Shown one piece after another: positions 1 to 63,256 of a stretch of DNA of 63,256 nucleotides. Source of the stretch: Candidatus Woesearchaeota archaeon. Its GTDB lineage: Archaea; Nanobdellota; Nanobdellia; Woesearchaeales; DSVV01. Numbering within the stretch: the stretch's first letter is position 1; every line of letters starts with the position of its first letter. The notes beneath the pieces are model-generated. The model was not told the DNA's origin. It made no database searches and saw nothing but the letters and a program-made list of their open reading frames with translations. The translations under genes were made by a program, and so were the position numbers. The stretch spans positions 1 to 63,256 of the forward strand of contig JACPTB010000003.1 of NCBI GenBank assembly GCA_016192995.1, in the 5' to 3' direction.

Positions 1-62
1 CAATGTTGCTAAAAGTATTTCTATGAACATTTTTAAACCTTTATTTTTATCCATGTATAGAG

Positions 63-176
63 CGGAGTGGGCGGGACTTCCAAATCTCAAGGGATGCAAG
101 ATTTTTGAACCCACATGAGATGGTTAATCTCACCATGGCATCAACATGGCACAATACCAAGTTATGCGACCACTCC
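63..176 (-). tRNA. Class II tRNA-like gene with T-loop insertion
   Basis: On the minus strand a 7-bp acceptor stem, GGAGTGG/CCACTCC, is perfect (176-170 with 70-64). The D arm has the expected A14, GG and A21. The stem CCATG/CATGG closes a loop TTGATGC. A long variable arm TGAGAT/ATCTCA follows, and the T stem is GTGGG/CCCGC. The T loop TTCAA..GT is interrupted by about 26 nt in which AAATC pairs with GATTT, as expected for an archaeal bulge-helix-bulge intron. A TATA-like stretch lies near 195-204. The identity is unclear: the loop reads as anticodon GAT (Ile), but the long variable arm and the G discriminator fit tRNA-Ser. No CCA is encoded. It could be a decayed tRNA. Confidence 0.55.
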
Positions 177-225
177 ATTGCTCAACATGGAAAATTATTT
201 AAATGACAGATGATAACTTTATCTT

Positions 226-258
226 GATGGTTAATCTCACTGTGGTTTTGCGACCACA
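226..258 (-). repeat. Partial tRNA-like duplicate
   Basis: Two blocks of the neighbouring tRNA-like gene recur here in the same order: TGCGACCAC (249-257, also 165-173) and a 15-nt block around the variable arm (226-240, also 119-133). The intervening D and anticodon arms are missing. On the minus strand TGTGGT and ACCACA form a perfect 6-bp hairpin. It looks like a deleted tRNA copy or part of a larger RNA. Confidence 0.4.
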
Positions 259-443
259 TTTTTTCTTTTTTATTGCTTTTTTAACAATTAAAAAGACAAT
301 TTTAATTTACATTTCACCTTTATAACATCTCATACAAAAAACCAGAGAAATTTTCGATGAAATCAAAAAGGTTTTCGGAAAAAGTAGAAGAATTTTCGAA
401 TACTATTTAAGCAATTTGAAAGATTTCCGATTTTTCCGTAATT

Positions 444-452
444 TTTATAAAT
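444..452 (+). promoter_or_regulatory. TATA box for the gene at 475
   Basis: TTTATAAAT lies 23-31 bases before the ATG at 475 and no Shine-Dalgarno site precedes that ATG. This is the spacing expected for a leaderless archaeal transcript. Confidence 0.6.
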
Positions 453-474
453 CATTTAAATCATAAAACAAATA

Positions 475-1125
475 ATGTTTGAAATCCCAGCAAAAGAATA
501 TGAAGTATTAAGAACATTAACCACACCAAGAAAGATTCAAGGTTTCATTAATACAATTCCTTGTAATTTTGAGGAAGAAGGCGATACTTGCTTATCTCCG
601 TTAATGGTTATGCGTCAGAAAAGAGCCCATTGCATTGAAGGTGCAATGGTAGCTGCAATTGCATTAAGAATGCAAGGTTTTGAGCCGTTAGTCGTTGATT
701 TGGAAGCAACCAAAGATGATTTTGATCATGTTATTGCCGTCTTTAAACAGCATGGATTTTGGGGAGCAATTTCTAAAACAAATCATGGTGTTTTACGATA
801 TCGAGATCCTGTATATAGAGATATTCGGGAATTAGTTATGTCCTATTTTCATGAATACTTTATTAACCAAAATGGCAAAAAAAGTTTACGACGTTATACA
901 CAACCAATTAATTTAGCAATGTTTGATGCTCAAGGCTGGATGACTGCTGAAGATAATGTATGGTATGTCTCAGATTATTTAACCAAAGTTAAGCATATTG
1001 AGATTCTAACAAGGACCCAAATTGCTTCATTAAGAAATGCATCAATAACTGAACGTAAAGTTGGAGAAATAGTGCAATGGCAGAAAAAAGGTAAAAAAAC
1101 TATTGAACTCTTTGAAGAAGTATAG
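475..1125 (+). CDS. Transglutaminase-like protein
   Basis: This 216-residue soluble protein shows the order expected for a papain-like transglutaminase fold: a Cys at the start of a helix (RAHCIEGAMVAA, Cys53), a His on a following strand (FDHVIAVF, His85) and an Asp further on (RYRDPVYRD, near Asp111). In this family such a triad supports cysteine-protease or acyl-transfer chemistry; the substrate is unknown. No signal peptide is seen, so it is probably cytoplasmic. It is preceded by a TATA box and appears leaderless and monocistronic; the next gene converges on it with a 3-base gap. Other transglutaminase-like hypothetical proteins are the only alternative I see. Confidence 0.6.
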   Translation: MFEIPAKEYEVLRTLTTPRKIQGFINTIPCNFEEEGDTCLSPLMVMRQKRAHCIEGAMVAAIALRMQGFEPLVVDLEATKDDFDHVIAVFKQHGFWGAISKTNHGVLRYRDPVYRDIRELVMSYFHEYFINQNGKKSLRRYTQPINLAMFDAQGWMTAEDNVWYVSDYLTKVKHIEILTRTQIASLRNASITERKVGEIVQWQKKGKKTIELFEEV

Positions 1126-1128
1126 CCC

Positions 1129-2949
1129 CTATACTTCCTTAAAAAGCTTTGCAAGTTTATCAGCTTGTTTTTCAAGACGCTGTTTTTGCTGCCCCAATTT
1201 ATCTATTTGGATTTGTAATCGCTCCTGTGTTGCTTTACTATCAAGCTCCTGCATAATTGCAGTTAAATCTTCTATTCTTTCTTGCAAGTCACCAATATTC
1301 TCTTGAATTTCACTCAATGCTGATACTTCACGCTGCTTTTCTTGTTCTTCAAGGAATCCAAAAAATCTTCTAAATTTATACCATAACGGTTTATTCTCTT
1401 CAGCCTGCTCGAGTTCTTTTCCTTCATCAATAACGGTGAGCAGACCAGTCATTTCTGTTTCCAGTTCATCTTCTTGATCATCTGGAAATTCTTGACGCAT
1501 AAGTTCCATCATTTGTTTAACAGAATACACATCACTTCCTTCAGGCAGCTCTTCTATATCTGCTGTTTTTAATTTACAATTATAGTCTATTGCTCGTTTC
1601 AGCATGATTTTTAGTTCTTTTTCACTAAATTGTTCTTGGCATTGTTGAGCTTGCTGGCTCATTTGCTTGCACGTTTGTTCTGCTTGTTCGTTACAACCCC
1701 TATTTATCTCTGATTTCATAGCACAAAACCGCATCATCATAGGCATTTGACCTTGAGCATATCTTTCACAATGATAACGTCGTATTTCATCAGGATTATC
1801 CATCCCTGGATTAGCCCGTTTCATACATAGTTCAAGGTATGACTGCTTAGAACAATGTGCTTTTTGTTCTCCACATCGCTCTTTTTCTCCATTCCAACGC
1901 TGCTGGCATGAGTCTTTCATACCTTCATTTTCATAGATAACATCACCTGTTACTGCAGTTAATGTTTCAACCATCTTATCCTGTTGTAGGTCTTCTCGTT
2001 GTAGATTTTCTGGAGTTGTTTCTTGTTCACGTTCTTCTACATCTCGACGCGTATCATCTCGTTCTTCATATCTTTCCTCTCTTTGTCCAAAATCATCTCT
2101 TCGCTCTTCTTCACGAGAATGTCGTTCAAAACCATTAAAACCGTTGTTATTCATACAAGAACGCATGAATCTGTCTTCATCACATTCCTGGCTACCCTCA
2201 CAGGTGTATTTAATTTGATCTTGGTTTATTTCCCATTCCTGCTCACAACGCTGGTCACCTTCCTGGGCAGAGCCTTTAAGACATAGCTGAATCATTTTTT
2301 CTTTATCAGGAGGGCATTGACTCATCATCGGATCCATGCCTCGATTAAAACCTTGGGAACGCTGTTCACACATTTCTGTCATCCTTTCTCGACAAGTACC
2401 CATCATTTCATCCATCTTATTACATGATGTTTTAAGTTCACTTATTTCTTCAGTAAGCTGCGCATATAATCTTTCAACAAGCTGCTCAGGATTATTACAT
2501 TGTTGTTCATCAGATACAGCAGTTTTTAGTTCTTTCATCATGATTTCTCGAATATCTTTTCTTGGATTAATTGCGGTGTTAAAATCGGAAAATTGATCAA
2601 AATTACGCTCTTCCATCATTTTGTCCATATCTTCAAATTGCCTGTTATCTCTATCGCTACTCATCCAAGGATTACGTTGACGTAATTGTTCTATTTGCTG
2701 CTGCTTTTCTCCCCAATGTTCTTTTTCTCGGGATTTTTGCATTTCAAACCATGATGCTCTATCGGGTTGTTGATCAAATTGGCGATCGAGAGGCATATCA
2801 TCGCGAAATGGCATTTCTCTAAAATCTCTCAATTCGTTTCTTCCCATTTGATAATTTCTCATCATAGTATCGCGATCATGATCTTCTGCAACAACAAGAT
2901 TGACCAATAGAACAATAATTATTACGAGTATAGTTATTAGTTTTTTCAT
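1129..2949 (-). CDS. Secreted Cys/Met-rich coiled-coil protein
   Basis: I do not recognise this 606-residue protein. Residues 1-21 form a signal peptide (Lys-Lys, then a run of Leu/Ile/Val ending in VVA). The mature part is rich in Met, Arg, Glu and Gln up to about residue 130. A middle region holds more than twenty cysteines in CxxxxM-like spacings, suggesting disulphides or metal binding outside the cell. The last 100 residues are a strong coiled coil rich in Gln, Leu and Lys. GAGGTG stands five bases before the ATG. A structural or surface-associated role is likely; no enzyme motif is visible. Confidence 0.7.
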   Translation of the reverse strand: MKKLITILVIIIVLLVNLVVAEDHDRDTMMRNYQMGRNELRDFREMPFRDDMPLDRQFDQQPDRASWFEMQKSREKEHWGEKQQQIEQLRQRNPWMSSDRDNRQFEDMDKMMEERNFDQFSDFNTAINPRKDIREIMMKELKTAVSDEQQCNNPEQLVERLYAQLTEEISELKTSCNKMDEMMGTCRERMTEMCEQRSQGFNRGMDPMMSQCPPDKEKMIQLCLKGSAQEGDQRCEQEWEINQDQIKYTCEGSQECDEDRFMRSCMNNNGFNGFERHSREEERRDDFGQREERYEERDDTRRDVEEREQETTPENLQREDLQQDKMVETLTAVTGDVIYENEGMKDSCQQRWNGEKERCGEQKAHCSKQSYLELCMKRANPGMDNPDEIRRYHCERYAQGQMPMMMRFCAMKSEINRGCNEQAEQTCKQMSQQAQQCQEQFSEKELKIMLKRAIDYNCKLKTADIEELPEGSDVYSVKQMMELMRQEFPDDQEDELETEMTGLLTVIDEGKELEQAEENKPLWYKFRRFFGFLEEQEKQREVSALSEIQENIGDLQERIEDLTAIMQELDSKATQERLQIQIDKLGQQKQRLEKQADKLAKLFKEV

Positions 2950-3009
2950 CGGAACACCTCTTCTAGATATTCTTTCGTTAATTAACTATTTAAATCTTAT
3001 TATAACAAT

Positions 3010-3171
3010 GGCTTCGGTGAAAATCTCGGCATAGCCTCGGTTTTGGTGCCGTGATTATCCCACTTATTTATAAGAAGGAAAAAATTCCTATTGGAATTCC
3101 CTTTTTTCTCGCTCATTAATTTGAAAGATAATCACCAGCATGGCACCAAAAACTACATTTTCACCGAAGCC
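3010..3171. mobile_element. Foldback element, GGC arms, TTCC core
   Basis: The outer arms GGCTTCGGTGAAAAT and ATTTTCACCGAAGCC are perfectly complementary. Inside lie GTTTTGGTGCC/GGCACCAAAAAC and an inner hairpin with ATTCC-TATT-GGAAT. The element is flanked by an exact 9-bp direct repeat, TATAACAAT (3001-3009 and 3172-3180), the mark of insertion by transposition. There is no coding capacity. Its last base supplies the G of the TAG stop of the 2H protein; the empty site would have read TAA. Confidence 0.85.
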
Positions 3172-3704
3172 TATAACAATAGATACTCTTTATGAATATG
3201 CCAGGCATTATTTTCATGTTTAAGAATAGTGATTTTATCCAAAGAAATAGTTTCATTATAATCTATCTTATTCACATAATTCCAAATATCATTAAATTTA
3301 GGTTTAATATCCCTATATGCGAGGGTGGCATGGAGGGTGAGTTCTTTACTTTTCTGACGCTGCCATTGCATCCATGGTAGTTTTTTAAGCTCTTTTAACA
3401 ATGCATTTATGAGCTTAGTTGCCTGTTGAGAAGGATGAATGTTCTGGAAGATAACGTTGTCATCAAAATGACTGAATCCTTCAATCTTCAATGCTGAAGA
3501 ATGATGTTTTTTAGCAAATAATTCAAGAAGTTTTTCAACCTCTTCAATTCTGTTTGTTTTGAATGGCTCTTTTAAAGTAATATGAGATGGTATTTTCTTT
3601 TGATCTCGATAATGAACATCAAACTTTTCAGCAATATCTTTAACCAGTTTTTCATGAAAAGCTTTTGGCTCACCTTGTAGAAGGTATGCTATAAAGTAGA
3701 TCAT
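3171..3704 (-). CDS. 2'-5' RNA ligase-like 2H phosphoesterase
   Basis: The protein of 177 residues carries two H-x-T motifs, HITL (His41) and HATL (His125), which define the 2H phosphoesterase superfamily. Family members hydrolyse 2',3'-cyclic phosphates or open or close 2'-5' linkages in RNA. The length (about 180) is normal for archaeal ThpR/LigT proteins. It is probably cytoplasmic. The start at 3704 follows an AT-rich stretch with no Shine-Dalgarno site. Its stop codon overlaps the edge of a foldback element. The exact RNA substrate cannot be told from sequence. Confidence 0.8.
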   Translation of the reverse strand: MIYFIAYLLQGEPKAFHEKLVKDIAEKFDVHYRDQKKIPSHITLKEPFKTNRIEEVEKLLELFAKKHHSSALKIEGFSHFDDNVIFQNIHPSQQATKLINALLKELKKLPWMQWQRQKSKELTLHATLAYRDIKPKFNDIWNYVNKIDYNETISLDKITILKHENNAWHIHKEYLLL

Positions 3705-3748
3705 AATAGCATAGATAGCCTTATATTTAAAAAGGTTGGCGTTAGGTT

Positions 3749-3852
3749 GGCTTCATCCAAAAAATGGTTGCCGCCAGGTTAGCGCCTTCGAAACTTTGCA
3801 TATTTTAAAGAGTTTCGACCTGAGGGCACTAACCTTATTTTTGGATGAAGCC
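3749..3852. mobile_element. Short foldback element, GGC arms
   Basis: A 104-bp element with arms GGCTTCATCCAAAAA and TTTTTGGATGAAGCC, an inner near-complementary pair AGGTTAGCGCC/GGGCACTAACCT, and a central GAAACT/AGTTTC stem. An exact 9-bp direct repeat CGTTAGGTT flanks it (3740-3748 and 3853-3861). It sits in the divergent intergenic region between the 2H gene and the dihydrouridine synthase gene. Confidence 0.8.
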
Positions 3853-3912
3853 CGTTAGGTTTAAAAAACTTTTAACAAAACATTCTTAAACACAAGCCAA
3901 TGATCAGCAATA

Positions 3913-4764
3913 ATGCCTAAATTTCAATTTATGTTAGCGCCTTTAGAAAATACCTCTGATAATGCTTTCCGCAGTTTATGTTATAAGTATGGAGCTGATG
4001 TTACGTTTACTGAAATGGCAAGAATAGATGCCTTGGCAAGAGGGAATAAAAGCACATTGGATAAAATTGCTATTATTAATAATGTGCCAACATGGATTCA
4101 GATTGTTGGCGCAAAAGAGCAGAAATTAACTGAGTTTCTTCGGCAATACCAGCCGCAAAAAGGGTTTCTTGGTTTTAACTTTAATCTTGGTTGTCCAAGC
4201 CCTGATATTATTAATTGTGGTTTAGGGTCTGCATTGATAAAAAGAGTGTCTAAAGTAAGAACACTATTAAAAACTGTTGAAGATTTTGGGTTTAGAACAT
4301 CTATCAAAATGCGGCTTGGTTTGCATGATTATGAAAAAGAGAAAAAAGTGTATCTCTATTTGATTAAAGATGTCGATACTGATTTTTTTGTTGTTCATCC
4401 GAGGACAGCACAAGAACAGTACGAAACAAAACCTGATGAAACTGTTTATGAAGAATGCGTCGCAACCGGTAAAATAATTATTGCTAATGGCGATATTAAT
4501 ACCATTGAAAAAGTTAACGAGTTAAAAGCACTAGGTTTGCACGGTGTTATGATTGGAAGAAATGCCGTGTATGATCCAGCTATTTTTAATAGATTAAAAG
4601 GATTAGGATCTCCCTCTTTTGAAGATCTCAAGAAAGAATATCTTAAGCTTTGCAATCATTTTCATACATCTGACAAATACAAAACCAATGTCTTGGGAAG
4701 AATTGGCAAAACAGAGCTTACTGATAAAACTAAAGCACAATTGATGAGATTAGTAAGGGGGTAA
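3913..4764 (+). CDS. dus: tRNA-dihydrouridine synthase
   Basis: The 283-residue FMN enzyme reduces uridines in tRNA to dihydrouridine. A TIM-barrel is evident with the FMN and family signatures in order: MLAPLENTSDNAFR at residue 7, TFTEM, the catalytic-cysteine motif NLGCPSP (Cys94), KMRLG, FVVHPRT, IIANGDI and VMIGR. The length is slightly short for the family but includes the full barrel and part of the C-terminal helical domain. It is a single-gene unit with foldback elements on both sides. Which tRNA position it modifies cannot be told. Confidence 0.9.
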   Translation: MPKFQFMLAPLENTSDNAFRSLCYKYGADVTFTEMARIDALARGNKSTLDKIAIINNVPTWIQIVGAKEQKLTEFLRQYQPQKGFLGFNFNLGCPSPDIINCGLGSALIKRVSKVRTLLKTVEDFGFRTSIKMRLGLHDYEKEKKVYLYLIKDVDTDFFVVHPRTAQEQYETKPDETVYEECVATGKIIIANGDINTIEKVNELKALGLHGVMIGRNAVYDPAIFNRLKGLGSPSFEDLKKEYLKLCNHFHTSDKYKTNVLGRIGKTELTDKTKAQLMRLVRG

Positions 4765-4775
4765 TATAAGTTTAT

Positions 4776-4823
4776 GGCTCTGTTCAGAATCACGGCACCA
4801 AAAACTATATTCGGAACAGAGCC
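4776..4823. repeat. Mini foldback (deletion derivative)
   Basis: A 48-bp hairpin with arms GGCTCTGTTC and GAACAGAGCC. Its interior GGCACCAAAAACTAT matches the right inner arm of the elements at 3010 and 5688, so it appears to be an internally deleted copy. No clear target duplication is visible. It abuts the next element almost directly. Confidence 0.65.
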
Positions 4824-4831
4824 AAATTTGC

Positions 4832-4985
4832 GTACGTAATAAGTCTTCTTTGGTTTTAGCGCCGGTTCAGCTTTTGAAGTGTAGTTTGATTGGATTTTTC
4901 TCTCTGGAACTCCGAAAAATCCCCACAACAAGTATAAGAAGAGCTTCACAAAAGTAGGCGCTAAAACCCCAGGCTTATTACGTAC
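4832..4985. mobile_element. Foldback element, GTACG arms
   Basis: Terminal arms GTACGTAATAAG and CTTATTACGTAC are perfect inverted repeats. Inner arms GGTTTTAGCGCC and GGCGCTAAAACC follow. The centre is a hairpin GGATTTTTC/GAAAAATCC with loop TCTCTGGAACTCC. The 8-bp direct repeat AAATTTGC flanks it (4824-4831 and 4986-4993). It lies downstream of dus. Confidence 0.85.
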
Positions 4986-5066
4986 AAATTTGCAAAAATT
5001 ATATAAATTAAAACGTATAAATCCTATAAAAATTAAATTAAATACTTAAAAGCGTGGGGTGAAAAT

Positions 5067-5414
5067 ATGACGCATTCAGTTATGCAAAAAGTAGGTAGTT
5101 GGGCGTTTATTGTAGGTGTAATCATTGCTTTAGTTGCAGGTTACTGGCCATTAAGCCCTATGATAACTTCAGTATTGTTAGTATTAGGTTTAGTAGTTGG
5201 TTTGTTAAATGTAGGTGGTCATGAAACACAACCATTTTTACTTGCAGCAGTGTCATTAGTTATTGTGGCAAGTTTTGGTGGAGATTTACTTTCCAAGATA
5301 GAAACTATTGGGCCAGTTATTCAACGTGTCTTAACAACATTGATTAACTTTGTCATTCCAGCTACAATTGTTGTTGCATTAAAAGCAATATATGCGTTGG
5401 CTAAGGATGATTAA
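5067..5414 (+). CDS. Small multi-pass membrane protein
   Basis: I do not recognise this 115-residue protein. It has three to four hydrophobic segments (about residues 11-29, 31-47, 53-70 and 85-108) with short loops and a charged C-terminus AKDD. GGGGTGA lies just before the ATG and a TATA-like box (TTATATAAAT) is about 60 bases upstream, so this gene has a leader, unlike many neighbours. The function is unknown. Confidence 0.7.
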   Translation: MTHSVMQKVGSWAFIVGVIIALVAGYWPLSPMITSVLLVLGLVVGLLNVGGHETQPFLLAAVSLVIVASFGGDLLSKIETIGPVIQRVLTTLINFVIPATIVVALKAIYALAKDD

Positions 5415-5445
5415 GAATTTTAGTTTATTTTTTTTATTTGTTTGT

Positions 5446-5631
5446 TTATTTATTCATTACATCTTCATGTTTGGCAAATTCTTTTTTCATTGTTCTTCTT
5501 GCCTCTTCTAATTCTTTTTTAGCTTGATCACTCAGTTCATATTCCTCATCAAATCTTGATTTTAATTCTATTATATCCAATCTTAAATTATTAATATTGT
5601 CATTAATTTTTTCCAAGGTTATGCCCACCAT
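5446..5631 (-). CDS. Small helical protein
   Basis: This 61-residue, highly charged protein with heptad-like spacing of Ile/Leu (residues 5-50) probably forms a coiled coil. GGTGAG precedes the ATG at good spacing, which supports a real gene despite its size. It converges with the small membrane protein gene. No family is recognised; an antitoxin-like or scaffold role is possible but unsupported. Confidence 0.5.
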   Translation of the reverse strand: MVGITLEKINDNINNLRLDIIELKSRFDEEYELSDQAKKELEEARRTMKKEFAKHEDVMNK

Positions 5632-5687
5632 TTTCTCACCAATATCAATAAAACTATTAAACCATATAAATATTTTTCGTTCTACCT

Positions 5688-5850
5688 AGCTCTATAGAAA
5701 ATCTTCGCTAACGCTCAGGTTTTGGCACCGTGATTATCTCATGTATGTATAACAAGGAAAAAATTCCTATTGGAATTCCCTTTTTTCTCACCTATTGATT
5801 GGTTGGATAATCACCGAAATGGTGCCAAAAACTACATTTTCTATAGAGCC
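5688..5850. mobile_element. Foldback element, GGC arms, TTCC core
   Basis: This is the sister of the element at 3010, with the same inner hairpin ATTCC-TATT-GGAAT and flanking GATTATC-type arms. Its outer arms instead read (A)GCTCTATAGAAAAT and ATTTTCTATAGAGCC. The inner pair is swapped to GTTTTGGCACC/GGTGCCAAAAAC relative to its sister. The exact 9-bp direct repeat GTTCTACCT flanks it (5679-5687 and 5851-5859). It lies a few bases beyond the stop of the HAD gene. Confidence 0.85.
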
Positions 5851-5862
5851 GTTCTACCTAGT

Positions 5863-6732
5863 TTAGGAGAGAAGAAAAGAAAGCACATTTCTAAGATCAG
5901 ATGCAAGTCCTTTTGGATCAACATAATGGATGTGTTCACGCAAATTAGGATTCTCTCGCACTTTTTCTTCTAAAAAATTTTCCAAAGCGTTGTTATAATT
6001 AAATGCAATACCTTTACCACCTATTTGAGCTATTTGTAAAATGCCACCGCTATCGCCCATAGTATCGCCAATATGTGCAATCTGTGCAGGCAGTATTTCT
6101 GGAAAATGTTTTCTTGCGTATTCAATTATTAATCTTGCTTTTGCAGTTTCATCAGTAATGCCTAATTCTATAACTCCTGTTGCTTGAATAGAATCATATG
6201 AAGAATCATATAAAATATCTGTTTGACTACTAACAGTACCTGTATTCCTCTCTGCAAAGTACTTTCGGACACATTGTTCTAATTCATCTTCTCGCAAAGT
6301 TGCCTGTGGATCACCTTCCAAACCAAACTTTAAATAATTTCCAATAAAGCCATGAATTCTAGTTGCTCCTATACTTTCTCGGATGGCATAAATGGTAACT
6401 GAATAACCAGTTGAATTTACAACAAAAGGAATAGCTGCAGCAGATAATGCATCAACAAACTCAGAAAAGCCATCAACGTACTTCATATGCATTTGTGTAT
6501 ATTCTATTGCTTGCCGAAGGGTAAGCCTTTTAGTTAACGGTCCAGCATTGGAAAACGCTTCTTCCATGGTTGCAGTACCAGAAGTTTGTCTTTTAAAAAC
6601 TAGATCAGCAGCTTGAAATTGTGCTTCACCAACATACAATCTAATCATATCACTCATCGTGTGCTGATGAACTAAAGTTCCATTTAAATCTGAAGAAACA
6701 AGAGCTATATTTTGAGCTGGTATTTGTCCCAT
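5863..6732 (-). CDS. HAD-superfamily hydrolase-like protein
   Basis: This 289-residue protein has HAD motif I as SSDLNGTLV (Asp15), motif II as VVNSTGYS and motif IV as HIGDTMGDSGG, with a helical cap between I and II. HAD proteins are mostly phosphatases acting through the first Asp. Here the second acidic residue of motif I is Asn (D-L-N instead of D-x-D), which in ordinary phosphatases would weaken the acid/base step. The substrate is unknown. It stands next to, and divergent from, another HAD gene with the same substitution. Confidence 0.75.
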   Translation of the reverse strand: MGQIPAQNIALVSSDLNGTLVHQHTMSDMIRLYVGEAQFQAADLVFKRQTSGTATMEEAFSNAGPLTKRLTLRQAIEYTQMHMKYVDGFSEFVDALSAAAIPFVVNSTGYSVTIYAIRESIGATRIHGFIGNYLKFGLEGDPQATLREDELEQCVRKYFAERNTGTVSSQTDILYDSSYDSIQATGVIELGITDETAKARLIIEYARKHFPEILPAQIAHIGDTMGDSGGILQIAQIGGKGIAFNYNNALENFLEEKVRENPNLREHIHYVDPKGLASDLRNVLSFLLS

Positions 6733-6911
6733 TCATCTTTGCGATACAGATTTTAATAAAAGTGAAGAACGTAAGTACTTCATGAACTACTTGATACCCA
6801 ATAGTCCTAAGCTTATCATAAAGTAGTATGTTCTTTAATGATCATAATGGTATGGTGACAATAATAGTAACATTTTTAAATAGATATCTATAACTACTTT
6901 AAAGTGGAATC

Positions 6912-8513
6912 ATGATTACAAAACTAGCAAAATGGCTTCAGCTTACAGCACAACAAGCTACTCTTGTCCATCTTATTTATGCCCTCCAAGAAAAAAATCT
7001 ACCGACAAATCCTATTTCACTCGAGAAAGTTTACTTAAGAGAAACAAAAACCTTTATTCAAAAATCAAACTTGTTTACACAGCTTAAATTTCTGCAGGAA
7101 AGAGGCATTGTTTCAAAAACTGCTCAATCTAATTATATCCTGCATCTTCGTGGGATTCAAGAAGTATTATATGCGCAAAAACAAGAACTTACTCAAGAAA
7201 TTGATGACCTTACTCTTTTTACTTCTGAGACACAGGCATTTTTTGATAAAATAGTCAAACCAACAAGCACTTCAGTAACATATCTTACTACAGAAGAACT
7301 CTATAAAAACTTAGCCTTTAATCTAAAAAATGCCACTGCATTCTATCTTGGATGTGATTTTCCCCATTATGCATATTCACTTCTTTTATGCGCAAATGCG
7401 CAGGAAGCTGCGTATGTTGAAATGCTTACTGCAAGAATCCAAGACAATAATTTTTCATTATTCTGCATTTCTCCTTACCGCTTAGAAAGTTTATCTTACA
7501 AACTGCAAGACAAATATAAAAACAAAGATCTTATTAAAGAAGAACTTAAAAATGTCTACGCACATGCACAAACAATCACCATTCAATGTCCAAATATTGA
7601 TCTGAGGAAATCTCCTACTCCTTTCAATTTTGCTCTTATAGAAAATCCTAAGAATGGAAATACTCTTTTTATGTTTTTAAAAGACTCTAAAGGAGCAGTT
7701 ACTGGTGGAATTCTTATAAATTCTTATGAAACAACAAAACAAACAAAACAGCATTTCTTAACACAATTAGGGTTGAATCCTATGCTTAAAAAGAGTGAAG
7801 ATTTTCCTGTTTTTTCAGACGTGGACTTTCTACCTTCATCTGAAATACATAAGAAAAAACTTATTGCTTTCGATGTTAATCGTATTTTTACCGTCAATCA
7901 TACAACGGTCGAACTTGCAAATCTTATTGGAAGAGAAAAAGCAGTACTTGATTTTATTACTAAACAAATTGAAGGTTTATTGAGTATGCAGGAAGCAATT
8001 ATCGAGAGTGCCAGATTGTTAAAGGGTTTATCAGTCAAAGAGATTGAGAAGTTGCTACCATACGTAACGCTGATGAAAAATGTTAAAAAAGGTATTCTTA
8101 AACTAAAAGAGGCAAATTACTATCTCGTTGCAATTTCTTCTGGATTTAGTCATCTTGTAACACCTATCTGCAAAGAGCTTGGCATTGATGAGGTTTATTG
8201 CAATGTTTTAGGAGAGAAAGAGGGAAAATTAACTGGAGAAGTTATTGAAAGAAATGTCCTTGCTGATGACGTAAAGTATTATATTGTGAAATATCTTCAA
8301 GAACGACTTTCTATTCCGCAAGAAAGAAGTATCGGTGTAGGTGATGGATATTCTGATATTCCTCTTTTAAAATCTTCAAAGAAAAGAATTTGCTTCAATC
8401 CCAGTAAAAAAATGAAAGAATTGTTTAAAGCTGGGGATCCAGCAATAACTCACTTAGTTGAAGAACCAGATTTTATGAACCTTGTAGAAGAGATTCTTAA
8501 AAATAAAGATTAA
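6912..8513 (+). CDS. TrmB-like N-terminal region fused to a HAD domain
   Basis: The 533-residue protein has two parts. Residues 1-85 look like a winged-helix of the TrmB type (LTAQQATLVHLIYAL, then a recognition-like helix and REKG-type wing), and residues 85-290 resemble the ligand-binding half of such regulators. Residues about 315-520 are a phosphoserine-phosphatase-like HAD domain: IAFDVNRIF (motif I), VAISSGFS (motif II) and GVGDGYSDIPLL (motif IV). Motif I has Asn in place of the second Asp. A sensor-regulator whose HAD part binds or cleaves a phosphorylated ligand is plausible; this is inference from domain order. Confidence 0.65.
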   Translation: MITKLAKWLQLTAQQATLVHLIYALQEKNLPTNPISLEKVYLRETKTFIQKSNLFTQLKFLQERGIVSKTAQSNYILHLRGIQEVLYAQKQELTQEIDDLTLFTSETQAFFDKIVKPTSTSVTYLTTEELYKNLAFNLKNATAFYLGCDFPHYAYSLLLCANAQEAAYVEMLTARIQDNNFSLFCISPYRLESLSYKLQDKYKNKDLIKEELKNVYAHAQTITIQCPNIDLRKSPTPFNFALIENPKNGNTLFMFLKDSKGAVTGGILINSYETTKQTKQHFLTQLGLNPMLKKSEDFPVFSDVDFLPSSEIHKKKLIAFDVNRIFTVNHTTVELANLIGREKAVLDFITKQIEGLLSMQEAIIESARLLKGLSVKEIEKLLPYVTLMKNVKKGILKLKEANYYLVAISSGFSHLVTPICKELGIDEVYCNVLGEKEGKLTGEVIERNVLADDVKYYIVKYLQERLSIPQERSIGVGDGYSDIPLLKSSKKRICFNPSKKMKELFKAGDPAITHLVEEPDFMNLVEEILKNKD

Positions 8514-8514
8514 A

Positions 8515-8675
8515 GAGAACTTTGCAAAATGCTCGCAAAGCTCGGGTTACTGCCAGTTCGCATTGAGATTTTTGTTTAACAAAGCAATTTTCTCTCTGGA
8601 ACTCCGAAAATTGCTCGATAAGTCTTTCGAAAATGCTCACGAAATTGGCAGTAACCATAATTTTGCAAAGTTCTC
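8515..8675. mobile_element. Foldback element, GAGAAC arms
   Basis: The 16-bp outer arms GAGAACTTTGCAAAAT and ATTTTGCAAAGTTCTC are perfect. The inner pair is GGTTACTGCCA/TGGCAGTAACC. The central hairpin is CAATTTTC/GAAAATTG with the loop TCTCTGGAACTCC that is shared with the GTACG-type elements. No flanking duplication is visible. It fills the gap between two convergent stop codons almost exactly. Confidence 0.75.
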
Positions 8676-8676
8676 A

Positions 8677-10164
8677 TCACTTTGTTGACCCATGTAAATG
8701 CTCAAGATACTCCTTCTTCCCTTTGAAACTATGTTTCTTAGCTAATTTCTCTAATCCTTTATCAAAGTTACTGCCATATTGCGCAGCTAGTTTTGGTCGC
8801 TGGCAAATATCTTTTGCTAAACCAAGATATTCAGCAACTTCTCGAAGAATAATCTTTTTCTGCTCTTTGTTGATTTTATATTGTTCTGGTATCTGCAAAG
8901 CAAAATTGATAAGTTTTTTATCCAAAAATGGCAGCCTTAATTCAATAGTATGGTACATAGTGATCAAATCATCCCTATACAAATCTCTTTCCCACATGCT
9001 AAGCAGTCCACGTAGACATTCCTTATTTATTTCATTATTTTTGTAAATGAAATTATTCTTTTTCAACACTTCAAAATGCCGGTTATAACCAGCAAATAAT
9101 TCTTCACTTCCTAAACCAGAAAGGACCACTTTCATACCATCTTTTTGCGCCATGTTGCAGCAATAATAAAATGGCAGCGCAACTCCTACTTTCACCGGAT
9201 CAGTTGATTCTATAATCTCCATTATTTTAGGAAGATCATGTTCTAGCTTGTTCAATGAAACTATTGTTGTTTTTAAGATAAAACCATATTTCTTTGCTAT
9301 TTTTTGAGCATGCTCTAAATCTGGAGCTTTTCGCGTATTGCCGTCTTCGAAAGCAGCAGTATAACAAATGCTCTTATGGCTTTTCTTCTTCGATAGAAAA
9401 GCAAGAAAGGTTGAATCTATGCCTCCAGAAAACAATATGCCGTATTTTTTTAAGGGAGAGGTTCTCTCCTTAAAGGCATGAAGCAATGCAGCTGCTAATT
9501 TTTTTTTAATATTATTTCTATTTAGTTTAATTAATTTTATTTTTTCAAGGGTAATTTTTTTATTTTTTATTTTAAGAGCATGAGTTTTAGTGTTATAAAC
9601 AATATATTTTTTGGGATCAAGCAATACTCCTTGGTGATCCAGTATCTTGTTTTCAGAAGCAAAAGCAAAGGTCTGATCATCATAATAATAACAAAGTGGT
9701 TTTTCACCGAGCATATCTCGTGATACTACAATCTGATTTTCGCTTTGATTCCAATAAGCATAACTAAAAACACCGTCAAGTTTTTCTTCAGCATCAATAC
9801 CTAAATACTCTAACATCTCCAGCAAAATCTCAGCGTCATTTTTTCCGTTTAGACGATACTTTTTTTTAAGCTCTTTCCAATTATAAATTTCACCATTCAT
9901 CACCAGCTTGTTTCCCGTATCATGATTCATAATTGGCTGTTTTATATTTCCAACTAATGCATGCAATGCATGGATCAAAATTCCTTGTTCTTTCTCTTCA
10001 TTGCTTATGCTTGCCAGCTTCTCCTGCAATAATGAAAAATCATCTGTTTTAAAAGCATATTTTTTCGTGCAGAAGCCACTTCCATCGTTTCCTCGCTTTT
10101 TGAGAAGGATTATATTCTTTAAAAATTCCTGTTTTTTTCCAAAAACACCGAAAATACCGCACAT
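8677..10164 (-). CDS. asnB: Asparagine synthetase B (glutamine-hydrolysing)
   Basis: AsnB makes asparagine from aspartate, ATP and glutamine. The true N-terminus is MCGIFGVFG, because Cys2 is the glutaminase nucleophile after Met removal; a TATA box 22-31 bases upstream (10186-10195) supports this leaderless start rather than the longer frame to 10197. The class II amidotransferase domain covers about residues 1-190 (NGEIYNW, KNDAEILLE, SRDMLGEKPL). The synthetase domain follows with the PP-loop LFSGGIDST and GLGSEELFAGY. The protein is 495 residues, short of the bacterial length of about 550. It is divergent from the receiver gene. Confidence 0.92.
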   Translation of the reverse strand: MCGIFGVFGKKQEFLKNIILLKKRGNDGSGFCTKKYAFKTDDFSLLQEKLASISNEEKEQGILIHALHALVGNIKQPIMNHDTGNKLVMNGEIYNWKELKKKYRLNGKNDAEILLEMLEYLGIDAEEKLDGVFSYAYWNQSENQIVVSRDMLGEKPLCYYYDDQTFAFASENKILDHQGVLLDPKKYIVYNTKTHALKIKNKKITLEKIKLIKLNRNNIKKKLAAALLHAFKERTSPLKKYGILFSGGIDSTFLAFLSKKKSHKSICYTAAFEDGNTRKAPDLEHAQKIAKKYGFILKTTIVSLNKLEHDLPKIMEIIESTDPVKVGVALPFYYCCNMAQKDGMKVVLSGLGSEELFAGYNRHFEVLKKNNFIYKNNEINKECLRGLLSMWERDLYRDDLITMYHTIELRLPFLDKKLINFALQIPEQYKINKEQKKIILREVAEYLGLAKDICQRPKLAAQYGSNFDKGLEKLAKKHSFKGKKEYLEHLHGSTK

Positions 10165-10185
10165 AATATAAAAATAGTTTGTATC

Positions 10186-10204
10186 ATTTATAAACATTTA
10201 TATA
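10186..10204. promoter_or_regulatory. Divergent TATA boxes for asnB and the receiver gene
   Basis: TTTATAAAT read on the minus strand (about 10187-10195) lies about 25 bases before the asnB ATG at 10164. TTTATATA on the plus strand (10197-10204) lies about 25 bases before the ATG at 10228. Neither gene has a Shine-Dalgarno site, so both look leaderless and the two promoters overlap, which would let them compete. Confidence 0.6.
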
Positions 10205-10227
10205 GTATCAATACCATCTCTTCATAG

Positions 10228-10668
10228 ATGGCATTGATACAAGAAAAAAAGAAGATTCTGATCGTAGATGATGAATATGTTATCAGAGAATTAGTAGCAT
10301 TAAGCCTAGGCAAGGATTATGAACTGATCAAAGCTGAAAATGGAGAACAGGCATTAAAACAAGCGCAGCTAAAACCAGATCTTATTATTCTTGATATTAT
10401 GATGCCTGGCATGTCTGGTTATGATGTTTGCTATCGTCTTAAAAATGATCCTGTTACCAAACAAATCCCCATTATGATGCTGACGGCAAAGCATGAAATG
10501 GAAGATTTACGTCAAGGAATTAAAGTCATGGTAGATGAATTTCTTACTAAACCTTTTGAACCGGAACAGCTTAAAAAAATAGTTGACCTATGGTTTCAAG
10601 AACCTAGACAACTCCGTTCAAAAGCATTGCATAAATATGGCAGTCAACTCCATTATGTAAGAGGATAG
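10228..10668 (+). CDS. Stand-alone response-regulator receiver protein
   Basis: The 146-residue CheY-like protein has all receiver residues: the acidic pair IVDDEY, the phospho-acceptor Asp in IILDIMMPG, the Thr in MLTAK and the Lys in TKPF. No output domain follows; the last 20 residues are a short basic tail. It would be phosphorylated by a histidine kinase, but none lies in this window. Its TAG stop lies inside the 9-bp repeat that flanks the next foldback element, so that element inserted right at the gene end. Confidence 0.88.
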   Translation: MALIQEKKKILIVDDEYVIRELVALSLGKDYELIKAENGEQALKQAQLKPDLIILDIMMPGMSGYDVCYRLKNDPVTKQIPIMMLTAKHEMEDLRQGIKVMVDEFLTKPFEPEQLKKIVDLWFQEPRQLRSKALHKYGSQLHYVRG

Positions 10669-10673
10669 CAAGC

Positions 10674-10835
10674 GGCTTTGGTGAAAATCTCGGCATAGCC
10701 TCGGTTTTGGCATCAGTTCAGCTTGTGATGAGTATATTTGATTGGATTTTTCTCTCTGGCACTCCGAAAAATCCTCGCTGATAAAACTGAAGAGCTTCAC
10801 AAAAAGATGCCAAAAACTGTATTTTCACCAGAGCC
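10674..10835. mobile_element. Foldback element, GGC arms, TCTCTGG core
   Basis: Outer arms GGCTTTGGTGAAAAT and ATTTTCACCAGAGCC pair almost perfectly. Inner arms GGTTTTGGCATC/GATGCCAAAAAC follow. The core is the same GGATTTTTC hairpin as in the GTACG-type elements, with loop TCTCTGGCACTCC. The 9-bp flanks ATAGCAAGC (10665-10673) and GTAGCAAGC (10836-10844) match at eight positions. Confidence 0.82.
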
Positions 10836-10902
10836 GTAGCAAGCTTCTCTTTATTAAATAAGAAATCGCAACAATAATAAATACCTCTTATTTCTTCATG
10901 GT

Positions 10903-11493
10903 ATGCCCTTCGCAACTAAGAAACAACAGTACCTTAAACAACTTGAAGATAATCTTAAACAACAGAAAAAAGATAAATCAAAAAAAGGATTTCCCGATGA
11001 ACAGATTAAAGAGTTGCTTGCGCAGATTAATAACAATGATAATTATTATACCACTAGTTCTTGCGCCGGGAGAACAGTGATTATACGTTTAGGCAAGGGC
11101 AATAAAAAAGATAAGAGTGAGTGGTTGTTTTCAAGCCATAAACCAGTACAGAAAATCAGCGAAACTATTATTGAAAAGATAACAGGAGATTGCTGGCTGA
11201 AATTTGAACCATGTATTCTCCATGTTTGTTGTAAAGATCTTGAAAGCGCTCTTGCATTTATTGATACTGGAAAAAAGGTAGGATTTAAACGCGGAGGAAT
11301 CTATTCCATTAGCAAAGACGATAGAATTATTGTTGAAATAAGCGGTGTTGATAGAATTGATGTTCCTCTTGCAAATAATAACGGGCTGCTTGTCAGCAAA
11401 GAATATATGCAATTTCTTCTTGATGAATGCAATAAAAAGATGAAGAGAAATAATGAGAGGATTAAGATGTTTTATCAATTATTAAAAAAATAA
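10903..11493 (+). CDS. taw3: Taw3-type wybutosine methyltransferase
   Basis: The 196-residue TYW3/Taw3 family protein acts in wyosine synthesis on G37 of tRNA-Phe, adding the N4 methyl with S-adenosylmethionine. Family signatures seen are the TTSSCAGR block near residue 50, a WLKFEPCILHVCC block near residue 105 and AGFKRGGI-like sequence (VGFKRGGIYSI) near residue 130. The length is normal. The second ATG (10903) is chosen because the frame starting at 10898 is a different, short one. The gene is typical of archaea and eukaryotes and supports the archaeal assignment. Confidence 0.88.
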   Translation: MPFATKKQQYLKQLEDNLKQQKKDKSKKGFPDEQIKELLAQINNNDNYYTTSSCAGRTVIIRLGKGNKKDKSEWLFSSHKPVQKISETIIEKITGDCWLKFEPCILHVCCKDLESALAFIDTGKKVGFKRGGIYSISKDDRIIVEISGVDRIDVPLANNNGLLVSKEYMQFLLDECNKKMKRNNERIKMFYQLLKK

Positions 11494-11498
11494 AAAAT

Positions 11499-13529
11499 TT
11501 ATTTTCTAAATGCTACTACTAACAAACCCAATATTACGATTGATACTATAACAATAGCAACAATAACCAACATTAAGTAACCATTGCTTTCTAAGAATGA
11601 TGCTTTTGCTGGTGTTTGCGTTACCACTTGCGCTTTTGCAGGCACTGTTGTGGTTGTTGGTGCAGTTGTTACTACTGTTACTGGTGGTGGAGTAGTTGTT
11701 GTTGCAGTTGTCGTAGTTCCACTTGAGGTTGTTATTTTAGTTGCTGAAGGAGTTGTATCAACACCACAGTCTTGAACAACTAAGGTAAGGAATTCTTCTT
11801 CAACATCCTTGTTAGCATTGTAGTAAGCATCTACAGCAATTTGATAGTTTCCTGCTTTAACACTGTCGTCAATGTTTAAGGTGTAAGCTTTTCGTCTTAA
11901 CGTATCTTCATCGTCAGTGACATCTCCTTCATCAAGCTTGAAAAATTCATTGACTTGAATGCCAAGCTCTTGATTGGAAATACTCAATTCAACGTTTTCA
12001 TCCTTTTCTCCTACATTAGCTACTTCAACCGTTAAGGTTGGTTTTCGCACACAGCTTACCAAGGTTGGATTTAAGGTAAGTTCGCTAAAGTATACTTGGT
12101 GTGTTTCTTTGGCAACCTCAACACTAATAGTGCCGTTAAATACATTGTAGTTTTTAGCGCCATCTTTATCATCGCATTTAATGTCTACTTCGAGATCATA
12201 TTTGCCGTCATCTGCTTCTGTTGGAATTTCGAAGGTGAAGCTTGCATCTTCTTTTTTCTCTGCATCAACATCAAGGTTTTGATCTTGATTGTCTTTATCG
12301 CAGTCATCACATAATTCTTCTAATTCAACTTCTACGTCACAATCAGCATCATTATCTATTTTAGGATCATCAGTGCAGAGATTATCTAACGTAAAGTCAA
12401 TCTCAAACTTTGAGCCAGGCTGCACTTCTATATCTCCTGTTACTTTTCCAGCAGAAACTGAAAGATCTTCTTTACCGCCGCCGGAAACTGCTGCATCAAC
12501 ATCAGTAAATGAGACACACACTTTTTCAGTTACTGTTATAGTGAATGTTTCTGTATCAAAAGCTCCTGTTGCATCTGTTACTTTAACTTGCGCAGTAAAT
12601 GAACCTGTTGCTGTTGGCACCCAACTAAATTGACCAGCTGTGCTTAAGGTCATGCCTGTTGGACCGGAGACTAGAGCATAGGTTAAAGTATCTCCTGCAT
12701 CAGCATCAGTAGCTTGAACCGTTGCGCTGAATGTTTGACCTAATACAGCAGAAGTGGTTGATAAACCAGTAATAACTGGATCATCTTTTACATCCAAAAC
12801 TTCAACTTGGAAACTAGTTTCATCAAAATCAAAGCCATCACTTACTCTTAAAGTACAAGTTGGAAGCGTTTGAAGTCCCTTAGTATTGAAATTGGATGTA
12901 GTAGTTATTTTTAATTCAGGCTTGCTTTTACTGCCTGTAACTTCACATTTCACATTGCTTGAACTTTGTGCTGCTACAGTAAATGTAAATAATGTTAAAT
13001 CATTTGGATTATGTTCTGGATCACTATCGTCTAAATCAAAATCATCAAAATCAATAAGTTTGCTTTGGAATGCGGGAGTTTTGTCTTCAATTAAAGTTAC
13101 GATACTATCAAAACTTAAGCTTGGTTCATCATTAATAACTGTAACCTGTTTTGATCCAGGTTGTTTGCTATTATCTTTGTCAGTTACGCTTGCTATACAA
13201 TCGTAAATATGCCCAGGTTTAACTTTATCGTTTTTTGTTGTATCTGCAACGAGATTTAATGAATAAGTTCCTGCAGTAACATTAAAATGTTGACTACCAC
13301 TTGTTTCAACTAATTTAGAGCCACTTGTAGTATCAAACCATTCAATTGAAACATTAAATGGTTCTCCTGCACCTGTAACTTTAACGTCACACGTTAAAGT
13401 ATCATCTGTTGCTGGAGATTCTGGTGTTATAACTACATCTACGCCGATAGTGCCTGCAGTAACTGCAGTTGCTACTACGAGTAAACTTAAAAGAAACATT
13501 AATACAATTTTTACTTGTCTTAAAACCAT
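11499..13529 (-). CDS. Membrane-anchored surface protein with Ig/cadherin-like repeats
   Basis: The 676-residue precursor starts with a signal peptide (residues 1-25, ending TAVTAG). Several beta-sandwich domains follow. One around residues 250-335 is a clear putative-Ig/dystroglycan-cadherin type (ATDADAGDTLTYALVSGPTG, ending in FTITVTE). An acidic Asp-rich stretch at about 385-455 could bind calcium. A Thr/Pro linker (about 595-640) leads to one C-terminal membrane helix and the tail AFRK. This is the layout of an archaeal cell-surface or adhesion protein displayed outside. GGGGGTAT precedes the start. Confidence 0.82.
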   Translation of the reverse strand: MVLRQVKIVLMFLLSLLVVATAVTAGTIGVDVVITPESPATDDTLTCDVKVTGAGEPFNVSIEWFDTTSGSKLVETSGSQHFNVTAGTYSLNLVADTTKNDKVKPGHIYDCIASVTDKDNSKQPGSKQVTVINDEPSLSFDSIVTLIEDKTPAFQSKLIDFDDFDLDDSDPEHNPNDLTLFTFTVAAQSSSNVKCEVTGSKSKPELKITTTSNFNTKGLQTLPTCTLRVSDGFDFDETSFQVEVLDVKDDPVITGLSTTSAVLGQTFSATVQATDADAGDTLTYALVSGPTGMTLSTAGQFSWVPTATGSFTAQVKVTDATGAFDTETFTITVTEKVCVSFTDVDAAVSGGGKEDLSVSAGKVTGDIEVQPGSKFEIDFTLDNLCTDDPKIDNDADCDVEVELEELCDDCDKDNQDQNLDVDAEKKEDASFTFEIPTEADDGKYDLEVDIKCDDKDGAKNYNVFNGTISVEVAKETHQVYFSELTLNPTLVSCVRKPTLTVEVANVGEKDENVELSISNQELGIQVNEFFKLDEGDVTDDEDTLRRKAYTLNIDDSVKAGNYQIAVDAYYNANKDVEEEFLTLVVQDCGVDTTPSATKITTSSGTTTTATTTTPPPVTVVTTAPTTTTVPAKAQVVTQTPAKASFLESNGYLMLVIVAIVIVSIVILGLLVVAFRK

Positions 13530-13770
13530 GGTTTATACCCCCAATATCTTGCCATAATGGCATGATTATATGCATAATTTATATGTGTAGTTTACACTTA
13601 AGTGCTATTATGGAGTAGTCACATGATTTATAAAGTTTTGGATGGATAGGTACTGTTTTAGTCATTAGTTAGTTGTTAAGTATAGTAGAGTTAGAAAAAC
13701 GTAACATTTTTATATTTCCACTGATTTTAGTGTGTTATGTGCAATAATTGTATTGTATGGAGGAAATAAT

Positions 13771-14007
13771 ATGCCCACGTTAACACTATCAATTACTGAA
13801 GATCTAAAGAGAGAAATGGAATTATTGCCAGAATTAAATTGGTCAGAAATAGCTCGGAATGCAATTGTAAAAAAGGCTGCTGAATATAAATTATTTAAAT
13901 CAATTGTAGCAAAATCAAAGCTCACTGAACATGATGCATTAGAACTAGGGAGAAAAGTAAACGAAGGGCTGTACAAAGAATATAAAAAAAAATTGAAAGA
14001 GATGTAA
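13771..14007 (+). CDS. VapB-type antitoxin
   Basis: A 78-residue protein with an N-terminal strand TLTLSI and helices around NWSEIARNA, followed by a toxin-binding tail (LTEHDALELGRKV). It matches the antitoxin at 51.7-51.9 kb in the same positions (TLSI, W-S-[ED]-IAR, LTE-DA, G-K). The ATG at 13771 is chosen because GGAGG stands eight bases upstream. The toxin gene begins five bases after the stop, as in vapBC operons. It would bind operator DNA and neutralise the toxin. Confidence 0.75.
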   Translation: MPTLTLSITEDLKREMELLPELNWSEIARNAIVKKAAEYKLFKSIVAKSKLTEHDALELGRKVNEGLYKEYKKKLKEM

Positions 14008-14011
14008 AGCA

Positions 14012-14422
14012 ATGCTCCTTGTTGTTGATGCTAACATAGTATTCTCATCTCTTATTGCAGGAAATATCATCGATCTCTTCTTATCAGAAAAATTACAATT
14101 AATTGCACCTGAACTATTATTTGTTGAAATGAGAAAACATAAAGAGGATATAAAAGCAAAATCCCATTTTTCCGAACAAGAATTTGAAATTATTCTTTCT
14201 GTATTAGAAAAGCGAATTAAGATAATTCCATTGCAAGAGTTCATAATGAACATGACTAAAGCAGAGCAATTATTAAAAGAACATGTAAAAGATGCACCGT
14301 ACATAGCTCTTGCATTGAGATATAATTGTGCAGTTTGGTCTTACGAAAAATTATTCAAAAACATAAGTGGAATACAATCATTAACAACTAAAGAAATTGC
14401 TGAAATAATAAGAAATTACTGA
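14012..14422 (+). CDS. vapC: PIN-domain toxin (VapC-like)
   Basis: The 136-residue PIN-fold ribonuclease shows the acidic residues expected for metal binding: VVDANIVFS (Asp6), FVEMRKH (Glu) and VKDAPYIALAL (Asp). The last acidic motif reads WSYEKLF rather than the common W-[ST]-x-D. VapC proteins cleave tRNA or rRNA when released from VapB. It is co-transcribed with the antitoxin gene just upstream. A decayed Fic gene lies immediately downstream. Confidence 0.8.
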   Translation: MLLVVDANIVFSSLIAGNIIDLFLSEKLQLIAPELLFVEMRKHKEDIKAKSHFSEQEFEIILSVLEKRIKIIPLQEFIMNMTKAEQLLKEHVKDAPYIALALRYNCAVWSYEKLFKNISGIQSLTTKEIAEIIRNY

Positions 14423-14429
14423 TTGAATT

Positions 14430-14790
14430 ATAGAAGTATATCACGATGGTAATCTCAAGCCATCAGCAGGATATTATGCAGATGGTGTTAGGATATTTAT
14501 GAGAATGTAATATAAAATTGCTTATAACACGCGCTGTTCTCCCATTTCCATCAGAAAACGGATGGATGTTGGTGAACTTGCTATGGATAATACCAGCTAA
14601 TTCAAGAGGATGGAGTTTTTTTTAATGGTTATTATAAAAAATAACTAATTGTTTCATAAGCGATGCCACTTCTTTGTGAGACGGAGGTTTATGGGATGAA
14701 CCTGAGATAAGAACATTATGATCTCTATATTTTCCAACCATCTGAACACTCGTATTTATCGTCAAAAGCTCATGGACTTTTAAAACAAAA
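14430..14790 (-). pseudogene. Decayed Fic-family gene
   Basis: Read on the minus strand, this region encodes fragments of a Fic protein. HELLTINTSVQ lies near 14770, then GKYRDHNVLISGSSHKPP. After an in-frame stop near 14625 comes LHPLELAGIIHSKFTNIH, followed by the Fic active-site motif HPFSDGNGRTAR (14528-14564), which is intact. The frame ends soon after with a stop near 14470. The N-terminal half is missing. Fic enzymes transfer AMP to proteins and many act as toxins; this copy is broken. Confidence 0.75.
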
Positions 14791-14863
14791 TAAATTTATT
14801 GTTTTTTAAATTATTTTGTGGTCATATTAAGAAAAAGAAGATAAAAAAAAGAATCCAAGATCA

Positions 14864-15464
14864 TTATCTTGTTCCAAAATAAAATAATTTTTCAATACTA
14901 ACATCTGCGGCACTAAAGGAACCTGTTCTCGGATGTGATTCATTAGCTTTAGCTAATGTTGGCCGCGCCATGCCTGTTGAAGGCGAGCTAAGTGCAGGCG
15001 CTGTTGATTCTTGAACAGAGCTTTGTTGCAGTGTTGGCTGCTGAACTTGAGAATGTGTTGCTTGTTCTGCCTGATAAGCTTCAACTGCCTGCATCGCCTG
15101 CAGTTTTGCATGCAATGATTCAAGTTCAGCTTTTAATTTGTTGACTTCACTGCCAAATAGATTTGCAAAATCCTGCAACACCGTCTCAACTTCTTCTTTA
15201 GTATAATAATCTTTTACTACTTTCGGCTGTTCTTGCTCTACAGCTTGCTGCACTACTTGCTGAGCTTGATTTTGATTGACAACAACCATTTTCTGGTCTT
15301 TAGTAATTTGAATGTGATGCAATGCTTCCATCTCATCATGATCAGCCTGCAATTCACTTGCCAAATTCGCTGCTTCCAAACGATTCGAAGCCAAGCCATG
15401 CCGCGTTAAGGTTTTTGCCAGTTCATTAACCTTACGTAACCGTCCTATGTCTAATACATCCATT
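14864..15464 (-). CDS. Hypothetical protein with Gln-rich coiled coil
   Basis: I do not recognise this protein of about 199 residues. The N-terminal 50 residues are helical (IGRLRKVNELAKTL...). A Gln/Val-rich stretch follows (residues 65-85), then a coiled coil around residues 90-125 with a KDYYTKEEVE motif, then a Gln/Ser/Thr/Pro-rich disordered tail and a short conserved-looking end (EKLFYFGTR). The ATG at 15464 is preferred over a GTG at 15472 because the GTG is part of the GGGGTG ribosome site. Confidence 0.6.
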
Positions 15465-15624
15465 TTGTACACCCCTTTTAGCTATTATTTGTGGTTTTCA
15501 ACACTTAGTATATGATTTTGTATATTAAGATAGAACTTATATATAAATGTTTTTAATTTTAATAATAACCCCTTACGAGTGACTATTCTCAAGATTTAAA
15601 AAGACAGGATTCTTCCTGAATAAA

Positions 15625-16227
15625 ATGTCGCTTAATAGTGTTGAAGATTACTGGAACGTTGATGCCCCTAATTGGATTACGGGTTCCCATCCTTTGCTTG
15701 CTGACTCAGGTATAAGAGCAAAAGCAATCATTGATGTTTTACAAGATTTTAGATATTTAAGAGCAGCAAGAGATTTACTCGATATTGGTTCTGGAAGTGG
15801 AGGTGTTTGTGCATATCTTGAAGATATTGACCCCTATTTTGTTATTGCTATGGATGCAGCGCCTGAAATGTTAAAAAGAAATCCTTCGAGAAGAAAAGTG
15901 CTGACAGATGCTAATCAAGAACTTCCTTTTGCTGACGGGTGTGTTGATGGAGTTACGCAATTCTTTTTAAACAGATATTTACATAATCCTTGTCAAAACA
16001 CTCGGGAAATTGGAAGAGTAACAAAATCAGGCGGAGTAATTTTAGTTATGGACCACACTTATTTAGGACATTCCCTTGAAGTTAAAGAATTCGATCCACA
16101 ACAAGTAAAACAATCACTTGAAGCAATATGTAGAAGTGTTCATGTAATGCAAGTTTGTCCAGTATTTTCAGATCCTGAAAGTTTCTATCATCGCGGACCA
16201 ATTTATCTTGTTGTTGGCATTAAATAG
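15625..16227 (+). CDS. Class I SAM-dependent methyltransferase
   Basis: This 200-residue protein has the Rossmann methyltransferase motifs: LLDIGSGSGGV (motif I, residue 49), VIAMDAAPEM (acidic loop binding the SAM ribose), ELPFADGCVDGV (motif post-II) and REIGRVTKSGGVILVMD (motif post-III/IV). It resembles the Methyltransf_11 group, and the substrate is not evident. A structured-RNA gene with its own promoter starts about 90 bases downstream. Confidence 0.85.
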   Translation: MSLNSVEDYWNVDAPNWITGSHPLLADSGIRAKAIIDVLQDFRYLRAARDLLDIGSGSGGVCAYLEDIDPYFVIAMDAAPEMLKRNPSRRKVLTDANQELPFADGCVDGVTQFFLNRYLHNPCQNTREIGRVTKSGGVILVMDHTYLGHSLEVKEFDPQQVKQSLEAICRSVHVMQVCPVFSDPESFYHRGPIYLVVGIK

Positions 16228-16288
16228 TTTACAAGTACTACCAAGTTCACTTCGTAGTAGTCAGAAAAGATTAAATAGAAGTTACTTC

Positions 16289-16295
16289 TATAAAA
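16289..16295 (+). promoter_or_regulatory. TATA box for the structured RNA
   Basis: TATAAAA lies 22-28 bases before the first base of the closing helix of the RNA at 16317. That is the expected archaeal TATA-to-start distance. No open reading frame begins here. Confidence 0.55.
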
Positions 16296-16316
16296 GCCGC
16301 CCGTATCATAAGAAAA

Positions 16317-16546
16317 GTTGGCAAGACTTTTCGGTTGTCCTGGAAAGGATGTTACCATAACAACCTCTGTCAAGTGTCTAGCTATAATTAGGATGCCTGG
16401 ACTATAACTCATCCTAAGAAATCTGCACTTGTTAAGTTAATTTGTGGAGCGAATAAGATAACCTTTCAAACAAGCTGGTAGGTTAAGATTCAGATCAGTA
16501 GTTGTTTACGGCACTTATTCACCGAGTCCAGATGCCAGCTTTTTTT
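16317..16546 (+). ncRNA. Structured RNA candidate, about 230 nt
   Basis: The region is non-coding and dense in helices. GTTGGCA (16317-16323) pairs with TGCCAGC (16533-16539) to close the molecule, and seven T follow. Other helices are GGTTGT/ACAACC (16333/16360), CAAGTG/CACTTG (16371/16426), TTAGGATG/CATCCTAA (16388/16410), GAATAAG/CTTATTC (16451/16514) and AACCT/AGGTT (16460/16480). The loop CTGGACT (16397-16403) can pair with AGTCCAG (16525-16531) as a pseudoknot. I could not find the conserved blocks of RNase P RNA or SRP RNA, though a divergent or reduced form of either is possible. Confidence 0.6.
16540..16546 (+). terminator. Poly-U terminator of the structured RNA
   Basis: Seven T directly follow the 3' strand of the closing helix. 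Archaeal RNA polymerase commonly stops at such T runs. Confidence 0.5.
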
Positions 16547-16585
16547 ATTATCCTCATTAAATCCTTATTAAAGGGTGGAAAGACT

Positions 16586-16789
16586 ATGGTAAGAACAAGA
16601 AGAAAAGGTTCGTCAAAGCGTACAATAAATAAAAAGATATCACCTCGAAAAACTAAATACAAGGGAAGGCGTCCCAGCAATAAAAGCAAAGCATCAAAAG
16701 TGCAAAAACTGATAAAATTAGCAAAAGCTCGACTGCGAAGCAAAAAAGCGCGCGGAAAGAGCAGAGCTAAGAAGAAAAAAAGAATATGA
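16586..16789 (+). CDS. Very basic small nucleic-acid-binding protein
   Basis: This 67-residue protein is about half Lys and Arg, with Ser and Gly between (for example RTRRKGSSKRT, then SKKARGKSRAKKKK). Such composition fits a DNA- or RNA-packaging protein like an H1-tail-type chromatin protein; it has no folded domain that I can see. AAGGGTGG precedes the ATG at 16586, which is chosen over a longer upstream frame that runs through the structured RNA. It is the first gene after that RNA on the same strand. Confidence 0.65.
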   Translation: MVRTRRKGSSKRTINKKISPRKTKYKGRRPSNKSKASKVQKLIKLAKARLRSKKARGKSRAKKKKRI

Positions 16790-16873
16790 CTTTTGTTGTT
16801 TATACTCTTTATTACAGCCTATAAGCAGAAGTATCTTTAGAAGTAAAAATAGTAAAATCATAATAATCTGAAG

Positions 16874-17028
16874 GTACGTATTAAGTCTTCTTATAGGTTT
16901 TAGCGCCGGTTCAGCTTTTTAAGTGGATTTTGATTGGATTTTTCTCTCTGGAACCTCGAAAAATCCTCAAAGTGAATTTAAGAAGAGCTTCACAAAAGTA
17001 GGCGCTAAAACCCAGACTTATTACGTAC
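16874..17028. mobile_element. Foldback element, GTACG arms
   Basis: The arms GTACGTATTAAGTCT and AGACTTATTACGTAC have one mismatch. Inner arms GGTTTTAGCGCC/GGCGCTAAAACC and the core hairpin GGATTTTTC/GAAAAATCC follow, with loop TCTCTGGAACCTC, a local rearrangement of the usual loop. No clear flanking duplication is seen. It lies between two convergent genes. Confidence 0.78.
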
Positions 17029-17042
17029 CTCTAAAAATTTTA

Positions 17043-17537
17043 TTATGAGGAGGTTGTTGTAAACTCATTATCAAAAATATGAAATAATCTTTTTGCTTCT
17101 GCTTTTTCTTCTTTATGAATTACTTTAGCAACAAAAATAGTGTGATCTTCGCACGCAACTTCATGAACAACTTCGCATTCTAAATAACCAAGAGCGCCAG
17201 CGATTTTGCAGCAATCCATGGCACTGGCGTTAAGCTTGAACAATTTTGCTTCTTTGAATTTATCAACATGCAGCCCTGAATGCCTTCCGCAAAACACTGC
17301 AGCATCTTTCATAGTATCAGGAATAAAATTAATCACAAATATGTTTGATTCCTTGATGAGTTGATGGGTGAATGTTTTTTTGTTAATGGCAATTGCATAC
17401 ATAAAGTGTTCAATTGAGCAGGGCATATGCCAGTCCACAGGAATGACATTATCAATTATTTTTTCTTTGCCGTATATTTGCGTTTTTCCCCTCGTTGTTA
17501 CCAGAATTGTTTGCTGCGGCCCAAGCAATGTTCTCAT
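17043..17537 (-). CDS. Flavin-reductase-like FMN-binding protein
   Basis: This 164-residue split-barrel protein fits the flavin reductase domain: the VPVDWHMPCSIEHFMYAIAI strand region, then TFTHQLIKESNIFVINFIP (phosphate-loop region) and a GLHVDKF segment, with a central LGYLECEVVHEV strand. Family members bind FMN and either reduce flavin with NAD(P)H or serve as flavoprotein partners. It follows the membrane-protein gene by nine bases on the same strand, so the two are probably co-transcribed. Confidence 0.78.
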   Translation of the reverse strand: MRTLLGPQQTILVTTRGKTQIYGKEKIIDNVIPVDWHMPCSIEHFMYAIAINKKTFTHQLIKESNIFVINFIPDTMKDAAVFCGRHSGLHVDKFKEAKLFKLNASAMDCCKIAGALGYLECEVVHEVACEDHTIFVAKVIHKEEKAEAKRLFHIFDNEFTTTSS

Positions 17538-17546
17538 CAGACATCC

Positions 17547-18332
17547 TCAAGCATACCTGTTATAGAAATACTTTAATATGATTGAATAAAAGACAAGGTA
17601 TATCAGCAATGGAACAGCATAGATATTAAAGAATGGCATGCTTAAAATATCGAGAAAAATTAAAAGTGGCGATGCATAAAATGCAGAGTTTATAATAAAG
17701 CTCCCTGGCAAATCCCATGAGCTAATTCTAGTAATAACATAGGTGATCAAGCTTACCAATAAGATAATGGCAAAATATTTAATAAAACTGAGGAGATAGA
17801 ATAAGAGAAATAAGCTTGGGAGTATAAGGATGATCGTGTATAATGTTAAAGGATCAGACTTAAAATCATCTGGCAGCAATGTTTTTTCACCAAAAGGAAT
17901 AGTTGTTGGTTCTTGAAATAAACAATAGCTCTTTACCAATAAGCAAAGTATTGGCTTATGATAAAATAAACCACCTTCATAAGTAAATGATACTAAAGGA
18001 CTTCTCTTTTGCAGCGGTGCTATCGCAGTTATGTTTTGATCTTCAGCTATTGCCATAATTTGCGCTGAAGACACTACTTCAACCATAATCTTTTGCTGGT
18101 AATTAACTAATGATGGTTTGGCAAAAAGAATAATAATAGTGATAGCCAAAAGAACAAGGCATGCTAAAAAAATAACTTTGCCAAGATACGGAATGCTTTT
18201 AAAATCATCAGAAGAAGTTTCTTGGTAATATTTGCTTGGTCTGAATGAATTGATAAAATGACGGAAAAAAGTGGTAAACGATGAAGGCTGATTATTAAAC
18301 ATACCTCTGAAAATAGTATCTCTGCGCGGCAT
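17547..18332 (-). CDS. DUF1189-like membrane protein
   Basis: The 261-residue protein has a cytoplasmic N-terminus ending in FRPSKYYQET, a first membrane helix (about 50-69), an extracytoplasmic domain (about 70-165) and four closely packed C-terminal helices (about 166-255). This order resembles DUF1189 proteins. The function is unknown. A TATA box at 18355-18363 about 25 bases before the ATG indicates a leaderless transcript that continues into the flavin-reductase-like gene. Confidence 0.6.
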   Translation of the reverse strand: MPRRDTIFRGMFNNQPSSFTTFFRHFINSFRPSKYYQETSSDDFKSIPYLGKVIFLACLVLLAITIIILFAKPSLVNYQQKIMVEVVSSAQIMAIAEDQNITAIAPLQKRSPLVSFTYEGGLFYHKPILCLLVKSYCLFQEPTTIPFGEKTLLPDDFKSDPLTLYTIILILPSLFLLFYLLSFIKYFAIILLVSLITYVITRISSWDLPGSFIINSAFYASPLLIFLDILSMPFFNIYAVPLLIYLVFYSIILKYFYNRYA

Positions 18333-18508
18333 AATGCTGTTTTGGGAAGAGAGATTTATAAATATTGTTGAAAATACGTTATTTTACTGAATCTGAACTT
18401 GCTTTAGCATAAACAGCCGGATAACTAAAAAAAGTAATTCTAAAATATTCATCATCCAAAATCCTTGCCTTTGTGCTCCTTTTGCATCTCTGCTTTTTTT
18501 AGAAAAAA

Positions 18509-19167
18509 ATGAGCAATCTCATTCACATAAAGGGGTATTTGAAAACTGCCAATATACTGGTCTGTGGGCAGGAACAAACGTTGCATATGTTGATGCAGGT
18601 AAAACTTTCGAAGAAGAAGTAACAATAATTGATGATCTCGAAGGGATTGTTGGAACCAAGTATTTTATACCACATATACACAGTAAAGAAGTTGGTGGTA
18701 AAAGAAGAGAAGCAACATGGATATTCCCAGTACCACCGCAATATCTTAGTGAGAAAAATGCTATTCTTGTGTTAGAACATCCTGATTTTGGAATATATGT
18801 TGATGCTGGCTTAAGCCAAGTGTTTACTGTACCTATTGATATTAATAATGTTGGTATAGTTAGAGATTTTCCTGCAGATATGGGATTAAAATCTTCATTT
18901 GAAACCGATAAAAAATATGGGATTCCATATGGTTTTTCTTTTTCTGGACACCATAGAGATCATATTCAATTATGGCGTGAGTCCCACTATGCTGGACTTG
19001 TTCAGTTTAACTACCCAAATATAACTAGAAGGTTCGAAACAAGTAATCTACTGGATAAAAAAGCAGGAGTTGCCGTTGAGACTTCAGATCAACCTAAGTA
19101 CACTCCTTACAGTTATGGTACGAGTGAATCATCTCAATTCAGAAGAGGTACGGGCTGGCATCCATAA
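18509..19167 (+). CDS. Hypothetical protein, 5' end uncertain (possible frameshift)
   Basis: The frame that ends at 19167 is open well upstream of the first usable start in it (GTG at 18769), and the upstream part looks coding (YTGLWAGTNVAYVDAGKTF, then IVGTKYFIPHIHSKEVGG). The only good ATG (18509) is one frame off. The frames would join if the GGGG run at 18532-18535 had one more G. This could be a sequencing error, a real frameshift, or a rare start codon. The product would be about 220 residues, rich in beta-strand and aromatic residues, with no recognised family. Confidence 0.5.
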
Positions 19168-19240
19168 TAAAAAAGTATTCTTAAGAGAAATTCAGAATAC
19201 ATAATTGTGTATCGTTTTCTAATGGAACAATATTAATAAT

Positions 19241-19741
19241 TTAGCAGTCAACAAAATAAATCCAATCCTTCCCCTGATCAATAATGTTAGTTATGCTAAA
19301 ATGTTTTTTTAACCCATTAATTATTTCTTCTTCTTTCTGTGTTCCTTTAAGAAAGGTAATCACTGCTTTTTTACTGGTACGTTTAATTTCAGAAAATGCT
19401 TTATCAACATCAGTAAAATTTTGTGCAGCAGTGACTGAAATAACATAATCAAATGATCTATCTTTGAAAGGGAGCTGTTCTGCAACTCCCACTATTGTTT
19501 TAATTCCTTTTTGTGCTGCTTGTTTTAATAGTTCCTTGCTCGGATCCAAACCGATAACAATACCCTGCCAGTCTGCATAGTAAGGTCCGCAGCCAATGTC
19601 AAGAATGGTTGTTTTTGCATTTAGCTTTGAAGCTAAATGCTGTTTAATTATTGCTATTTTCTTTAACTGTTCTTGTTGGTAAAGTTCATCATAAGATGGA
19701 GATATAATGTCATAATAGTTTTCTCGATATATTTTTTTCAT
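19241..19741 (-). CDS. Class I SAM-dependent methyltransferase
   Basis: The 166-residue short methyltransferase carries TTILDIGCGPYYADW (motif I), VIGLDPSKELL (ribose-binding acid), GVAEQLPFKDRSFDYVIS (post-II) and FSEIKRTSKKAVITF. The start is YYDIISPSYDELY, common in ubiE/Trm-like methyltransferases. The C-terminus is short (IIDQGKDWIYFVDC), so the substrate domain is minimal. The substrate is unknown. Confidence 0.85.
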   Translation of the reverse strand: MKKIYRENYYDIISPSYDELYQQEQLKKIAIIKQHLASKLNAKTTILDIGCGPYYADWQGIVIGLDPSKELLKQAAQKGIKTIVGVAEQLPFKDRSFDYVISVTAAQNFTDVDKAFSEIKRTSKKAVITFLKGTQKEEEIINGLKKHFSITNIIDQGKDWIYFVDC

Positions 19742-19814
19742 GATTCTATTAATAATTAGGGCTTATGTTTAAATGTATCTATTTATAAACAAATAGTGAT
19801 TTCTTCTTCATGCA

Positions 19815-20345
19815 ATGACAGAATTAGCAGAGATTGTTGAACGATTAGATCGTGGTATGCAAGAGCGATTAGGTTTTTTTAAACAACCTCAACCTTTTGA
19901 AGGTTATGATATAACCTATCAGAAAACATTATACTCCGGCCCATTGCGAGTTTCAATACGTCAAGGTAAAACCAGGAGTTCTCTTGCAATACCAATAGAG
20001 GTTCATATAGCTTATCGTTATAGTCGGGATGGTTTGCCCCAACCATTTGCTGATGCTGTTGATATTGGCAGAGAAACATTAGATGATATAAACCCACATG
20101 CATCTATTGTAGTTCCAAATGTTGATGACCTCAGAGCATATTTCAGAGGATTAGATATTGGTTGTACTATACATTTTATAACTGAAGGTCCTGAGCAAGG
20201 TATGATGCAGACAACGTACACCCTTGACTTTAAACCTGTTTCGATTGCTAATACCGGTAGAATAGCATACCATCTTGAAAAATTTATTAAATATGTTAGA
20301 GATCACGCAGATTTGCAGTTAAAGATGCTGCATCAGGGGCATTAG
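19815..20345 (+). CDS. Hypothetical protein
   Basis: I do not recognise this 176-residue soluble protein. It has alternating strands with conserved-looking aromatic and Gly residues (FEGYDITYQKTLYSGPLRVS) and an HIAYRYSRDG segment near residue 62. A TATA box (TTTATAAAC, 19782-19790) 25 bases before the ATG and the absence of a ribosome site indicate a leaderless monocistronic gene. A foldback element lies 13 bases after its stop. Confidence 0.6.
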   Translation: MTELAEIVERLDRGMQERLGFFKQPQPFEGYDITYQKTLYSGPLRVSIRQGKTRSSLAIPIEVHIAYRYSRDGLPQPFADAVDIGRETLDDINPHASIVVPNVDDLRAYFRGLDIGCTIHFITEGPEQGMMQTTYTLDFKPVSIANTGRIAYHLEKFIKYVRDHADLQLKMLHQGH

Positions 20346-20358
20346 TGTTTTTTTATAC

Positions 20359-20513
20359 GTACGTAATAAGTCTGGGGTTTTAGCGCCTGCTTTTGTGAAG
20401 CTCTTCTTAACTTTACTTTGGGGATTTTTCGGAGTTCCAGAGAGAAAAATCCAATTGAAGAACACTTCAAAAGCTGAACCGGCGCTAAAACCTAAGGGGG
20501 ACTTATTACGTAC
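20359..20513. mobile_element. Foldback element, GTACG arms (reverse orientation)
   Basis: Arms GTACGTAATAAGT and ACTTATTACGTAC are perfect. Inner arms and the GGATTTTTC core hairpin are as in the element at 4832 but inverted (loop reads GGAGTTCCAGAGA). The exact 8-bp direct repeat TTTTATAC flanks it (20351-20358 and 20514-20521). Confidence 0.85.
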
Positions 20514-20683
20514 TTTTATACAAAAAATTTAAATAATAGTTTGTAAAATTAAAAGAGTATGTCTAAAGTGCTACAAATTAAAATAGAGATTTTTGATTAT
20601 AGTTATTGTTAGATGTGAATATTTTTCACCAATTATTCTAAAAAACTCCCCATATTCTTACCTTACATTCATTAATAACATGA

Positions 20684-21268
20684 TTATTTCGCCTGATTAT
20701 ACACAGAAATCAAAACTTCATAAAACGCTTCTTTTAATGGACCCGTGCAGGTTTGTATGCCGCCTAACATCGTTGTAAGATATTGCTCATTAAATGCATT
20801 TCTTTCATAACTGCAATCCATGGATTTATCCAACAACAAAGTCTTTACCTGTCCAGGTTCAGTATCTGCTACTGCTATCACCTTCTTGGTTAACATGCAG
20901 CGTTTATCAGTTACTAATTCATACGTCAATTTATCACCTTGATGCATGTATTTTGTTGCCTGGCAGTCTTGCACACGTTCGAGAAAACATTCTTTAGTGT
21001 CGCAGGTTTTTGGAATATTGCTGCGAAGATAAAAGAAAAACCCTATAACCATAATAATCAAAATAACTCCTAAGGTGATTTGCGCTGGACTTTTTAACAC
21101 ATGAGAGTATTCATAATTTCTCACTGAATTTTTAATTAATCCTTTGACAAAATCCTTTGGATAACCATGATCAATTAATGTCGTTTCAATAACATCGAAA
21201 GTATGGCCTTTTTCATATTGAGACCTGATGTAATTTTTTACTTTTAATTCTAACTGAGCATCGATCAT
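20684..21268 (-). CDS. Single-pass membrane protein with Cys-rich outer domain
   Basis: I do not recognise this 194-residue protein. Residues 1-55 are a small helical domain (YIRSQYEKGHTFDVIETTLIDHG), which resembles short helical repeats found in DPANN membrane proteins. One membrane helix (about 64-80) follows, then an outer domain with six Cys in pairs (CDTKEC, C-x-Q, MDC, TC) that could form disulphides. A TATA-like box at 21290-21298 suggests a leaderless start at 21268. Confidence 0.65.
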   Translation of the reverse strand: MIDAQLELKVKNYIRSQYEKGHTFDVIETTLIDHGYPKDFVKGLIKNSVRNYEYSHVLKSPAQITLGVILIIMVIGFFFYLRSNIPKTCDTKECFLERVQDCQATKYMHQGDKLTYELVTDKRCMLTKKVIAVADTEPGQVKTLLLDKSMDCSYERNAFNEQYLTTMLGGIQTCTGPLKEAFYEVLISVYNQAK

Positions 21269-21439
21269 TGCTCAATTTGAAGAATAGGGTTATATAAGTG
21301 TTTGTTACTACTTAAAGAGAGTTTAGGAATAAAAGTACCAACTAATTATAATGGATATAAATATAATCTGGCGATACTTGTATGATACCACTGATAAATG
21401 GCAATATTTATAAACAATATACTGTTCTTTTCTTAACAT

Positions 21440-21886
21440 ATGGCTGAATCTCAAGAACCATTGGATGATAAAGTGGTACTTTATTGTTTACCATCTAATT
21501 TAGATTTTCTTGGGGGAACCAATGCTCTCAAAGCGTTCAAACAGCGTCAAGATGGTATTTCATATCTTGTGTTTATACTTGATAACGAAAGATATCATCG
21601 AGTTACGGCCTCTGGCCCCAAGGAAAAAATGGAGGTATCAGATCTCGGTCATGTTGTAATGTTATATAATTACGTTAAAGATAGGTTAAGAGAAGGAAAA
21701 TTAAGCGTAGTTGAACTTGCTAATCAAGAGAATTATCGGAAAAGATTGGAAGAGCTTTTTAGACAATCTCCACCTCATGAAGGGCAAAGTAAAGGATATA
21801 TTGTTTGTGATGAAAGAGTAAAAAATGATGTAATGGCAGTTGTTAAGGAATATTTACCTGAAATAAATATTACCGTTATTCGATAA
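21440..21886 (+). CDS. Hypothetical protein
   Basis: This 148-residue soluble protein of unknown family has an alpha/beta pattern (VVLYCLPSNLDFLGG, YLVFILDNERYH, GHVVMLYNYVKDRL). A TATA box at 21407-21414 stands about 25 bases before the ATG. Its 3' end overlaps the 3' end of the giant gene by 11 bases on the opposite strand. Confidence 0.6.
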   Translation: MAESQEPLDDKVVLYCLPSNLDFLGGTNALKAFKQRQDGISYLVFILDNERYHRVTASGPKEKMEVSDLGHVVMLYNYVKDRLREGKLSVVELANQENYRKRLEELFRQSPPHEGQSKGYIVCDERVKNDVMAVVKEYLPEINITVIR

Positions 21887-24800
21887 ACACCTGTTCTTTT
21901 AATACTTCAATTCGTTGTCTTATTTCATCTTCTGTAATGTCATTGTTCCTTGCATCTTCACGAGCAATTCTGTTTAATGCTCTTACTATTCCTACACGTG
22001 GGACTTCATATGGCTTGTTTGAACCTGCAAAAACAATAAATCTAACTCCGTTATATTCAACAGTTACATCATGGTTTCCAATAGGAGGAATCACCTTAAA
22101 CCCATCAATATTTTTCTCAAGAAGTGGGAGTACTTCTCGTGTATCATAGATATTTCTCAGCGTTACTTTATCTTTATCTGGAATCTTCTTTGGAATTAAA
22201 TAAAGATTTTTTGTTGGAGTAAATGGTTTGTATTCTGGATCCAATGTCTTTAAGAATTTATCAGCAACTTCTGCAATACTTCCTTGTTCTAATGATGTTG
22301 CTATATCACGCTGGAGATAAGCAGCTTCAAAATATCCTGCTTTTTTCAATTCTTCTTGCAAAAGTGGTTTAAGTTCTTCAGAATCTAAAATTTCTTCTAA
22401 ATCTGTTAACACTTCTTCAGCACTTTTGCTATAAATACTACTACCAACTTCCTTTCCAAGAATATAATTATCATCAACAAATTTAACGCTGCCTGATTGT
22501 TTGTCTTTGATAAATAATTTTGTTTGTTCTTTGATAATCACTTCGAGATTATCTTCAGCTAATACATTAGTTACTCGATCTAATACAACATCAGCGGCAG
22601 TGTTCTTTTGAAATTGGATGTCTATTATATCAACAGCGATTCCAGCATCAACAATCGTTGTTCCTCTGTCAATTGATTGCGCTTCAGTTGGTATTAAACC
22701 TGAATCGCCCTTTTTTACTTCTTCGATTGTTTTAACGACACTTGTTCTTGCAGATTTTTTTCTAATTGGGGAAGCATCTTTCCATCCTTGAATGTTGAGT
22801 GAACAAGATAAACTGCCCAGTTTACAGGATGATGATTCAAGTTCAGGATAAGAAATAGCATTGTAGATTTTCCGAGCAATTTCATCTTTACCTAACTTCC
22901 CTTCTCTTAACCATTTTTCTGCTAATGCTTGCCGCTGTTCTGCAATATTTTGATGGGGGATTTCACTGCCATGCTTTGCATATTCGCGTAGTTCACCTGC
23001 AGAAATAGTGATCACTCGAGTCAATGTCAATCGCTCTACTATCATTCTTCTTTGTTGGTCGTAGGCATATTCACCATTCTCATAAAATAGTTCTAATTCA
23101 TTCATATTATTGATAATACGATCTGCTATTTCTTCGGGTGATAATTTTGATAATCTACCCACCAAAAAATAAGATGTTCGGTGAATTAATCCATCCCATA
23201 ACAGAGAAAAGAATCCAAGAGTTATACCTAAAATCACTAATAACGCTGTTTTCAATGACTCAAGAGTACTTTGGTCAATAGTACTTTCAAAACTTTCTGC
23301 ACCCAATGCTTCTGAAGGGAGAAATAAGCTGAATAATACCACTGCTGCGATTCCTATTGCCTGCCTCAAACGTGAAACCGGTTGTGTTTTAAATGAGATA
23401 ACTTCAGCATAGGCATCTTCTTTTGTAGTGTCTTCTCCTTGATCTAATGCTTCAATTTTATCTAACATTTTGAGCCGGTCTTCTCTTTGTTCAAACGTAT
23501 ATTTTACTCTTAATGCTTGCGGAGTCATGTACATCTCTCCATCTTCTGTTGTTGTAAAAAATGAATCAACATTAGGCTTTCCATCCTGATCTATATCAAA
23601 CACTACTACGCGACTTGTTTTTCTGTCAGGAATAACTTCAACCGGCAGAACTATTCCTGGTGAGATTTCTAATGAACCTTGTTGAATTGCTGCTTGATCT
23701 ATAACTTTATACCCAAATCCAGAAATCAAATCTATTTTTTGACCATTGTTTAAGATAATAGCGCCTACTGCATCAGAATCATAACCAATTCCTGTTTCAG
23801 GATCATAAGGATTATATCTCATAGGAGTGTAACTTTTAATGCCAAGTTCTTCTAAAATACCTTGCTCTGCTTTTTCCTGCAGTAATTGATCTAATGTTCT
23901 CCATTGTGTTCGAGGAATAAGAACATCAGCATCTCCGGTACTTTCACCAATCAACGCAAGCTCATCTGCAATGCTTCCAGAACCGCTCATAGCCCATGCG
24001 ATTTGCTGCTGTTTTAAATAATCAGTAAATGGTTTAATATCCTCGAGAATTTGTTGTCTGCTCGTGTAACCAATACCTGAACTTGTTTCTATTTCAGCAA
24101 TAGGAATTTCATCTTCGATTGCATTATCAACAAAAATAAACAATCGCTCATTTCTTACTTTAAAATTTGCACTATCATGATTTTTTGCTGCATCTATTTC
24201 ACGATACGTTGCACTCTTTTTGCCGCTGCCAATATCTTTTGCTTTGGTTTCTTTCAATGTCTCTTCCAATGCTAAACCACGAGCTCCAATAAGGTCATCT
24301 GCTTGAGTGTAATCAGCATCATAAGCACGTTTGATGGCATCAGAGATCTCAACAGGTGTTAAAGCAGCAGCAAGTGTTTGTGCTGTTTGCTTTATCTCCT
24401 CAAGGGATGCTTTTTGTAAAAATTCATTAACACTGCTGACTCCCTCTTGAGCAAGAACTGTAGATACTATGGGATGTTGTTCGTTTGCCCTTAATAAAGA
24501 ATTAACAACATAGTTGTATCCGTATTGATGTGGTTCATGATCAACCTTAGTTTCTCCATAATTTTGAATGAAATATTCTAAATTTGGTTTAACATAAGGT
24601 CCAAACATAATCTCAGACATCATTGCTCTTGCTTCTAAATCATGTTCATGATCCTGCAGGATTCTATCTATAGAATCTTCTTTATGTTTAATTTCATGAA
24701 CTAACACAGATAAAATCCATTCTTCGTTAATCGTGGTTGGATCTTTAACATAGACAACAACATTTCTTCCATCAACAATAAGATCTGATGATCTTAATTT

Positions 24801-26756
24801 TGTTGCTTCTGAATAACCTCCCCATTTTGCATGAGGATCGTGGACTAAATAAATTCCATAGGTAACTCCCTTATAGGTCTGAGTAGTATAACCTTTCTCC
24901 ATAATGTCAGCGAGAAATAGATTTAAACTTCCCTGATCTTCAGAAGCTAATAATTTCCCTATTTCAATAACCCTATCATTTTTTCGCGATTTAACACCAA
25001 TTTTAAAATATAAACCATTTGCTTTAAAGAAATCAAATAAGATGGTATTGACTGCTTCTATGTTATTATTATCCTGACTTAATTCTCCCAGGAATGTAAT
25101 TCCTTGAGTAAAGGTAGGATCGTTTATTTCCTCAGCGAGTTGTTTTAGACGTTTCATAATTTTATTATATTTATAACGTGCAATGAATTTTTTAAAAAAT
25201 CCTACTTTGTTAAGATCAGCATATCCTAAAATAAATCTTCCTTTTTTAACGGGCAATGATTCCAATAATTGATTTAAACTAATGAATAAGTCAGTAATTT
25301 CTTCTTGTTTGTTATCTGATAATTGTTGGTATTGATTGGCAGGTTCATGAACTAAAGGAAGTATTTCAACAATAATCTTATTTTTTAATTCATGCTTTTG
25401 TTTTAGTGACTCAGGATCAGTTTTATCAGTGTACACGTCATCTATCTTGTTGAGTATAGTGCTTATGCTTATTTTTCCTTCAATAGTTTCTTCAACTTTA
25501 ACAAGAGGAGTTTCTGATAAACCTAATTGAGCAACTTGTTCATTCGAAAAATGCATGCTTGTTCCTGTTGGAGAGGTGGTTACTGCATCGCCAATGATGC
25601 GTTCTCTTTCGCTTTCAATCTCTAGTTCTGTTCCAATTAATTCATCTTGTTGTGCATAATCCTCTCTTGAAAGTAATTCACTCATAAGTAAATGAGCAGA
25701 ACTTCTAACAGAACCATCTGAATCAGAAACAAGAGGTTCTAGTGCTGCAATTGTATCCTTCACTAGTATAATCTTTTTATTAGTAAGTGATCTTAAAATT
25801 GTTATCGCACTTTTCCTAACTTCAGGATCAGTATCAGAAAGCAACCCTATCACTCTTGGAGCTGCTAATCTAAGTTCATCATCATACTCAGTAGATATGA
25901 GCAGACTTAACGTACTTAACGCATTGATCTTTATTCGAGAACTTGATGAAGAAGATAAAAGAGCTATGATGTTTTTAATAGCTCGTCGGCCGTCCATTTG
26001 TTTAAAATTTTTTTGTTCGTAAGATTGATGAGTATATAAAAATCCTAAACTAACTATAGCAGCAAATTTAACTTCTTCATTTTGATCAGCTGAGAAACTA
26101 TCAATAAGACTACTTATTAATGGTTCAACTGCAGCATTATATTCTTCAGCTGGCAATGCATCCAATGTCTGAAAGAAAAAATGGTTGGAAAAATCATTTA
26201 AATCTTTTAGTGCAACTAGTTTGTTGTTGTCTGAATCTGAAGCCAACTGGTTTTTCAATGCTTTTAAAAGTTTAATTTGTTCATCAAGATTTACTGGTTT
26301 TGTTTCTGCTACTGCTGAAGGTTGTTGAGCAGTTTGAGCGCTTGGCGTTTTCTTTTCAACTCTTGTAGGTGTTTGCTGTTCCTTAAAATACAAACGATCA
26401 GTTAAAACTGCTATTCCAAATAATGATAAAGGATACAAACCAGGAACAGGAATTGGAATTAATGGTAATGCAAGAATGTTCAATGCAACAAAAAGTATTT
26501 TTCCTGATCTTGGAAGCATTTGCCATAATCTTGGCATGGCTATTTTCAGTTGTGAAGAAATAAGGTTTAGAGGTTTCTTTGGAAGGAAGACATAATCTGA
26601 AATAAATAATTGTTTCGTTCCATCAGGTTGCGTTGTTACATATGGATCAAGGATTTTGTTTCTAACCAATAATCTATAAACCACTTCTTCTCCAGATAGA
26701 TCATGACTGTATCGCGCGCTATCGCTGGCTGTTATCCCTAACTTAAGCAGCATCAT
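21876..26756 (-). CDS. 3' part of the giant HEAT-repeat gene (1,626 aa)
   Basis: This frame continues the giant gene and is separated from it only by a 46-bp tandem duplication. The shared sequence LLKLGITASDSARY appears at the end of the first frame and at the start of this one. Features in order: membrane segments near residues 80-120 (LPLIPIPVPGLYPLSLFG); HEAT repeats around 150-370; a zinc-peptidase-like motif VHEIKHKEDS (His687) with a possible third ligand in DLEARAMMSE; a nucleotidyltransferase-like motif SGSGSIADE...TGDADVLIP near 920-950; two membrane helices around 1130-1190; and a C-terminal region of unknown fold. No ribosome site precedes the ATG at 26756, so separate translation would need re-initiation. 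Confidence 0.8.
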   Translation of the reverse strand: MMLLKLGITASDSARYSHDLSGEEVVYRLLVRNKILDPYVTTQPDGTKQLFISDYVFLPKKPLNLISSQLKIAMPRLWQMLPRSGKILFVALNILALPLIPIPVPGLYPLSLFGIAVLTDRLYFKEQQTPTRVEKKTPSAQTAQQPSAVAETKPVNLDEQIKLLKALKNQLASDSDNNKLVALKDLNDFSNHFFFQTLDALPAEEYNAAVEPLISSLIDSFSADQNEEVKFAAIVSLGFLYTHQSYEQKNFKQMDGRRAIKNIIALLSSSSSSRIKINALSTLSLLISTEYDDELRLAAPRVIGLLSDTDPEVRKSAITILRSLTNKKIILVKDTIAALEPLVSDSDGSVRSSAHLLMSELLSREDYAQQDELIGTELEIESERERIIGDAVTTSPTGTSMHFSNEQVAQLGLSETPLVKVEETIEGKISISTILNKIDDVYTDKTDPESLKQKHELKNKIIVEILPLVHEPANQYQQLSDNKQEEITDLFISLNQLLESLPVKKGRFILGYADLNKVGFFKKFIARYKYNKIMKRLKQLAEEINDPTFTQGITFLGELSQDNNNIEAVNTILFDFFKANGLYFKIGVKSRKNDRVIEIGKLLASEDQGSLNLFLADIMEKGYTTQTYKGVTYGIYLVHDPHAKWGGYSEATKLRSSDLIVDGRNVVVYVKDPTTINEEWILSVLVHEIKHKEDSIDRILQDHEHDLEARAMMSEIMFGPYVKPNLEYFIQNYGETKVDHEPHQYGYNYVVNSLLRANEQHPIVSTVLAQEGVSSVNEFLQKASLEEIKQTAQTLAAALTPVEISDAIKRAYDADYTQADDLIGARGLALEETLKETKAKDIGSGKKSATYREIDAAKNHDSANFKVRNERLFIFVDNAIEDEIPIAEIETSSGIGYTSRQQILEDIKPFTDYLKQQQIAWAMSGSGSIADELALIGESTGDADVLIPRTQWRTLDQLLQEKAEQGILEELGIKSYTPMRYNPYDPETGIGYDSDAVGAIILNNGQKIDLISGFGYKVIDQAAIQQGSLEISPGIVLPVEVIPDRKTSRVVVFDIDQDGKPNVDSFFTTTEDGEMYMTPQALRVKYTFEQREDRLKMLDKIEALDQGEDTTKEDAYAEVISFKTQPVSRLRQAIGIAAVVLFSLFLPSEALGAESFESTIDQSTLESLKTALLVILGITLGFFSLLWDGLIHRTSYFLVGRLSKLSPEEIADRIINNMNELELFYENGEYAYDQQRRMIVERLTLTRVITISAGELREYAKHGSEIPHQNIAEQRQALAEKWLREGKLGKDEIARKIYNAISYPELESSSCKLGSLSCSLNIQGWKDASPIRKKSARTSVVKTIEEVKKGDSGLIPTEAQSIDRGTTIVDAGIAVDIIDIQFQKNTAADVVLDRVTNVLAEDNLEVIIKEQTKLFIKDKQSGSVKFVDDNYILGKEVGSSIYSKSAEEVLTDLEEILDSEELKPLLQEELKKAGYFEAAYLQRDIATSLEQGSIAEVADKFLKTLDPEYKPFTPTKNLYLIPKKIPDKDKVTLRNIYDTREVLPLLEKNIDGFKVIPPIGNHDVTVEYNGVRFIVFAGSNKPYEVPRVGIVRALNRIAREDARNNDITEDEIRQRIEVLKEQVFIE

Positions 26757-26801
26757 ATCGCGCGCTATCGCTGGCTGTTATCCCTAACTTAAGCAGCATC
26801 A
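26710..26801. repeat. Exact 46-bp tandem duplication splitting the giant gene
   Basis: The unit at 26710-26755 is repeated without a mismatch at 26756-26801. Since 46 is not a multiple of three, it shifts the frame: the first frame stops at 26743 and the second opens at 26756. Deleting one copy gives one uninterrupted frame of 9,094 codons including stop from 49203 to 21876. Confidence 0.95.
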
Positions 26802-29800
26802 CTTTTTGCTCATCAGTCAATTGAGGATGATGGGTAAATAATATTTCAGGTCTTTGCTTGAGCTTGCGCAATTCTGCTAATTGTCCGCCGTGCAGCTGAT
26901 CATATGTTTCAAGACTGGAAACAAGCAAAGTTTCGTCTGCATCTGCAAGATCAAATGGCATTGCAGACAATGCTGCTGCTATTGCAGTTCGCTGCTGTTC
27001 ATTTTCAGCTGATGCCATTGCTTGAGATAGAGGATAGAGCGCAGAAAAATCACCAATTCTGCCAAGAGCAATTGCAACTTCAGCAGTATGCGTTCCACCA
27101 AGCAGATCAATGAGCGCTTCAATAGTAAGATATTGATTAGCATAATAATTACTTCCTATTCTTCCCAACGCTTCTATGACTAAACGTTTTGTTTCTTGAT
27201 CAGTATCATCAGAATCAAGCAGTTCTAACAATTCAGCAACTGCCTCTCGAGTCTGCAATAATCCTAATGCTTGAATTGCATTTGCTTGAACATCAGGATT
27301 AGAACGATCCAATGCTGATTCAATTAATGCAGGAATATATTCAGATGGTGTTAGCAATGCTTCACGCAAAACTTCAGAACCCTGATTTTCATACTTTGCA
27401 ACGAGATTAGGAACTAATTTCCTTGCAGATTCAATCATCATTGTTTCGATATCTTGTTCGTCTATAAGCAAACTTGATGAACGCATATAAATATTTTTTA
27501 AAAGTTCTAACTTTTTGCCTAAAGCAGGATGTTTTAATCCACGCAATGTTGCAAGATACAAATTTTGAAACATTGATTCTGAAGCTGTTGCAATATCGTC
27601 CAATAATCCATTTTTACCATAAGCACTGAAAAAAGTATCCAATCTTTCATCTATAAAAAAACTGCCATAACCATTATACGGCCAGCTTGCTACATAATCA
27701 TCCTGTTGATGAGGATTTGCTTCGATCCATAATCCGCCTTTTAGAGAATTTTTCCAGAGTTCATTTGCTGCAGCAGTTTCAGCATTATCTATGAACTGAG
27801 TTAGATCATCTATCTCATATCCTGCATCAGTAAGTTCTTGGATAATTTCAGAAGTATAAGACGCTTTTTGTACTGTTCCATCACTAAGAGTATAATAAAC
27901 ACTGACCGTGTCTAATATAGTACCATCATTTAAAACATCATATAATAAAACTGCAGAATTTCCAGTTCCAAGTTTTTTAACTAGTTCTAATAGATTATGG
28001 ATAATTGTTTGTTTAGATTGACCTGCAAATTCCGGCTCAGTGCCATAATAATACAGCATCGCCAAACGTTCTCTGACTACAGCATGACTTAATTCATGAT
28101 CAAGCACTGAATAAATAATATTGTTATCAGTAAATAAGCTGTTATAATCAACATAAAAAGTGTCACCTGATTGAAAACCTCCAGCAGATTGCCCATTAAG
28201 ACGAATATTTTTTAATAATTTGATATTTTTAAGATGCACACTTAAAAACCCGCGCGGATATGCTTTGAATCTTTTCTGCAAATAATCAAGAGCTTTTTCA
28301 AACTCATCTTGAGTTAACTGCCCACCAATAACATTATCCGCAAGAGATGAAGGTGAATCAACAGTAACGCTAACATCAACAACCGCAGTTTTTGACGATG
28401 GCAAATCAATACGACGCGGAGCTGCAATGATCCAAATAATAAGAACACCTAATACGCTTAAAGCAACTAAACCTATTTTCAAAATGACTGCATATGGATT
28501 ATATTTGCTGAATATTCTTTTGAATAAAGAAATTCTTCCATACTGCTCAGCATACGCTATTTTTGATAGTGGTATTTTATTGCCATTATCATCAACAAAA
28601 TCTGTTCCGCCATAATAAGTCATCCATGTTTTAGCATAAACAATAGAAGTAACTGCCGTTTCTGCTCCTTCAGGTAAAATTTCAGATTGATCAACATAAC
28701 CAACATAAAACCGATCACCAAAACGAAGTTGTTTATTTTCAAGTCTCTGCTGAAGTTTACGCTGGTTAAGCAAACCATCTTCAAAAGGCATACCATCGCT
28801 TATGGTTTTAGCAAGCATCTCTAATGAAACCGGTAGCTGATCACGTCGATTTGCAAATAAATAAATACCAAGAAGTTGATAAGAAGACTTGCGTTCAAGA
28901 AATAATAATCTGTTTACAGGAGGCTGACGCAGCAATTCAGATAATATTCCTGAAGGAAGATCACGAAAATTTGAGGCTAATTCATCTAAGGACATGTCAT
29001 ACAATTGAAGATATAATTCGTCTCGAGACAAAGTAATTAAATCTGCATTGATTAATGCTCCTAATATTGATACTTGCCGGTCTCGAATTATTTTATTTTT
29101 TTCAAGAATGTCTAATACTGAATTTGGATCATCAGCTAAAGCTAAATCATGTATAATCTGGGGAGCTACATCAGGTGAGATACCATACACATTTGAATAT
29201 CCATCAAGCAAAGGCGCAACAAGTTTATTTATTCTTTGCTGGCGAGATGCTCTATCTGCAGTCTCATCAACTTCTTCGCCATCTTCTCCTTCACTTATTG
29301 CAACAGCCGGTAATCCACCTGCTCTAATCGCTACATCATTTACACTAAAACCATGGGTAAGGAGATATTGCAGACGAAGTATTGGAGAAGGCAGTGCTGT
29401 AAGATCACTGACTTCTTTATCAGTTAAATGTTTATCACCTGGAGCTTTTGGACCAAAGTTTGCTGATAAGAATCCTTGATCATTTTTTTTAAGTTTCAAA
29501 ACTGAAAGAGCTAATTGTTTAGCTTCAGTCTCAGTTATACTAGTTGATGACTTTGCTATTTTCCTATTTAACCACCACCATATTCCTCCACCAATTGCTA
29601 ATGCGCCAACAACAATCCATGTAACTGGATTAGAAGCAACTGCGACAATCGTTGTCCATACTCCTGTTGAAGCTCCTGCTGCTGCGACTCCGCCTGCTCC
29701 TGTTGATGCTGCTGCTCCTGCTGGAGCTAAGAGAATTCCTAATCCAACTAATCCTGCAGTTACTGCACCAATAGTATTTTTAACTGGCTGGCTTAATACA

Positions 29801-32800
29801 GGTTGTACTTGTGCAACTTCAACATCAACATCCTGCACTCCTGCTTTACTAAAATCTGGTTTGTCTTCTGCTGGTTTTGGTTTTGCTTTAGGCGGAGCTT
29901 TAGGTTTAACTGTTGGTGCTTCAAAATCAGGTTTCTCTTCTGCAGGTTTTGCTGTTGGCTTTGCTTTAGCTGGAGCTTGAGGTTCTGTTTTAGCTGGTGA
30001 TTCTGCTGCTGGTGTTGTTTCTTTTAAGGCTGCTAATTTATCTTCAGCATATTTTCTTTGAGCTTTAAAATACGTGCGATCTCCTTCACTTACAGAAGAA
30101 TCAGCAAGCATTTCAGTTGCTATTCTTACAACTTTTTCCAAGAGAGGAATTTTTTCAGCATTAGTTATTTCGTCAGATTGAGATTGAGTTATTTTTTCTT
30201 GTATTTCATTTTGAGCCAGTAATGCCGTTGATTGCTCTATTCCTCTACGTTCAAAAGCTCTTTTTGTTTCTTGTTCAGCAGAACGTGGTTGAATAGTTTT
30301 TGGCTTAACTTGTTCTATTTTATCTTCAACAGGCAAGGTTTCTTCTAGAAGAACAAAACGTGAATCACTTTTAGTAAAAAGTAACCCTGTTAAAGCTAAT
30401 ATAGGTAATAAAATACTTCTTGAACCTAAAATACGAAATTTTGACATCCAATTAATCCACTTAGTTGGAGGTTCTGTTTGTACTGGTCTTACTTTCTTTC
30501 CAACTCTTAATCCCGGCAAGGTTCGAGGGTCAATAGTATCTCTTAATACTAATTGTCGATTTACTTCTAGAGCTAGTTGATCAGCACCAAGCACTGGAAC
30601 TTGAGCATTATCAAACTGAACTCCTTCTTCAGAAAATTGCCCTGTTCTGAATGAAAATCTTCTTGTTCTGAAGGGTATAAACCATGTGCTGAATTTTTCT
30701 TTTATCTTATTCTCCTTATCATTCGCCATATTTTGCTTTGAAGTTCTAACTTGAATAGTATAAGCTGGTGTTTTCCTGATTGTTTTTTTGGAGATTTTTC
30801 CTGCCAGCCATTTCAATATCGGACCAACCATAACTCTTGCACCAGCTATAAGTAAAATTTTTCCCGAGGTAAATCCAATAACATTTCCTAATAACGCTAA
30901 AAACCCGAATGCTAAAATATTTCCTACACTGAAGCTTGCTGCTGTTAATGCAATGATACTCAATACTACATAGTTACCACCAAGAATATGCCCCAGTAAT
31001 GTTTTCCCAAGTGCAGCACTACCAACAGATTCTAAGCTTCCTTCGACACCAGCAGTCTTTGCATACCATGTTGAAGCATCCATGCCAAATGCTGACATTA
31101 TTCCAGGCAATATATAATCAGCAACAAATAAGCCGCCAACAATTAACGCAGATTTTCCCCAGCCGCTGAATACTGATCGTAATTTTGTTGGTGCTGCTTT
31201 GTTAAGGGTTTCTTCTGCTTCTTCAACACTCCATTTATTGCCTGGTTTAGTCAATCCTAATAATGTTGGATCTTCTTTACCATTTATTTCTTCAAGACGA
31301 ACAAGATTCTCTGCTATTCTCTTCAATCGTCGAGCTGCTTTGCCTTCTTTGTCAAACACAGAGGGATGGGCATTGATTGTAACAGTATACTCTGGTGTTT
31401 TAATACCAACTCTTGCGATGAGCCATCTTCCAAGTCGATTATACCATCTATCATTTAAAGTTATTTTCTCTATTCCTAAGCTTATTTGACCTGGGTTTAA
31501 GGTTAAACCATATGCTTCTAATTTGTCACTCTCTTTGCTGTCCTCAGCGATTGGTTCTAGATCTGCTTCTGGTTCAATGCCGGTAATAGTACGTTCATTA
31601 TCAAACGGTTTTTCAGTATATGGTTGTCGAGGAGCAATTGCTCTAATTGCTTCTTGTGTTGGCGCTGCTTTTTTACTAAGTTCTTCATAATGACTACTTA
31701 CCTCTTGCATTCCAAGAGTATTATAATATTGACTTAATTGCGCATATACAATATCCCTGCCATATTCCAATCCTAAACCAAGATAATGTTCTAGCGCTTG
31801 GATTGCTAAATGATATTGGTCATCATGTTCACGTTGTTGTGCATGATGAATATGAGTTTCTAAGATTGTCTGAATTGCATCTACGGTGATTGCTGTTTTG
31901 CCAGGCAACATTTCATCAAGTGCTGAAGGTGATCTGAATAATGGTGTCTCAAGCAGTGCTACATAACTCTCAGTGCCTAAAACTGCTTCAAGACTAGTAA
32001 GCTGTCGTTGTTGTAATTCACTTACACGTGTTTTTTGATAATGACTGCCTTCTTTTCTTTCATCAATTCGATCATCTTCAACAACAATACCATGTGCACG
32101 ACGATAAAGGTTGAATTTAAGGATATCTTCTAGTGTTAGGGTTGCGCCTGTTCCTCCAACTAGTTTTTTAATCTGTCTTCGTTGTTCTAAAGGAATACCT
32201 GTTAGTTGATGATTAAGTTGAGCTACTATCCCATTAATAGAATAAATACCTGCACTTTGCAGTTTTCGTTTGAGTGCAGCAGTTTTTTCTTTATCGATTC
32301 CAAATAGTTTTGGGATTTGTATATCTCCTTTCGTTCTAGTATGATATTCTAACAAAACTATTTCATCAGATGTTAAAATAGCATCCCTATTTTTCGAACC
32401 AATTAATCGTTCTAGCTCTGCAACTTCTTCTGCAGTAAAATAACTGCTGATTTCAGCAACATCAAATGCATGAAGCGCATCAACTACTGATCTGTAACCT
32501 GTGTTGCGTAATTGGTTTAGTCTTGCAACATCATGTTGTTCTTGCTTGGTTTTCAGTTGAGATGCGTCATGAGAAACTGGTTGTGCTGCAGGAGATGGTG
32601 TTGTTACAGGCGCAGCACCTTGAGGAGCTTGTGGAGATGGTACTGCTGGTTGAGTAATAGTTTGTGATAATTGTAACGCTGCTTCATATACATTTCCTGA
32701 AGTTAATGTTGTAATTGCTGCTGTCATTTGCGGATTGACATTGCCATCTTCTGCTTTAACACCTGCAATAGCAACAATTAAACGCACTTGACCTTGAGGA

Positions 32801-35800
32801 GTTTGTGAAGATGGTGCAGGTTGCCTACGAGTAGGTAATCCAACATCTGATGCTATAAATGGCTGGCGAGTATTGATGGCATTCAATGCAGCAGTTGCAG
32901 CATCTCTAACTTGCTTAACTTCATCTGCTTTATTGATTCTTGCTTGTAATGCATCTTTCGCTGCATCAGTTTCAGCAAATGGAGCTAATGCTTGCAGAAT
33001 ACTAGCAGCATTTATTCTGATATTTTGAGTTTGATCAGATAGTTTTGTTGTAAGTAATGTAACCATGGTAGTTTTCTTTTCATGTCCTAAGTCATTTACA
33101 GCTTGTAAAACAGTTTGTCCTAAACTTGGAATTGCAGCAAATCTCATTATTTCACGTAATTGCTCATCGCTCCAAGAAAATTCTCTATAATCTCTTCCTA
33201 ATACTCTGATTATTGCACGTTTTACTCGCGGCAAAATTCTATTATTTTTTAACATGCTAAGCAGTACATCAATATCCCTACTCTCTTTATCTGAAGCAAG
33301 ATCAACCAATGCGTTTACTGCATCTGCTGGATTACCTGTTTCAATAGTTCTGTATAAACTATCTCTGTCTTGTTTAACAGGCCCTTCACTTGTAGGAATT
33401 TGAGGACCAAAAGAAGGAGTTGTCTGAGGAGTTGTTGGACCGACTTGTGTTCCTGCATTATGTCTTCCTGTTATTGCAGTGTATGCTCTTTCAGCAGCAG
33501 ATTTTGCATATTCATCTTGATCGTTTTTCCTAAGATCATCTAATTTAGATAATGCATTATTTGCTTGGGTAAATCCTGCATATTCTGTTAATGCATATCC
33601 TGCTAATTGTCTGACATGACCATCTTTATGATCTAATTGTTCTATTAAGAATGGTATGTATCTATCCATTCCTTGAACTTGATGCAATTGGTTAACAAGC
33701 CCTATCAAAGCTTTCAAAACAGTTTTATCATCTGTTGTTGTTAATGGTTCAAACTCTAGGACAACAGCTTCAATGCCCTGAATATTAAGCATACTTCCAA
33801 GTATATATAATAGATTTTCAACAGGTTGTCCTTGGTTTAATAATGTTATTAATTCAGGAATTATTCTTTGAGTTTCGTCAGTATTGCCTGCTCTCCCTAT
33901 CAATAAAGACAGCAATAATGCTAAATCCAATGAACCCTTATCTTTAAATTGTGTTAAGCTTAATGATAACAACTCGTGGACTTGACCCTCAGATAAATTG
34001 GATAAGATAGAATTTCTTCCAACAAATATTATTACTGCATTTATTTGTCCTCCTGTTCCTGAAGTTACGATTTCTTTGATAAATGGATAAATTTGCTGTA
34101 GTTCATCAGCAGAGAGTCCTAAGTAATCTAATGCACGTAGCGTAGCAACACGTTCATTCATGCTTTTTGTTGTATCTGCAGCTGCAGCGATAAGTTGTGG
34201 TTTCAGAGCAGCAAAATCATAATTATTATCATGAGTAACTACATTTCCAATAAATTCATATCTTCTTTCTGCACCAGGCAATCTTCCCGTTTCTGCATCT
34301 GCAAAAAACTGAATAATCTTTGGTAATACACCTTGCATGTTTTGCGCTTGAAATACTCTTGCAGCAGATGATCTCATTGAATCTGAAGTATCTGCTAACG
34401 CAGTAAGTAGCAGATGAGCAGCGACAAGGCTGTGATCCTGATGATTAGATTGAGTACTTTCCAAAGTCCTTATTGCAGAATATTGTTCATGAGGGTCACG
34501 ACTATCTAAATCCTTGATACCAGTTTGTATAGCTGGATTGGTTGATTCAGGTAATAATCGTCTTAATACTTGGGAAGATATTTTGCCAGCGCTATACAAT
34601 TCAACAAGATAAAGATACTCATCTATGTTATTGCCAAGAGCTGCTGCTGGCCGCGCTTTACTTTCATAGTCTTTAATATCATCATCACTTGCTGAAGCAA
34701 GTTTTTTATTTTGAAGTTCTTTTAGGAGAGCAACATTTCTATCAATTCTTTCTTTAGGTTCAGGATACAATTTATTTTTTTCTTTGAAAACTCGATTAAG
34801 CCTGAAAGCATAATATGCATTAGCTATAGTGCCATATTTATCTTTAACATATCCAATGACAGGAATTGTTACAATCGTTAAAAACAAACCGAACAAAATG
34901 ATACGCACAGTGGTTCCACTTATTCCATTTTGTTCTATTTCTTCAGCAAGTTCATCAGCACCAGCAAGTCTTGCAATTAATGACACACCCATAGCTAATG
35001 CTATGCCAACAATTGCAGGTCCTGATCCGCCAAATCCACCGCCTCCTCCTTTTTTAGGTAATGTTGGCGGAGGAGTAAGGTCAACGAATGGATTGGTATC
35101 AACTCCAAAATCAAACCCTGGTTCTGAAATCTCAGGTGGTGATGTACTGATACCTAATTCTTCTGAACTGCGTCCTGATTCTGCTGCATCAATTGCATCA
35201 AGCGCTTGTTGTGCTGCATCATGAACTTTACTGTCATGAAAACGCTCTTCAATTATAGCTCTTAATTTAGTTTTCAATCCGACTATATTTTCATTTCTTG
35301 CACTTAACAAAAGTGCTGTGTCTTTTAAAATACTTATTGATTCTATTTGAAACTGAATCTTTTCTGTTCCTCTTAACATAAACCAAGCGTATTCGCTCAA
35401 TTCTTTTAAATCAGTAGTACTTAACTTAGCGAATGATTCAATCGCAGCATCTTTAAGTTCAGGAACATTCCTCTGTCCCCACAAATGCCTCATCCTATCT
35501 ACTGGCCATTCATAATCATTGTAATGATCTCCTAACACTTTTATAATTTCAACTTTAACAGCAGCTGGAATATTTCCAACGGATACTCGACTGAGCAAGA
35601 ATCCAATATCATATCTATTTTTAACTGCTGCAAGTTTATACAGCGCTTCTATTGCTTCTACTTCATTTCCTGTAGATATTGATATTTCGTAAGTATCACG
35701 ATCTTCTGCTTTTGCATCAGTTGGAAGCGTACGTAGTGTAGCAGAAGCTTGAGAAGGTTGACCTGTTTGTTTAGCAGGAGCAGATGGAGGTGCTGGAGCA

Positions 35801-38800
35801 GGCGCTGATGGTGTAGTGGATTGAGCTGGTGCTGATGGAGGAACAGTAGGTGGTGGAGTTGGAGGAATTGTTGAAGTTACCGGCGGCAACGAAGGTGTTT
35901 GTACTGTAACTAAAGTTAATGTTAATCTTAATTCTCGAGCTTTTTGTTGAATATAACTTTGTAATGATGGATCTGCTAAGATTAATGCATTGAGAATACT
36001 AATATAGGCGGTATGTTTTTCATTGCTTGCATAAGCAATTAATAATGGAGTTACTAATAATTTTAAGTCTTCTTTTTTACCAGCAGCTACTACAGGTTGC
36101 AATTCATCAGCCATTTTTCGAATAGCCGGCACATCATTTGGCTTGACAGCTAATTCAGGCGGTTGATTAGATTGTATATATGCTTGTATGCCTAACAAAA
36201 TATCTTCAACAAGCGGATGTGGAACGGGCGGAAGTTGCGATTCACGAGCTTTTAATCTATCAGCAAGCAGACTAATTTTAGGTTGAATTGGAAGTAATTC
36301 ACCTCCATGTTGTGCAGTTTGTTCTAATGTTTCGTAAGCCTGCAATCGTATTAGTGGATGATAAAGATTATTTTCATCTTTAATTATTCTTTCAAGCTCA
36401 CTGTTTAATGCATCTGTTTCAGGCAAGTCTTTTAATTTCACAATGCCTCTAAGAGCAGCTGATAATTCTTCACTTGAACGCGAAGCGATTAAGGCAGATT
36501 TTAATTTTGAAACAGCTTGATCAATAGTTGTTACACCCAGTATTTCAAGCACAGGTCTTACCGTTTCAATATCTGGCTGCAATGGCCTGCCTGTTTCAGT
36601 GACAACAGTTTCTTTAATTTTTTCTCCGATTCCTTCGTTTGCTAATTGCGTCACTGCTGTTTCTATTGCAAAGGAATCTTTTACTGCTGGACTTAAAATA
36701 GCAACAGCCTGCTGCACTTTTAGTGTTAATGTTCCATCAGCTTGCTGCAAGTTCAGAATATCAACATATAATCCTGTTTGCTGACCTACACCTAAAGTAA
36801 CTCCTAAATCTTTTGCAGCTGCAGAAATAAATCCTTTTAATGATGAATCAACTGCAATAATGCCGTTTAAAAGATTAATTTTTGCTTGTTTTTGATCAGC
36901 TCTTTGATCTCGTGCAATGCTTGCAATAAGTGGATAAACTAATAATCTTAATTGAGCTTTATCTTTTGCTGATTGAATGCTGCTAAGTAATGGAACAATC
37001 GTGCCAGTAATTGATTGTGGTGTTGTAGGAACTTTGTAACCATCTAATTGCGGGAAGTTTTCTGCAGGATATGTTGTACTTCCGTCTGCTGCTGCCGTTG
37101 ATTGATGATTTTTAGTTAATTCTCTCAATAAATCTGCAACAACTCGATTGAGTTTTTCGAATGGTTTAGGTCGTTCTAATTCATAAGGCGGAATATCTAC
37201 TTCTGGACGTACAGGTGTTTCTAAAGCAGGCAATGTTCCAGCAGATTCTTGTTGAAGTAATTTTGTTCCAATGTTATAAGCTTCAATTTCTATTTCAAAT
37301 ACACCATTTTCACGTGATATTTTTAATAATGCTTTGTACGCCGCTAATTTAACTCGTGGATATTGTTGAGGATCTAATACTATTTCAGTTAATTTATCCT
37401 TTGCAGCATCAGTTTCTTCAAATGAATATAATTGTTCTATAACCTCAGCAACAGCTATGATAGCAACAGCTATGATATCTTGACGAATTTTGGTATCCAT
37501 TATTTTAATTAATTCTTCTACAGCTAATTCTACTTTTTCTTGGCCTAATAATCCTAAACTATCTTTTGCACCCTGTGCTAGTTCATTGTTACGTACAAGA
37601 GCTGCTAATCGCGCTAATGTTCCTTGTGGCCATGGTAACTTTTCAAATGAACCTAATACTGCAACAGCTGCTTTTTTAACTTCAAGAGATGCAGTTCGAC
37701 TATATGTTAGATCTAATAATGGTTGTATTGCTCTTGAATCAGGATTAGAAGCAAGCTGATTAATTGCATTAATAGCAACTATATCACTATCGCTCTTAAG
37801 ATCAGTGAGCAATGCTGCAAAAGTATCAGCTGTAGTAAGTTCAGGAGCTTTAGCAGGTGGCGCTGCAAGAGGTGGTGTAGGTGTTGGTGGAGTTACAACT
37901 TCTATTTGTGCTTTTTTAATATCATCCAGCACAGCTTTGACTTCAGCTCCAACATCAGGATCAGTTAATCCTTCTAATACTTCAACACTTCCTGCAGGCC
38001 AGACTAATCTACGTAATGCATGCAATGTTTGAATCGCTTTTCTTCGTGTTGCTGCATCTATACCTGTAAGCTTTGTATTTGCTGCAATTCCCAATAATGG
38101 TTTTATTGCTTTTTCTGCTCCAGCGATACGAGATGCTTCAGCTAATGTTTCAATTGCATTTAAGCCTTCATCATAAACTGTTTCTACAACATCAGAGGGG
38201 TTATCTTTTGCTTTGAGTTCAGCATCTAATTTAGTAATACGATAAATATATTCATCAATATTTCCAGGACCTGGACGGAGTGATGGAAGTTTTGGTTCTA
38301 CTTCAGTAAATTCTCCCGGGGGAAGCTCTTCTATGCCAGCTAATTCTTGTTCAGTTAAACCAGCTGTTTGATCAACAGGAACTGCAGCTGCAACTACTTC
38401 TGCTTCAGCTAAAATAGGAGCTGCTGCACTAGGTAATTCTTCAGGACGAGGAACTCCACGACTACGTAATCCTTTATTAACATCAGCTATTCTTGCTTTT
38501 CGAGTTGCTTCATCATCAACAATTACTTCTTCTGTATCTAGAGGCAATGGTGTGGTAGGTATAGGAGTAAATAAAAAAGCTCCGAAAGAATCTGAAATTT
38601 CAACAGCTTCTGGAGCGGCAACTGGAATCTCTGGTTTTTCTAATAATCCTGGTGTTTCTGAAGGAGCTACAGAAACTGGTACAACTCTTGTTTCTTTTAA
38701 TGTTACAATAAATTCTTCGAATGCTGTCTTTTTAGTTCCTGCTGATAGAGCATCAAAAGGTTCTTGTAATTTTGCTGCCAATGCTTCACTAGTAATAATA

Positions 38801-41800
38801 CCGTTATCAACATAGGTTTGTAATGTATCAATCAAAACATTTGAGTCATCATCTACTATCAATGGCATTTGAGCAATAATAATATCAACAGTACTCTCTA
38901 AACCTTCTTGTTTCTTAGCAGCTAGTCGTTGTAAACTATATAATCCGGTTGGTTCATGAGTAATGCTGCTTGTCAAGTAAGCAAGTGCACGCGCAACTGG
39001 AGGAAGTGTAGATGTTGGAGTTAGTGTTTGCAATTGTTCTAATCTTTGTCTAATTCCTATTACATTGCTTCTTGGTACTTCATATTCTTCTTTTGGCGTC
39101 AATGATTCCATATCTGTTTCTAAAGCTTCAAGAAGTGGAATAAATTCAGCAGCTTTTTCAGGTGATAGATGTCGCAGTGGATTTCCTTCTGTTGTTTGCG
39201 TAAAACTAAATCTATTTATGAATAATGCTGCATAATATCTTATTCCAACTAATTTTCGAGACATTAAAATTATCCTGAGACTGTTAATTATTTCCTCTAC
39301 TTGTCCATCGGTAAGTTTATCAGCTAATGCAGTCAATGCATAAATAGATGCACTCACGAGTTCAACATCAGCGTTAGTTTTTAAATTTTGTAAATTACTT
39401 TGCAACCAGAATATTCTTTCTTCAATACCATCTGCTTGATACAATGCAGATATTAATGCAGAAATACGTATTTTTATGGTATAAATGTCTTTTTTTGGGA
39501 ATTCTGTGGGTAACAACCTTTGGATTACAGTTCTAAATCCAGGCAATACTCTTAATCGTGCTAATGAATTTCGTGCTACCTCTCTTACGTTCTCATCAGG
39601 GTCTAACAATGCAGCTCCTAACAATGGTCCAAGAACAGCATATCGTTCTGCTTCATATCCATTTTCATCAAGTTGCAGTCCTCGAGTAATTCTTGGTGTT
39701 GATAATTCTTGTGCTGCAACAGCTCTTGTTGTTGGATTGTTATCATATAATATCTCATGTATACGAGCATTTATATTATCATCTGAATGTTTTAATCTTA
39801 ATGCATCATAAACCTGTTCAGTAATGTCATCGAGAGTGAATAAATTCAATATACTTAATTCATAAGCAACTTTACTCTCAGCAGTTTCTGTAGGGTCTGT
39901 TAAATGATCTATGTCGATATTATTGATATGAGTTATTCCTTTCCTATTCAAATCCCTTAATAAAACCCTGTTTCTGATAAACCGGTCACTATTTTGATTA
40001 TATCGACTGATTATAAGCTTTGTACGCAGAGTTTCAATACCATCACCAATACTACCATATTTGAATATAAGAATTCCTAATGCTATAAGACCTGCTGTTA
40101 CAAAACTAAGACCGAGTATTAACCAATTTCTTCCACTCAATCCAAAAGTTGAACCTGTCTGAACAGCAATCTCCAATGCTCCTTCAGTTTTCAATCCTAA
40201 AGCACTCCCAATTGCTGCTGAAGCTGTAAGAACAGCAAGAGTAATTCTACCACTAAATGTTGTCGGTGGACCTGCTTCCTGCACTACTTCGGTACTAGGA
40301 ATTTCAGGAACTTCTCCTTCAACTGGTTTTTCTTCAGCAACAACAGGAGCTTCGGTTGTTACTATGCCGCTTGTTATTGGTATTACTTTTTCTAATCCTG
40401 ATTTTTGAGCTTCTTTAGCAAGATCTTGTGCAACTCCAGAAGTTCCTGTTGTTTGTAACGCAACAAGCGGCTCTTCTTTTTCAACTCCAACAACAACTGA
40501 GGATTCACGCTGCGCTTTGATTGCTTCAACGTTACTGATAGTATTAACTGCAGTTATTCGTACTTGTTGAGCTGGATCCTTGCGCAATGGTTCAAGTTTT
40601 GCCAATGCAGTTTCTGGAGCAATAACACCTTTTTGCACTAATTCACCAACAGTTTTAGCAGCTCGCTGACGCATAACTGGAGAACTATGACCTAATGCAG
40701 CAAACAATGGCTCAACTGCTTGTTCAATACCTTGACGATCAGTTAATGCAACTAATGCATCCATAGCACTATTTAAACTAAATATATTATCAGTTGTTTG
40801 TAAGGTAGTAATATGTTGTTGCACAAGAGGATCAATAACTGGAGCAGTTACTGACGGTTGTACTTCAGGTTTAGTTGCTGGCGCAACAACTGCTGCTGGG
40901 ATTACTGGTTGAGTAGGTGGAACTGGCTGAATCGGAGGTGGCAGTATTGTAGGAGGTGTTGTTGATGGAGTTACTGGTGATGGTGCAGGAACTGTTGGTT
41001 GTGGTCCAGGTTTTTCAGGTTCTGAAACAAGCAATTCATTAATACTTTCTATCTGCTGGTTCAATACTTGTTCCATAACTAATAATGTTTTTTCTTGAGA
41101 AAGTCCTTGCGCTTTTTGCATGTCAGCAATGGTTTTTCTTAGAGCATAATGAGCTGAAGATAATTTGCTTGGATCTTGTTTAATATCCTGAACAGATTTA
41201 AGTTGGGCATCTAATGCTTTGTTCTCAACAGGAAGATTTTTCTTTGCTTGTTCAATCATAGAATCTAATACAGGATGCGAAACTTTAGATTCTAAGTCAA
41301 CAGTTAGTATGCCATACTCATCACGCAATGCAACTAACAATTCTCGCGCTGAACCTTTTGACTTTGATAAAATCTCTTCAATCATCACTTCAGCGCCTTG
41401 TTCTTCAGGCGTTTGGTACTTCCAGAATTTAGCTTTGATTAAATCACCAAAATCAGCAGGCGCTTTTTTTGATTTCAAGGAATTCTCCAGCAATGAATCT
41501 TGAGAAGCTGCAGCCAGCAATGCTTGTTTTAAACTTTCTTTAGTTGTTGTAACTTTACTATCTAAAGCAACAGTCCCTGTTTCAGCTCCTGAAGTAACAG
41601 TTAAGGAAGTTATAGTTGGTAGTTTTCTAACTTGTTCAGCAGTGGTTTGAATAATTAATCCTTGTGCAGGATCGTTATTATAGAAATATCCTTTTACAGT
41701 TCCTCCATCTGCTGTTGTTGCAGTTACCTCGTGTAATTTTATTCCTGATTCAGCGTTAACTGCTTCATATTTTTCTCTGTATTTATTAATATCAGCAGAT

Positions 41801-44800
41801 GTTAATAATGCTATTGACTGCTTTCCAACATCAGATGATGATTTTATTTCAATGCCTCCAACATTAATGCTATTCTTTGTATTGAACTCTAGTTTAGTGT
41901 CAGTAACTTCAACCAAACCTTCTTTGATTTTTGCTGTATCAAAAGAACTTCCTTTTACTGCTAATATTTGATCTGGTTCTCCTCTGACATTGTAAATCTG
42001 TATTGCCAATGGCTCGCCAAATTTGTTCGATGCAAGGATTTCATAAGATGGCTCTCCTGGCTTGGCATCTGATTTTGACTGAATGTTTTTTGAACTAAGA
42101 ACATCCGTTAATGAGTTATCTACTGATGCATATCTTTCACCTGAAACAGTTAATTTAGTGTTTGATACGCCTAAGCTTGTATGTTTTGCACCCAAAACAC
42201 TTTCTAAAGTATCCAAGCCATCATCAAGATGTGATGTGCCAGCTAATCTTCCTGATTGTTTTACCAAAGAAGGCATCAGAATTTCTTCGCCGCCAATTTC
42301 AGCAACATAAAATTTGAAAATATTTGCTGCAGTACTTTCTCCAACTACTTTTTCTACTGCACCTTCTAATATTTGTGTGTACGTAAATGGATTAAAAAAT
42401 CTCAATGACCCTTCAGTGATTGCATGAACAGCTTTTAAAGGCAATGCCGCAGTTTTAGATACTATATTCAATCCTGTTTTTGTAACTACATTTCCCGCAG
42501 TAGCACTTGCTGCTGCTGTTTTTTGGGAGATTGCTACTAATGTTTTAGCACCGGTGCTGGTAACAAAGCCAATTACACGAGAAGTTGCTTCCATTTCAAT
42601 TACTCCTTGTGGAGTAAAAAATGCATCAACATTAATGGGATTGCCAAACACTGAGATTTCAACTGGTTTGAAACTGCCCTGATAATCTGTTACGTAATCT
42701 GTTTTTACCGTATCTGGTTTAAACAAATTCTGACCATTGATGTCACGAGCCTGTGCAATTTGCTTTAAAACAAAAACAGCTTCATCTTGAGTTATTGACT
42801 TGCCCTTAAATGCATAAGCAGAAGCAATATCTTGTTCAGTTCTTAATCCAGCAATTTCATCATAGTTCAATCCAGACTCTGCTTTAATCTTTTTTATCTG
42901 ACCATATCCTTGTTCAAGATCATTGATTTCTGCAGCAATACGATTAATATCATTAATATCTTTGTTGTGACCAGCATTTTGATCTGCTATTGGTGTTGAT
43001 AATGCTTTTAATGCTGAAATCGCTCCACCATCATGTCCAAAAATACCCCCCACTTTCATCTTTTTTGTTAAATAATCTAAAGCAAACATCTTTTTGAGTT
43101 TAAGATCATTGTTTGCTGCAGCAATAGCACCTTCATAATACGCTTCAACTAATTGATCTGGTTTTGCAGCTGATGAAGCAAGATACATTCCTATTTGACT
43201 CACTGCACCTTTGAATTTAGCTTGTGATCCACCAAGAACATTTTTCTCTATATCAATTTCATCTTCACGTACTGCCCAAAATCCATCTTTATCAAACTGC
43301 AGTATATCACGTTCAACTTCATCAGTTAGTTTTTTATTGATAGTTTGAATGGCTATTTTTTGCGCTGAGAGCAAAGCTTGTTCAGGATCTTTAGTCCAGC
43401 CAGAAACAGGATCCAATGCTTTTTGTTGTTCTGCAAAGGTTAATGCCGTAACAGCCAAGTCATGGCTTAATGATTTATGCGCTTCAATTAACTCGTCTTC
43501 CGCATCACCAGGCACAAATAACATGTCATGCGCATGTTCATCTGATAATGATTGCAAAATCTCTTTATCAAGCCGCGCGTATATTTTTTCCAATGCTGCT
43601 TTTTTCTCTTCAATAAGCGCTAAATAAGGATGCTCCACTTTTTTTTCTAATGCTTCAATCAGTTTTTCCTGCTGATCAATTTCATTATCTGGAGCATCAT
43701 GTTCTTCTAATTGTTCTAAATGAGCTTCTGCTGCTTCTAAAGCAATTTCTGCCTGATATTTAGCACCTTGAGAATCAAGTTCTAGTTTCTGTTTTTGATC
43801 ATAAATTTTTTGAAGATCTTCTTCAGTGCAGGAACTAGCTCTGGTTAAACATGCAGCTTGAGAACTTCCTGCAACAGCTTCAATCTGAGATAATTCTATA
43901 AGACGGTCACGTACAGCACTCCGCACCTTATTTTCAAGGTTAGTTTTTGCTTCTGTAAGTTGCTGCAATTGATCTGCAGATAATTGTTTTTTAAGCTCTG
44001 GATCCATACCAATAGCTTGAAGAAGTGTGTTTAAATCACGCACGTGAAGGCCAGCTTTTTCCAAAGCAAGATCATCTAATATATCTTGGTATTGTGCGGT
44101 AACTTTGTCTTCTTGCTGAAGAATAACACGTAAGACTTTTTCTTTGCCTTGACTGCTTAAATAGTTCAAAGATTCAGTCGTAAGCTTCAATGCTGTGTTC
44201 GGATCAAATGAAGCAGCAAAACTAATCTTATCAACCACAAGAGAATCTACTGCATCTCGGTGTTTATCTGCCTGGTTGTTTAATTGTTGAATACGCTGCT
44301 GATATTCTTGAGAAGTAATTTCTCCTGCTTTTAATTGCGTTTCAAGCTCAAGTTTTGTTTGTGTTAAAACTGAAGCTGCAACTGTTTTTCTAAATTCCAA
44401 GACATCCAATAACGCTTTTTCATCAGCAGAATATTGATTAATTTCATTATATGATTGCTGTGATAAATAATCTGCTGTTTCTTTTTGCTTAGTATACTCC
44501 ATTTTTTTCTGGTTAATACCAGCAACAAGTGTGTCAATATAATCACTTTGATAAATTGCTGCATCAAGTTCCTGCAGATCTTCAAGAGTCATCTTTTTGA
44601 CTAACTCTGATTTAAGCAAATCTATAGCCCCTGCTGCTTCAACAGGCACCTCAACGCCATCTAGAACAACATATTCACCTGCTTTAGAATAGATACCAAC
44701 CAATTCTTTAAATGCTGCAATTTTTTCTTCAGGTGTTTTATAATTTTTGTCAACTAACATTGCCTTAAACGTATCCTTAAATGCATCAATGCGATCGCGG

Positions 44801-47800
44801 AGTTCAACAACATCACCAAATTTTCCTGCCTCTAAGCCGAGCGATTGCTGTTTTAATTGCTCAATAAGAATATATGTCTGATCAGTAGGCACTTTTGTTC
44901 GTTGGATTGCATTGAGGATTTCTGGCTTTGCTGAAACAGTTTCAAATAATGATTGTTTTCCCATGTCCCCAAATTGAGCAGCTAATTTAGTAATAAGGTA
45001 TTCAATTTCCTGTTCACGTTCAATATAAAGCTCTGATTTTTCTCCTTGGAGCAATTCACCTAAACGTTGATTTGATGATTTTAAATCTTGATATTGTGAA
45101 AACGTTACTTGATTGTAAGATTCAACTCCAGGATTAATAATTTGATCTTTCAAAGCATTTGAAAATGCACTATTTTTATCAAGCTCTTGCTGTATTTTTG
45201 CATCTGCATCAAAGTAAACTTTAGCTGCCAGATTCAAGGAATCTTTATCACCAAATTCTGCTAATCGCTGCGCCATTCCCTGTTTGCCGCCAAAAATATC
45301 CTGAACTCCTGAATAATAAATACCGTGAGCAGCTGCAATTTGCAAAGCAATTTTATCTCCTTGGAAGCCACCTTTGCTATACCCTATTGCTAACCGCTGT
45401 AGCTGTTCATTATACCATTGTTTGTAGTCTTCAGGAGAATCTTCAGATGGAGGAACTGCATCTTGGAGAGTTTTGACTGCTTCATTGTATTGCTTTGCTA
45501 ATTCCTGTTGTTTCTTTTGTTGACTAACCTGACCAAGATACTGATCTAATTGTTTTTTTGTTGTACCGAGAACTTTTGCCTGAGCATCTAATCCTTTAAT
45601 ACTTGCTATAACTACTTTTATTTTTTCTTTGCATCCTTGTATGGTCAAGTCTCCACAATCTATGCCATATCTTGATTTAAGATCAATTAATCCTTGTTTT
45701 TCAAGATCTTGTTTTGAAGGCAGTGATACTCCTGCAATTTCTACGCCAAGTCCTTCAACTAATGCAATTATTTGATCTACTTTTTGATTATCAGCATCTA
45801 CAAGTTCTTTAATCTGTTCTGGAGTTAATCCTAACTCAACTAATTGTTTTTTAGTCTCTGTTTCTGCTTTTATAAGATATTCTCTTGCCTTATATTTACT
45901 GCTCAAATCTTTCTGTTGTTGGTAAATATCAGCTAATTCGCTTAAAATATTGATATTTTTAGGATCATTAAATAATGCGCGCTCAAGGGCTGCTACTTTA
46001 TCTTCAGGTGCAACTACAAGCTGCGCTTCAAGTATTTCTGCCTGGCTTCGCTGTTTGCTGTAATCAGTTGCAAATTCTTCTTTTCTGGTTAATTCATTCA
46101 GTTGTGTCAAATAAAGTTCATTGTATTTTTGCGCATTTGCTTCATCACCAAGCGAAGCGTAATGTTGGCTAGCAACAGCCAATGAAGTTAAATCCTGATT
46201 TTCTTCCAATGCTGCCTGCACAATTGTTTCTCGAATGTCACCATTGACAATGTTTTGACTGCCTTGACTAAGCAGCGTTGAAGTTATTTTATTTAGTTCA
46301 ATTGGTGAAACGCCTTCTTGTGATAGCTTGCTTGCCACATCATCAACTTGTGCTTTAACACGAGCAATATATTCTTCAGCGGTTTCACCCGTTTGATACT
46401 CTAAATCTATGCCGCTTGCAGCTAACTGCACCATCTGGGGAATTAATGATGTTGCATAATCTTTGTTGACTGCATCCAATTTTTTATATGCAGACTTCAT
46501 CGCTGCAAGCGCTTGATCTGTTTTACCTTGATTAAACTGTGTTTTAGCTAATTCAACCAATGCTTGTCCAGCTAATTCTTCATCATCTGATTGAGTAACT
46601 GCAATAATAAGCTGCTGCGCTTCAGTATTTTTTCCCTGTTTAGCTAAAGCCATTGCTTTTTTATAGAGAAGAACTTCCATAGTAGTATCTGCTCCTCGAC
46701 CATCAGGATAATATTGCTGAATCAAACTGGCGATAAGATCTGATGCTTCCTGGTAAGAACCTTTTTCAAACAAGACATCTGCAATCTTTGACTGAACCAT
46801 CTTATTCAAGGCGGGATCATTAATTTGTTGATAAACATTCAAAGCATCATCATATTTCCCTTCAATAACTTTTTCATTTCCTGCTATCAATTTTTCAACA
46901 GCCAACCGTTTGTCGTCTGGTATTTTTCCAAGAAGGTATCCTTTAAATTGATCATTGAGAGCATGCAACGAATCATACGTGAATTGCAATCTAGCTAAAT
47001 CTTCTGGTTTGTATTGTTCACCAGTAAACTGTGTTGTTAATCGTGCAGTTTCAAGGATTTTAGCTCGGAATTGTACATATTGTTTTACTTTTTCATTAAT
47101 GCCATCCTCTCCCTGCACCAGCACAGCGTCAGATACAAAGCTATTTGCAGCTTTATCAAAGCTTGATGTCGTTAAACTAATAAATGCGTGGCTAAAATCA
47201 TTGACAACACTAACAATGCTTTCTTCCGGCTTGTGTGAAACAGGAATTATTTTCAAGCCGCCCTCGAATATATATTCGTCGTAATTTTTATTTAAATTAC
47301 GGAGCTGTTGATGACTTACTTTGGTTGCAACAATACCATCAGTTTTATCAAACAAGAAGTTCATAGTAAATACTTCGCCAGTTTTCTTGTCAATTTGCTG
47401 TGTTGTAGTTTCGAGAAGATTCTTAACATTGTTATCATTATGATCAACAATAATAGTTGGCTGGGTATCTTTTAAGCCAGCATCATAAAATAACATAGTT
47501 CCTTTATCTTTTGGATCAAATGTTTGTGTTATTAATGTACCTTCAAGTACTTTTCCTGCATCAATGGAGCCTTGACCAAGCGATGAAATTTCTTTGCCAT
47601 CTTGAGTTACAAACACAGCATTTTTAGGAATACTATTATAGGTTTTCTTAAGAAGCTCAAGACGAGCATCCAATGCAAATAAACAAGTATCTTTAGTAGC
47701 ACAGCTTACACGATATTTTTTCTGCACTGCTGCTTGAATACAAGATGATTTATCATTGATATTGCAGGTAACTTCATATTCTTCTTGAATATCAATCGCT

Positions 47801-49203
47801 GACATCAATCCCAACTGTTCAAATTCCTTTCCAGCTTCTTCACGCCTAAACTCGTAAGCTCCTCTAATGTGCATGTAATCTGCTAAATCCAAGCCTTTAG
47901 CTTGCAGGGTTTTGCCTTGAATAAAAACAGTTCTTGCTTCTCCTTCAATGCCATATATTTTATCATTGCGTTGTTCATTCCCAAGCTCAAAATAACTTTC
48001 TTTTCCCTGCAATACAACTTGGCTGGCTTTAGTATTAGCGATAATCGCGTCAAATGTCCCTGATATCTTTTGTGAACTAAATTCAGGTGATGCTGGCGTA
48101 TATACCATCTCTGCTTGTTTACCTTCAATTCTGGTTATTTCTTTTGTCCCTGACTTAAAATAGAATTGTACAGATCCAACAACATTACCTTGTAAAACAC
48201 CCTGTTCATCGCCAGTTTTGAATGCTGCGCCGCTCTGCAGTTCAAGACGATCTTTTTTAACAATAACTTTTGTTTTTTCACCCTGATGAATGGTAACTTC
48301 AACACCATTAATGATGGCTTTTGTAGCGTCAGGCGAGATTAATACTGAGTTTCCAATGTTATCAACATAAATATCTGTTCCTCCCTGCACGAGACTTATC
48401 TTCTTTCCACCAGTTAACGTGATTTCTACTCCCAAAGTTCCGTCAGCTTTTTTAACAAGATCAACGCTTTGCGCAACACCGGAAACTTTTTTGCAGTCGT
48501 TGTCGCAGATGACAAAACCCTTTGCAATACTTCCATCAGGGAGCTGTTTTTCAACTGCTGAAATTACACCTTTAAAACCAGCAGCTACGTCAGCAGCTAT
48601 ACCTCTCAAGCGTAGTTGGCATTTAAATTCAATATCTTGCCTCAATGAAGGACAGGGAGCTTTATAATCTTTGAAATATAATCCATCTTGACGAGAATAA
48701 TGAACTCCTCCTTGCAATACAAAAGTAGCTTTTGACGCACCAGGAATTAATTTATTTAATACAGCATTAACTGTAGCTTGGTTCAGTTTGGTTATGTCTC
48801 CAACTTTTTCAAGATTTTCTCCTTCATTATACCATAATTGCTTTTCACTGAGATATTGTTTTTGTGTATCAGTTAATCGTAGTACATCAACGTTATCAAC
48901 AGGAATTTTGCTGACGATAGTATTCGGAACCAGCTCTTGTTTTACTTTTTCCCAGGGAACACTTGGATCATTAATGATTTGATCCCATGGAACAGTATTG
49001 TAATTGATAGATTCCCACGGTACGCTCCCATAATTGCCTTTTAATTGATTCCACGTTTGAAGATTATTGTAGCTATCTGGATTATTAAAATCTATTTTTG
49101 GAGGATCAGCAGCCAAAATACTTGAAGCTATCACCAGCGTGATCATTAAGTAAATCTCAAGCAAACTAATTCTCTTTTTCCACTTCAAGCTTAGCAAACT
49201 CAC
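26743..49203 (-). CDS. Giant multi-domain HEAT-repeat membrane protein (7,486 aa)
   Basis: It starts with GTG overlapping the previous stop (TAGTG) and has a signal peptide (to about residue 31, SSILA). Approximate order: three VPW[ED] repeats (59-95); a beta-rich region (100-600); TPR-like repeats (770-1130); a long coiled coil (1150-2250); a Pro-rich linker (2725-2780); HEAT repeats; membrane helices (about 2990-3040); HEAT (3040-4430) with further linkers; a Pro-rich linker (4430-4480); HEAT; membrane helices (4715-4790); HEAT (4820-5400); a membrane cluster (6005-6145); a Lys/Ala/Pro linker (about 6400-6450); membrane helices (6475-6545 and 6910-6935); HELSH (His7036), a putative metallopeptidase; and HEAT to the end. 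It is probably an envelope protein acting in contact with other cells or in surface assembly; that role is inference. The last gene of a three-gene operon, it has normal coding over 22 kb. Confidence 0.85.
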   Translation of the reverse strand: MSLLSLKWKKRISLLEIYLMITLVIASSILAADPPKIDFNNPDSYNNLQTWNQLKGNYGSVPWESINYNTVPWDQIINDPSVPWEKVKQELVPNTIVSKIPVDNVDVLRLTDTQKQYLSEKQLWYNEGENLEKVGDITKLNQATVNAVLNKLIPGASKATFVLQGGVHYSRQDGLYFKDYKAPCPSLRQDIEFKCQLRLRGIAADVAAGFKGVISAVEKQLPDGSIAKGFVICDNDCKKVSGVAQSVDLVKKADGTLGVEITLTGGKKISLVQGGTDIYVDNIGNSVLISPDATKAIINGVEVTIHQGEKTKVIVKKDRLELQSGAAFKTGDEQGVLQGNVVGSVQFYFKSGTKEITRIEGKQAEMVYTPASPEFSSQKISGTFDAIIANTKASQVVLQGKESYFELGNEQRNDKIYGIEGEARTVFIQGKTLQAKGLDLADYMHIRGAYEFRREEAGKEFEQLGLMSAIDIQEEYEVTCNINDKSSCIQAAVQKKYRVSCATKDTCLFALDARLELLKKTYNSIPKNAVFVTQDGKEISSLGQGSIDAGKVLEGTLITQTFDPKDKGTMLFYDAGLKDTQPTIIVDHNDNNVKNLLETTTQQIDKKTGEVFTMNFLFDKTDGIVATKVSHQQLRNLNKNYDEYIFEGGLKIIPVSHKPEESIVSVVNDFSHAFISLTTSSFDKAANSFVSDAVLVQGEDGINEKVKQYVQFRAKILETARLTTQFTGEQYKPEDLARLQFTYDSLHALNDQFKGYLLGKIPDDKRLAVEKLIAGNEKVIEGKYDDALNVYQQINDPALNKMVQSKIADVLFEKGSYQEASDLIASLIQQYYPDGRGADTTMEVLLYKKAMALAKQGKNTEAQQLIIAVTQSDDEELAGQALVELAKTQFNQGKTDQALAAMKSAYKKLDAVNKDYATSLIPQMVQLAASGIDLEYQTGETAEEYIARVKAQVDDVASKLSQEGVSPIELNKITSTLLSQGSQNIVNGDIRETIVQAALEENQDLTSLAVASQHYASLGDEANAQKYNELYLTQLNELTRKEEFATDYSKQRSQAEILEAQLVVAPEDKVAALERALFNDPKNINILSELADIYQQQKDLSSKYKAREYLIKAETETKKQLVELGLTPEQIKELVDADNQKVDQIIALVEGLGVEIAGVSLPSKQDLEKQGLIDLKSRYGIDCGDLTIQGCKEKIKVVIASIKGLDAQAKVLGTTKKQLDQYLGQVSQQKKQQELAKQYNEAVKTLQDAVPPSEDSPEDYKQWYNEQLQRLAIGYSKGGFQGDKIALQIAAAHGIYYSGVQDIFGGKQGMAQRLAEFGDKDSLNLAAKVYFDADAKIQQELDKNSAFSNALKDQIINPGVESYNQVTFSQYQDLKSSNQRLGELLQGEKSELYIEREQEIEYLITKLAAQFGDMGKQSLFETVSAKPEILNAIQRTKVPTDQTYILIEQLKQQSLGLEAGKFGDVVELRDRIDAFKDTFKAMLVDKNYKTPEEKIAAFKELVGIYSKAGEYVVLDGVEVPVEAAGAIDLLKSELVKKMTLEDLQELDAAIYQSDYIDTLVAGINQKKMEYTKQKETADYLSQQSYNEINQYSADEKALLDVLEFRKTVAASVLTQTKLELETQLKAGEITSQEYQQRIQQLNNQADKHRDAVDSLVVDKISFAASFDPNTALKLTTESLNYLSSQGKEKVLRVILQQEDKVTAQYQDILDDLALEKAGLHVRDLNTLLQAIGMDPELKKQLSADQLQQLTEAKTNLENKVRSAVRDRLIELSQIEAVAGSSQAACLTRASSCTEEDLQKIYDQKQKLELDSQGAKYQAEIALEAAEAHLEQLEEHDAPDNEIDQQEKLIEALEKKVEHPYLALIEEKKAALEKIYARLDKEILQSLSDEHAHDMLFVPGDAEDELIEAHKSLSHDLAVTALTFAEQQKALDPVSGWTKDPEQALLSAQKIAIQTINKKLTDEVERDILQFDKDGFWAVREDEIDIEKNVLGGSQAKFKGAVSQIGMYLASSAAKPDQLVEAYYEGAIAAANNDLKLKKMFALDYLTKKMKVGGIFGHDGGAISALKALSTPIADQNAGHNKDINDINRIAAEINDLEQGYGQIKKIKAESGLNYDEIAGLRTEQDIASAYAFKGKSITQDEAVFVLKQIAQARDINGQNLFKPDTVKTDYVTDYQGSFKPVEISVFGNPINVDAFFTPQGVIEMEATSRVIGFVTSTGAKTLVAISQKTAAASATAGNVVTKTGLNIVSKTAALPLKAVHAITEGSLRFFNPFTYTQILEGAVEKVVGESTAANIFKFYVAEIGGEEILMPSLVKQSGRLAGTSHLDDGLDTLESVLGAKHTSLGVSNTKLTVSGERYASVDNSLTDVLSSKNIQSKSDAKPGEPSYEILASNKFGEPLAIQIYNVRGEPDQILAVKGSSFDTAKIKEGLVEVTDTKLEFNTKNSINVGGIEIKSSSDVGKQSIALLTSADINKYREKYEAVNAESGIKLHEVTATTADGGTVKGYFYNNDPAQGLIIQTTAEQVRKLPTITSLTVTSGAETGTVALDSKVTTTKESLKQALLAAASQDSLLENSLKSKKAPADFGDLIKAKFWKYQTPEEQGAEVMIEEILSKSKGSARELLVALRDEYGILTVDLESKVSHPVLDSMIEQAKKNLPVENKALDAQLKSVQDIKQDPSKLSSAHYALRKTIADMQKAQGLSQEKTLLVMEQVLNQQIESINELLVSEPEKPGPQPTVPAPSPVTPSTTPPTILPPPIQPVPPTQPVIPAAVVAPATKPEVQPSVTAPVIDPLVQQHITTLQTTDNIFSLNSAMDALVALTDRQGIEQAVEPLFAALGHSSPVMRQRAAKTVGELVQKGVIAPETALAKLEPLRKDPAQQVRITAVNTISNVEAIKAQRESSVVVGVEKEEPLVALQTTGTSGVAQDLAKEAQKSGLEKVIPITSGIVTTEAPVVAEEKPVEGEVPEIPSTEVVQEAGPPTTFSGRITLAVLTASAAIGSALGLKTEGALEIAVQTGSTFGLSGRNWLILGLSFVTAGLIALGILIFKYGSIGDGIETLRTKLIISRYNQNSDRFIRNRVLLRDLNRKGITHINNIDIDHLTDPTETAESKVAYELSILNLFTLDDITEQVYDALRLKHSDDNINARIHEILYDNNPTTRAVAAQELSTPRITRGLQLDENGYEAERYAVLGPLLGAALLDPDENVREVARNSLARLRVLPGFRTVIQRLLPTEFPKKDIYTIKIRISALISALYQADGIEERIFWLQSNLQNLKTNADVELVSASIYALTALADKLTDGQVEEIINSLRIILMSRKLVGIRYYAALFINRFSFTQTTEGNPLRHLSPEKAAEFIPLLEALETDMESLTPKEEYEVPRSNVIGIRQRLEQLQTLTPTSTLPPVARALAYLTSSITHEPTGLYSLQRLAAKKQEGLESTVDIIIAQMPLIVDDDSNVLIDTLQTYVDNGIITSEALAAKLQEPFDALSAGTKKTAFEEFIVTLKETRVVPVSVAPSETPGLLEKPEIPVAAPEAVEISDSFGAFLFTPIPTTPLPLDTEEVIVDDEATRKARIADVNKGLRSRGVPRPEELPSAAAPILAEAEVVAAAVPVDQTAGLTEQELAGIEELPPGEFTEVEPKLPSLRPGPGNIDEYIYRITKLDAELKAKDNPSDVVETVYDEGLNAIETLAEASRIAGAEKAIKPLLGIAANTKLTGIDAATRRKAIQTLHALRRLVWPAGSVEVLEGLTDPDVGAEVKAVLDDIKKAQIEVVTPPTPTPPLAAPPAKAPELTTADTFAALLTDLKSDSDIVAINAINQLASNPDSRAIQPLLDLTYSRTASLEVKKAAVAVLGSFEKLPWPQGTLARLAALVRNNELAQGAKDSLGLLGQEKVELAVEELIKIMDTKIRQDIIAVAIIAVAEVIEQLYSFEETDAAKDKLTEIVLDPQQYPRVKLAAYKALLKISRENGVFEIEIEAYNIGTKLLQQESAGTLPALETPVRPEVDIPPYELERPKPFEKLNRVVADLLRELTKNHQSTAAADGSTTYPAENFPQLDGYKVPTTPQSITGTIVPLLSSIQSAKDKAQLRLLVYPLIASIARDQRADQKQAKINLLNGIIAVDSSLKGFISAAAKDLGVTLGVGQQTGLYVDILNLQQADGTLTLKVQQAVAILSPAVKDSFAIETAVTQLANEGIGEKIKETVVTETGRPLQPDIETVRPVLEILGVTTIDQAVSKLKSALIASRSSEELSAALRGIVKLKDLPETDALNSELERIIKDENNLYHPLIRLQAYETLEQTAQHGGELLPIQPKISLLADRLKARESQLPPVPHPLVEDILLGIQAYIQSNQPPELAVKPNDVPAIRKMADELQPVVAAGKKEDLKLLVTPLLIAYASNEKHTAYISILNALILADPSLQSYIQQKARELRLTLTLVTVQTPSLPPVTSTIPPTPPPTVPPSAPAQSTTPSAPAPAPPSAPAKQTGQPSQASATLRTLPTDAKAEDRDTYEISISTGNEVEAIEALYKLAAVKNRYDIGFLLSRVSVGNIPAAVKVEIIKVLGDHYNDYEWPVDRMRHLWGQRNVPELKDAAIESFAKLSTTDLKELSEYAWFMLRGTEKIQFQIESISILKDTALLLSARNENIVGLKTKLRAIIEERFHDSKVHDAAQQALDAIDAAESGRSSEELGISTSPPEISEPGFDFGVDTNPFVDLTPPPTLPKKGGGGGFGGSGPAIVGIALAMGVSLIARLAGADELAEEIEQNGISGTTVRIILFGLFLTIVTIPVIGYVKDKYGTIANAYYAFRLNRVFKEKNKLYPEPKERIDRNVALLKELQNKKLASASDDDIKDYESKARPAAALGNNIDEYLYLVELYSAGKISSQVLRRLLPESTNPAIQTGIKDLDSRDPHEQYSAIRTLESTQSNHQDHSLVAAHLLLTALADTSDSMRSSAARVFQAQNMQGVLPKIIQFFADAETGRLPGAERRYEFIGNVVTHDNNYDFAALKPQLIAAAADTTKSMNERVATLRALDYLGLSADELQQIYPFIKEIVTSGTGGQINAVIIFVGRNSILSNLSEGQVHELLSLSLTQFKDKGSLDLALLLSLLIGRAGNTDETQRIIPELITLLNQGQPVENLLYILGSMLNIQGIEAVVLEFEPLTTTDDKTVLKALIGLVNQLHQVQGMDRYIPFLIEQLDHKDGHVRQLAGYALTEYAGFTQANNALSKLDDLRKNDQDEYAKSAAERAYTAITGRHNAGTQVGPTTPQTTPSFGPQIPTSEGPVKQDRDSLYRTIETGNPADAVNALVDLASDKESRDIDVLLSMLKNNRILPRVKRAIIRVLGRDYREFSWSDEQLREIMRFAAIPSLGQTVLQAVNDLGHEKKTTMVTLLTTKLSDQTQNIRINAASILQALAPFAETDAAKDALQARINKADEVKQVRDAATAALNAINTRQPFIASDVGLPTRRQPAPSSQTPQGQVRLIVAIAGVKAEDGNVNPQMTAAITTLTSGNVYEAALQLSQTITQPAVPSPQAPQGAAPVTTPSPAAQPVSHDASQLKTKQEQHDVARLNQLRNTGYRSVVDALHAFDVAEISSYFTAEEVAELERLIGSKNRDAILTSDEIVLLEYHTRTKGDIQIPKLFGIDKEKTAALKRKLQSAGIYSINGIVAQLNHQLTGIPLEQRRQIKKLVGGTGATLTLEDILKFNLYRRAHGIVVEDDRIDERKEGSHYQKTRVSELQQRQLTSLEAVLGTESYVALLETPLFRSPSALDEMLPGKTAITVDAIQTILETHIHHAQQREHDDQYHLAIQALEHYLGLGLEYGRDIVYAQLSQYYNTLGMQEVSSHYEELSKKAAPTQEAIRAIAPRQPYTEKPFDNERTITGIEPEADLEPIAEDSKESDKLEAYGLTLNPGQISLGIEKITLNDRWYNRLGRWLIARVGIKTPEYTVTINAHPSVFDKEGKAARRLKRIAENLVRLEEINGKEDPTLLGLTKPGNKWSVEEAEETLNKAAPTKLRSVFSGWGKSALIVGGLFVADYILPGIMSAFGMDASTWYAKTAGVEGSLESVGSAALGKTLLGHILGGNYVVLSIIALTAASFSVGNILAFGFLALLGNVIGFTSGKILLIAGARVMVGPILKWLAGKISKKTIRKTPAYTIQVRTSKQNMANDKENKIKEKFSTWFIPFRTRRFSFRTGQFSEEGVQFDNAQVPVLGADQLALEVNRQLVLRDTIDPRTLPGLRVGKKVRPVQTEPPTKWINWMSKFRILGSRSILLPILALTGLLFTKSDSRFVLLEETLPVEDKIEQVKPKTIQPRSAEQETKRAFERRGIEQSTALLAQNEIQEKITQSQSDEITNAEKIPLLEKVVRIATEMLADSSVSEGDRTYFKAQRKYAEDKLAALKETTPAAESPAKTEPQAPAKAKPTAKPAEEKPDFEAPTVKPKAPPKAKPKPAEDKPDFSKAGVQDVDVEVAQVQPVLSQPVKNTIGAVTAGLVGLGILLAPAGAAASTGAGGVAAAGASTGVWTTIVAVASNPVTWIVVGALAIGGGIWWWLNRKIAKSSTSITETEAKQLALSVLKLKKNDQGFLSANFGPKAPGDKHLTDKEVSDLTALPSPILRLQYLLTHGFSVNDVAIRAGGLPAVAISEGEDGEEVDETADRASRQQRINKLVAPLLDGYSNVYGISPDVAPQIIHDLALADDPNSVLDILEKNKIIRDRQVSILGALINADLITLSRDELYLQLYDMSLDELASNFRDLPSGILSELLRQPPVNRLLFLERKSSYQLLGIYLFANRRDQLPVSLEMLAKTISDGMPFEDGLLNQRKLQQRLENKQLRFGDRFYVGYVDQSEILPEGAETAVTSIVYAKTWMTYYGGTDFVDDNGNKIPLSKIAYAEQYGRISLFKRIFSKYNPYAVILKIGLVALSVLGVLIIWIIAAPRRIDLPSSKTAVVDVSVTVDSPSSLADNVIGGQLTQDEFEKALDYLQKRFKAYPRGFLSVHLKNIKLLKNIRLNGQSAGGFQSGDTFYVDYNSLFTDNNIIYSVLDHELSHAVVRERLAMLYYYGTEPEFAGQSKQTIIHNLLELVKKLGTGNSAVLLYDVLNDGTILDTVSVYYTLSDGTVQKASYTSEIIQELTDAGYEIDDLTQFIDNAETAAANELWKNSLKGGLWIEANPHQQDDYVASWPYNGYGSFFIDERLDTFFSAYGKNGLLDDIATASESMFQNLYLATLRGLKHPALGKKLELLKNIYMRSSSLLIDEQDIETMMIESARKLVPNLVAKYENQGSEVLREALLTPSEYIPALIESALDRSNPDVQANAIQALGLLQTREAVAELLELLDSDDTDQETKRLVIEALGRIGSNYYANQYLTIEALIDLLGGTHTAEVAIALGRIGDFSALYPLSQAMASAENEQQRTAIAAALSAMPFDLADADETLLVSSLETYDQLHGGQLAELRKLKQRPEILFTHHPQLTDEQKVMLLKLGITASDSARYDAA

Positions 49204-50240
49204 TACTTAACCACCTTAAGTATAATCTCTTGCTCAGCAGTTTGACCAATGCTGTCAACAGCTTTAATCGTGACTGGAAATTCACCAGTAATATGTGGAA
49301 TAAAACTAATCCTGGCGTTTCCTTTGTTTGTTCCATCATGTTCAATAGTAAAGAAAACACTGTCATCGCTGAACACCAGCGGATCATCTGATTGATAAGG
49401 AATATCCAACGTAAACAACTGTTCATCTTTTAAGGTGTACAGTGCATCAAGGTCAAGAACAGGAGCACTATTAACTGGGAATTTTGCAGCAGTTTGGAAA
49501 ATCAAATCGTTATCTTCAAATGAAAACAACAGGGTTTCTTTATCAACGGTAATAATTTTGATAGGAACATCAAATGATTGTAAATAGGTTAAATCAAGAT
49601 ACTCTTTATCTGCAATTTGCTTATCAATAACTTTATGCGCGAGTTCGTTAACATATCCTAATCTAAGATTAACGGTTGTTGAAAAAGTATCAATCGTTTC
49701 TTTTAGTTTCTCTTGTGTTTTATCTTCCTGACCACCTCCTTGGCTTAGAACAACCGTGACAGGATACTTGACAGTGACATCAACATTGTTTTTTGCAATA
49801 CTTGTCTTTACGTTTAAAGATCCTGCTTCTATTGTTTTGCCGGGCAGAGCTTTGAAATCATTAATACAAACAATTAATTGTTCACTGATATATTTATTCA
49901 GCTGCGCTTCCATGCTTTCAATATCCAACAGCTGCTTTTTTCCTTTGTTATAGCCATAACCAACTTTTATGTCGCCAACAAGAACAGCATCTTCGGGCAG
50001 ATATACATATCCTCCTTGTGCTGCCAACAACAGCACTGCTGGAGTAGAAACTTGTTCAAGGCATTTATCAACAAAGGTTTTTACTGGCTGCAGATCAACA
50101 GAGACTTTTGTTTCAGGTTTTTTACTCGTGCTAAAGAAAATAACCATTCCAATAATCAAGAGCAATGCTAATCCAATAATAATAAATACGGTCACTTGTC
50201 CTCGTTTAGGTGTTATAGCTACCCTGCCTATTTTGGTCAT
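49203..50240 (-). CDS. Pilin-like membrane-anchored secreted protein
   Basis: The 345-residue protein begins with a short basic stretch and KRGQVTVFIIIGLALLL, a type-IV-pilin-like hydrophobic N-terminus (residues 12-36) often seen in DPANN secreted proteins. The outer part has about 200 residues of mixed structure with two Cys (CLEQ, VCIND). A C-terminal Ig/cadherin-like domain follows (about 250-345: APVLDLDALYTLKDEQLF, then FTIEHDGTNKGNARISF). Start and stop overlap both neighbours (ATGA upstream, TAGTG downstream), showing translational coupling with the giant gene. Confidence 0.75.
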   Translation of the reverse strand: MTKIGRVAITPKRGQVTVFIIIGLALLLIIGMVIFFSTSKKPETKVSVDLQPVKTFVDKCLEQVSTPAVLLLAAQGGYVYLPEDAVLVGDIKVGYGYNKGKKQLLDIESMEAQLNKYISEQLIVCINDFKALPGKTIEAGSLNVKTSIAKNNVDVTVKYPVTVVLSQGGGQEDKTQEKLKETIDTFSTTVNLRLGYVNELAHKVIDKQIADKEYLDLTYLQSFDVPIKIITVDKETLLFSFEDNDLIFQTAAKFPVNSAPVLDLDALYTLKDEQLFTLDIPYQSDDPLVFSDDSVFFTIEHDGTNKGNARISFIPHITGEFPVTIKAVDSIGQTAEQEIILKVVK

Positions 50241-50980
50241 TTTTTTCCCCCCATAAGCACTTGAATTGTTTTTTCATGACGCTGATGAAATCCAAGAAGT
50301 TCTTCTTTCAATGCGCGTTCTTTTGCATAACGCTGCAATGTTGAAATATTGATCAACCCTAACGTATGAAGCTGCAGATATAACTGCGTTAAAATATCAT
50401 CATAGGGCAATCTTTGCCGAGATAATTCAAAATAGAAGTCTACAAAAGCTGATTCAAGCGATGCTTTGTTATCAGCAGCTGAATAAAAATAATTTTTCTC
50501 CCTAATAATAATAAAATCTTTTTGTCCAGCTTTAGCCATAAGCAATTCTATATCTTTTTTAGCCGGGTCAATAAGAATAGTGTATTTAGTATGCAAAGCT
50601 TCTAAAGAAGCCTGAAATGCTTGGCTAGAGCCTTTTTCCACATAGAGCAGATAGAGGGCAATTGAAGGGAAAACACTGGGAACATACTGCTGAAGCAAAG
50701 AAGCTCCGGTAAACTTAAACTGCTTTCCTACCTGCTGCAGATGAGGTAATAACATTTCGAGGAAAGGATCAGATTTTACTCGTGCTTGTTGTATTTGTCT
50801 TGTGTCATAAAACTTATACCTACCACGAGCTATCCTAATAATTTCTTGATTAGAAATAAGCTTAAATCTGATATAGTGCGCATGAGAAGAAGTAGTTTCG
50901 AGCACTTTAGCTATATCAACCTCTGTAAATGGCTTACTGCCAAACACCTCTTTTAATTTTACCTGATTCCCCACACTCAT
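50237..50980 (-). CDS. Winged-helix protein, AbiEi-like
   Basis: This soluble protein of 247 residues has an N-terminal winged helix (about 8-65: FTEVDIAKVLETTSSHAHYI and a RIARGRYKFYD wing). Its middle and C-terminal regions resemble AbiEi-type antitoxins or related wHTH proteins (SPSIALYLLYVEKG-like helix, then DFIIIREKNYFYS). AbiEi proteins repress their own operon and neutralise a nucleotidyltransferase toxin. Here it heads the operon of the pilin-like and giant genes. The ATG at 50980 is preferred to the GTG at 50989. The family assignment is tentative. Confidence 0.55.
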   Translation of the reverse strand: MSVGNQVKLKEVFGSKPFTEVDIAKVLETTSSHAHYIRFKLISNQEIIRIARGRYKFYDTRQIQQARVKSDPFLEMLLPHLQQVGKQFKFTGASLLQQYVPSVFPSIALYLLYVEKGSSQAFQASLEALHTKYTILIDPAKKDIELLMAKAGQKDFIIIREKNYFYSAADNKASLESAFVDFYFELSRQRLPYDDILTQLYLQLHTLGLINISTLQRYAKERALKEELLGFHQRHEKTIQVLMGGKK

Positions 50981-51093
50981 TACTGGCACTGCTGCTTAGA
51001 TTCCCAACAAATCTAATAATGTCTTTACTAATAAATCACACAACTCTCCACTTATTTACAGAAAGAGGAAATATATAAAGTTTTGCACTGTTT

Positions 51094-51248
51094 GTACGTA
51101 ATAAGTCTGATGTTTTAGCGCCTACTTTTGTGAAGCTCTTCTTAAATTCACTTTGGGGATTTTTCGAGGTTCCAGAGAGAAAAATCCAATCAATAACCAC
51201 ATCAAAAGCTGAACCGGCGCTAAAACCTAAAGAAGACTTATTACGTAC
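51094..51248. mobile_element. Foldback element, GTACG arms (reverse orientation)
   Basis: Arms GTACGTAATAAGTCT and AGACTTATTACGTAC are perfect. It has the same inner arms and core as the element at 20359, in the same inverted orientation. Flanks CACTGTTT and ATTGTTAT are at best a decayed duplication. It ends four bases before the VapC stop codon. Confidence 0.78.
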
Positions 51249-51252
51249 ATTG

Positions 51253-51678
51253 TTATGAAGCATTTAATAATTCCACTATTTCTTTTGTTGTCCAGACTTT
51301 TATTTTCTGCTGCTTTTTAAAATGCTCATCATTTGACCAGATTTCACCATCTATTGCTAATGCCCCAGCAATAAAAATAGTATCTTTGGGATCAATATGA
51401 TCCATAATTTTTCTTGCTTCTTTTATTTTTAATCTTAGAATTGAGTCTTGAATAATGGTTAGCCGCTGTTTTATTAATCCAAGAATTAATTCAAATTCAT
51501 CTTCATTGATTTTTGCTTTATCTAATATATATTGTTTATATTTTTGAATTTCTTCATTCGAAAAATTTATTGTTAAAAATTCAATAGACTGAGAGGTATT
51601 ATGAGTGATTATTTGCCTCGTGATTGACTCCCTTATTAATGCAGAAATGATAATATTAGTATCAACAATAATCTTCAT
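51253..51678 (-). CDS. vapC: PIN-domain toxin (VapC-like)
   Basis: The 141-residue PIN ribonuclease contains IIVDTNIIISAL (Asp6), an acidic helix INEDEFELIL, HIDPKDTIFIAGAL (Asp) and IWSNDEHF (Asp), so all four metal-binding positions are present. It overlaps the antitoxin stop (TGATG). The partner antitoxin gene carries a frameshifting duplication. The length is typical. Confidence 0.85.
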   Translation of the reverse strand: MKIIVDTNIIISALIRESITRQIITHNTSQSIEFLTINFSNEEIQKYKQYILDKAKINEDEFELILGLIKQRLTIIQDSILRLKIKEARKIMDHIDPKDTIFIAGALAIDGEIWSNDEHFKKQQKIKVWTTKEIVELLNAS

Positions 51679-51912
51679 CAGGAAAACCTTTTTCTCATTT
51701 CCGCTTTTATTTTATGCCCAATAATATCAGCATCTTTTTCTGTAAGCACACTGTTTTTTAACGTTGTATCCATCCAATGCAATTCCCTAATCTTTCTTTC
51801 AAATGCTTGGCGAGCAATATCGCTCCATTTAATCTCTGAATGAATCCGCAACTCTTTATGGAGTCCATTCTTTATGGAGTCCATTAGGTATAGATAAAGT
51901 CATATTTGCCAT
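51678..51912 (-). CDS. VapB-type antitoxin with shifted N-terminus
   Basis: From the ATG at 51912 the frame reads MANMTLSIPNGLHKE and then hits a stop caused by a 16-bp tandem duplication. The rest of the protein (LHKELRIHSEIKWSDIARQA onward) is open in the next frame and can start at an ATG created in the first repeat unit (51884), giving 68 residues that begin MDSIKN. Removing one unit restores a 72-residue protein matching the other antitoxin (TLSI, WSDIAR, LTEKDA). The short form lacks the N-terminal strand likely needed for DNA binding, but keeps the toxin-binding tail. Confidence 0.7.
51854..51885. repeat. 16-bp tandem duplication in the antitoxin gene
   Basis: CTTTATGGAGTCCATT occurs twice in a row without mismatch (51854-51869 and 51870-51885). 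It shifts the frame of the antitoxin by one and creates a new in-frame ATG. Confidence 0.92.
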
Positions 51913-51969
51913 AGTTTCACCTTTACCCGTTGTATGTGTTAACACATATATTAATGTTTCGATCTTTAT

Positions 51970-52130
51970 GGCAGTGTAGAAAATCTCGGCATAGCCTCGG
52001 TTTTGGCATCAGTTCAGCTGTTAATGTTTTTATTGATTGGATTTTTCTCTCTGGAACTTCGAAAAATCCTCAATGATGAATAATATGAGCTTCACGAAAA
52101 GATGCCAAAAACTACATTTTCTACACTGCC
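51970..52130. mobile_element. Foldback element, GGC arms, TCTCTGG core
   Basis: Arms GGCAGTGTAGAAAAT and ATTTTCTACACTGCC are perfect. Inner arms GGTTTTGGCATC/GATGCCAAAAAC and the core hairpin with loop TCTCTGGAACTTC match the element at 10674. An exact 9-bp direct repeat GATCTTTAT flanks it (51961-51969 and 52131-52139). Confidence 0.88.
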
Positions 52131-52163
52131 GATCTTTATATAAAGAATGATAAAATACTCTCC

Positions 52164-52994
52164 TCATTTTTTGACCATAGGAATATAAGGTTTATCTGGT
52201 CTTTCAGGTATGTAAATATGTCCTGGAGCTACAATATGATAAACAGCTCCTTGCTCAAGTCGTTGTTGAAGTTGTTTTTTCTGTTGTTCATCAAATGGAT
52301 CCAGTAAAAAATCATATTGTTGTTCTGCGTTACTATCATGAGTAAGCTGTAACCGTCCTAATTGCCCTTGAAAAACCCATTGTTCATAGATAAAAGTCAT
52401 GTCTGGAAAATCATGCATGTTAGTAACTGCTGTTTTTAAGGTGAGGTCACCTAACAATGTATGTGTCCTTAAAGCACGATTCGTATATTGTGCAACACCT
52501 AAGTAATGTCCAACATTAAATAACTTCAAACCAATTACTTTGGTAAGAAAGCCAAGTTTACTTCCTAGCTTTATCGCTGCTAAAGTATGGCTTATCCAGC
52601 TTCCTGGCACAATACGTGGAATAATACAATATTCTGAAAAAGGAACAATTCCTTCATAATCTGAAGCAACTCCTAATTGTTGTTTAGTTTCTTCATCGCA
52701 ATCGTCAACCTGTTTTCCTAACCCAATATAAGCGCTTGGCAATAAACCACAATCCAGCATAACCCAACCATCTGATGCTAAAGCAGTATCGCCGTGTGCT
52801 TTTCCATCAAGATTACTAAGCAATTGGCAGAAAGGTTTTTGTTCTTGCTGTGCAATATCTATAAACTCAACAGGATATCCAAAAACTGCAGCAGGTATTA
52901 TATCTCTATTTTCATTAATGGTTGCAACATACACTACATATCCTTCAGCAATTTTCTGCTCCAAACTTGTTTTAACCGTTTCAATCATCTTCAC
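52164..52994 (-). CDS. Unknown gene of the arginine cluster
   Basis: I do not recognise this 276-residue protein. It has no signal or membrane segment. Notable stretches are a GYPVEF motif near residue 41, DGWVMLDCGLLPSAYIGLG (about 75-94), a YCIIPRIVPGSWISH block (about 123-137) and a Pro-rich end (YIPERPDKPYIP). It starts 10 bases after the argS stop and is surely co-transcribed with argS and the arginine deiminase gene, so a role linked to arginine is likely. Its single-domain look suggests an enzyme or ligand-binding protein. Confidence 0.65.
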   Translation of the reverse strand: MKMIETVKTSLEQKIAEGYVVYVATINENRDIIPAAVFGYPVEFIDIAQQEQKPFCQLLSNLDGKAHGDTALASDGWVMLDCGLLPSAYIGLGKQVDDCDEETKQQLGVASDYEGIVPFSEYCIIPRIVPGSWISHTLAAIKLGSKLGFLTKVIGLKLFNVGHYLGVAQYTNRALRTHTLLGDLTLKTAVTNMHDFPDMTFIYEQWVFQGQLGRLQLTHDSNAEQQYDFLLDPFDEQQKKQLQQRLEQGAVYHIVAPGHIYIPERPDKPYIPMVKK

Positions 52995-53004
52995 ATCTTC
53001 TCGT

Positions 53005-54858
53005 TCACATCTTTTCTATAACTTTAATACCTAAAATCCCAAGCGCATTCTTCATGGTTTGTTGAAATCCACGTACTAATTCAACACGTGAATATTTTAA
53101 GAGAATATCCTGTTCTCTAACTATCGCATCAGTTTCCTGATAAAAACGATTAAATGCTGTTGCAAGTTCATGAACATATTCTGTTAAGGACTGTAATTTC
53201 AATGACGTTCCAACTTCCTGAATAACAACAGGAAAGTCAGCGATTTTTTTTATGAGATCACTTTCTACCTCGGTTGTAAAGTTCATGGTTGGCGTTTGCC
53301 CTGAATCCTCTACAATTTGGCGTGAGAGCTTAACATATGCGGTTACAAGTTTTGAATAATCTACTTTTTGCAGGATAGAATTCGCACTTGCATAGGCATA
53401 TTGTGCAAATGGTGCAGATTTCCCTTTAAGATTAAATGCTTGTTGTTCATTATAGGTGATTGAAGAAGAAGGATCTTTTGCTAGAACAAAATATTTTAAT
53501 GCACCTATACCAATTGCTTGTGCAATTTCTTCAATGTTGTCTTCTGCTCCTTGAACATCCTTCTCTCGAATATTTTTCTCTCTCATCACGTTCTTTGCTT
53601 GTTCAACTGCCATGGTTAAAACATCTTCAAGAAGTACGACATTTCCTTGACGTGATGACATTTTTCCTTCTTCTAAAACAAGGTGTCCTGTTGCAAGATG
53701 CTTGCATTGTTTTGCTTGTTTATAACCAAGAAGCTCCAAGGCTCTGAAGAGCTTATCGAAATAAGCACTTTGTTCGAATCCAACGACATAAATCATTCTA
53801 TCAAAATTAAATTCTTCAGCTCGTGACACTGCTGCTCCTAAATCGAGCGTTGCATAAACCGCATTACCATCACTACTTCTAATCTTTAAATAGTGATCTT
53901 TGTTGAGAACTATTGAAACTGCACCATTATATTCTAAAGCAACACCTTGTTCTAAAGCAGCAGTAACAAGTTCTTTTCCTTTGGTTGATACTGACGATGC
54001 TGCCTGTGTAATATCAAATGCAATATCTAATTTTTCATAGGTGATTGCATGGGCTTCCCTGCTGAGTTTACAAACACGTTCCCAAAGTGAACAAGTCTTA
54101 GGATCATTATCTTCTATTTTTTTATGCGTTGCTGCTGTTTTTTTGAGCAGTGCAGCTCTTTGCTCTTTCTTCTCTCCATCATCTTGATTAGTAGTATCTC
54201 CTGCTGCCTGTTCAAATGCAACATAAGCATTGCCCATAAGCTTTATTGCTTCTCGCGGATCATCTGGAAGTTTTCCGCCATACCATTCTTGCAAACCGAC
54301 GAGAACTTTATCCATATGTCCGCCGGTATCTCCAGGATAGTTTATTCTGATTATAGTATACCCATTTGCTTTCAGAACACGTGAGACAACGTCACCTACA
54401 ACGGTTGAACGAATATGACCAATATGAAGCTCTTTTCCGTAGTTTGGAGATGAATATTCTACAATAACTGTTTCTTGTTTACCATCTCGAGCAGTTCCAT
54501 ATTGGTCACGTAATTGAAATACTTCACCAAGTGCTTTTTCAGCAAGATATTCTCTGTCGACAAAGAAATTTAAGAACCCACCTTTTACTTCTTTTTTGAT
54601 ATGCAAGGGTAACACGATTGAATCTCGTATCATTTCTGCAATATGTCGAGGTTCTAAACCACCATACTGCTCAGACAAGGTATTAACGGGCAATGAAAAA
54701 TCGCCAAATGCAGGTCTTCGTTGGTAAAGTAATAAGGTATCAAACTGCTGCATTCTCTCAGCTTTTTCTTGATCATCACTCGTTGCAACAAGCCCATTTA
54801 CAATACCATCCAATATTTTCTTTCGACATTCCTGTAAAACATATCTTTGAGATGTCAT
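53005..54858 (-). CDS. argS: Arginyl-tRNA synthetase
   Basis: ArgS charges tRNA-Arg with arginine. This 617-residue class I synthetase has the HIGH motif in ELHIGHIRSTVVGD, the KMSKS equivalent KMSSRQGNV, and a C-terminal anticodon-binding domain (YAYASANSILQKV onward). The ATG at 54858 is chosen over an upstream GTG because it follows the deiminase stop by one base with GGTGAG just before. Residues 205-235 hold a Gln/Asp/Lys-rich insert. The gene is in an operon with arginine deiminase upstream. Confidence 0.93.
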   Translation of the reverse strand: MTSQRYVLQECRKKILDGIVNGLVATSDDQEKAERMQQFDTLLLYQRRPAFGDFSLPVNTLSEQYGGLEPRHIAEMIRDSIVLPLHIKKEVKGGFLNFFVDREYLAEKALGEVFQLRDQYGTARDGKQETVIVEYSSPNYGKELHIGHIRSTVVGDVVSRVLKANGYTIIRINYPGDTGGHMDKVLVGLQEWYGGKLPDDPREAIKLMGNAYVAFEQAAGDTTNQDDGEKKEQRAALLKKTAATHKKIEDNDPKTCSLWERVCKLSREAHAITYEKLDIAFDITQAASSVSTKGKELVTAALEQGVALEYNGAVSIVLNKDHYLKIRSSDGNAVYATLDLGAAVSRAEEFNFDRMIYVVGFEQSAYFDKLFRALELLGYKQAKQCKHLATGHLVLEEGKMSSRQGNVVLLEDVLTMAVEQAKNVMREKNIREKDVQGAEDNIEEIAQAIGIGALKYFVLAKDPSSSITYNEQQAFNLKGKSAPFAQYAYASANSILQKVDYSKLVTAYVKLSRQIVEDSGQTPTMNFTTEVESDLIKKIADFPVVIQEVGTSLKLQSLTEYVHELATAFNRFYQETDAIVREQDILLKYSRVELVRGFQQTMKNALGILGIKVIEKM

Positions 54859-54859
54859 A

Positions 54860-56224
54860 TTACTCACCACGTAAAAATACCTGTGTTATACAATGCGGTC
54901 CACCGTATGCTTGGTTAAGATGCGTAAAAGGCACTAACGATTGTTCGACATTAATAATGCCAAAATCTGACAATCTATTACGATATTCTTCACCTAATTT
55001 TGCAAAATCATATCCTCTACTGGCTAGTCGTTTTGCTAAACCAGCTTTATGACTAATATCAACACCAATAATCATGTTTTCGTCTATGGTAAGAGGATTT
55101 AAACCATAATTTCGTTGCATAGCTTCAGGTAATTTGAGAAGATCTCCATCCGAAAATCCCATTTGTCCTAAAAATGAATTAAAAGGAACATCACGCTCAA
55201 GAAGTTTATAATGTCCATCTTGTTGACGCCCATACACATCAACCTGTGGGATTTTTTGGCTGCTTCCATTTACTTGGACAACCCTATCTTCAAGCACTAT
55301 TGCTTTGTGTGGAGCAACAAGGGAGAAATAGGTATCAAGATGCATTTCCTCCTGAACTTGTAATGAATCTTTAACGACACAAACAAGATCATAACCAAAA
55401 ATAATATGACCATTTTTGACAACTAATTCGTCTATTGCAGCTGGTGTTGTTCTTCTTCCTTGTCCAAGAAGTGCATAGCTTTGTCCACTTTTATTTTTTC
55501 CACAAGGAATAAAGTCACCGCCTTCTAATTTTGCAGCTTGATTTCCTGAATCAGAAAGATCATAAAGCAGAGGAAGGCCTAACTTTTCAAGAACTGCTCG
55601 AATAACAACAATTTCAGACCTTCTTTGGCTTGAATTCATGGTTCCAAGAACAACACCTTTGTCAGTCGTGATCATATGATCTCGCACAAACATAAGATTG
55701 TACATTGGCGTTATACCATATTTAGTTTCAAATGCAGTATTACCTTCAAAACTATACTTTATTTTAAACTGTGGCTGGCGAAAAATGATATTAACAAGTT
55801 CTTCAGGATGCTTTATTGCAATAACTCTTTGACGTTTTTGTTCTGATCGAATTCTATCATCTAAATTAATCCCCTCATAGGTATATTGTAAAGGATCAAA
55901 TGCCAATCTCTGTAGTTGCTCTAATGCTGGTCCTTCAACTGTATTATGTTCAGCATCAACAGTCCCCTGCAACAATACTTCACTTACAGTAAGCACTTGT
56001 GATCCTGCAGCCCGTAATTGTGATTGAAAATTTTTATGTTCTTTTATAGCTTCATACAAATTAGCTGGTCCTTCAAATAAAGCGCCAGAAGGCATTTCTG
56101 TTCCAAGAGAAAATTCTATTCCAGGAGTATGAACTAAAATAAGACGTGGTTTATCGTACTCTGCATGGCATCCAATATTCAATTTTTTCTCAAGTTTTTC
56201 TTCTGTTGTTGGATGTGATTCCAT
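54860..56224 (-). CDS. arcA: Arginine deiminase
   Basis: The 454-residue enzyme converts arginine to citrulline and ammonia. Catalytic and binding motifs are in place: FVRDHMITT, LEGGDFIPCG, MHLDTYFSLV (the catalytic His) and the C-terminal GGPHCITQVF with the nucleophilic Cys. The length is close to the bacterial ArcA (about 410) plus a short N-terminal extension. The ATG at 56224 follows AGGTGAG closely, so it is preferred to the GTG at 56233. No ornithine carbamoyltransferase or carbamate kinase gene is in the window. Confidence 0.92.
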   Translation of the reverse strand: MESHPTTEEKLEKKLNIGCHAEYDKPRLILVHTPGIEFSLGTEMPSGALFEGPANLYEAIKEHKNFQSQLRAAGSQVLTVSEVLLQGTVDAEHNTVEGPALEQLQRLAFDPLQYTYEGINLDDRIRSEQKRQRVIAIKHPEELVNIIFRQPQFKIKYSFEGNTAFETKYGITPMYNLMFVRDHMITTDKGVVLGTMNSSQRRSEIVVIRAVLEKLGLPLLYDLSDSGNQAAKLEGGDFIPCGKNKSGQSYALLGQGRRTTPAAIDELVVKNGHIIFGYDLVCVVKDSLQVQEEMHLDTYFSLVAPHKAIVLEDRVVQVNGSSQKIPQVDVYGRQQDGHYKLLERDVPFNSFLGQMGFSDGDLLKLPEAMQRNYGLNPLTIDENMIIGVDISHKAGLAKRLASRGYDFAKLGEEYRNRLSDFGIINVEQSLVPFTHLNQAYGGPHCITQVFLRGE

Positions 56225-56297
56225 TATTCTCACCTGTTTTCATACTATACTCAAGATAGCTCTCGCTATTTTGCAAATAATTTATTTTCTCGTCCTC

Positions 56298-56762
56298 TTA
56301 TATCGTTGTTAAAAATTCTTCATGTTTAATTTCATGAAGAACATGATACAATTCTTGTTTCTCAATGTTAAATTTCTCTTTTAATTCATTGATAAAACTG
56401 AACATTTCACTGTAATCTCGAAATATACATTCAATAAAAAAATCAAACGTGCTATTGATATGAAATGCACTGTTAATCTGCTTATGTTGTTTCAAAAATT
56501 GAATCATATCCTCTTTTGATCGTTTCCCATTTTGATCAGTTACCTCACCTATTTTTAGCGCCATTTTAACCTCAATCGCATAACCAAGTTGTTTATAATT
56601 CAACAAACAGGTATGCTTCTTGATAACTGATTGTTCTAAATCATGAAGTTTATCATAAATAGTTGATTGAGGGATATTAGTTTCTTCACTCATCGCGACT
56701 AATGATGCACGACTATCTTTTCGCAGATGAGCAATAATTCTTTGTTCTTCTGTTGTTAACAT
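56298..56762 (-). CDS. Lrp/AsnC-family regulator
   Basis: This 154-residue protein has an N-terminal helix-turn-helix (residues 3-55: EEQRIIAHLRKDSRASLVAM, then IPQSTIYDKL) and a C-terminal RAM-type ligand-binding domain (about 60-150). Family members sense amino acids and form octamers. It is encoded just upstream of, and on the same strand as, the arginine operon, so it may control it in response to arginine; this is inference. Confidence 0.85.
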   Translation of the reverse strand: MLTTEEQRIIAHLRKDSRASLVAMSEETNIPQSTIYDKLHDLEQSVIKKHTCLLNYKQLGYAIEVKMALKIGEVTDQNGKRSKEDMIQFLKQHKQINSAFHINSTFDFFIECIFRDYSEMFSFINELKEKFNIEKQELYHVLHEIKHEEFLTTI

Positions 56763-56928
56763 ACAGCACCTTTTTTGTAATTTTTACACAGTTTTCGGAT
56801 ATTTTCTTATTATTTCGTAAATTCTCTACACCACGTTGTATTCAAGATATCGTATGGTCAAACAAACATATATATTTTTGGCAATTATAATTATTACTAG
56901 TAATTATGTAATTATTTTTAGAAAAGTA

Positions 56929-56936
56929 TTTATATA
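56929..56936 (+). promoter_or_regulatory. TATA box deciding the start of the gene at 56957
   Basis: TTTATATA stands 21-28 bases before ATG 56957. An earlier in-frame ATG (56936) overlaps the box itself and cannot be transcribed from it, so the leaderless start at 56957 is the likely one. Confidence 0.6.
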
Positions 56937-56956
56937 TGAGAATAATTCTTAGATTG

Positions 56957-57901
56957 ATGAAACGTAAAATTAATCGAGTTGGGGTTAATACATTGACGGT
57001 TAGTTTGCCAAGCGAATGGGTTACCAAGCACCATTTAAATGCAGGTGATGAATTAGTAGTATATCCAGAGCATGATCGTATCGCGTTCTCGATTAATGAA
57101 CAGAAATCACAAAATAAAGAAATAACGCTTGTTATTAATGATATGTCTCGACAGACAGTTTCAAAATATTTAACAACCCTTTATATTCATAATTTTAGTA
57201 AAATAGTATTAACGTATGAAAGCAACGAAATATATGATAATAAAAATGAAAAAAATATTTCGATAAAAAATACCATACGTGTTTTAAGCCATCGTTTTAT
57301 TGGTATGGAAATTGTTTCTCAAACCAACAAAAAAACTGAATTATCATGCTTTATTCTTAATCAAGATCAAAATCTCGAAGTTATTGAAAAAAGAATTTAT
57401 CATTTGCTTCATGAAACTATCAATGAACTCTTGGAGGCAATAGATAACGATTACAACAGTTTTCATGCTACTATTTATGATCACCATGATAATATTATTA
57501 AATTTATGTACTATTATCTCAGAATGGTAGATATATCAGATAACAGTGAAGACCAAAAAAAGGTTTTATTTACTTTTTATATGAAACTCGATTATATTAT
57601 TGATAAAATACGGCATCTCAGTGAAAAAATACAAGAATACGGTTGCACAGAAAAAGTAAAGAAAATTTTAAAAGAAATATTCGACTTTTATTTTCAAGGG
57701 TTCATAATTATGTATAAAGGAATCATATCTGAGGAGTGGATAACAAAAAGATATCAATTAGTTAAAAAAATAAAAAAGACAGCGTTGACTCTTGAAGAAT
57801 ACAATGTTATCTCAGAGATTAAAATTTTGCTTGACACGATGAATAATTTCCATGAAGTTATTATGGTAAGAAAAGCTGAACAGCTTTTAACTAATCACTG
57901 A
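56957..57901 (+). CDS. AbrB-PhoU regulator
   Basis: The 314-residue protein has an N-terminal SpoVT/AbrB DNA-binding domain (MKRKINRVGVNTLTVSLP, then LNAGDELVVYPE) followed by a PhoU-like helical region (about 90-310: repeated hairpins such as YHLLHETINELLEAIDND and YYYLRMVDIS). Such archaeal proteins are thought to control phosphate transport or other metabolite uptake. No pst genes are near. It converges with a paralogue and the two overlap by 15 bases. Confidence 0.82.
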   Translation: MKRKINRVGVNTLTVSLPSEWVTKHHLNAGDELVVYPEHDRIAFSINEQKSQNKEITLVINDMSRQTVSKYLTTLYIHNFSKIVLTYESNEIYDNKNEKNISIKNTIRVLSHRFIGMEIVSQTNKKTELSCFILNQDQNLEVIEKRIYHLLHETINELLEAIDNDYNSFHATIYDHHDNIIKFMYYYLRMVDISDNSEDQKKVLFTFYMKLDYIIDKIRHLSEKIQEYGCTEKVKKILKEIFDFYFQGFIIMYKGIISEEWITKRYQLVKKIKKTALTLEEYNVISEIKILLDTMNNFHEVIMVRKAEQLLTNH

Positions 57902-58825
57902 CTCTTCTTTACGTAAAAAATTTATTATGAGTATTGAACTTTGTACATCATCTAGAAGATCTATTATTCTATCCATAAGAAATAATACTAGTATATTATC
58001 TTTTTCACTGATAATACTTTTATAAATTTCAGAATGTACTGTAGTTAAATCTCCAGTAAAGTTATCAATTTGTTTAAGCGTACAGTTATGAAAAAACTCT
58101 ACGGCTTGTGAAATCAGTTTAATAATCCTTTCAAATAAGCAGAGGATTTTTTTGCTAGCTTTAAATGAAATGTTCTCTTTCAAAACCATCATTGAAAAAT
58201 GGCGTAATCGTTTAGAGATAAAATGAAAAGTCTCAATATAATGATACAATGCAGGAGCCATAGAAAAAGCTGGTGATCCTAATTTAAGAATAACTCTTCG
58301 TAAATAATTTGAATATTTATAGATTTGCTTTGTTCGCTCGGAAATTGTTTGATACAACAAAATATCACTATGTTGCACCGCAGACATCATCTCTCGTGCG
58401 TTTTCTATAACTAAATATTGCATCCGACGAACTAATTTTTTGAATTCTTCAATATCCTCTTTCAGTATTGATTTAATGAGAATAGTATCTTTTTTATGAT
58501 CAATAATATCATAACCGTTACACGTACGATCAATTTCTTCATTGACCTCTCTTTGGTGTTGGTCAGTATACACTTTCACCAAGACTTCATCGTATCCTGT
58601 CTTATAAACAGCTCCTATAATCTTTTTTGTTGAAAGTGTAATATCTTTAAGATCAATACTAATACTCTTTTTTAAATCAACATGGTTTTGTGAAATAATT
58701 AAACTAGTTTGATGCTCATCAATCTCTAATTCATCGCCATACTTGATATGATTCTTTTTCAACCATTGAGATGGTAATGAGATTGTTAATGATGACTGCC
58801 CATGGCGTAATACTTTTCGTTTCAT
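57887..58825 (-). CDS. AbrB-PhoU regulator (paralogue)
   Basis: This 312-residue protein is built like its neighbour: AbrB domain (MKRKVLRHGQSSLTISLPSQ, then IKYGDELEID), then PhoU-like helices (about 110-310). The ATG at 58825 is chosen because a TATA box lies about 25-30 bases upstream and no ribosome site is present. The two paralogues differ clearly in sequence, so the duplication is old. Convergent overlap of their 3' ends could give antisense interference. Confidence 0.82.
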   Translation of the reverse strand: MKRKVLRHGQSSLTISLPSQWLKKNHIKYGDELEIDEHQTSLIISQNHVDLKKSISIDLKDITLSTKKIIGAVYKTGYDEVLVKVYTDQHQREVNEEIDRTCNGYDIIDHKKDTILIKSILKEDIEEFKKLVRRMQYLVIENAREMMSAVQHSDILLYQTISERTKQIYKYSNYLRRVILKLGSPAFSMAPALYHYIETFHFISKRLRHFSMMVLKENISFKASKKILCLFERIIKLISQAVEFFHNCTLKQIDNFTGDLTTVHSEIYKSIISEKDNILVLFLMDRIIDLLDDVQSSILIINFLRKEESVIS

Positions 58826-58850
58826 AGAGCGTTGGTAAACAAGCAAGTAT

Positions 58851-58858
58851 TTATATTT
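58851..58858 (-). promoter_or_regulatory. TATA box for the gene at 58825
   Basis: AAATATAA read on the minus strand lies 26-33 bases before the ATG at 58825. No Shine-Dalgarno site is present. Confidence 0.5.
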
Positions 58859-58923
58859 AACTGAAAATAATCATTATTTATAAAAATAATTACTTATAAA
58901 ATATAAATGATTACACTTAATAA

Positions 58924-59163
58924 CTAGAAACTCAAATTCATATTTTCTACTGCATCTTTTAATTCTTCAAATAATTGTTGTTTTAGTGGTTTAACATCTT
59001 GATAAGGTATCTTTTTTCCCGATCGTAATTCTTCGATTGTTACATGGTAGATTGCTTCAATATGCTTATTAATGTAACCTATAACACCTAAACTTTTGAG
59101 AATAACATCTGCCAAAGATAAATCTTTCCCTTCTTCATGCACAATTTGATATAACGTTTTCAC
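58924..59163 (-). CDS. Small helical protein of the kinase operon
   Basis: The 79-residue protein is all-helical by appearance (YQIVHEEGKDLSLADVIL; TIEELRSGKKIP; KQQLFEELKDAVENM). Its start overlaps the stop of the kinase gene by four bases (ATGA), so it is translated with it. No family is recognised. It could be a kinase partner or substrate. Confidence 0.55.
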   Translation of the reverse strand: MKTLYQIVHEEGKDLSLADVILKSLGVIGYINKHIEAIYHVTIEELRSGKKIPYQDVKPLKQQLFEELKDAVENMNLSF

Positions 59164-60569
59164 TCTCTTCTCCTCATACCTTTCCTTATTTCTAACATTT
59201 CTCGTTCACGTTCAAGTATTCTTGCAATTAAGTCATGACGTTGCATAAAATAATATTCAACTGACGGTTCTGTTTCAAGAAAAGCCTGTTTAATCTCCTC
59301 AATTGGCCTGCATTCAAGACATGCTACTACTATTCTTTTAATATATTTTGGAATTTTCCTGACGTAACCTCTTCTTAATTTACCCTGTTGATTATAAATT
59401 GTTTCTTTGACCTTTGCAATAGTTTCCGCATACGTTGATGTTCCCATAGATTTTCGTTCAACAGGAACTAAGTGTTTATATGTATACAATTTATAAACAA
59501 TTAATCCAAGAGAAATGAGATCACTTGCTTCCATTGAAGCAGGAGCACCAAATCTTCTATTATCTTGTGCAGGAGGATGTTCTTCATCAGTTGCAATGCC
59601 GAAATCAAGAATTTTAACTTCTTTTTTAGGCGTTACCATGATATTTCTAAGATTTAAATCCCTGTGGGTAATACCATGTTCACGCAATCTGATAATACCA
59701 TTAAGAATTTGCGCACTATATTCAATAGCATCACTAAAGGAGATAACAGGATATTTTGTTGCAACAAAAAAATCTTCATCACCTATTTCAGTGAAGTTGT
59801 ATCCTTGATGATATTGATCAATATATTTTACAGCTCTACGATCTTTTCTATGTAGAACAAACATGCCTCTTCCTAAATCATCATATTGCAATGATAAATG
59901 TATCAACTTTTCCAAAGTGTTGCCATCAACATATTCCATAACTATGGCGTACTTTGGTTGAGTATCAACTTTTGCAATATGCTCTCCTGCTTCATGAATT
60001 TGAACAATGTTATCGAGTGATCCACCACTTAATCGTGCCATGAGCTGAGCTTCTTTTGGATTAGGGTTATCAATTATTTTTAATGCTCTGTATCTCTTAA
60101 GGGCATGTGAATAAACTTTATAGGTTCTTCCAGCTTTCCCTTCACCTAATTTGCAAACTACCTGATAAGGTGATTCTATTGCTAAACATTCGGCAATCTC
60201 ATCCAGTGATGTTACTTCATTAGCTTGAAGAATTGCTCTGATTGCATTCCATTCCATGTACAGGGGATTATGCATAGCTTTGATCATTTCAGCGTCTTCC
60301 TCATCAACTGGGATTATTGAACCTGTAAGAACAAATTTATAATATGTTTGTCTATAAATTTTTTTTAAGTCACTAAGAACTTCTTCATATCTTTTGTTCG
60401 AAGCTATTTTCAAAGTGAGGTATTTTCTGGCAAACTTATAAAACTCTTCTCTTTCACGATCATGTTCAAAACCTAATGAATTTCTTAATGAACTTTCAAC
60501 TTCGTTTTTTATTTCATCTAAAAGACGCTGTTGATTGTCATCACTTAACCTTCTTTCTAAATCCATCAT
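59160..60569 (-). CDS. Eukaryotic-like Ser/Thr protein kinase
   Basis: The 469-residue protein has a helical N-terminal region (1-150) and a kinase domain (about 150-430). The Gly loop KLGEGKAGRTY, the VAIK-type Lys ALKII, the Glu helix KEAQLMARL, the catalytic loop THRDLNLRNIM and KILDFGIAT are all present, so it should be active. An activation segment RRFGAPASMEASDL follows. No membrane helix is seen, so it is cytoplasmic. The stop of the previous kinase gene precedes its ATG by a few bases. N-terminal DLERRLS resembles the start of the unknown protein upstream. Confidence 0.88.
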   Translation of the reverse strand: MMDLERRLSDDNQQRLLDEIKNEVESSLRNSLGFEHDREREEFYKFARKYLTLKIASNKRYEEVLSDLKKIYRQTYYKFVLTGSIIPVDEEDAEMIKAMHNPLYMEWNAIRAILQANEVTSLDEIAECLAIESPYQVVCKLGEGKAGRTYKVYSHALKRYRALKIIDNPNPKEAQLMARLSGGSLDNIVQIHEAGEHIAKVDTQPKYAIVMEYVDGNTLEKLIHLSLQYDDLGRGMFVLHRKDRRAVKYIDQYHQGYNFTEIGDEDFFVATKYPVISFSDAIEYSAQILNGIIRLREHGITHRDLNLRNIMVTPKKEVKILDFGIATDEEHPPAQDNRRFGAPASMEASDLISLGLIVYKLYTYKHLVPVERKSMGTSTYAETIAKVKETIYNQQGKLRRGYVRKIPKYIKRIVVACLECRPIEEIKQAFLETEPSVEYYFMQRHDLIARILEREREMLEIRKGMRRRE

Positions 60570-60571
60570 TA

Positions 60572-61690
60572 TCACGTTTTATGAGATTTGAGTGCTGCTA
60601 TTTCTTCTTCTAATTCACGTACCCTTGAAGTTAAATCAAATTTATAGAAGCTATGTTTTGCTAAATCTTCTTTTAAATTTACCACCTCAAATGAAAGTTC
60701 CATAACTCTTCTCACAAGATCTAACTTATTCATAAAATAAAATTCAGCTGAAGAATATGCACCAACAAATCCTTGCTTGATTGTTTCTAAATCCTCACCA
60801 TATAAACAAGGAAGTACTATTGGTTTAATCTTATCAGGAATTTTTGCTTTGTACCTTGGTTGCAAATTTCCTTGTTCATCAAACATGACCTCTTTTAATC
60901 GTCCTATTCTATCTGCATGCTGCGAAGTCAATTCATCTTCTTCCTTCTCTCCTAACAGGTGTTCACCTACGTATAATTCAAATACAATTAAACCCAAGGA
61001 AAATAGGTCATTTGCATAAGTTCTGGATGGTGTGCCATATCGTCTTCCATCAACTTGACGTTGATGTTCTTGATCAGTTGCAATGCCAAAATCAAGAATT
61101 TTCAATGTACGCTTGAAATCAGGATCACCTAAACTTCTGTATTCTAAGATTATATTACCTGGATAAATGTCTCTATGAGTGATACCATACCTCCTTAAAC
61201 TAATAATCCCATTAAGAATTTGAGCTCCTATCTCAAATGCTCTCTCGTTATAAAGATCTTCTTTAGCAATAGCCTTAATCGTATCTGAGAGTTTAGCTCC
61301 ATCAACATATTCCTCTAAAATTGCATAGGCTTCTTCACCATCTACTTTAACAATATGGTATCCAGCATCATGAATTTGTACAATATTTTCTAAATCTTCC
61401 CCTATTAATCTCGCCATTAATTCTGCTTCTTTTGGACTGAATTTATCCCTGATAACTTTTAAAGCAAAATATTTTCTTAAGTCTGGTGAATAAACCGTGT
61501 ATACTACACCGGATTTACCTTCATCTATTTTACGTACTACTTTATACGGTGAACTTATTCTGGCACATTCAAAAAGCTCTTCAAGGGACGAAACTTCATT
61601 GAATTCGACAATTTCTGTTAAAACTTGATAATTAATATCATCTTCTTTATCTATTAATGAACATAACTCATTAAAAAGTTCTTTTTTCAA
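60572..61690 (-). CDS. Eukaryotic-like Ser/Thr protein kinase (paralogue)
   Basis: This 372-residue kinase has the motifs KIDEGKSGVVY (Gly loop), FALKVI (Lys), KEAELMARL (Glu), THRDIYPGNII (catalytic loop) and KILDFGIATD (DFG). A C-terminal coiled coil (about 320-370) replaces the N-terminal extension of its neighbour. The activation segment RRYGTPSRTYANDL closely matches that of the downstream kinase, so the two are tandem duplicates. Both lack membrane segments and sensor domains. Confidence 0.88.
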   Translation of the reverse strand: MKKELFNELCSLIDKEDDINYQVLTEIVEFNEVSSLEELFECARISSPYKVVRKIDEGKSGVVYTVYSPDLRKYFALKVIRDKFSPKEAELMARLIGEDLENIVQIHDAGYHIVKVDGEEAYAILEEYVDGAKLSDTIKAIAKEDLYNERAFEIGAQILNGIISLRRYGITHRDIYPGNIILEYRSLGDPDFKRTLKILDFGIATDQEHQRQVDGRRYGTPSRTYANDLFSLGLIVFELYVGEHLLGEKEEDELTSQHADRIGRLKEVMFDEQGNLQPRYKAKIPDKIKPIVLPCLYGEDLETIKQGFVGAYSSAEFYFMNKLDLVRRVMELSFEVVNLKEDLAKHSFYKFDLTSRVRELEEEIAALKSHKT

Positions 61691-61716
61691 TTTTCCCCAG
61701 CAAATTTCTACCGAAT

Positions 61717-62565
61717 TTAGATACGCTTCAAAAAACCTTGTTGCATCATTTTTGGTTCGTAAGGTAATGTAACTTCAGTCGCAGTCAATTTAGCAAGGTA
61801 AGGAAGTGTTTGATACATCCTAGATAATTGCATACTATTATCAGTATTATCAGTATCTTCAAGATATAATTTAGCAGATAATAATTCAATAAAACGAGAA
61901 GGATTTAAAGCAACCATTTCTTTTAAAGCTGAATCAAGTGTTCTTTCAAAGTCTGGACATAGATCATCAACTGCTACGATGCTCAAAGCTGCTGGTTCGT
62001 ATTTTTGTTGTTCATTATAACCCCATGCTTGAACAATACTATCTAACGTTTTTTCTTCTTCAAATAACACACCTACAGCTGAAGATTCTGCTACTTGGTC
62101 TGCATAATTCCTTTCTTCTGGTTCACCTAATAAGACTTTTAACTGTTTTCTTCTTTCATCGAGTACTCTACCAAATAATTCTGGATTAAATTTCAGAAGT
62201 CCACGTAAAGTTATACTATTTCTTGATGAAAATAATGCATCTGTTGTTCCTACTTTTTGCTCCACTAATCTATAAAACAAATTACTATCTAAGTAAAGTA
62301 ACCCCCATAAATCTTCGATTCTTCCATGATTTTTGTAGAAATCACCAATTGCTCGTTTTCTTCGTACTCTTACTAACTCATTCAGAATATCTGCTTTATC
62401 TTCTTCAGTTAATCTTCGGACTCTAGCTAACTCCTCTAAAATACTTATTCTCTCTTGTTCTGATAATTGTTCTAAAACACGTTTTCTATCTTCTTCAAAT
62501 AATTGCGCTAAAGCATATGCTCTTTCTTCTTTTGATAATCTGTTTTCAAGATCCAGAATTACCAC
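61717..62565 (-). CDS. Hypothetical helical protein of the kinase operon
   Basis: The 282-residue protein has an N-terminal charged helical region with repeated short units (EEDRKRVLEQL, SEQERISILEEL, TEEDKADILNEL; about residues 15-70) and a helical remainder. It starts DLENRLS, like the downstream kinase (DLERRLS). Its start is uncertain: GTG at 62565 follows a weak AGGTGG-like site. It leads the operon of two kinases and may be a regulator or target of them. Confidence 0.55.
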   Translation of the reverse strand: MVILDLENRLSKEERAYALAQLFEEDRKRVLEQLSEQERISILEELARVRRLTEEDKADILNELVRVRRKRAIGDFYKNHGRIEDLWGLLYLDSNLFYRLVEQKVGTTDALFSSRNSITLRGLLKFNPELFGRVLDERRKQLKVLLGEPEERNYADQVAESSAVGVLFEEEKTLDSIVQAWGYNEQQKYEPAALSIVAVDDLCPDFERTLDSALKEMVALNPSRFIELLSAKLYLEDTDNTDNSMQLSRMYQTLPYLAKLTATEVTLPYEPKMMQQGFLKRI

Positions 62566-62749
62566 CTAGTTCAACCAAAAATAATGATATTATGTCAAGA
62601 ATTCTTTTATTATCCATAATTTCAAACAATAAAACATTATTCAATACAACCACTATTAAGGAATGAAAATTTGTTTATAAATGTGTTGATTTTTATAAGA
62701 AATATATTTGTTTTATTTTGTTTTATAAATACACCTATAAACTATTTAG

Positions 62750-63256
62750 TTATTTCCATATCTCTTCAAAAGAAAACTTCACTTTTTCTTTGCTAAGAAA
62801 AGATGCTATCTGCTGCAGTCCTTCTGGCTTTACCATGAAAGATCGCGGAGAAATAATCTTACCTTCAAAAGCATTGACTAATCCCTTTTCAATATAGTTT
62901 TGTTCGTTCCTGCCGAATAACTTTCGTATTACTTTTATGCGCTTCTTAGGATTGTGAATTGGTTCAAAGGTAAGCATGATATATTTTGAAAGCGAAGAAG
63001 ATATAGGTATTATAGATATACTAGTTTGACTATAAAGTACAATACCTTCTTTTTCTATACTATTTTTAAGCTGCCATTGATCTAAATTACCAATCTTTAA
63101 ACTAATTTGCTGTTTAACTTCTCGTAAGCGCCATTTATCACCTTCAATGGAATAAAACTTTTTTAATGCTCTTTCAGCTGCTTTTGTTATATTCTTTTCA
63201 TCTTTCTCATCCACATCTATAAACAGATCAACATCACTATCTCTATCAAAGTCACC
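62750..63256 (-). CDS. Nucleotidyltransferase-domain protein (partial, 5' end outside window)
   Basis: The frame is open to the window edge. Upstream of the first internal GTG it reads GDFDRDSDVDLFIDVD, the D-x-D motif of MNT/polymerase-beta-type nucleotidyltransferases. The rest is a C-terminal part of about 155 residues with SLKIGNLDQWQLKNSIE and a KRIKVIRKLFGR block that suggests a helix-rich or winged domain. MNT-type proteins modify proteins or RNA with nucleotides and some are antitoxins. The 5' part lies beyond 63256. Confidence 0.7.
   Translation of the reverse strand, partial: GDFDRDSDVDLFIDVDEKDEKNITKAAERALKKFYSIEGDKWRLREVKQQISLKIGNLDQWQLKNSIEKEGIVLYSQTSISIIPISSSLSKYIMLTFEPIHNPKKRIKVIRKLFGRNEQNYIEKGLVNAFEGKIISPRSFMVKPEGLQQIASFLSKEKVKFSFEEIWK

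Follow-up and report, generated by a model that had tools for sequence, protein, structure and literature searches.

The 63,256-nt stretch of DNA analysed here, called the window throughout (contig JACPTB010000003.1 of the Candidatus Woesearchaeota assembly GCA_016192995.1), carries a structured RNA of about 230 nt from an RNA family of DPANN archaea that has apparently not been described before. Members of the family share a covarying fold with a pseudoknot, and they nearly always stand ahead of a gene for a small basic protein that is under purifying selection and co-occurs with the RNA. The RNA and the protein probably work together as an RNA-protein particle (RNP), and we assign a probability of roughly 55% to the reading that this is a DPANN-specific RNP, with the RNA as its core and the basic protein made from the same locus. 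The site had been described as an unassigned structured RNA in a first-pass annotation of the sequence, and that description is supported.

The source contig (C3) is part of a 1.62-Mb genome (G000) that is 99.6% complete. The RNA region (16289-16546) is flanked by a methyltransferase gene (15625-16227) and by the ORF for the basic protein, which is followed by a flavin-reductase gene (17043-17537); the RNA, its signals and the basic ORF all lie on the forward strand. A TATA box, TATAAAA, occupies 16289-16295, 35 nt upstream of a conserved GGAY position, with an alternative TATA-like string, TTAAATA, at 16271-16277. TATA-like strings occur within 55 nt upstream of 88 of 102 homologues, compared with a mean of 40.0 and a maximum of 53 after shuffling. 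The predicted 5' end of the RNA was deduced from the TATA spacing. The covariance-model match extends over 16313-16545, with scores of 236.2 bits for model R1 and 223.3 bits for the more sensitive model R2; the locus was a training member of both models, and the first relatives came from a plain DNA search. Behind the RNA, a Shine-Dalgarno-like GGGTGG (16573-16578), following the pattern of the family, stands 7 nt 5' of the ATG of a 67-aa ORF (16586-16789), whose product contains 48% Lys and Arg and the motif GRRPSNKSKASKVQKLIKLAK.

The neighbourhood contains further features. A PIN-domain protein (PIN_2, E 2e-24) is encoded some 2 kb upstream of the RNA, directly after a small ORF (13732-14422 for the two) that appears VapB-like by eye and has no Pfam match; the two are a probable toxin-antitoxin-type pair. 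Nested inverted repeats span 16872-17030, in the interval that separates the basic ORF from the flavin-reductase gene, with outer arms at 16872-16888 and 17014-17030 (17 nt, 94%) and inner arms at 16896-16907 and 17001-17012 (12 nt, 100%), and could be a small palindromic element. A GTRGTNAGATAA-like string recurs immediately 5' of the TATA box at many RNA copies (e.g. L030, L039, L105 and L109), and is perhaps a BRE or a stable-RNA promoter element of these archaea.

A search with all 4227 models of Rfam 15, proposed as a check in the first-pass annotation, gave no match anywhere in the window at gathering score, and permissive thresholds around the RNA returned only eukaryotic families at chance level (E 0.8-5.6). 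That annotation had also found no RNase P or SRP signature blocks, in agreement with the Rfam models of both, which have no match at the locus. Both RNAs are present elsewhere in the same genome, RNase P RNA (RF00373) at C2:180427-180736 with 133.6 bits and SRP RNA (RF01857) at C7:35684-35954 with 125.6 bits. The two models were also run over 99 genomes, and at 12 homologous loci searched with Rfam at E up to 0.5, no family overlapped the RNA. On the Rfam results at both thresholds and on the RNase P and SRP models, a known RNA family was rejected. A divergent RNase P, SRP, 5S, tmRNA or known riboswitch RNA missed by Rfam would be compatible with the length and complexity observed, which fall within the range of RNase P and SRP RNA, and with a multi-helix fold with closing helix like that of RF00373 and RF01857; the lack of Rfam matches and the separate RNase P and SRP RNA genes already disfavour this reading, which is the least probable of those considered. 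Searches of open-licence full text in PMC found no description of this RNA.

When 99 related genomes were searched at the DNA level, 8 gave a match, which in most cases covered the bulk of the RNA at 74-77% identity. The match in G033 spans only 39 bases and is probably due to chance, while G065 contains two copies, the second at 68% identity. R2 was likewise positive in 8 of the 99 relatives, adding G017 to the DNA search. R1, built from an alignment of eight copies (A1), detected the RNA in 40 genomes among 352 from the order, in 54 of a phylum-level sample of 371, and in 18 of the 146 searched from the phylum to which a Micrarchaeota record belongs. An exact 21-base pattern, searched across about 85,000 named species, identified 75 loci, and R1 confirmed the RNA at every one, five being cut by a contig end. 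The record titles name Woesearchaeota, Pacearchaeota, Nanoarchaeota, Micrarchaeota, Diapherotrites and Aenigmatarchaeota, with a few giving only 'archaeon', and the RNA is conserved across Nanoarchaeota, Micrarchaeota, Diapherotrites and Aenigmatarchaeota. The sole bacterial title (L178, MHOT01000007.1, 'Staskawiczbacteria'), where the RNA is an edge fragment, apparently belongs to a misbinned archaeal contig, since its SRP54 and ArgRS look archaeal by eye; bacterial spread was not adopted on this one case.

Occurrence is patchy even within the family of the source genome (4 of 11 genomes), and the RNA is not generally essential, given its presence in only 54 of 371 genomes and 8 of 99 relatives. 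Some genomes have two to four copies, and tandem copies are found in G368 and G379. Head-to-tail RNA pairs (L098, 3837-4296; L099, about 3885-4339) lie a few bases apart or give slightly overlapping model matches, and are followed by one protein gene. No neighbour besides the basic gene is conserved, the largest neighbour cluster covering 7 of 113 loci, and a conserved operon extending past the basic gene was rejected on this count. An RNA tree was poorly resolved, with 19 of 99 inner branches starred, and its labelling placed 75 rows under one odd label; for these reasons, and because the Micrarchaeota require six changes, no inference on inheritance was drawn from it. Viral contigs gave no matches to one exact pattern that catches only 48 of the 81 first-found copies, which is weak evidence against a viral origin. 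The patchy, multi-copy and tandem occurrence in changing neighbourhoods would suit the RNA of a mobile or selfish element that moves from one DPANN lineage to another and uses the basic protein to aid packaging or insertion. We consider this very improbable, as no transposase or integrase was seen by eye among the clustered neighbours, the exact pattern is absent from viral contigs, and the RNA is too constrained for a passive passenger.

The single-sequence fold is modestly better than those of shuffled sequences (z -2.37, with 2 of 200 shuffles equally good), and at this z the helices are not trustworthy without relatives. RNAalifold analysis of A1 gave 63 pairs, and in 26 of these both sides change in a compensatory manner. 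A larger alignment, A5, comprises 102 of the 113 RNA matches, omitting 11 that are cut at contig ends, truncated or very divergent (L044, L074, L075, L076, L077, L095, L096, L097, L178, L205 and L208), among which L095-L097 score weakly (46-52 bits with R1, 53-62 bits with R2). Across the 102 rows, a 54-pair structure including the pseudoknot has 94.4% of cells paired versus 83.0% in shuffles and two-sided change in 663 cells versus 165.6, neither value being reached in any of 500 shuffles, a control that ignores sequence kinship. Slid-partner controls are free of that weakness, and reduce pairing to 33-44%. The covariation score is 0.408, compared with 0.188 for shuffles and 0.064-0.091 for slid partners. 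Two-sided change is seen in 44 of the 54 pairs, so that covariation with homologues, a second check proposed in the first-pass annotation, strongly supports the fold; the closing helix outlined there is P1, and internal helices P2-P9 are present.

The closing helix P1 has 14 bp at the locus (16310-16323 with 16533-16546), its 3' strand absorbing the seven T at 16540-16546. Its sequence is very variable; at least 6 bp form in 69 of 102 homologues versus 29.9 with shuffled partners, and at least 8 bp in 44 of 102 versus 7.0, while in part of the family f62 the helix appears short or lost by eye. P2 (16331-16335, 5' strand UCGGU, with 16521-16525) has 98.8% of cells paired and covariation in one of five pairs, and the hairpin P3 (16338-16349), whose tetraloop GGAA we take to be of the GNRA type, has 98.0% of cells paired and covariation in two of four. 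Every pair covaries in P4 (16355-16359 with 16443-16447, five pairs), P5 (16371-16377 with 16425-16431, seven pairs), P6 (16389-16395 with 16410-16416, seven pairs), whose loop holds a pseudoknot strand, and P9 (16475-16478 with 16495-16498, four pairs), which encloses the conserved AGGUUAAG loop. The corresponding counts are six of seven for P7 (16451-16457 with 16514-16520) and seven of nine for P8 (16462-16472 with 16503-16511). The most constant positions in the 102-row alignment include the long unpaired stretches GAUAACC, AGGUUAAG, CCUCUG and ACUAUAACUC, as would be expected for tertiary contacts or binding sites. Inspection of the RNA by eye recognised no ribozyme core, tetraloop receptor or guide region. 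The interval 16300-16560 is free of tandem repeats and contains one 11-nt pair 106 nt apart.

In the pseudoknot, PK1, CUGGACU in the P6 loop (16397-16403) pairs with AGUCCAG at the 3' end (16525-16531), with all seven pairs formed at the locus. This 7-bp loop-to-3' pairing had been proposed from the single sequence, and in the 102 RNAs it is 99.0% paired, with two-sided change in five of six counted pairs. All 18 rows with a non-common sequence retain 6-7 of the 7 pairs, and the changed forms include AAGGGCU/AGCCCUU, CCAGACU/AGUCUGG and CCUGGCU/AGCCAGG. The GUCC of the PK1 3' strand can also pair with GGAY beside P1 (16324-16327), forming P2a, which is mutually exclusive with PK1. At the locus, three of four P2a pairs are formed; across the alignment P2a is possible in most rows, with a few compensated changes, and in six rows at most two of its four positions pair while PK1 is retained. 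A second pseudoknot, AACC/GGUU, suggested by eye, was dropped because AACC becomes CACC in many rows with no counterpart change in GGUU, and because its CC is part of P8. The locus combines an R1 score of 236.2 bits, a complete PK1 and a 67-aa basic ORF behind the RNA, and so shows all three features that define the family.

The first-pass annotation had noted that a very basic small protein gene follows the RNA, and this extends to the homologues. Among the 113 RNA matches, 6 are cut by a contig end, and a small Lys/Arg-rich ORF follows on the same strand in 103 of the other 107. These 103 comprise 96 core-type and 4 Cys-type ORFs found by script, L111 and L209, which fall outside the motif filter of the script, and L077. 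At one of the 103, the first tandem copy of L098, the ORF is reached only beyond the second RNA copy. L077 (889-1078) is a truncated RNA whose 5' half runs directly into the basic ORF, by a deletion or an assembly fusion. The same protein type is present in Micrarchaeota, Diapherotrites and Aenigmatarchaeota, where 32 further loci gave 3 cut and 29 of 29 others positive.

To assess co-occurrence, a protein profile was built from 57 RNA-adjacent copies and searched in the same 371 genomes as the RNA. All 45 genomes in which the protein was found are RNA-positive, and the 317 RNA-negative genomes gave no match; the P-values for this co-occurrence ignore genome relatedness. Nine RNA-positive genomes had no profile match: four with the Cys-type protein, two with divergent core-type proteins (G219 and G420), one with a cut locus (G099), and two with stand-alone RNA only (G395 and G476). 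In G209, the RNA is split over two contigs, with the protein directly behind. The only protein copy lacking an RNA (G241:C68:12987) comes from a genome with two complete RNA-protein pairs. The near-constant adjacency (103/107) and strict co-occurrence (45/45) support a link between the basic protein and the RNA.

Core-type proteins share [GS]Rx[PA]SxKxKxSKVxKLIKLAK, and proteins of the family are hydrophilic and basic, with lengths of 36-101 aa. The predicted structure of the 67-aa protein contains a single C-terminal helix (35-66) after an unstructured basic N-terminus (mean pLDDT 83.4, pTM 0.43). Searches of Pfam, NCBIfam, PADLOC and PDB gave no relative of the core-type protein; in Pfam and NCBIfam none of five core-type proteins matched, and one of four Cys-type proteins had weak sub-cutoff matches. 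Close protein pairs gave a pooled pS of 0.66 and pN of 0.19, and the basic ORF is therefore a real, conserved coding sequence under purifying selection. Invariant or near-invariant positions number 83 in the RNA (102 sequences) and 10 in the protein (57 sequences). The most divergent RNAs (L072, L073, L096 and L097) are followed by a Cys-type protein, MVCPKLxxGxC...C...Y..KM with a basic tail. A model of this type, A6, found its 4 training genomes and one weak match (G071, E 0.007) among 43 chosen genomes. Since these four RNAs carry the Cys-type protein instead, the RNA stays while the protein is exchanged.

The arrangement would also suit an autoregulatory 5' leader on the mRNA for the basic protein, comparable to ribosomal-protein leaders, in which the protein or another ligand would shift the balance between PK1 and the P1-P2a helix just 5' of the AUG, and so control initiation. 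The RNA is always on the strand of the ORF, mostly 6-121 nt ahead of the start codon. Spacers shorter than 22 nt occur in 33 of 87 cases, and an SD-like 4-mer is present in 5 of these 33 compared with 40 of the 54 longer spacers, although short spacers also offer less space for a chance SD motif. PK1 and P2a compete for the same 3' GUCC, with P2a kept in most sequences and showing a few compensated changes, and in L098 and L099 tandem RNAs stand ahead of a single ORF. As in the archaeal S15, eL15 and L4 ribosomal-protein leaders described in the main text of PMC7247131, a structured RNA lies immediately 5' of the gene for a small basic protein; the DPANN names searched for are absent from that text, which reports poly-U stretches after some S15 leaders.

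Several observations weigh against the leader, and we think it rather unlikely as the full explanation. Unlike in ribosomal-protein leaders, the protein matches no known ribosomal protein, and 4 of 107 RNA copies stand alone, with no basic ORF; all four have a TATA-like string upstream and at least five T after the closing helix, and for two of them (L091 and L092) the next gene looks convergent by eye. The protein almost never occurs without the RNA, whereas leaders are usually dispensable and some shedding would be expected. Sequence conservation is far higher in the RNA than in the protein that a leader would serve, and the six rows with at most two of four P2a pairs keep PK1. The first-pass annotation had ended the RNA in a run of seven T; the run is present at 16540-16546, but it is not a feature of the family, as a T-run of at least five between RNA and start codon is found in 17 of 102 protein-linked copies, made up of 16 of the 100 located by script and L111; L209 has none. 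Poly-T was thus rejected as the family terminator, and a scan of the consensus found no hairpin terminator-like site.

In type III toxin-antitoxin systems the RNA gene stands directly ahead of the protein gene, as at the DPANN locus, and the antitoxin RNAs of ToxIN and CptIN are reported to be pseudoknotted as well. By this analogy, the RNA would neutralise a harmful cationic amphipathic peptide encoded behind it. RNA without protein exists while protein without RNA practically never does, and the two genes behave as an autonomous module in varying contexts, patchy and multi-copy in some genomes. However, the ToxIN and CptIN RNAs are described as repeats and their toxins as endoribonucleases, whereas the DPANN RNA is one unrepeated unit of about 230 nt followed by a helical basic peptide. 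The partner protein has no match to an endoribonuclease toxin, or to any toxin or defence family, in Pfam, NCBIfam or PADLOC, and is predicted to be a single helix; the RNA lacks tandem repeats, and its sequence is strongly conserved from phylum to phylum in contrast to the variable would-be toxin, and viral contigs lack the exact pattern. An RNA-neutralised peptide is accordingly an improbable reading.

The RNP is placed first, the leader second and the RNA-neutralised peptide third, because the RNA is the constant partner, the protein is variable and even exchangeable, and stand-alone copies exist. In the RNP, the TATA promoter would drive an RNA of about 230 nt, presumably co-transcribed with the protein gene. 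The RNA would fold into the closing helix P1/P2, the hairpin P3, a long arm P4-P5-P6 and a second arm P7-P8-P9, with PK1 tying these parts together from the P6 loop to the 3' end. The downstream Lys/Arg-rich protein may bind the RNA during folding, neutralising and stabilising it, and the mature RNA would then be released as the trans-acting, functional core of the particle. A more elaborate version, in which the RNA flips between PK1 and P2a and acts in trans in a DPANN-specific machine with the peptide from the same transcript as its assembly factor, is a possibility that we put forward tentatively. The short spacers, which suit a cis-acting leader, the rarity of T-runs between RNA and ORF, and the patchy spread count against the RNP. 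The RNP and leader readings are mutually compatible, and at the short spacers the RNA must double as an mRNA leader, since the start codon is so close.

Among RNAs with a protein of their own, the bacterial OLE RNA and its partner OapA offer a comparison. OLE is described as 577 nt in one species, with OapA a membrane protein, whereas the DPANN RNA is about 230 nt, archaeal and paired with a hydrophilic basic protein of 36-101 aa; the Rfam OLE model has no match at the locus. Both the RNA family and the protein family are apparently new, though as a type of system the pair may turn out to resemble OLE or a leader. It is rare for a widespread structured RNA to have a protein partner of its own, and the open-licence PMC papers searched yielded no such case from DPANN archaea. 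The covariation-proven fold, the dedicated protein and the stand-alone copies make the question of cis versus trans action directly testable, and a trans-acting RNP would add a new function carried out by RNA to this large group of small archaea, most of which depend on hosts.

What the first reader, a model, noticed from the sequence alone, without database searches (positions are those of the whole stretch)
21876..49203. Giant envelope protein with two HExxH motifs and a nucleotidyltransferase-like motif
A signal peptide, TPR, coiled coil, many HEAT repeats, repeated membrane segments, HELSH (residue 7036), HEIKH (residue 687 of the second frame) and TGDADVLIP are combined in one chain of about 1 MDa. 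I know of no characterised archaeal protein with this order. A tiny-genome archaeon spending 27 kb on one gene suggests a major role, perhaps in attachment to or attack on a partner cell.
Basis: partly seen in the sequence, partly recalled or inferred. Interest (0 to 1): 0.85.

Follow-up and report, generated by a model that had tools for sequence, protein, structure and literature searches.

The report
Giant mosaic surface protein with partner
A woesearchaeal (DPANN) archaeon carries a gene of about 27 kb for a giant secreted or membrane-stitched protein; relatives of this gene sit behind the same small pilin-like gene across the order and carry different enzymes at their tails, so this looks like a modular contact weapon or signalling scaffold and not a one-off oddity.

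Summary
ORF1 (7486 aa) and ORF2 (1626 aa) are one gene split by a perfect 46-bp tandem duplication (26710-26801); relative G257 has a single copy and an open frame there. The first 2,785 residues are homologous to giants in other woesearchaeal genomes (G001; an uninterrupted frame of at least 10,066 aa in G003; G004; G257). The HELSH domain has four homologous copies, all with HExxH; the three read past the motif share a glutamate about 170 residues downstream. The nucleotidyltransferase-like motif is invariant (GS, DxD, third Asp) in two proteins of another family. HEIKH has no relatives and is unproven. The gene follows a small membrane protein (RGQVTVFIIIG N-terminus). Among 20 further close homologs of that partner, all 17 with enough sequence are followed by a large signal-peptide-type ORF, often 2,000-6,000+ aa. 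Tails differ: PP2C, FHA, HAD, beta-lactamase, GGDEF, PPP phosphatase, GNAT, DEAD, kinase-like. Best reading: a Sec-exported, partner-assisted giant scaffold presenting exchangeable enzymes at cell contact. It works like a polymorphic effector but is not shown to be one; SPEARE domains are absent. Which side of the membrane the enzymes face, and their catalysis, remain unproven.

The parts
50237..50989 (-). 250-aa winged-helix-like gene upstream; a similar gene precedes the partner in G003 and G004
   Evidence: Pfam DUF6577 E 1.6e-4, below cut-off. Function inferred.
49203..50240 (-). Partner gene, 345 aa: N-terminus KRG-QVTVFIIIGLALLL resembles an archaeal class III (pilin-type) signal; Ig-like C-terminal region (weak, seen in the G001 homolog). 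Overlaps the giant's start codon by one base.
   Evidence: Homologous in G001, G003, G004, G231 (A4; hhalign E 6.9e-20); 330/353 genomes of the order have a homolog. Pilin nature inferred from the N-terminus; no Pfam hit.
40849..49203 (-). Giant gene, conserved core (ORF1 1-2785): signal/anchor with IYLMI motif, TPR at 847-907, long helical part
   Evidence: Homologous to G001 1-2836, to parts of G003, G004 and G257 (38.7% over 1185 aa)
49105..49203 (-). Signal peptide or signal anchor
   Evidence: Hydropathy segment 12-30 preceded by 4 positive residues; motif IYLMI shared with homologs
46483..46665 (-). TPR
   Evidence: Pfam TPR_16 E 3e-7
40786..41058 (-). Pro-rich linker that ends the core; more linkers at ORF1 3753-3813, 4416-4508, 5503-5562 and 6391-6477
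33304..40749 (-). HEAT-repeat arrays with a TM at 3028-3046 and a TM hairpin at 4726-4786
   Evidence: Pfam HEAT_2 E 7.6e-30 and 4.9e-5; hydropathy
30826..31152 (-). Cluster of hydrophobic segments (ORF1 6018-6126)
28420..28476 (-). TM segment directly before the metallopeptidase domain (ORF1 6910-6928)
27334..28416 (-). Metallopeptidase-like domain (ORF1 6930-7290), HELSH at 7036-7040, candidate third ligand E7209
   Evidence: Homologs in G257:C22 and G004:C17 (E 2.4e-29 and 2.5e-17); HExxH in all four homologous copies and glutamate conserved in the three read past the motif
26884..27336 (-). HEAT repeats after the metallopeptidase domain
   Evidence: Pfam HEAT_2 best stretch there; same arrangement in G257
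26710..26801 (.). Perfect 46-bp tandem duplication (two copies) that shifts the frame between ORF1 and ORF2
   Evidence: TRF, sequence; one copy and an open frame in G257
21876..26756 (-). ORF2, 1626 aa: the downstream part of the giant gene
25656..26186 (-). HEAT repeats of ORF2 (191-367)
   Evidence: Pfam Cnd1 E 1e-11, HEAT_2 E 9.2e-9
24684..24698 (-). HEIKH motif (ORF2 687-691), possible second zincin site
   Evidence: Sequence only; no homolog found; weak local match to the HELSH profile, E 0.017
23451..24113 (-). Nucleotidyltransferase-like domain (ORF2 882-1102): SGS, D-x-D (GDADVLI), third Asp (KIDLI)
   Evidence: Homologs in G231 and G230, E 4.7e-37 and 2.2e-33; the SGS and three Asp are invariant
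23208..23369 (-). TM hairpin of ORF2 (1130-1183)

Best explanation
This is the giant half of a two-gene surface module of Woesearchaeales. A small membrane protein with a pilin-type N-terminus is made first and, through a one-base overlap, probably coupled to translation of a Sec-exported giant. The roughly 2,785-aa core faces outside (TPR, beta-rich and helical parts) and is the docking or adhesion part. The remaining several thousand residues form a HEAT-repeat, membrane-stitched arm carrying exchangeable enzyme modules: here a zinc-metallopeptidase-like domain and a nucleotidyltransferase-like domain, elsewhere phosphatases, kinase-like domains, GGDEF, GNAT, beta-lactamase. On contact, the arm presents or delivers these enzymes to a partner cell or its envelope. 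Shown: gene family, partner synteny, domain mosaic, conservation of HELSH and of the nucleotidyltransferase residues, the 46-bp break. Inferred: coupling, export by the partner, membrane side, catalysis, target. In this assembly the copy is split; if the duplication is real in the cell, the tail with HEIKH and the nucleotidyltransferase would be made separately or not at all.
For: Partner homologs are directly upstream of the giants in G000, G001, G003 and G004 and, among 20 further close partner homologs in the order, upstream of a large ORF in 17 of 17 with enough sequence (5510+, 6154+, 5867+, 6059+, 4967, 5895+, 3078, 2133 aa and others). Core homology crosses family boundaries while tails differ, and tail domains recur between unrelated cores: nucleotidyltransferase G000/G231/G230, PP2C G001/G014, kinase-like G003/G314 at 47%. 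Enzyme domains by Pfam: FHA 2e-16, HAD 5e-13, PP2C 1e-12, beta-lactamase 7e-18; GGDEF 1.5e-18, metallophosphatase 4e-16; metallophosphatase, DEAD, PP2C; GNAT 2.2e-8. HELSH conserved in four homologous copies. Several family members (G231, G222, G314) have no TM beyond the signal by hydropathy, so their enzyme tails would be outside. The genome encodes a T2SSE-type ATPase, two T2SSF proteins and a prepilin peptidase.
Against: No experimental or proteomic evidence. HEIKH has no homolog. Structure models unusable. Positive charge flanks the TM hairpins rather than their loops (0.133 vs 0.054 K+R per residue over 9 hairpins), which hints that the HEAT parts lie in the archaeon's own cytoplasm. GGDEF, PP2C and FHA are normally cytosolic. 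No immunity gene is recognisable downstream (the next gene, 21440-21886, is convergent). Partner paralogs with ordinary-sized downstream proteins are common, so the partner is not specific to giants.
Confidence: 0.5

Rival explanations
1. A transmembrane contact sensor: the core is outside, the HEAT arms and enzymes lie in the archaeon's own cytoplasm and signal inward (phosphorylation, cyclic dinucleotide, nucleotidylation) when the partner is touched.
For: Positive-inside charge pattern of the TM hairpins; tails include FHA, PP2C, PPP phosphatase, GGDEF and kinase-like domains that use cytosolic cofactors; two Ser/Thr kinase genes lie on the same contig.
Against: Several family members have no internal TM yet carry nucleotidyltransferase or kinase-like tails; the beta-lactamase-like domain in G001 and the metallopeptidase fit an outside location.
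Confidence: 0.3
2. A mostly structural coat or adhesin giant, in which the enzyme-like parts are relics or scaffolds without catalysis.
For: Most of the length is repeats and linkers; giant coats are proposed for Omnitrophota (PMC10066038).
Against: Catalytic residues are conserved in distant homologs: HExxH plus Glu, nucleotidyltransferase triad.
Confidence: 0.12
3. A decaying gene: the 46-bp duplication makes the copy a pseudogene in this organism.
For: Perfect 46-bp duplication with frame change; G001 is also split into 3055 and 6282 aa frames.
Against: Both parts stay open over 22.5 and 4.9 kb; G003 and most others are open over 15-30 kb; perfect copies fit a very recent event or an assembly error.
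Confidence: 0.06
4. A SPEARE-type nanohaloarchaeal giant, part of a VirB4-like secretion system.
For: Similar size and signal peptide; DPANN host (PMC6642349, PMC10266531).
Against: No laminin-G, VirB4/TraG or type III restriction-type domain found in G000, nor in the G001, G003, G004 and G257 parts scanned.
Confidence: 0.02

Closest known systems
SPEARE / giant surface proteins of Nanohaloarchaeota (PMC6642349, PMC10266531)
   Same: DPANN archaea; thousands of residues (up to 9,409 aa); signal peptide and membrane anchor; proposed role in host contact
   Different: SPEARE have laminin-G/Ig adhesion domains and a VirB4/TraG-like ATPase (first read as type III restriction); here HEAT and TPR repeats, several TM stitches, interchangeable enzymes and a pilin-like upstream partner
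Giant ORFs of Omnitrophota, e.g. Velamenicoccus archaeovorus, 39,678 aa (PMC10066038)
   Same: Giant, many TM segments, proposed coat or predatory role
   Different: Bacterial; described as poorly conserved with few annotated domains; no partner gene reported in the passages read. Sequence homology was not tested here.
Polymorphic toxin systems (PMC3482391)
   Same: Conserved secreted N-part with exchangeable C-terminal enzymes, including HExxH peptidases and a kinase toxin
   Different: No immunity gene recognised, no known toxin Pfam in the tails, many enzymes per chain, far larger
Minor pilin-assisted secretion, TcpB/TcpF (PMC9565799)
   Same: A pilin-type protein and its secreted cargo encoded together
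   Different: Only an analogy of arrangement; no homology shown and no binding tested

Membership tests
SPEARE giants | Laminin-G/Ig adhesion domains in the extracellular part | tested here: not met
   No Laminin_G or Ig Pfam hit in the giants scanned; the partner, not the giant, has a weak Ig-like end
SPEARE giants | VirB4/TraG-like ATPase or type III restriction-type domain | tested here: not met
   No such Pfam hit in G000, or in the parts of G001, G003, G004 and G257 scanned; G119, another member, has a DEAD hit
Polymorphic toxin systems | Conserved N-terminal part with exchanged C-terminal domains | tested here: met
Polymorphic toxin systems | Immunity gene next to the toxin | tested here: not met
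   Next gene in the window is convergent; none recognised, though an unknown family could be missed
Polymorphic toxin systems | Toxic activity of the tail | not testable with these tools
   needs expression
Zincin metallopeptidases (gluzincin type) | HExxH conserved among homologs | tested here: met
   HELSH, HETGH, HELNH, HEFFH, HEFFH
Zincin metallopeptidases (gluzincin type) | Third ligand Glu in a later helix | tested here: inconclusive
   E7209 conserved in the copies read far enough, geometry not modelled
Zincin metallopeptidases (gluzincin type) | Match to a known family or structure | tested here: not met
   No significant Pfam, NCBIfam peptidase or PDB sequence match
Pol beta-type nucleotidyltransferases | GS motif, DxD and a third Asp | tested here: met
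   invariant in three sequences
Pol beta-type nucleotidyltransferases | Match to a known family or fold | tested here: inconclusive
   No significant PDB sequence or Foldseek match; model confidence low
Type IV pilins (partner gene) | Class III signal peptide cleaved by a prepilin peptidase | tested here: inconclusive
   N-terminus KRG-QVTVF resembles it but lacks Glu5; no Pfam hit; a prepilin peptidase gene exists in the genome

The most novel reading that the evidence does not exclude
Woesearchaeales share an undescribed two-gene contact system: a pilin-like partner exports and holds a giant arm of up to more than 10,000 aa whose enzyme modules are swapped between lineages, a DPANN counterpart of polymorphic effectors used on partner cells.
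Probability: 0.4. Interest if true: 0.9.

Novelty: new variant of a known kind. Interest (0 to 1): 0.75.

Why it matters
How most DPANN archaea act on their partner cells is unknown. A syntenic marker (the partner gene) that leads straight to giant, enzyme-bearing surface proteins in genome after genome gives named candidates and testable domains, and widens giant DPANN proteins beyond Nanohaloarchaeota, with an architecture unlike SPEARE. G003's uninterrupted frame (at least 10,066 aa, running off its contig) is longer than the 9,409 aa reported as the largest protein of a cultivated archaeon (PMC10266531).

Tried and rejected
AlphaFold2 single-sequence models of the HELSH domain and of HEIKH plus nucleotidyltransferase: pLDDT 34.8 and 43.3; the Foldseek PDB search with the second gave nothing below E 0.001, and no fold search was run with the first. 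Pfam and NCBIfam on single domains of the window: nothing significant for HELSH, HEIKH, nucleotidyltransferase, the N-terminal beta part or the C-terminus, apart from a weak partial NCBIfam hit to a lipoprotein model in the HELSH domain (E 5.6e-5, 22.6 bits against a cut-off of 250). PDB sequence search with the nucleotidyltransferase and HELSH alignments: no significant match. IMG/VR for the core: none. ORF2 as a BLAST query in 79 relatives: only itself. hhalign of the core against the G231 N-terminus: no homology, so the small giants of family f62 share partner and tail, not core. hhalign of kinase-like tails to the window's kinases: supported only for G222 (E 4.5e-5) and G003/G314 (E 7e-4); for G001, G230, G231 and G257 'kinase-like' rests on motif reading. 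HELSH and HEIKH being the same family: only a local match around the motif (E 0.017). The first hypothesis that the partner is specific to giants was rejected by the control: in 19 of 20 lower-ranking partner paralogs the next gene is also a signal-peptide-type protein, but of 470-2,292 aa; lengths differ from the top group, Mann-Whitney P 0.0024 with all lower bounds, 2e-5 without the three most contig-cut ones. The two groups were picked by rank of the partner's score, not at random.

Full report
What is there. The window is a whole contig (63,256 bp) of a 1.617-Mb, 16-contig archaeal genome. A relative in the same family is Candidatus Woesearchaeota archaeon RIFCSPHIGHO2_02_FULL_32_12, so the organism is taken as a woesearchaeote. 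Composition predicts about 0.09 HExxH in both together; two are present.

One gene, split. The end of ORF1 and the start of ORF2 repeat the same peptide. Tandem Repeats Finder reports a perfect 46-bp unit, two copies, 26710-26801 (sequence). 46 is not a multiple of three. In G257 the homolog of the ORF1 tail (residues 279-474 of its frame) and of the ORF2 head (460-526) lie in one open frame with one copy. So the two frames are one gene in origin; whether the duplication is in the cell or in the assembly cannot be told here. G001 is also split (3055 and 6282 aa, overlapping), G003 is not (10,066 aa, open to the contig end).

Family. The N-terminal core (1-2785) matches G001 1-2836 end to end, G003 and G004 in parts, and G257, of another family of the order, at 38.7% over 1185 aa; weaker matches reach G025 and G056. 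A profile of core residues 1842-2726 (A2) hits only three of 353 genomes of the order, all in this family; the wider relatives were reached through the partner gene.

Partner. Directly upstream, overlapping the start codon by a base, is a 345-aa membrane protein with the N-terminus KRG-QVTVFIIIGLALLL and an Ig-like end; before it a winged-helix-like gene. The partner precedes the giant in G000, G001, G003 and G004, and the winged-helix gene is seen in G000, G003 and G004. Partner homologs occur in 330 of 353 genomes of the order and in other orders of the class. Stretches were drawn for 20 of the best hits outside this family (G231, already in hand, is a further one); three contigs end too soon; in the other 17 the next gene is a large, mostly signal-peptide-type frame. 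As a control, 20 lower-ranking paralogs were read: 19 are followed by a secreted-type protein of 470-2,292 aa. So partner plus secreted protein is a general module of these archaea and giants are its upper end.

Tails. Pfam finds FHA, HAD, PP2C and beta-lactamase in G001, GGDEF and a calcineurin-type phosphatase in G003, the same phosphatase and DEAD in G119 and PP2C in G014, GNAT in G004, an ABC1-kinase-like hit in G222 (weak). Related tails sit on unrelated cores. In the window the tail has two enzyme candidates. (1) The HELSH domain: BLAST homologs in G257:C22 and G004:C17, where four copies read HETGH, HELNH, HEFFH and HEFFH, followed in the three that were read further by a conserved glutamate (E7209 here) about 170 residues on, and then by HEAT repeats. 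(2) The nucleotidyltransferase-like domain: 37-40% identical to parts of G231 and G230, with SGS and three Asp invariant. HEIKH has no relative.

How it may work. Shown steps: gene order, homology, mosaic, conserved residues. Inferred steps: export, partner assistance, membrane side, enzyme action. The arrangement recalls polymorphic toxins (PMC3482391), and the partner-cargo pairing recalls TcpB/TcpF (PMC9565799); both are analogies. The genome does have a T2SSE ATPase, T2SSF proteins and a prepilin peptidase. The charge pattern around TM hairpins points the other way, to cytosolic HEAT arms, so an inward-signalling scaffold is the main rival.

Comparison. SPEARE giants of Nanohaloarchaeota share size and lifestyle, not domains (PMC6642349, PMC10266531); no laminin-G or VirB4-like domain was found. 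PMC6642349 does report sequences similar to the intracellular SPEARE part in Woesearchaeota assemblies, but none was seen in these giants. Omnitrophota giants (PMC10066038) are similar in scale; homology was not tested. Literature searches found no description of this module, within a library that lacks most subscription papers.

Limits. Names are hidden for most genomes; contigs end inside several giants; linking G257:C40 with C22 and G004:C3 with C17 as one gene each is inference. Topology rests on hydropathy only. The number of giants with a shared core is small.

Noticed in passing
window 59160-60575 and 60572-61690 (-): Two overlapping Ser/Thr protein kinase genes (Pkinase E 9e-24 and 2e-24) with a weakly FliG_N/MgtE_N-like neighbour (61717-62565).
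   Followed up: partly
window 62434-62539: 36-bp tandem repeat (about 2.5 copies, 72-76% matches) within the 61717-62565 gene.
   Followed up: no
window 62750-63256 (-): Small Pol beta-type nucleotidyltransferase frame running off the contig end (Polbeta E 4e-4, below cut-off).
   Followed up: no
window 11499-13529 (-): 676-aa secreted Ig-like protein (He_PIG E 4e-13) with a Thr-rich stretch and C-terminal hydrophobic segment.
   Followed up: no
L014/L015 (G003:C7): GGDEF domain (E 1.5e-18) inside an archaeal giant protein.
   Followed up: partly
L027 5697-6656 (G231): ADP-ribosylglycohydrolase-like frame (by eye, no profile run) just downstream of the 2,438-aa giant, same strand; could be unrelated or a counter-enzyme.
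   Followed up: no
L007 13250-13320 (G001): Second giant of the family also broken by a small frame change, just after its core.
   Followed up: partly
L109 (G257:C22): N-gaps inside a metallopeptidase copy; two copies of the domain on one contig.
   Followed up: partly
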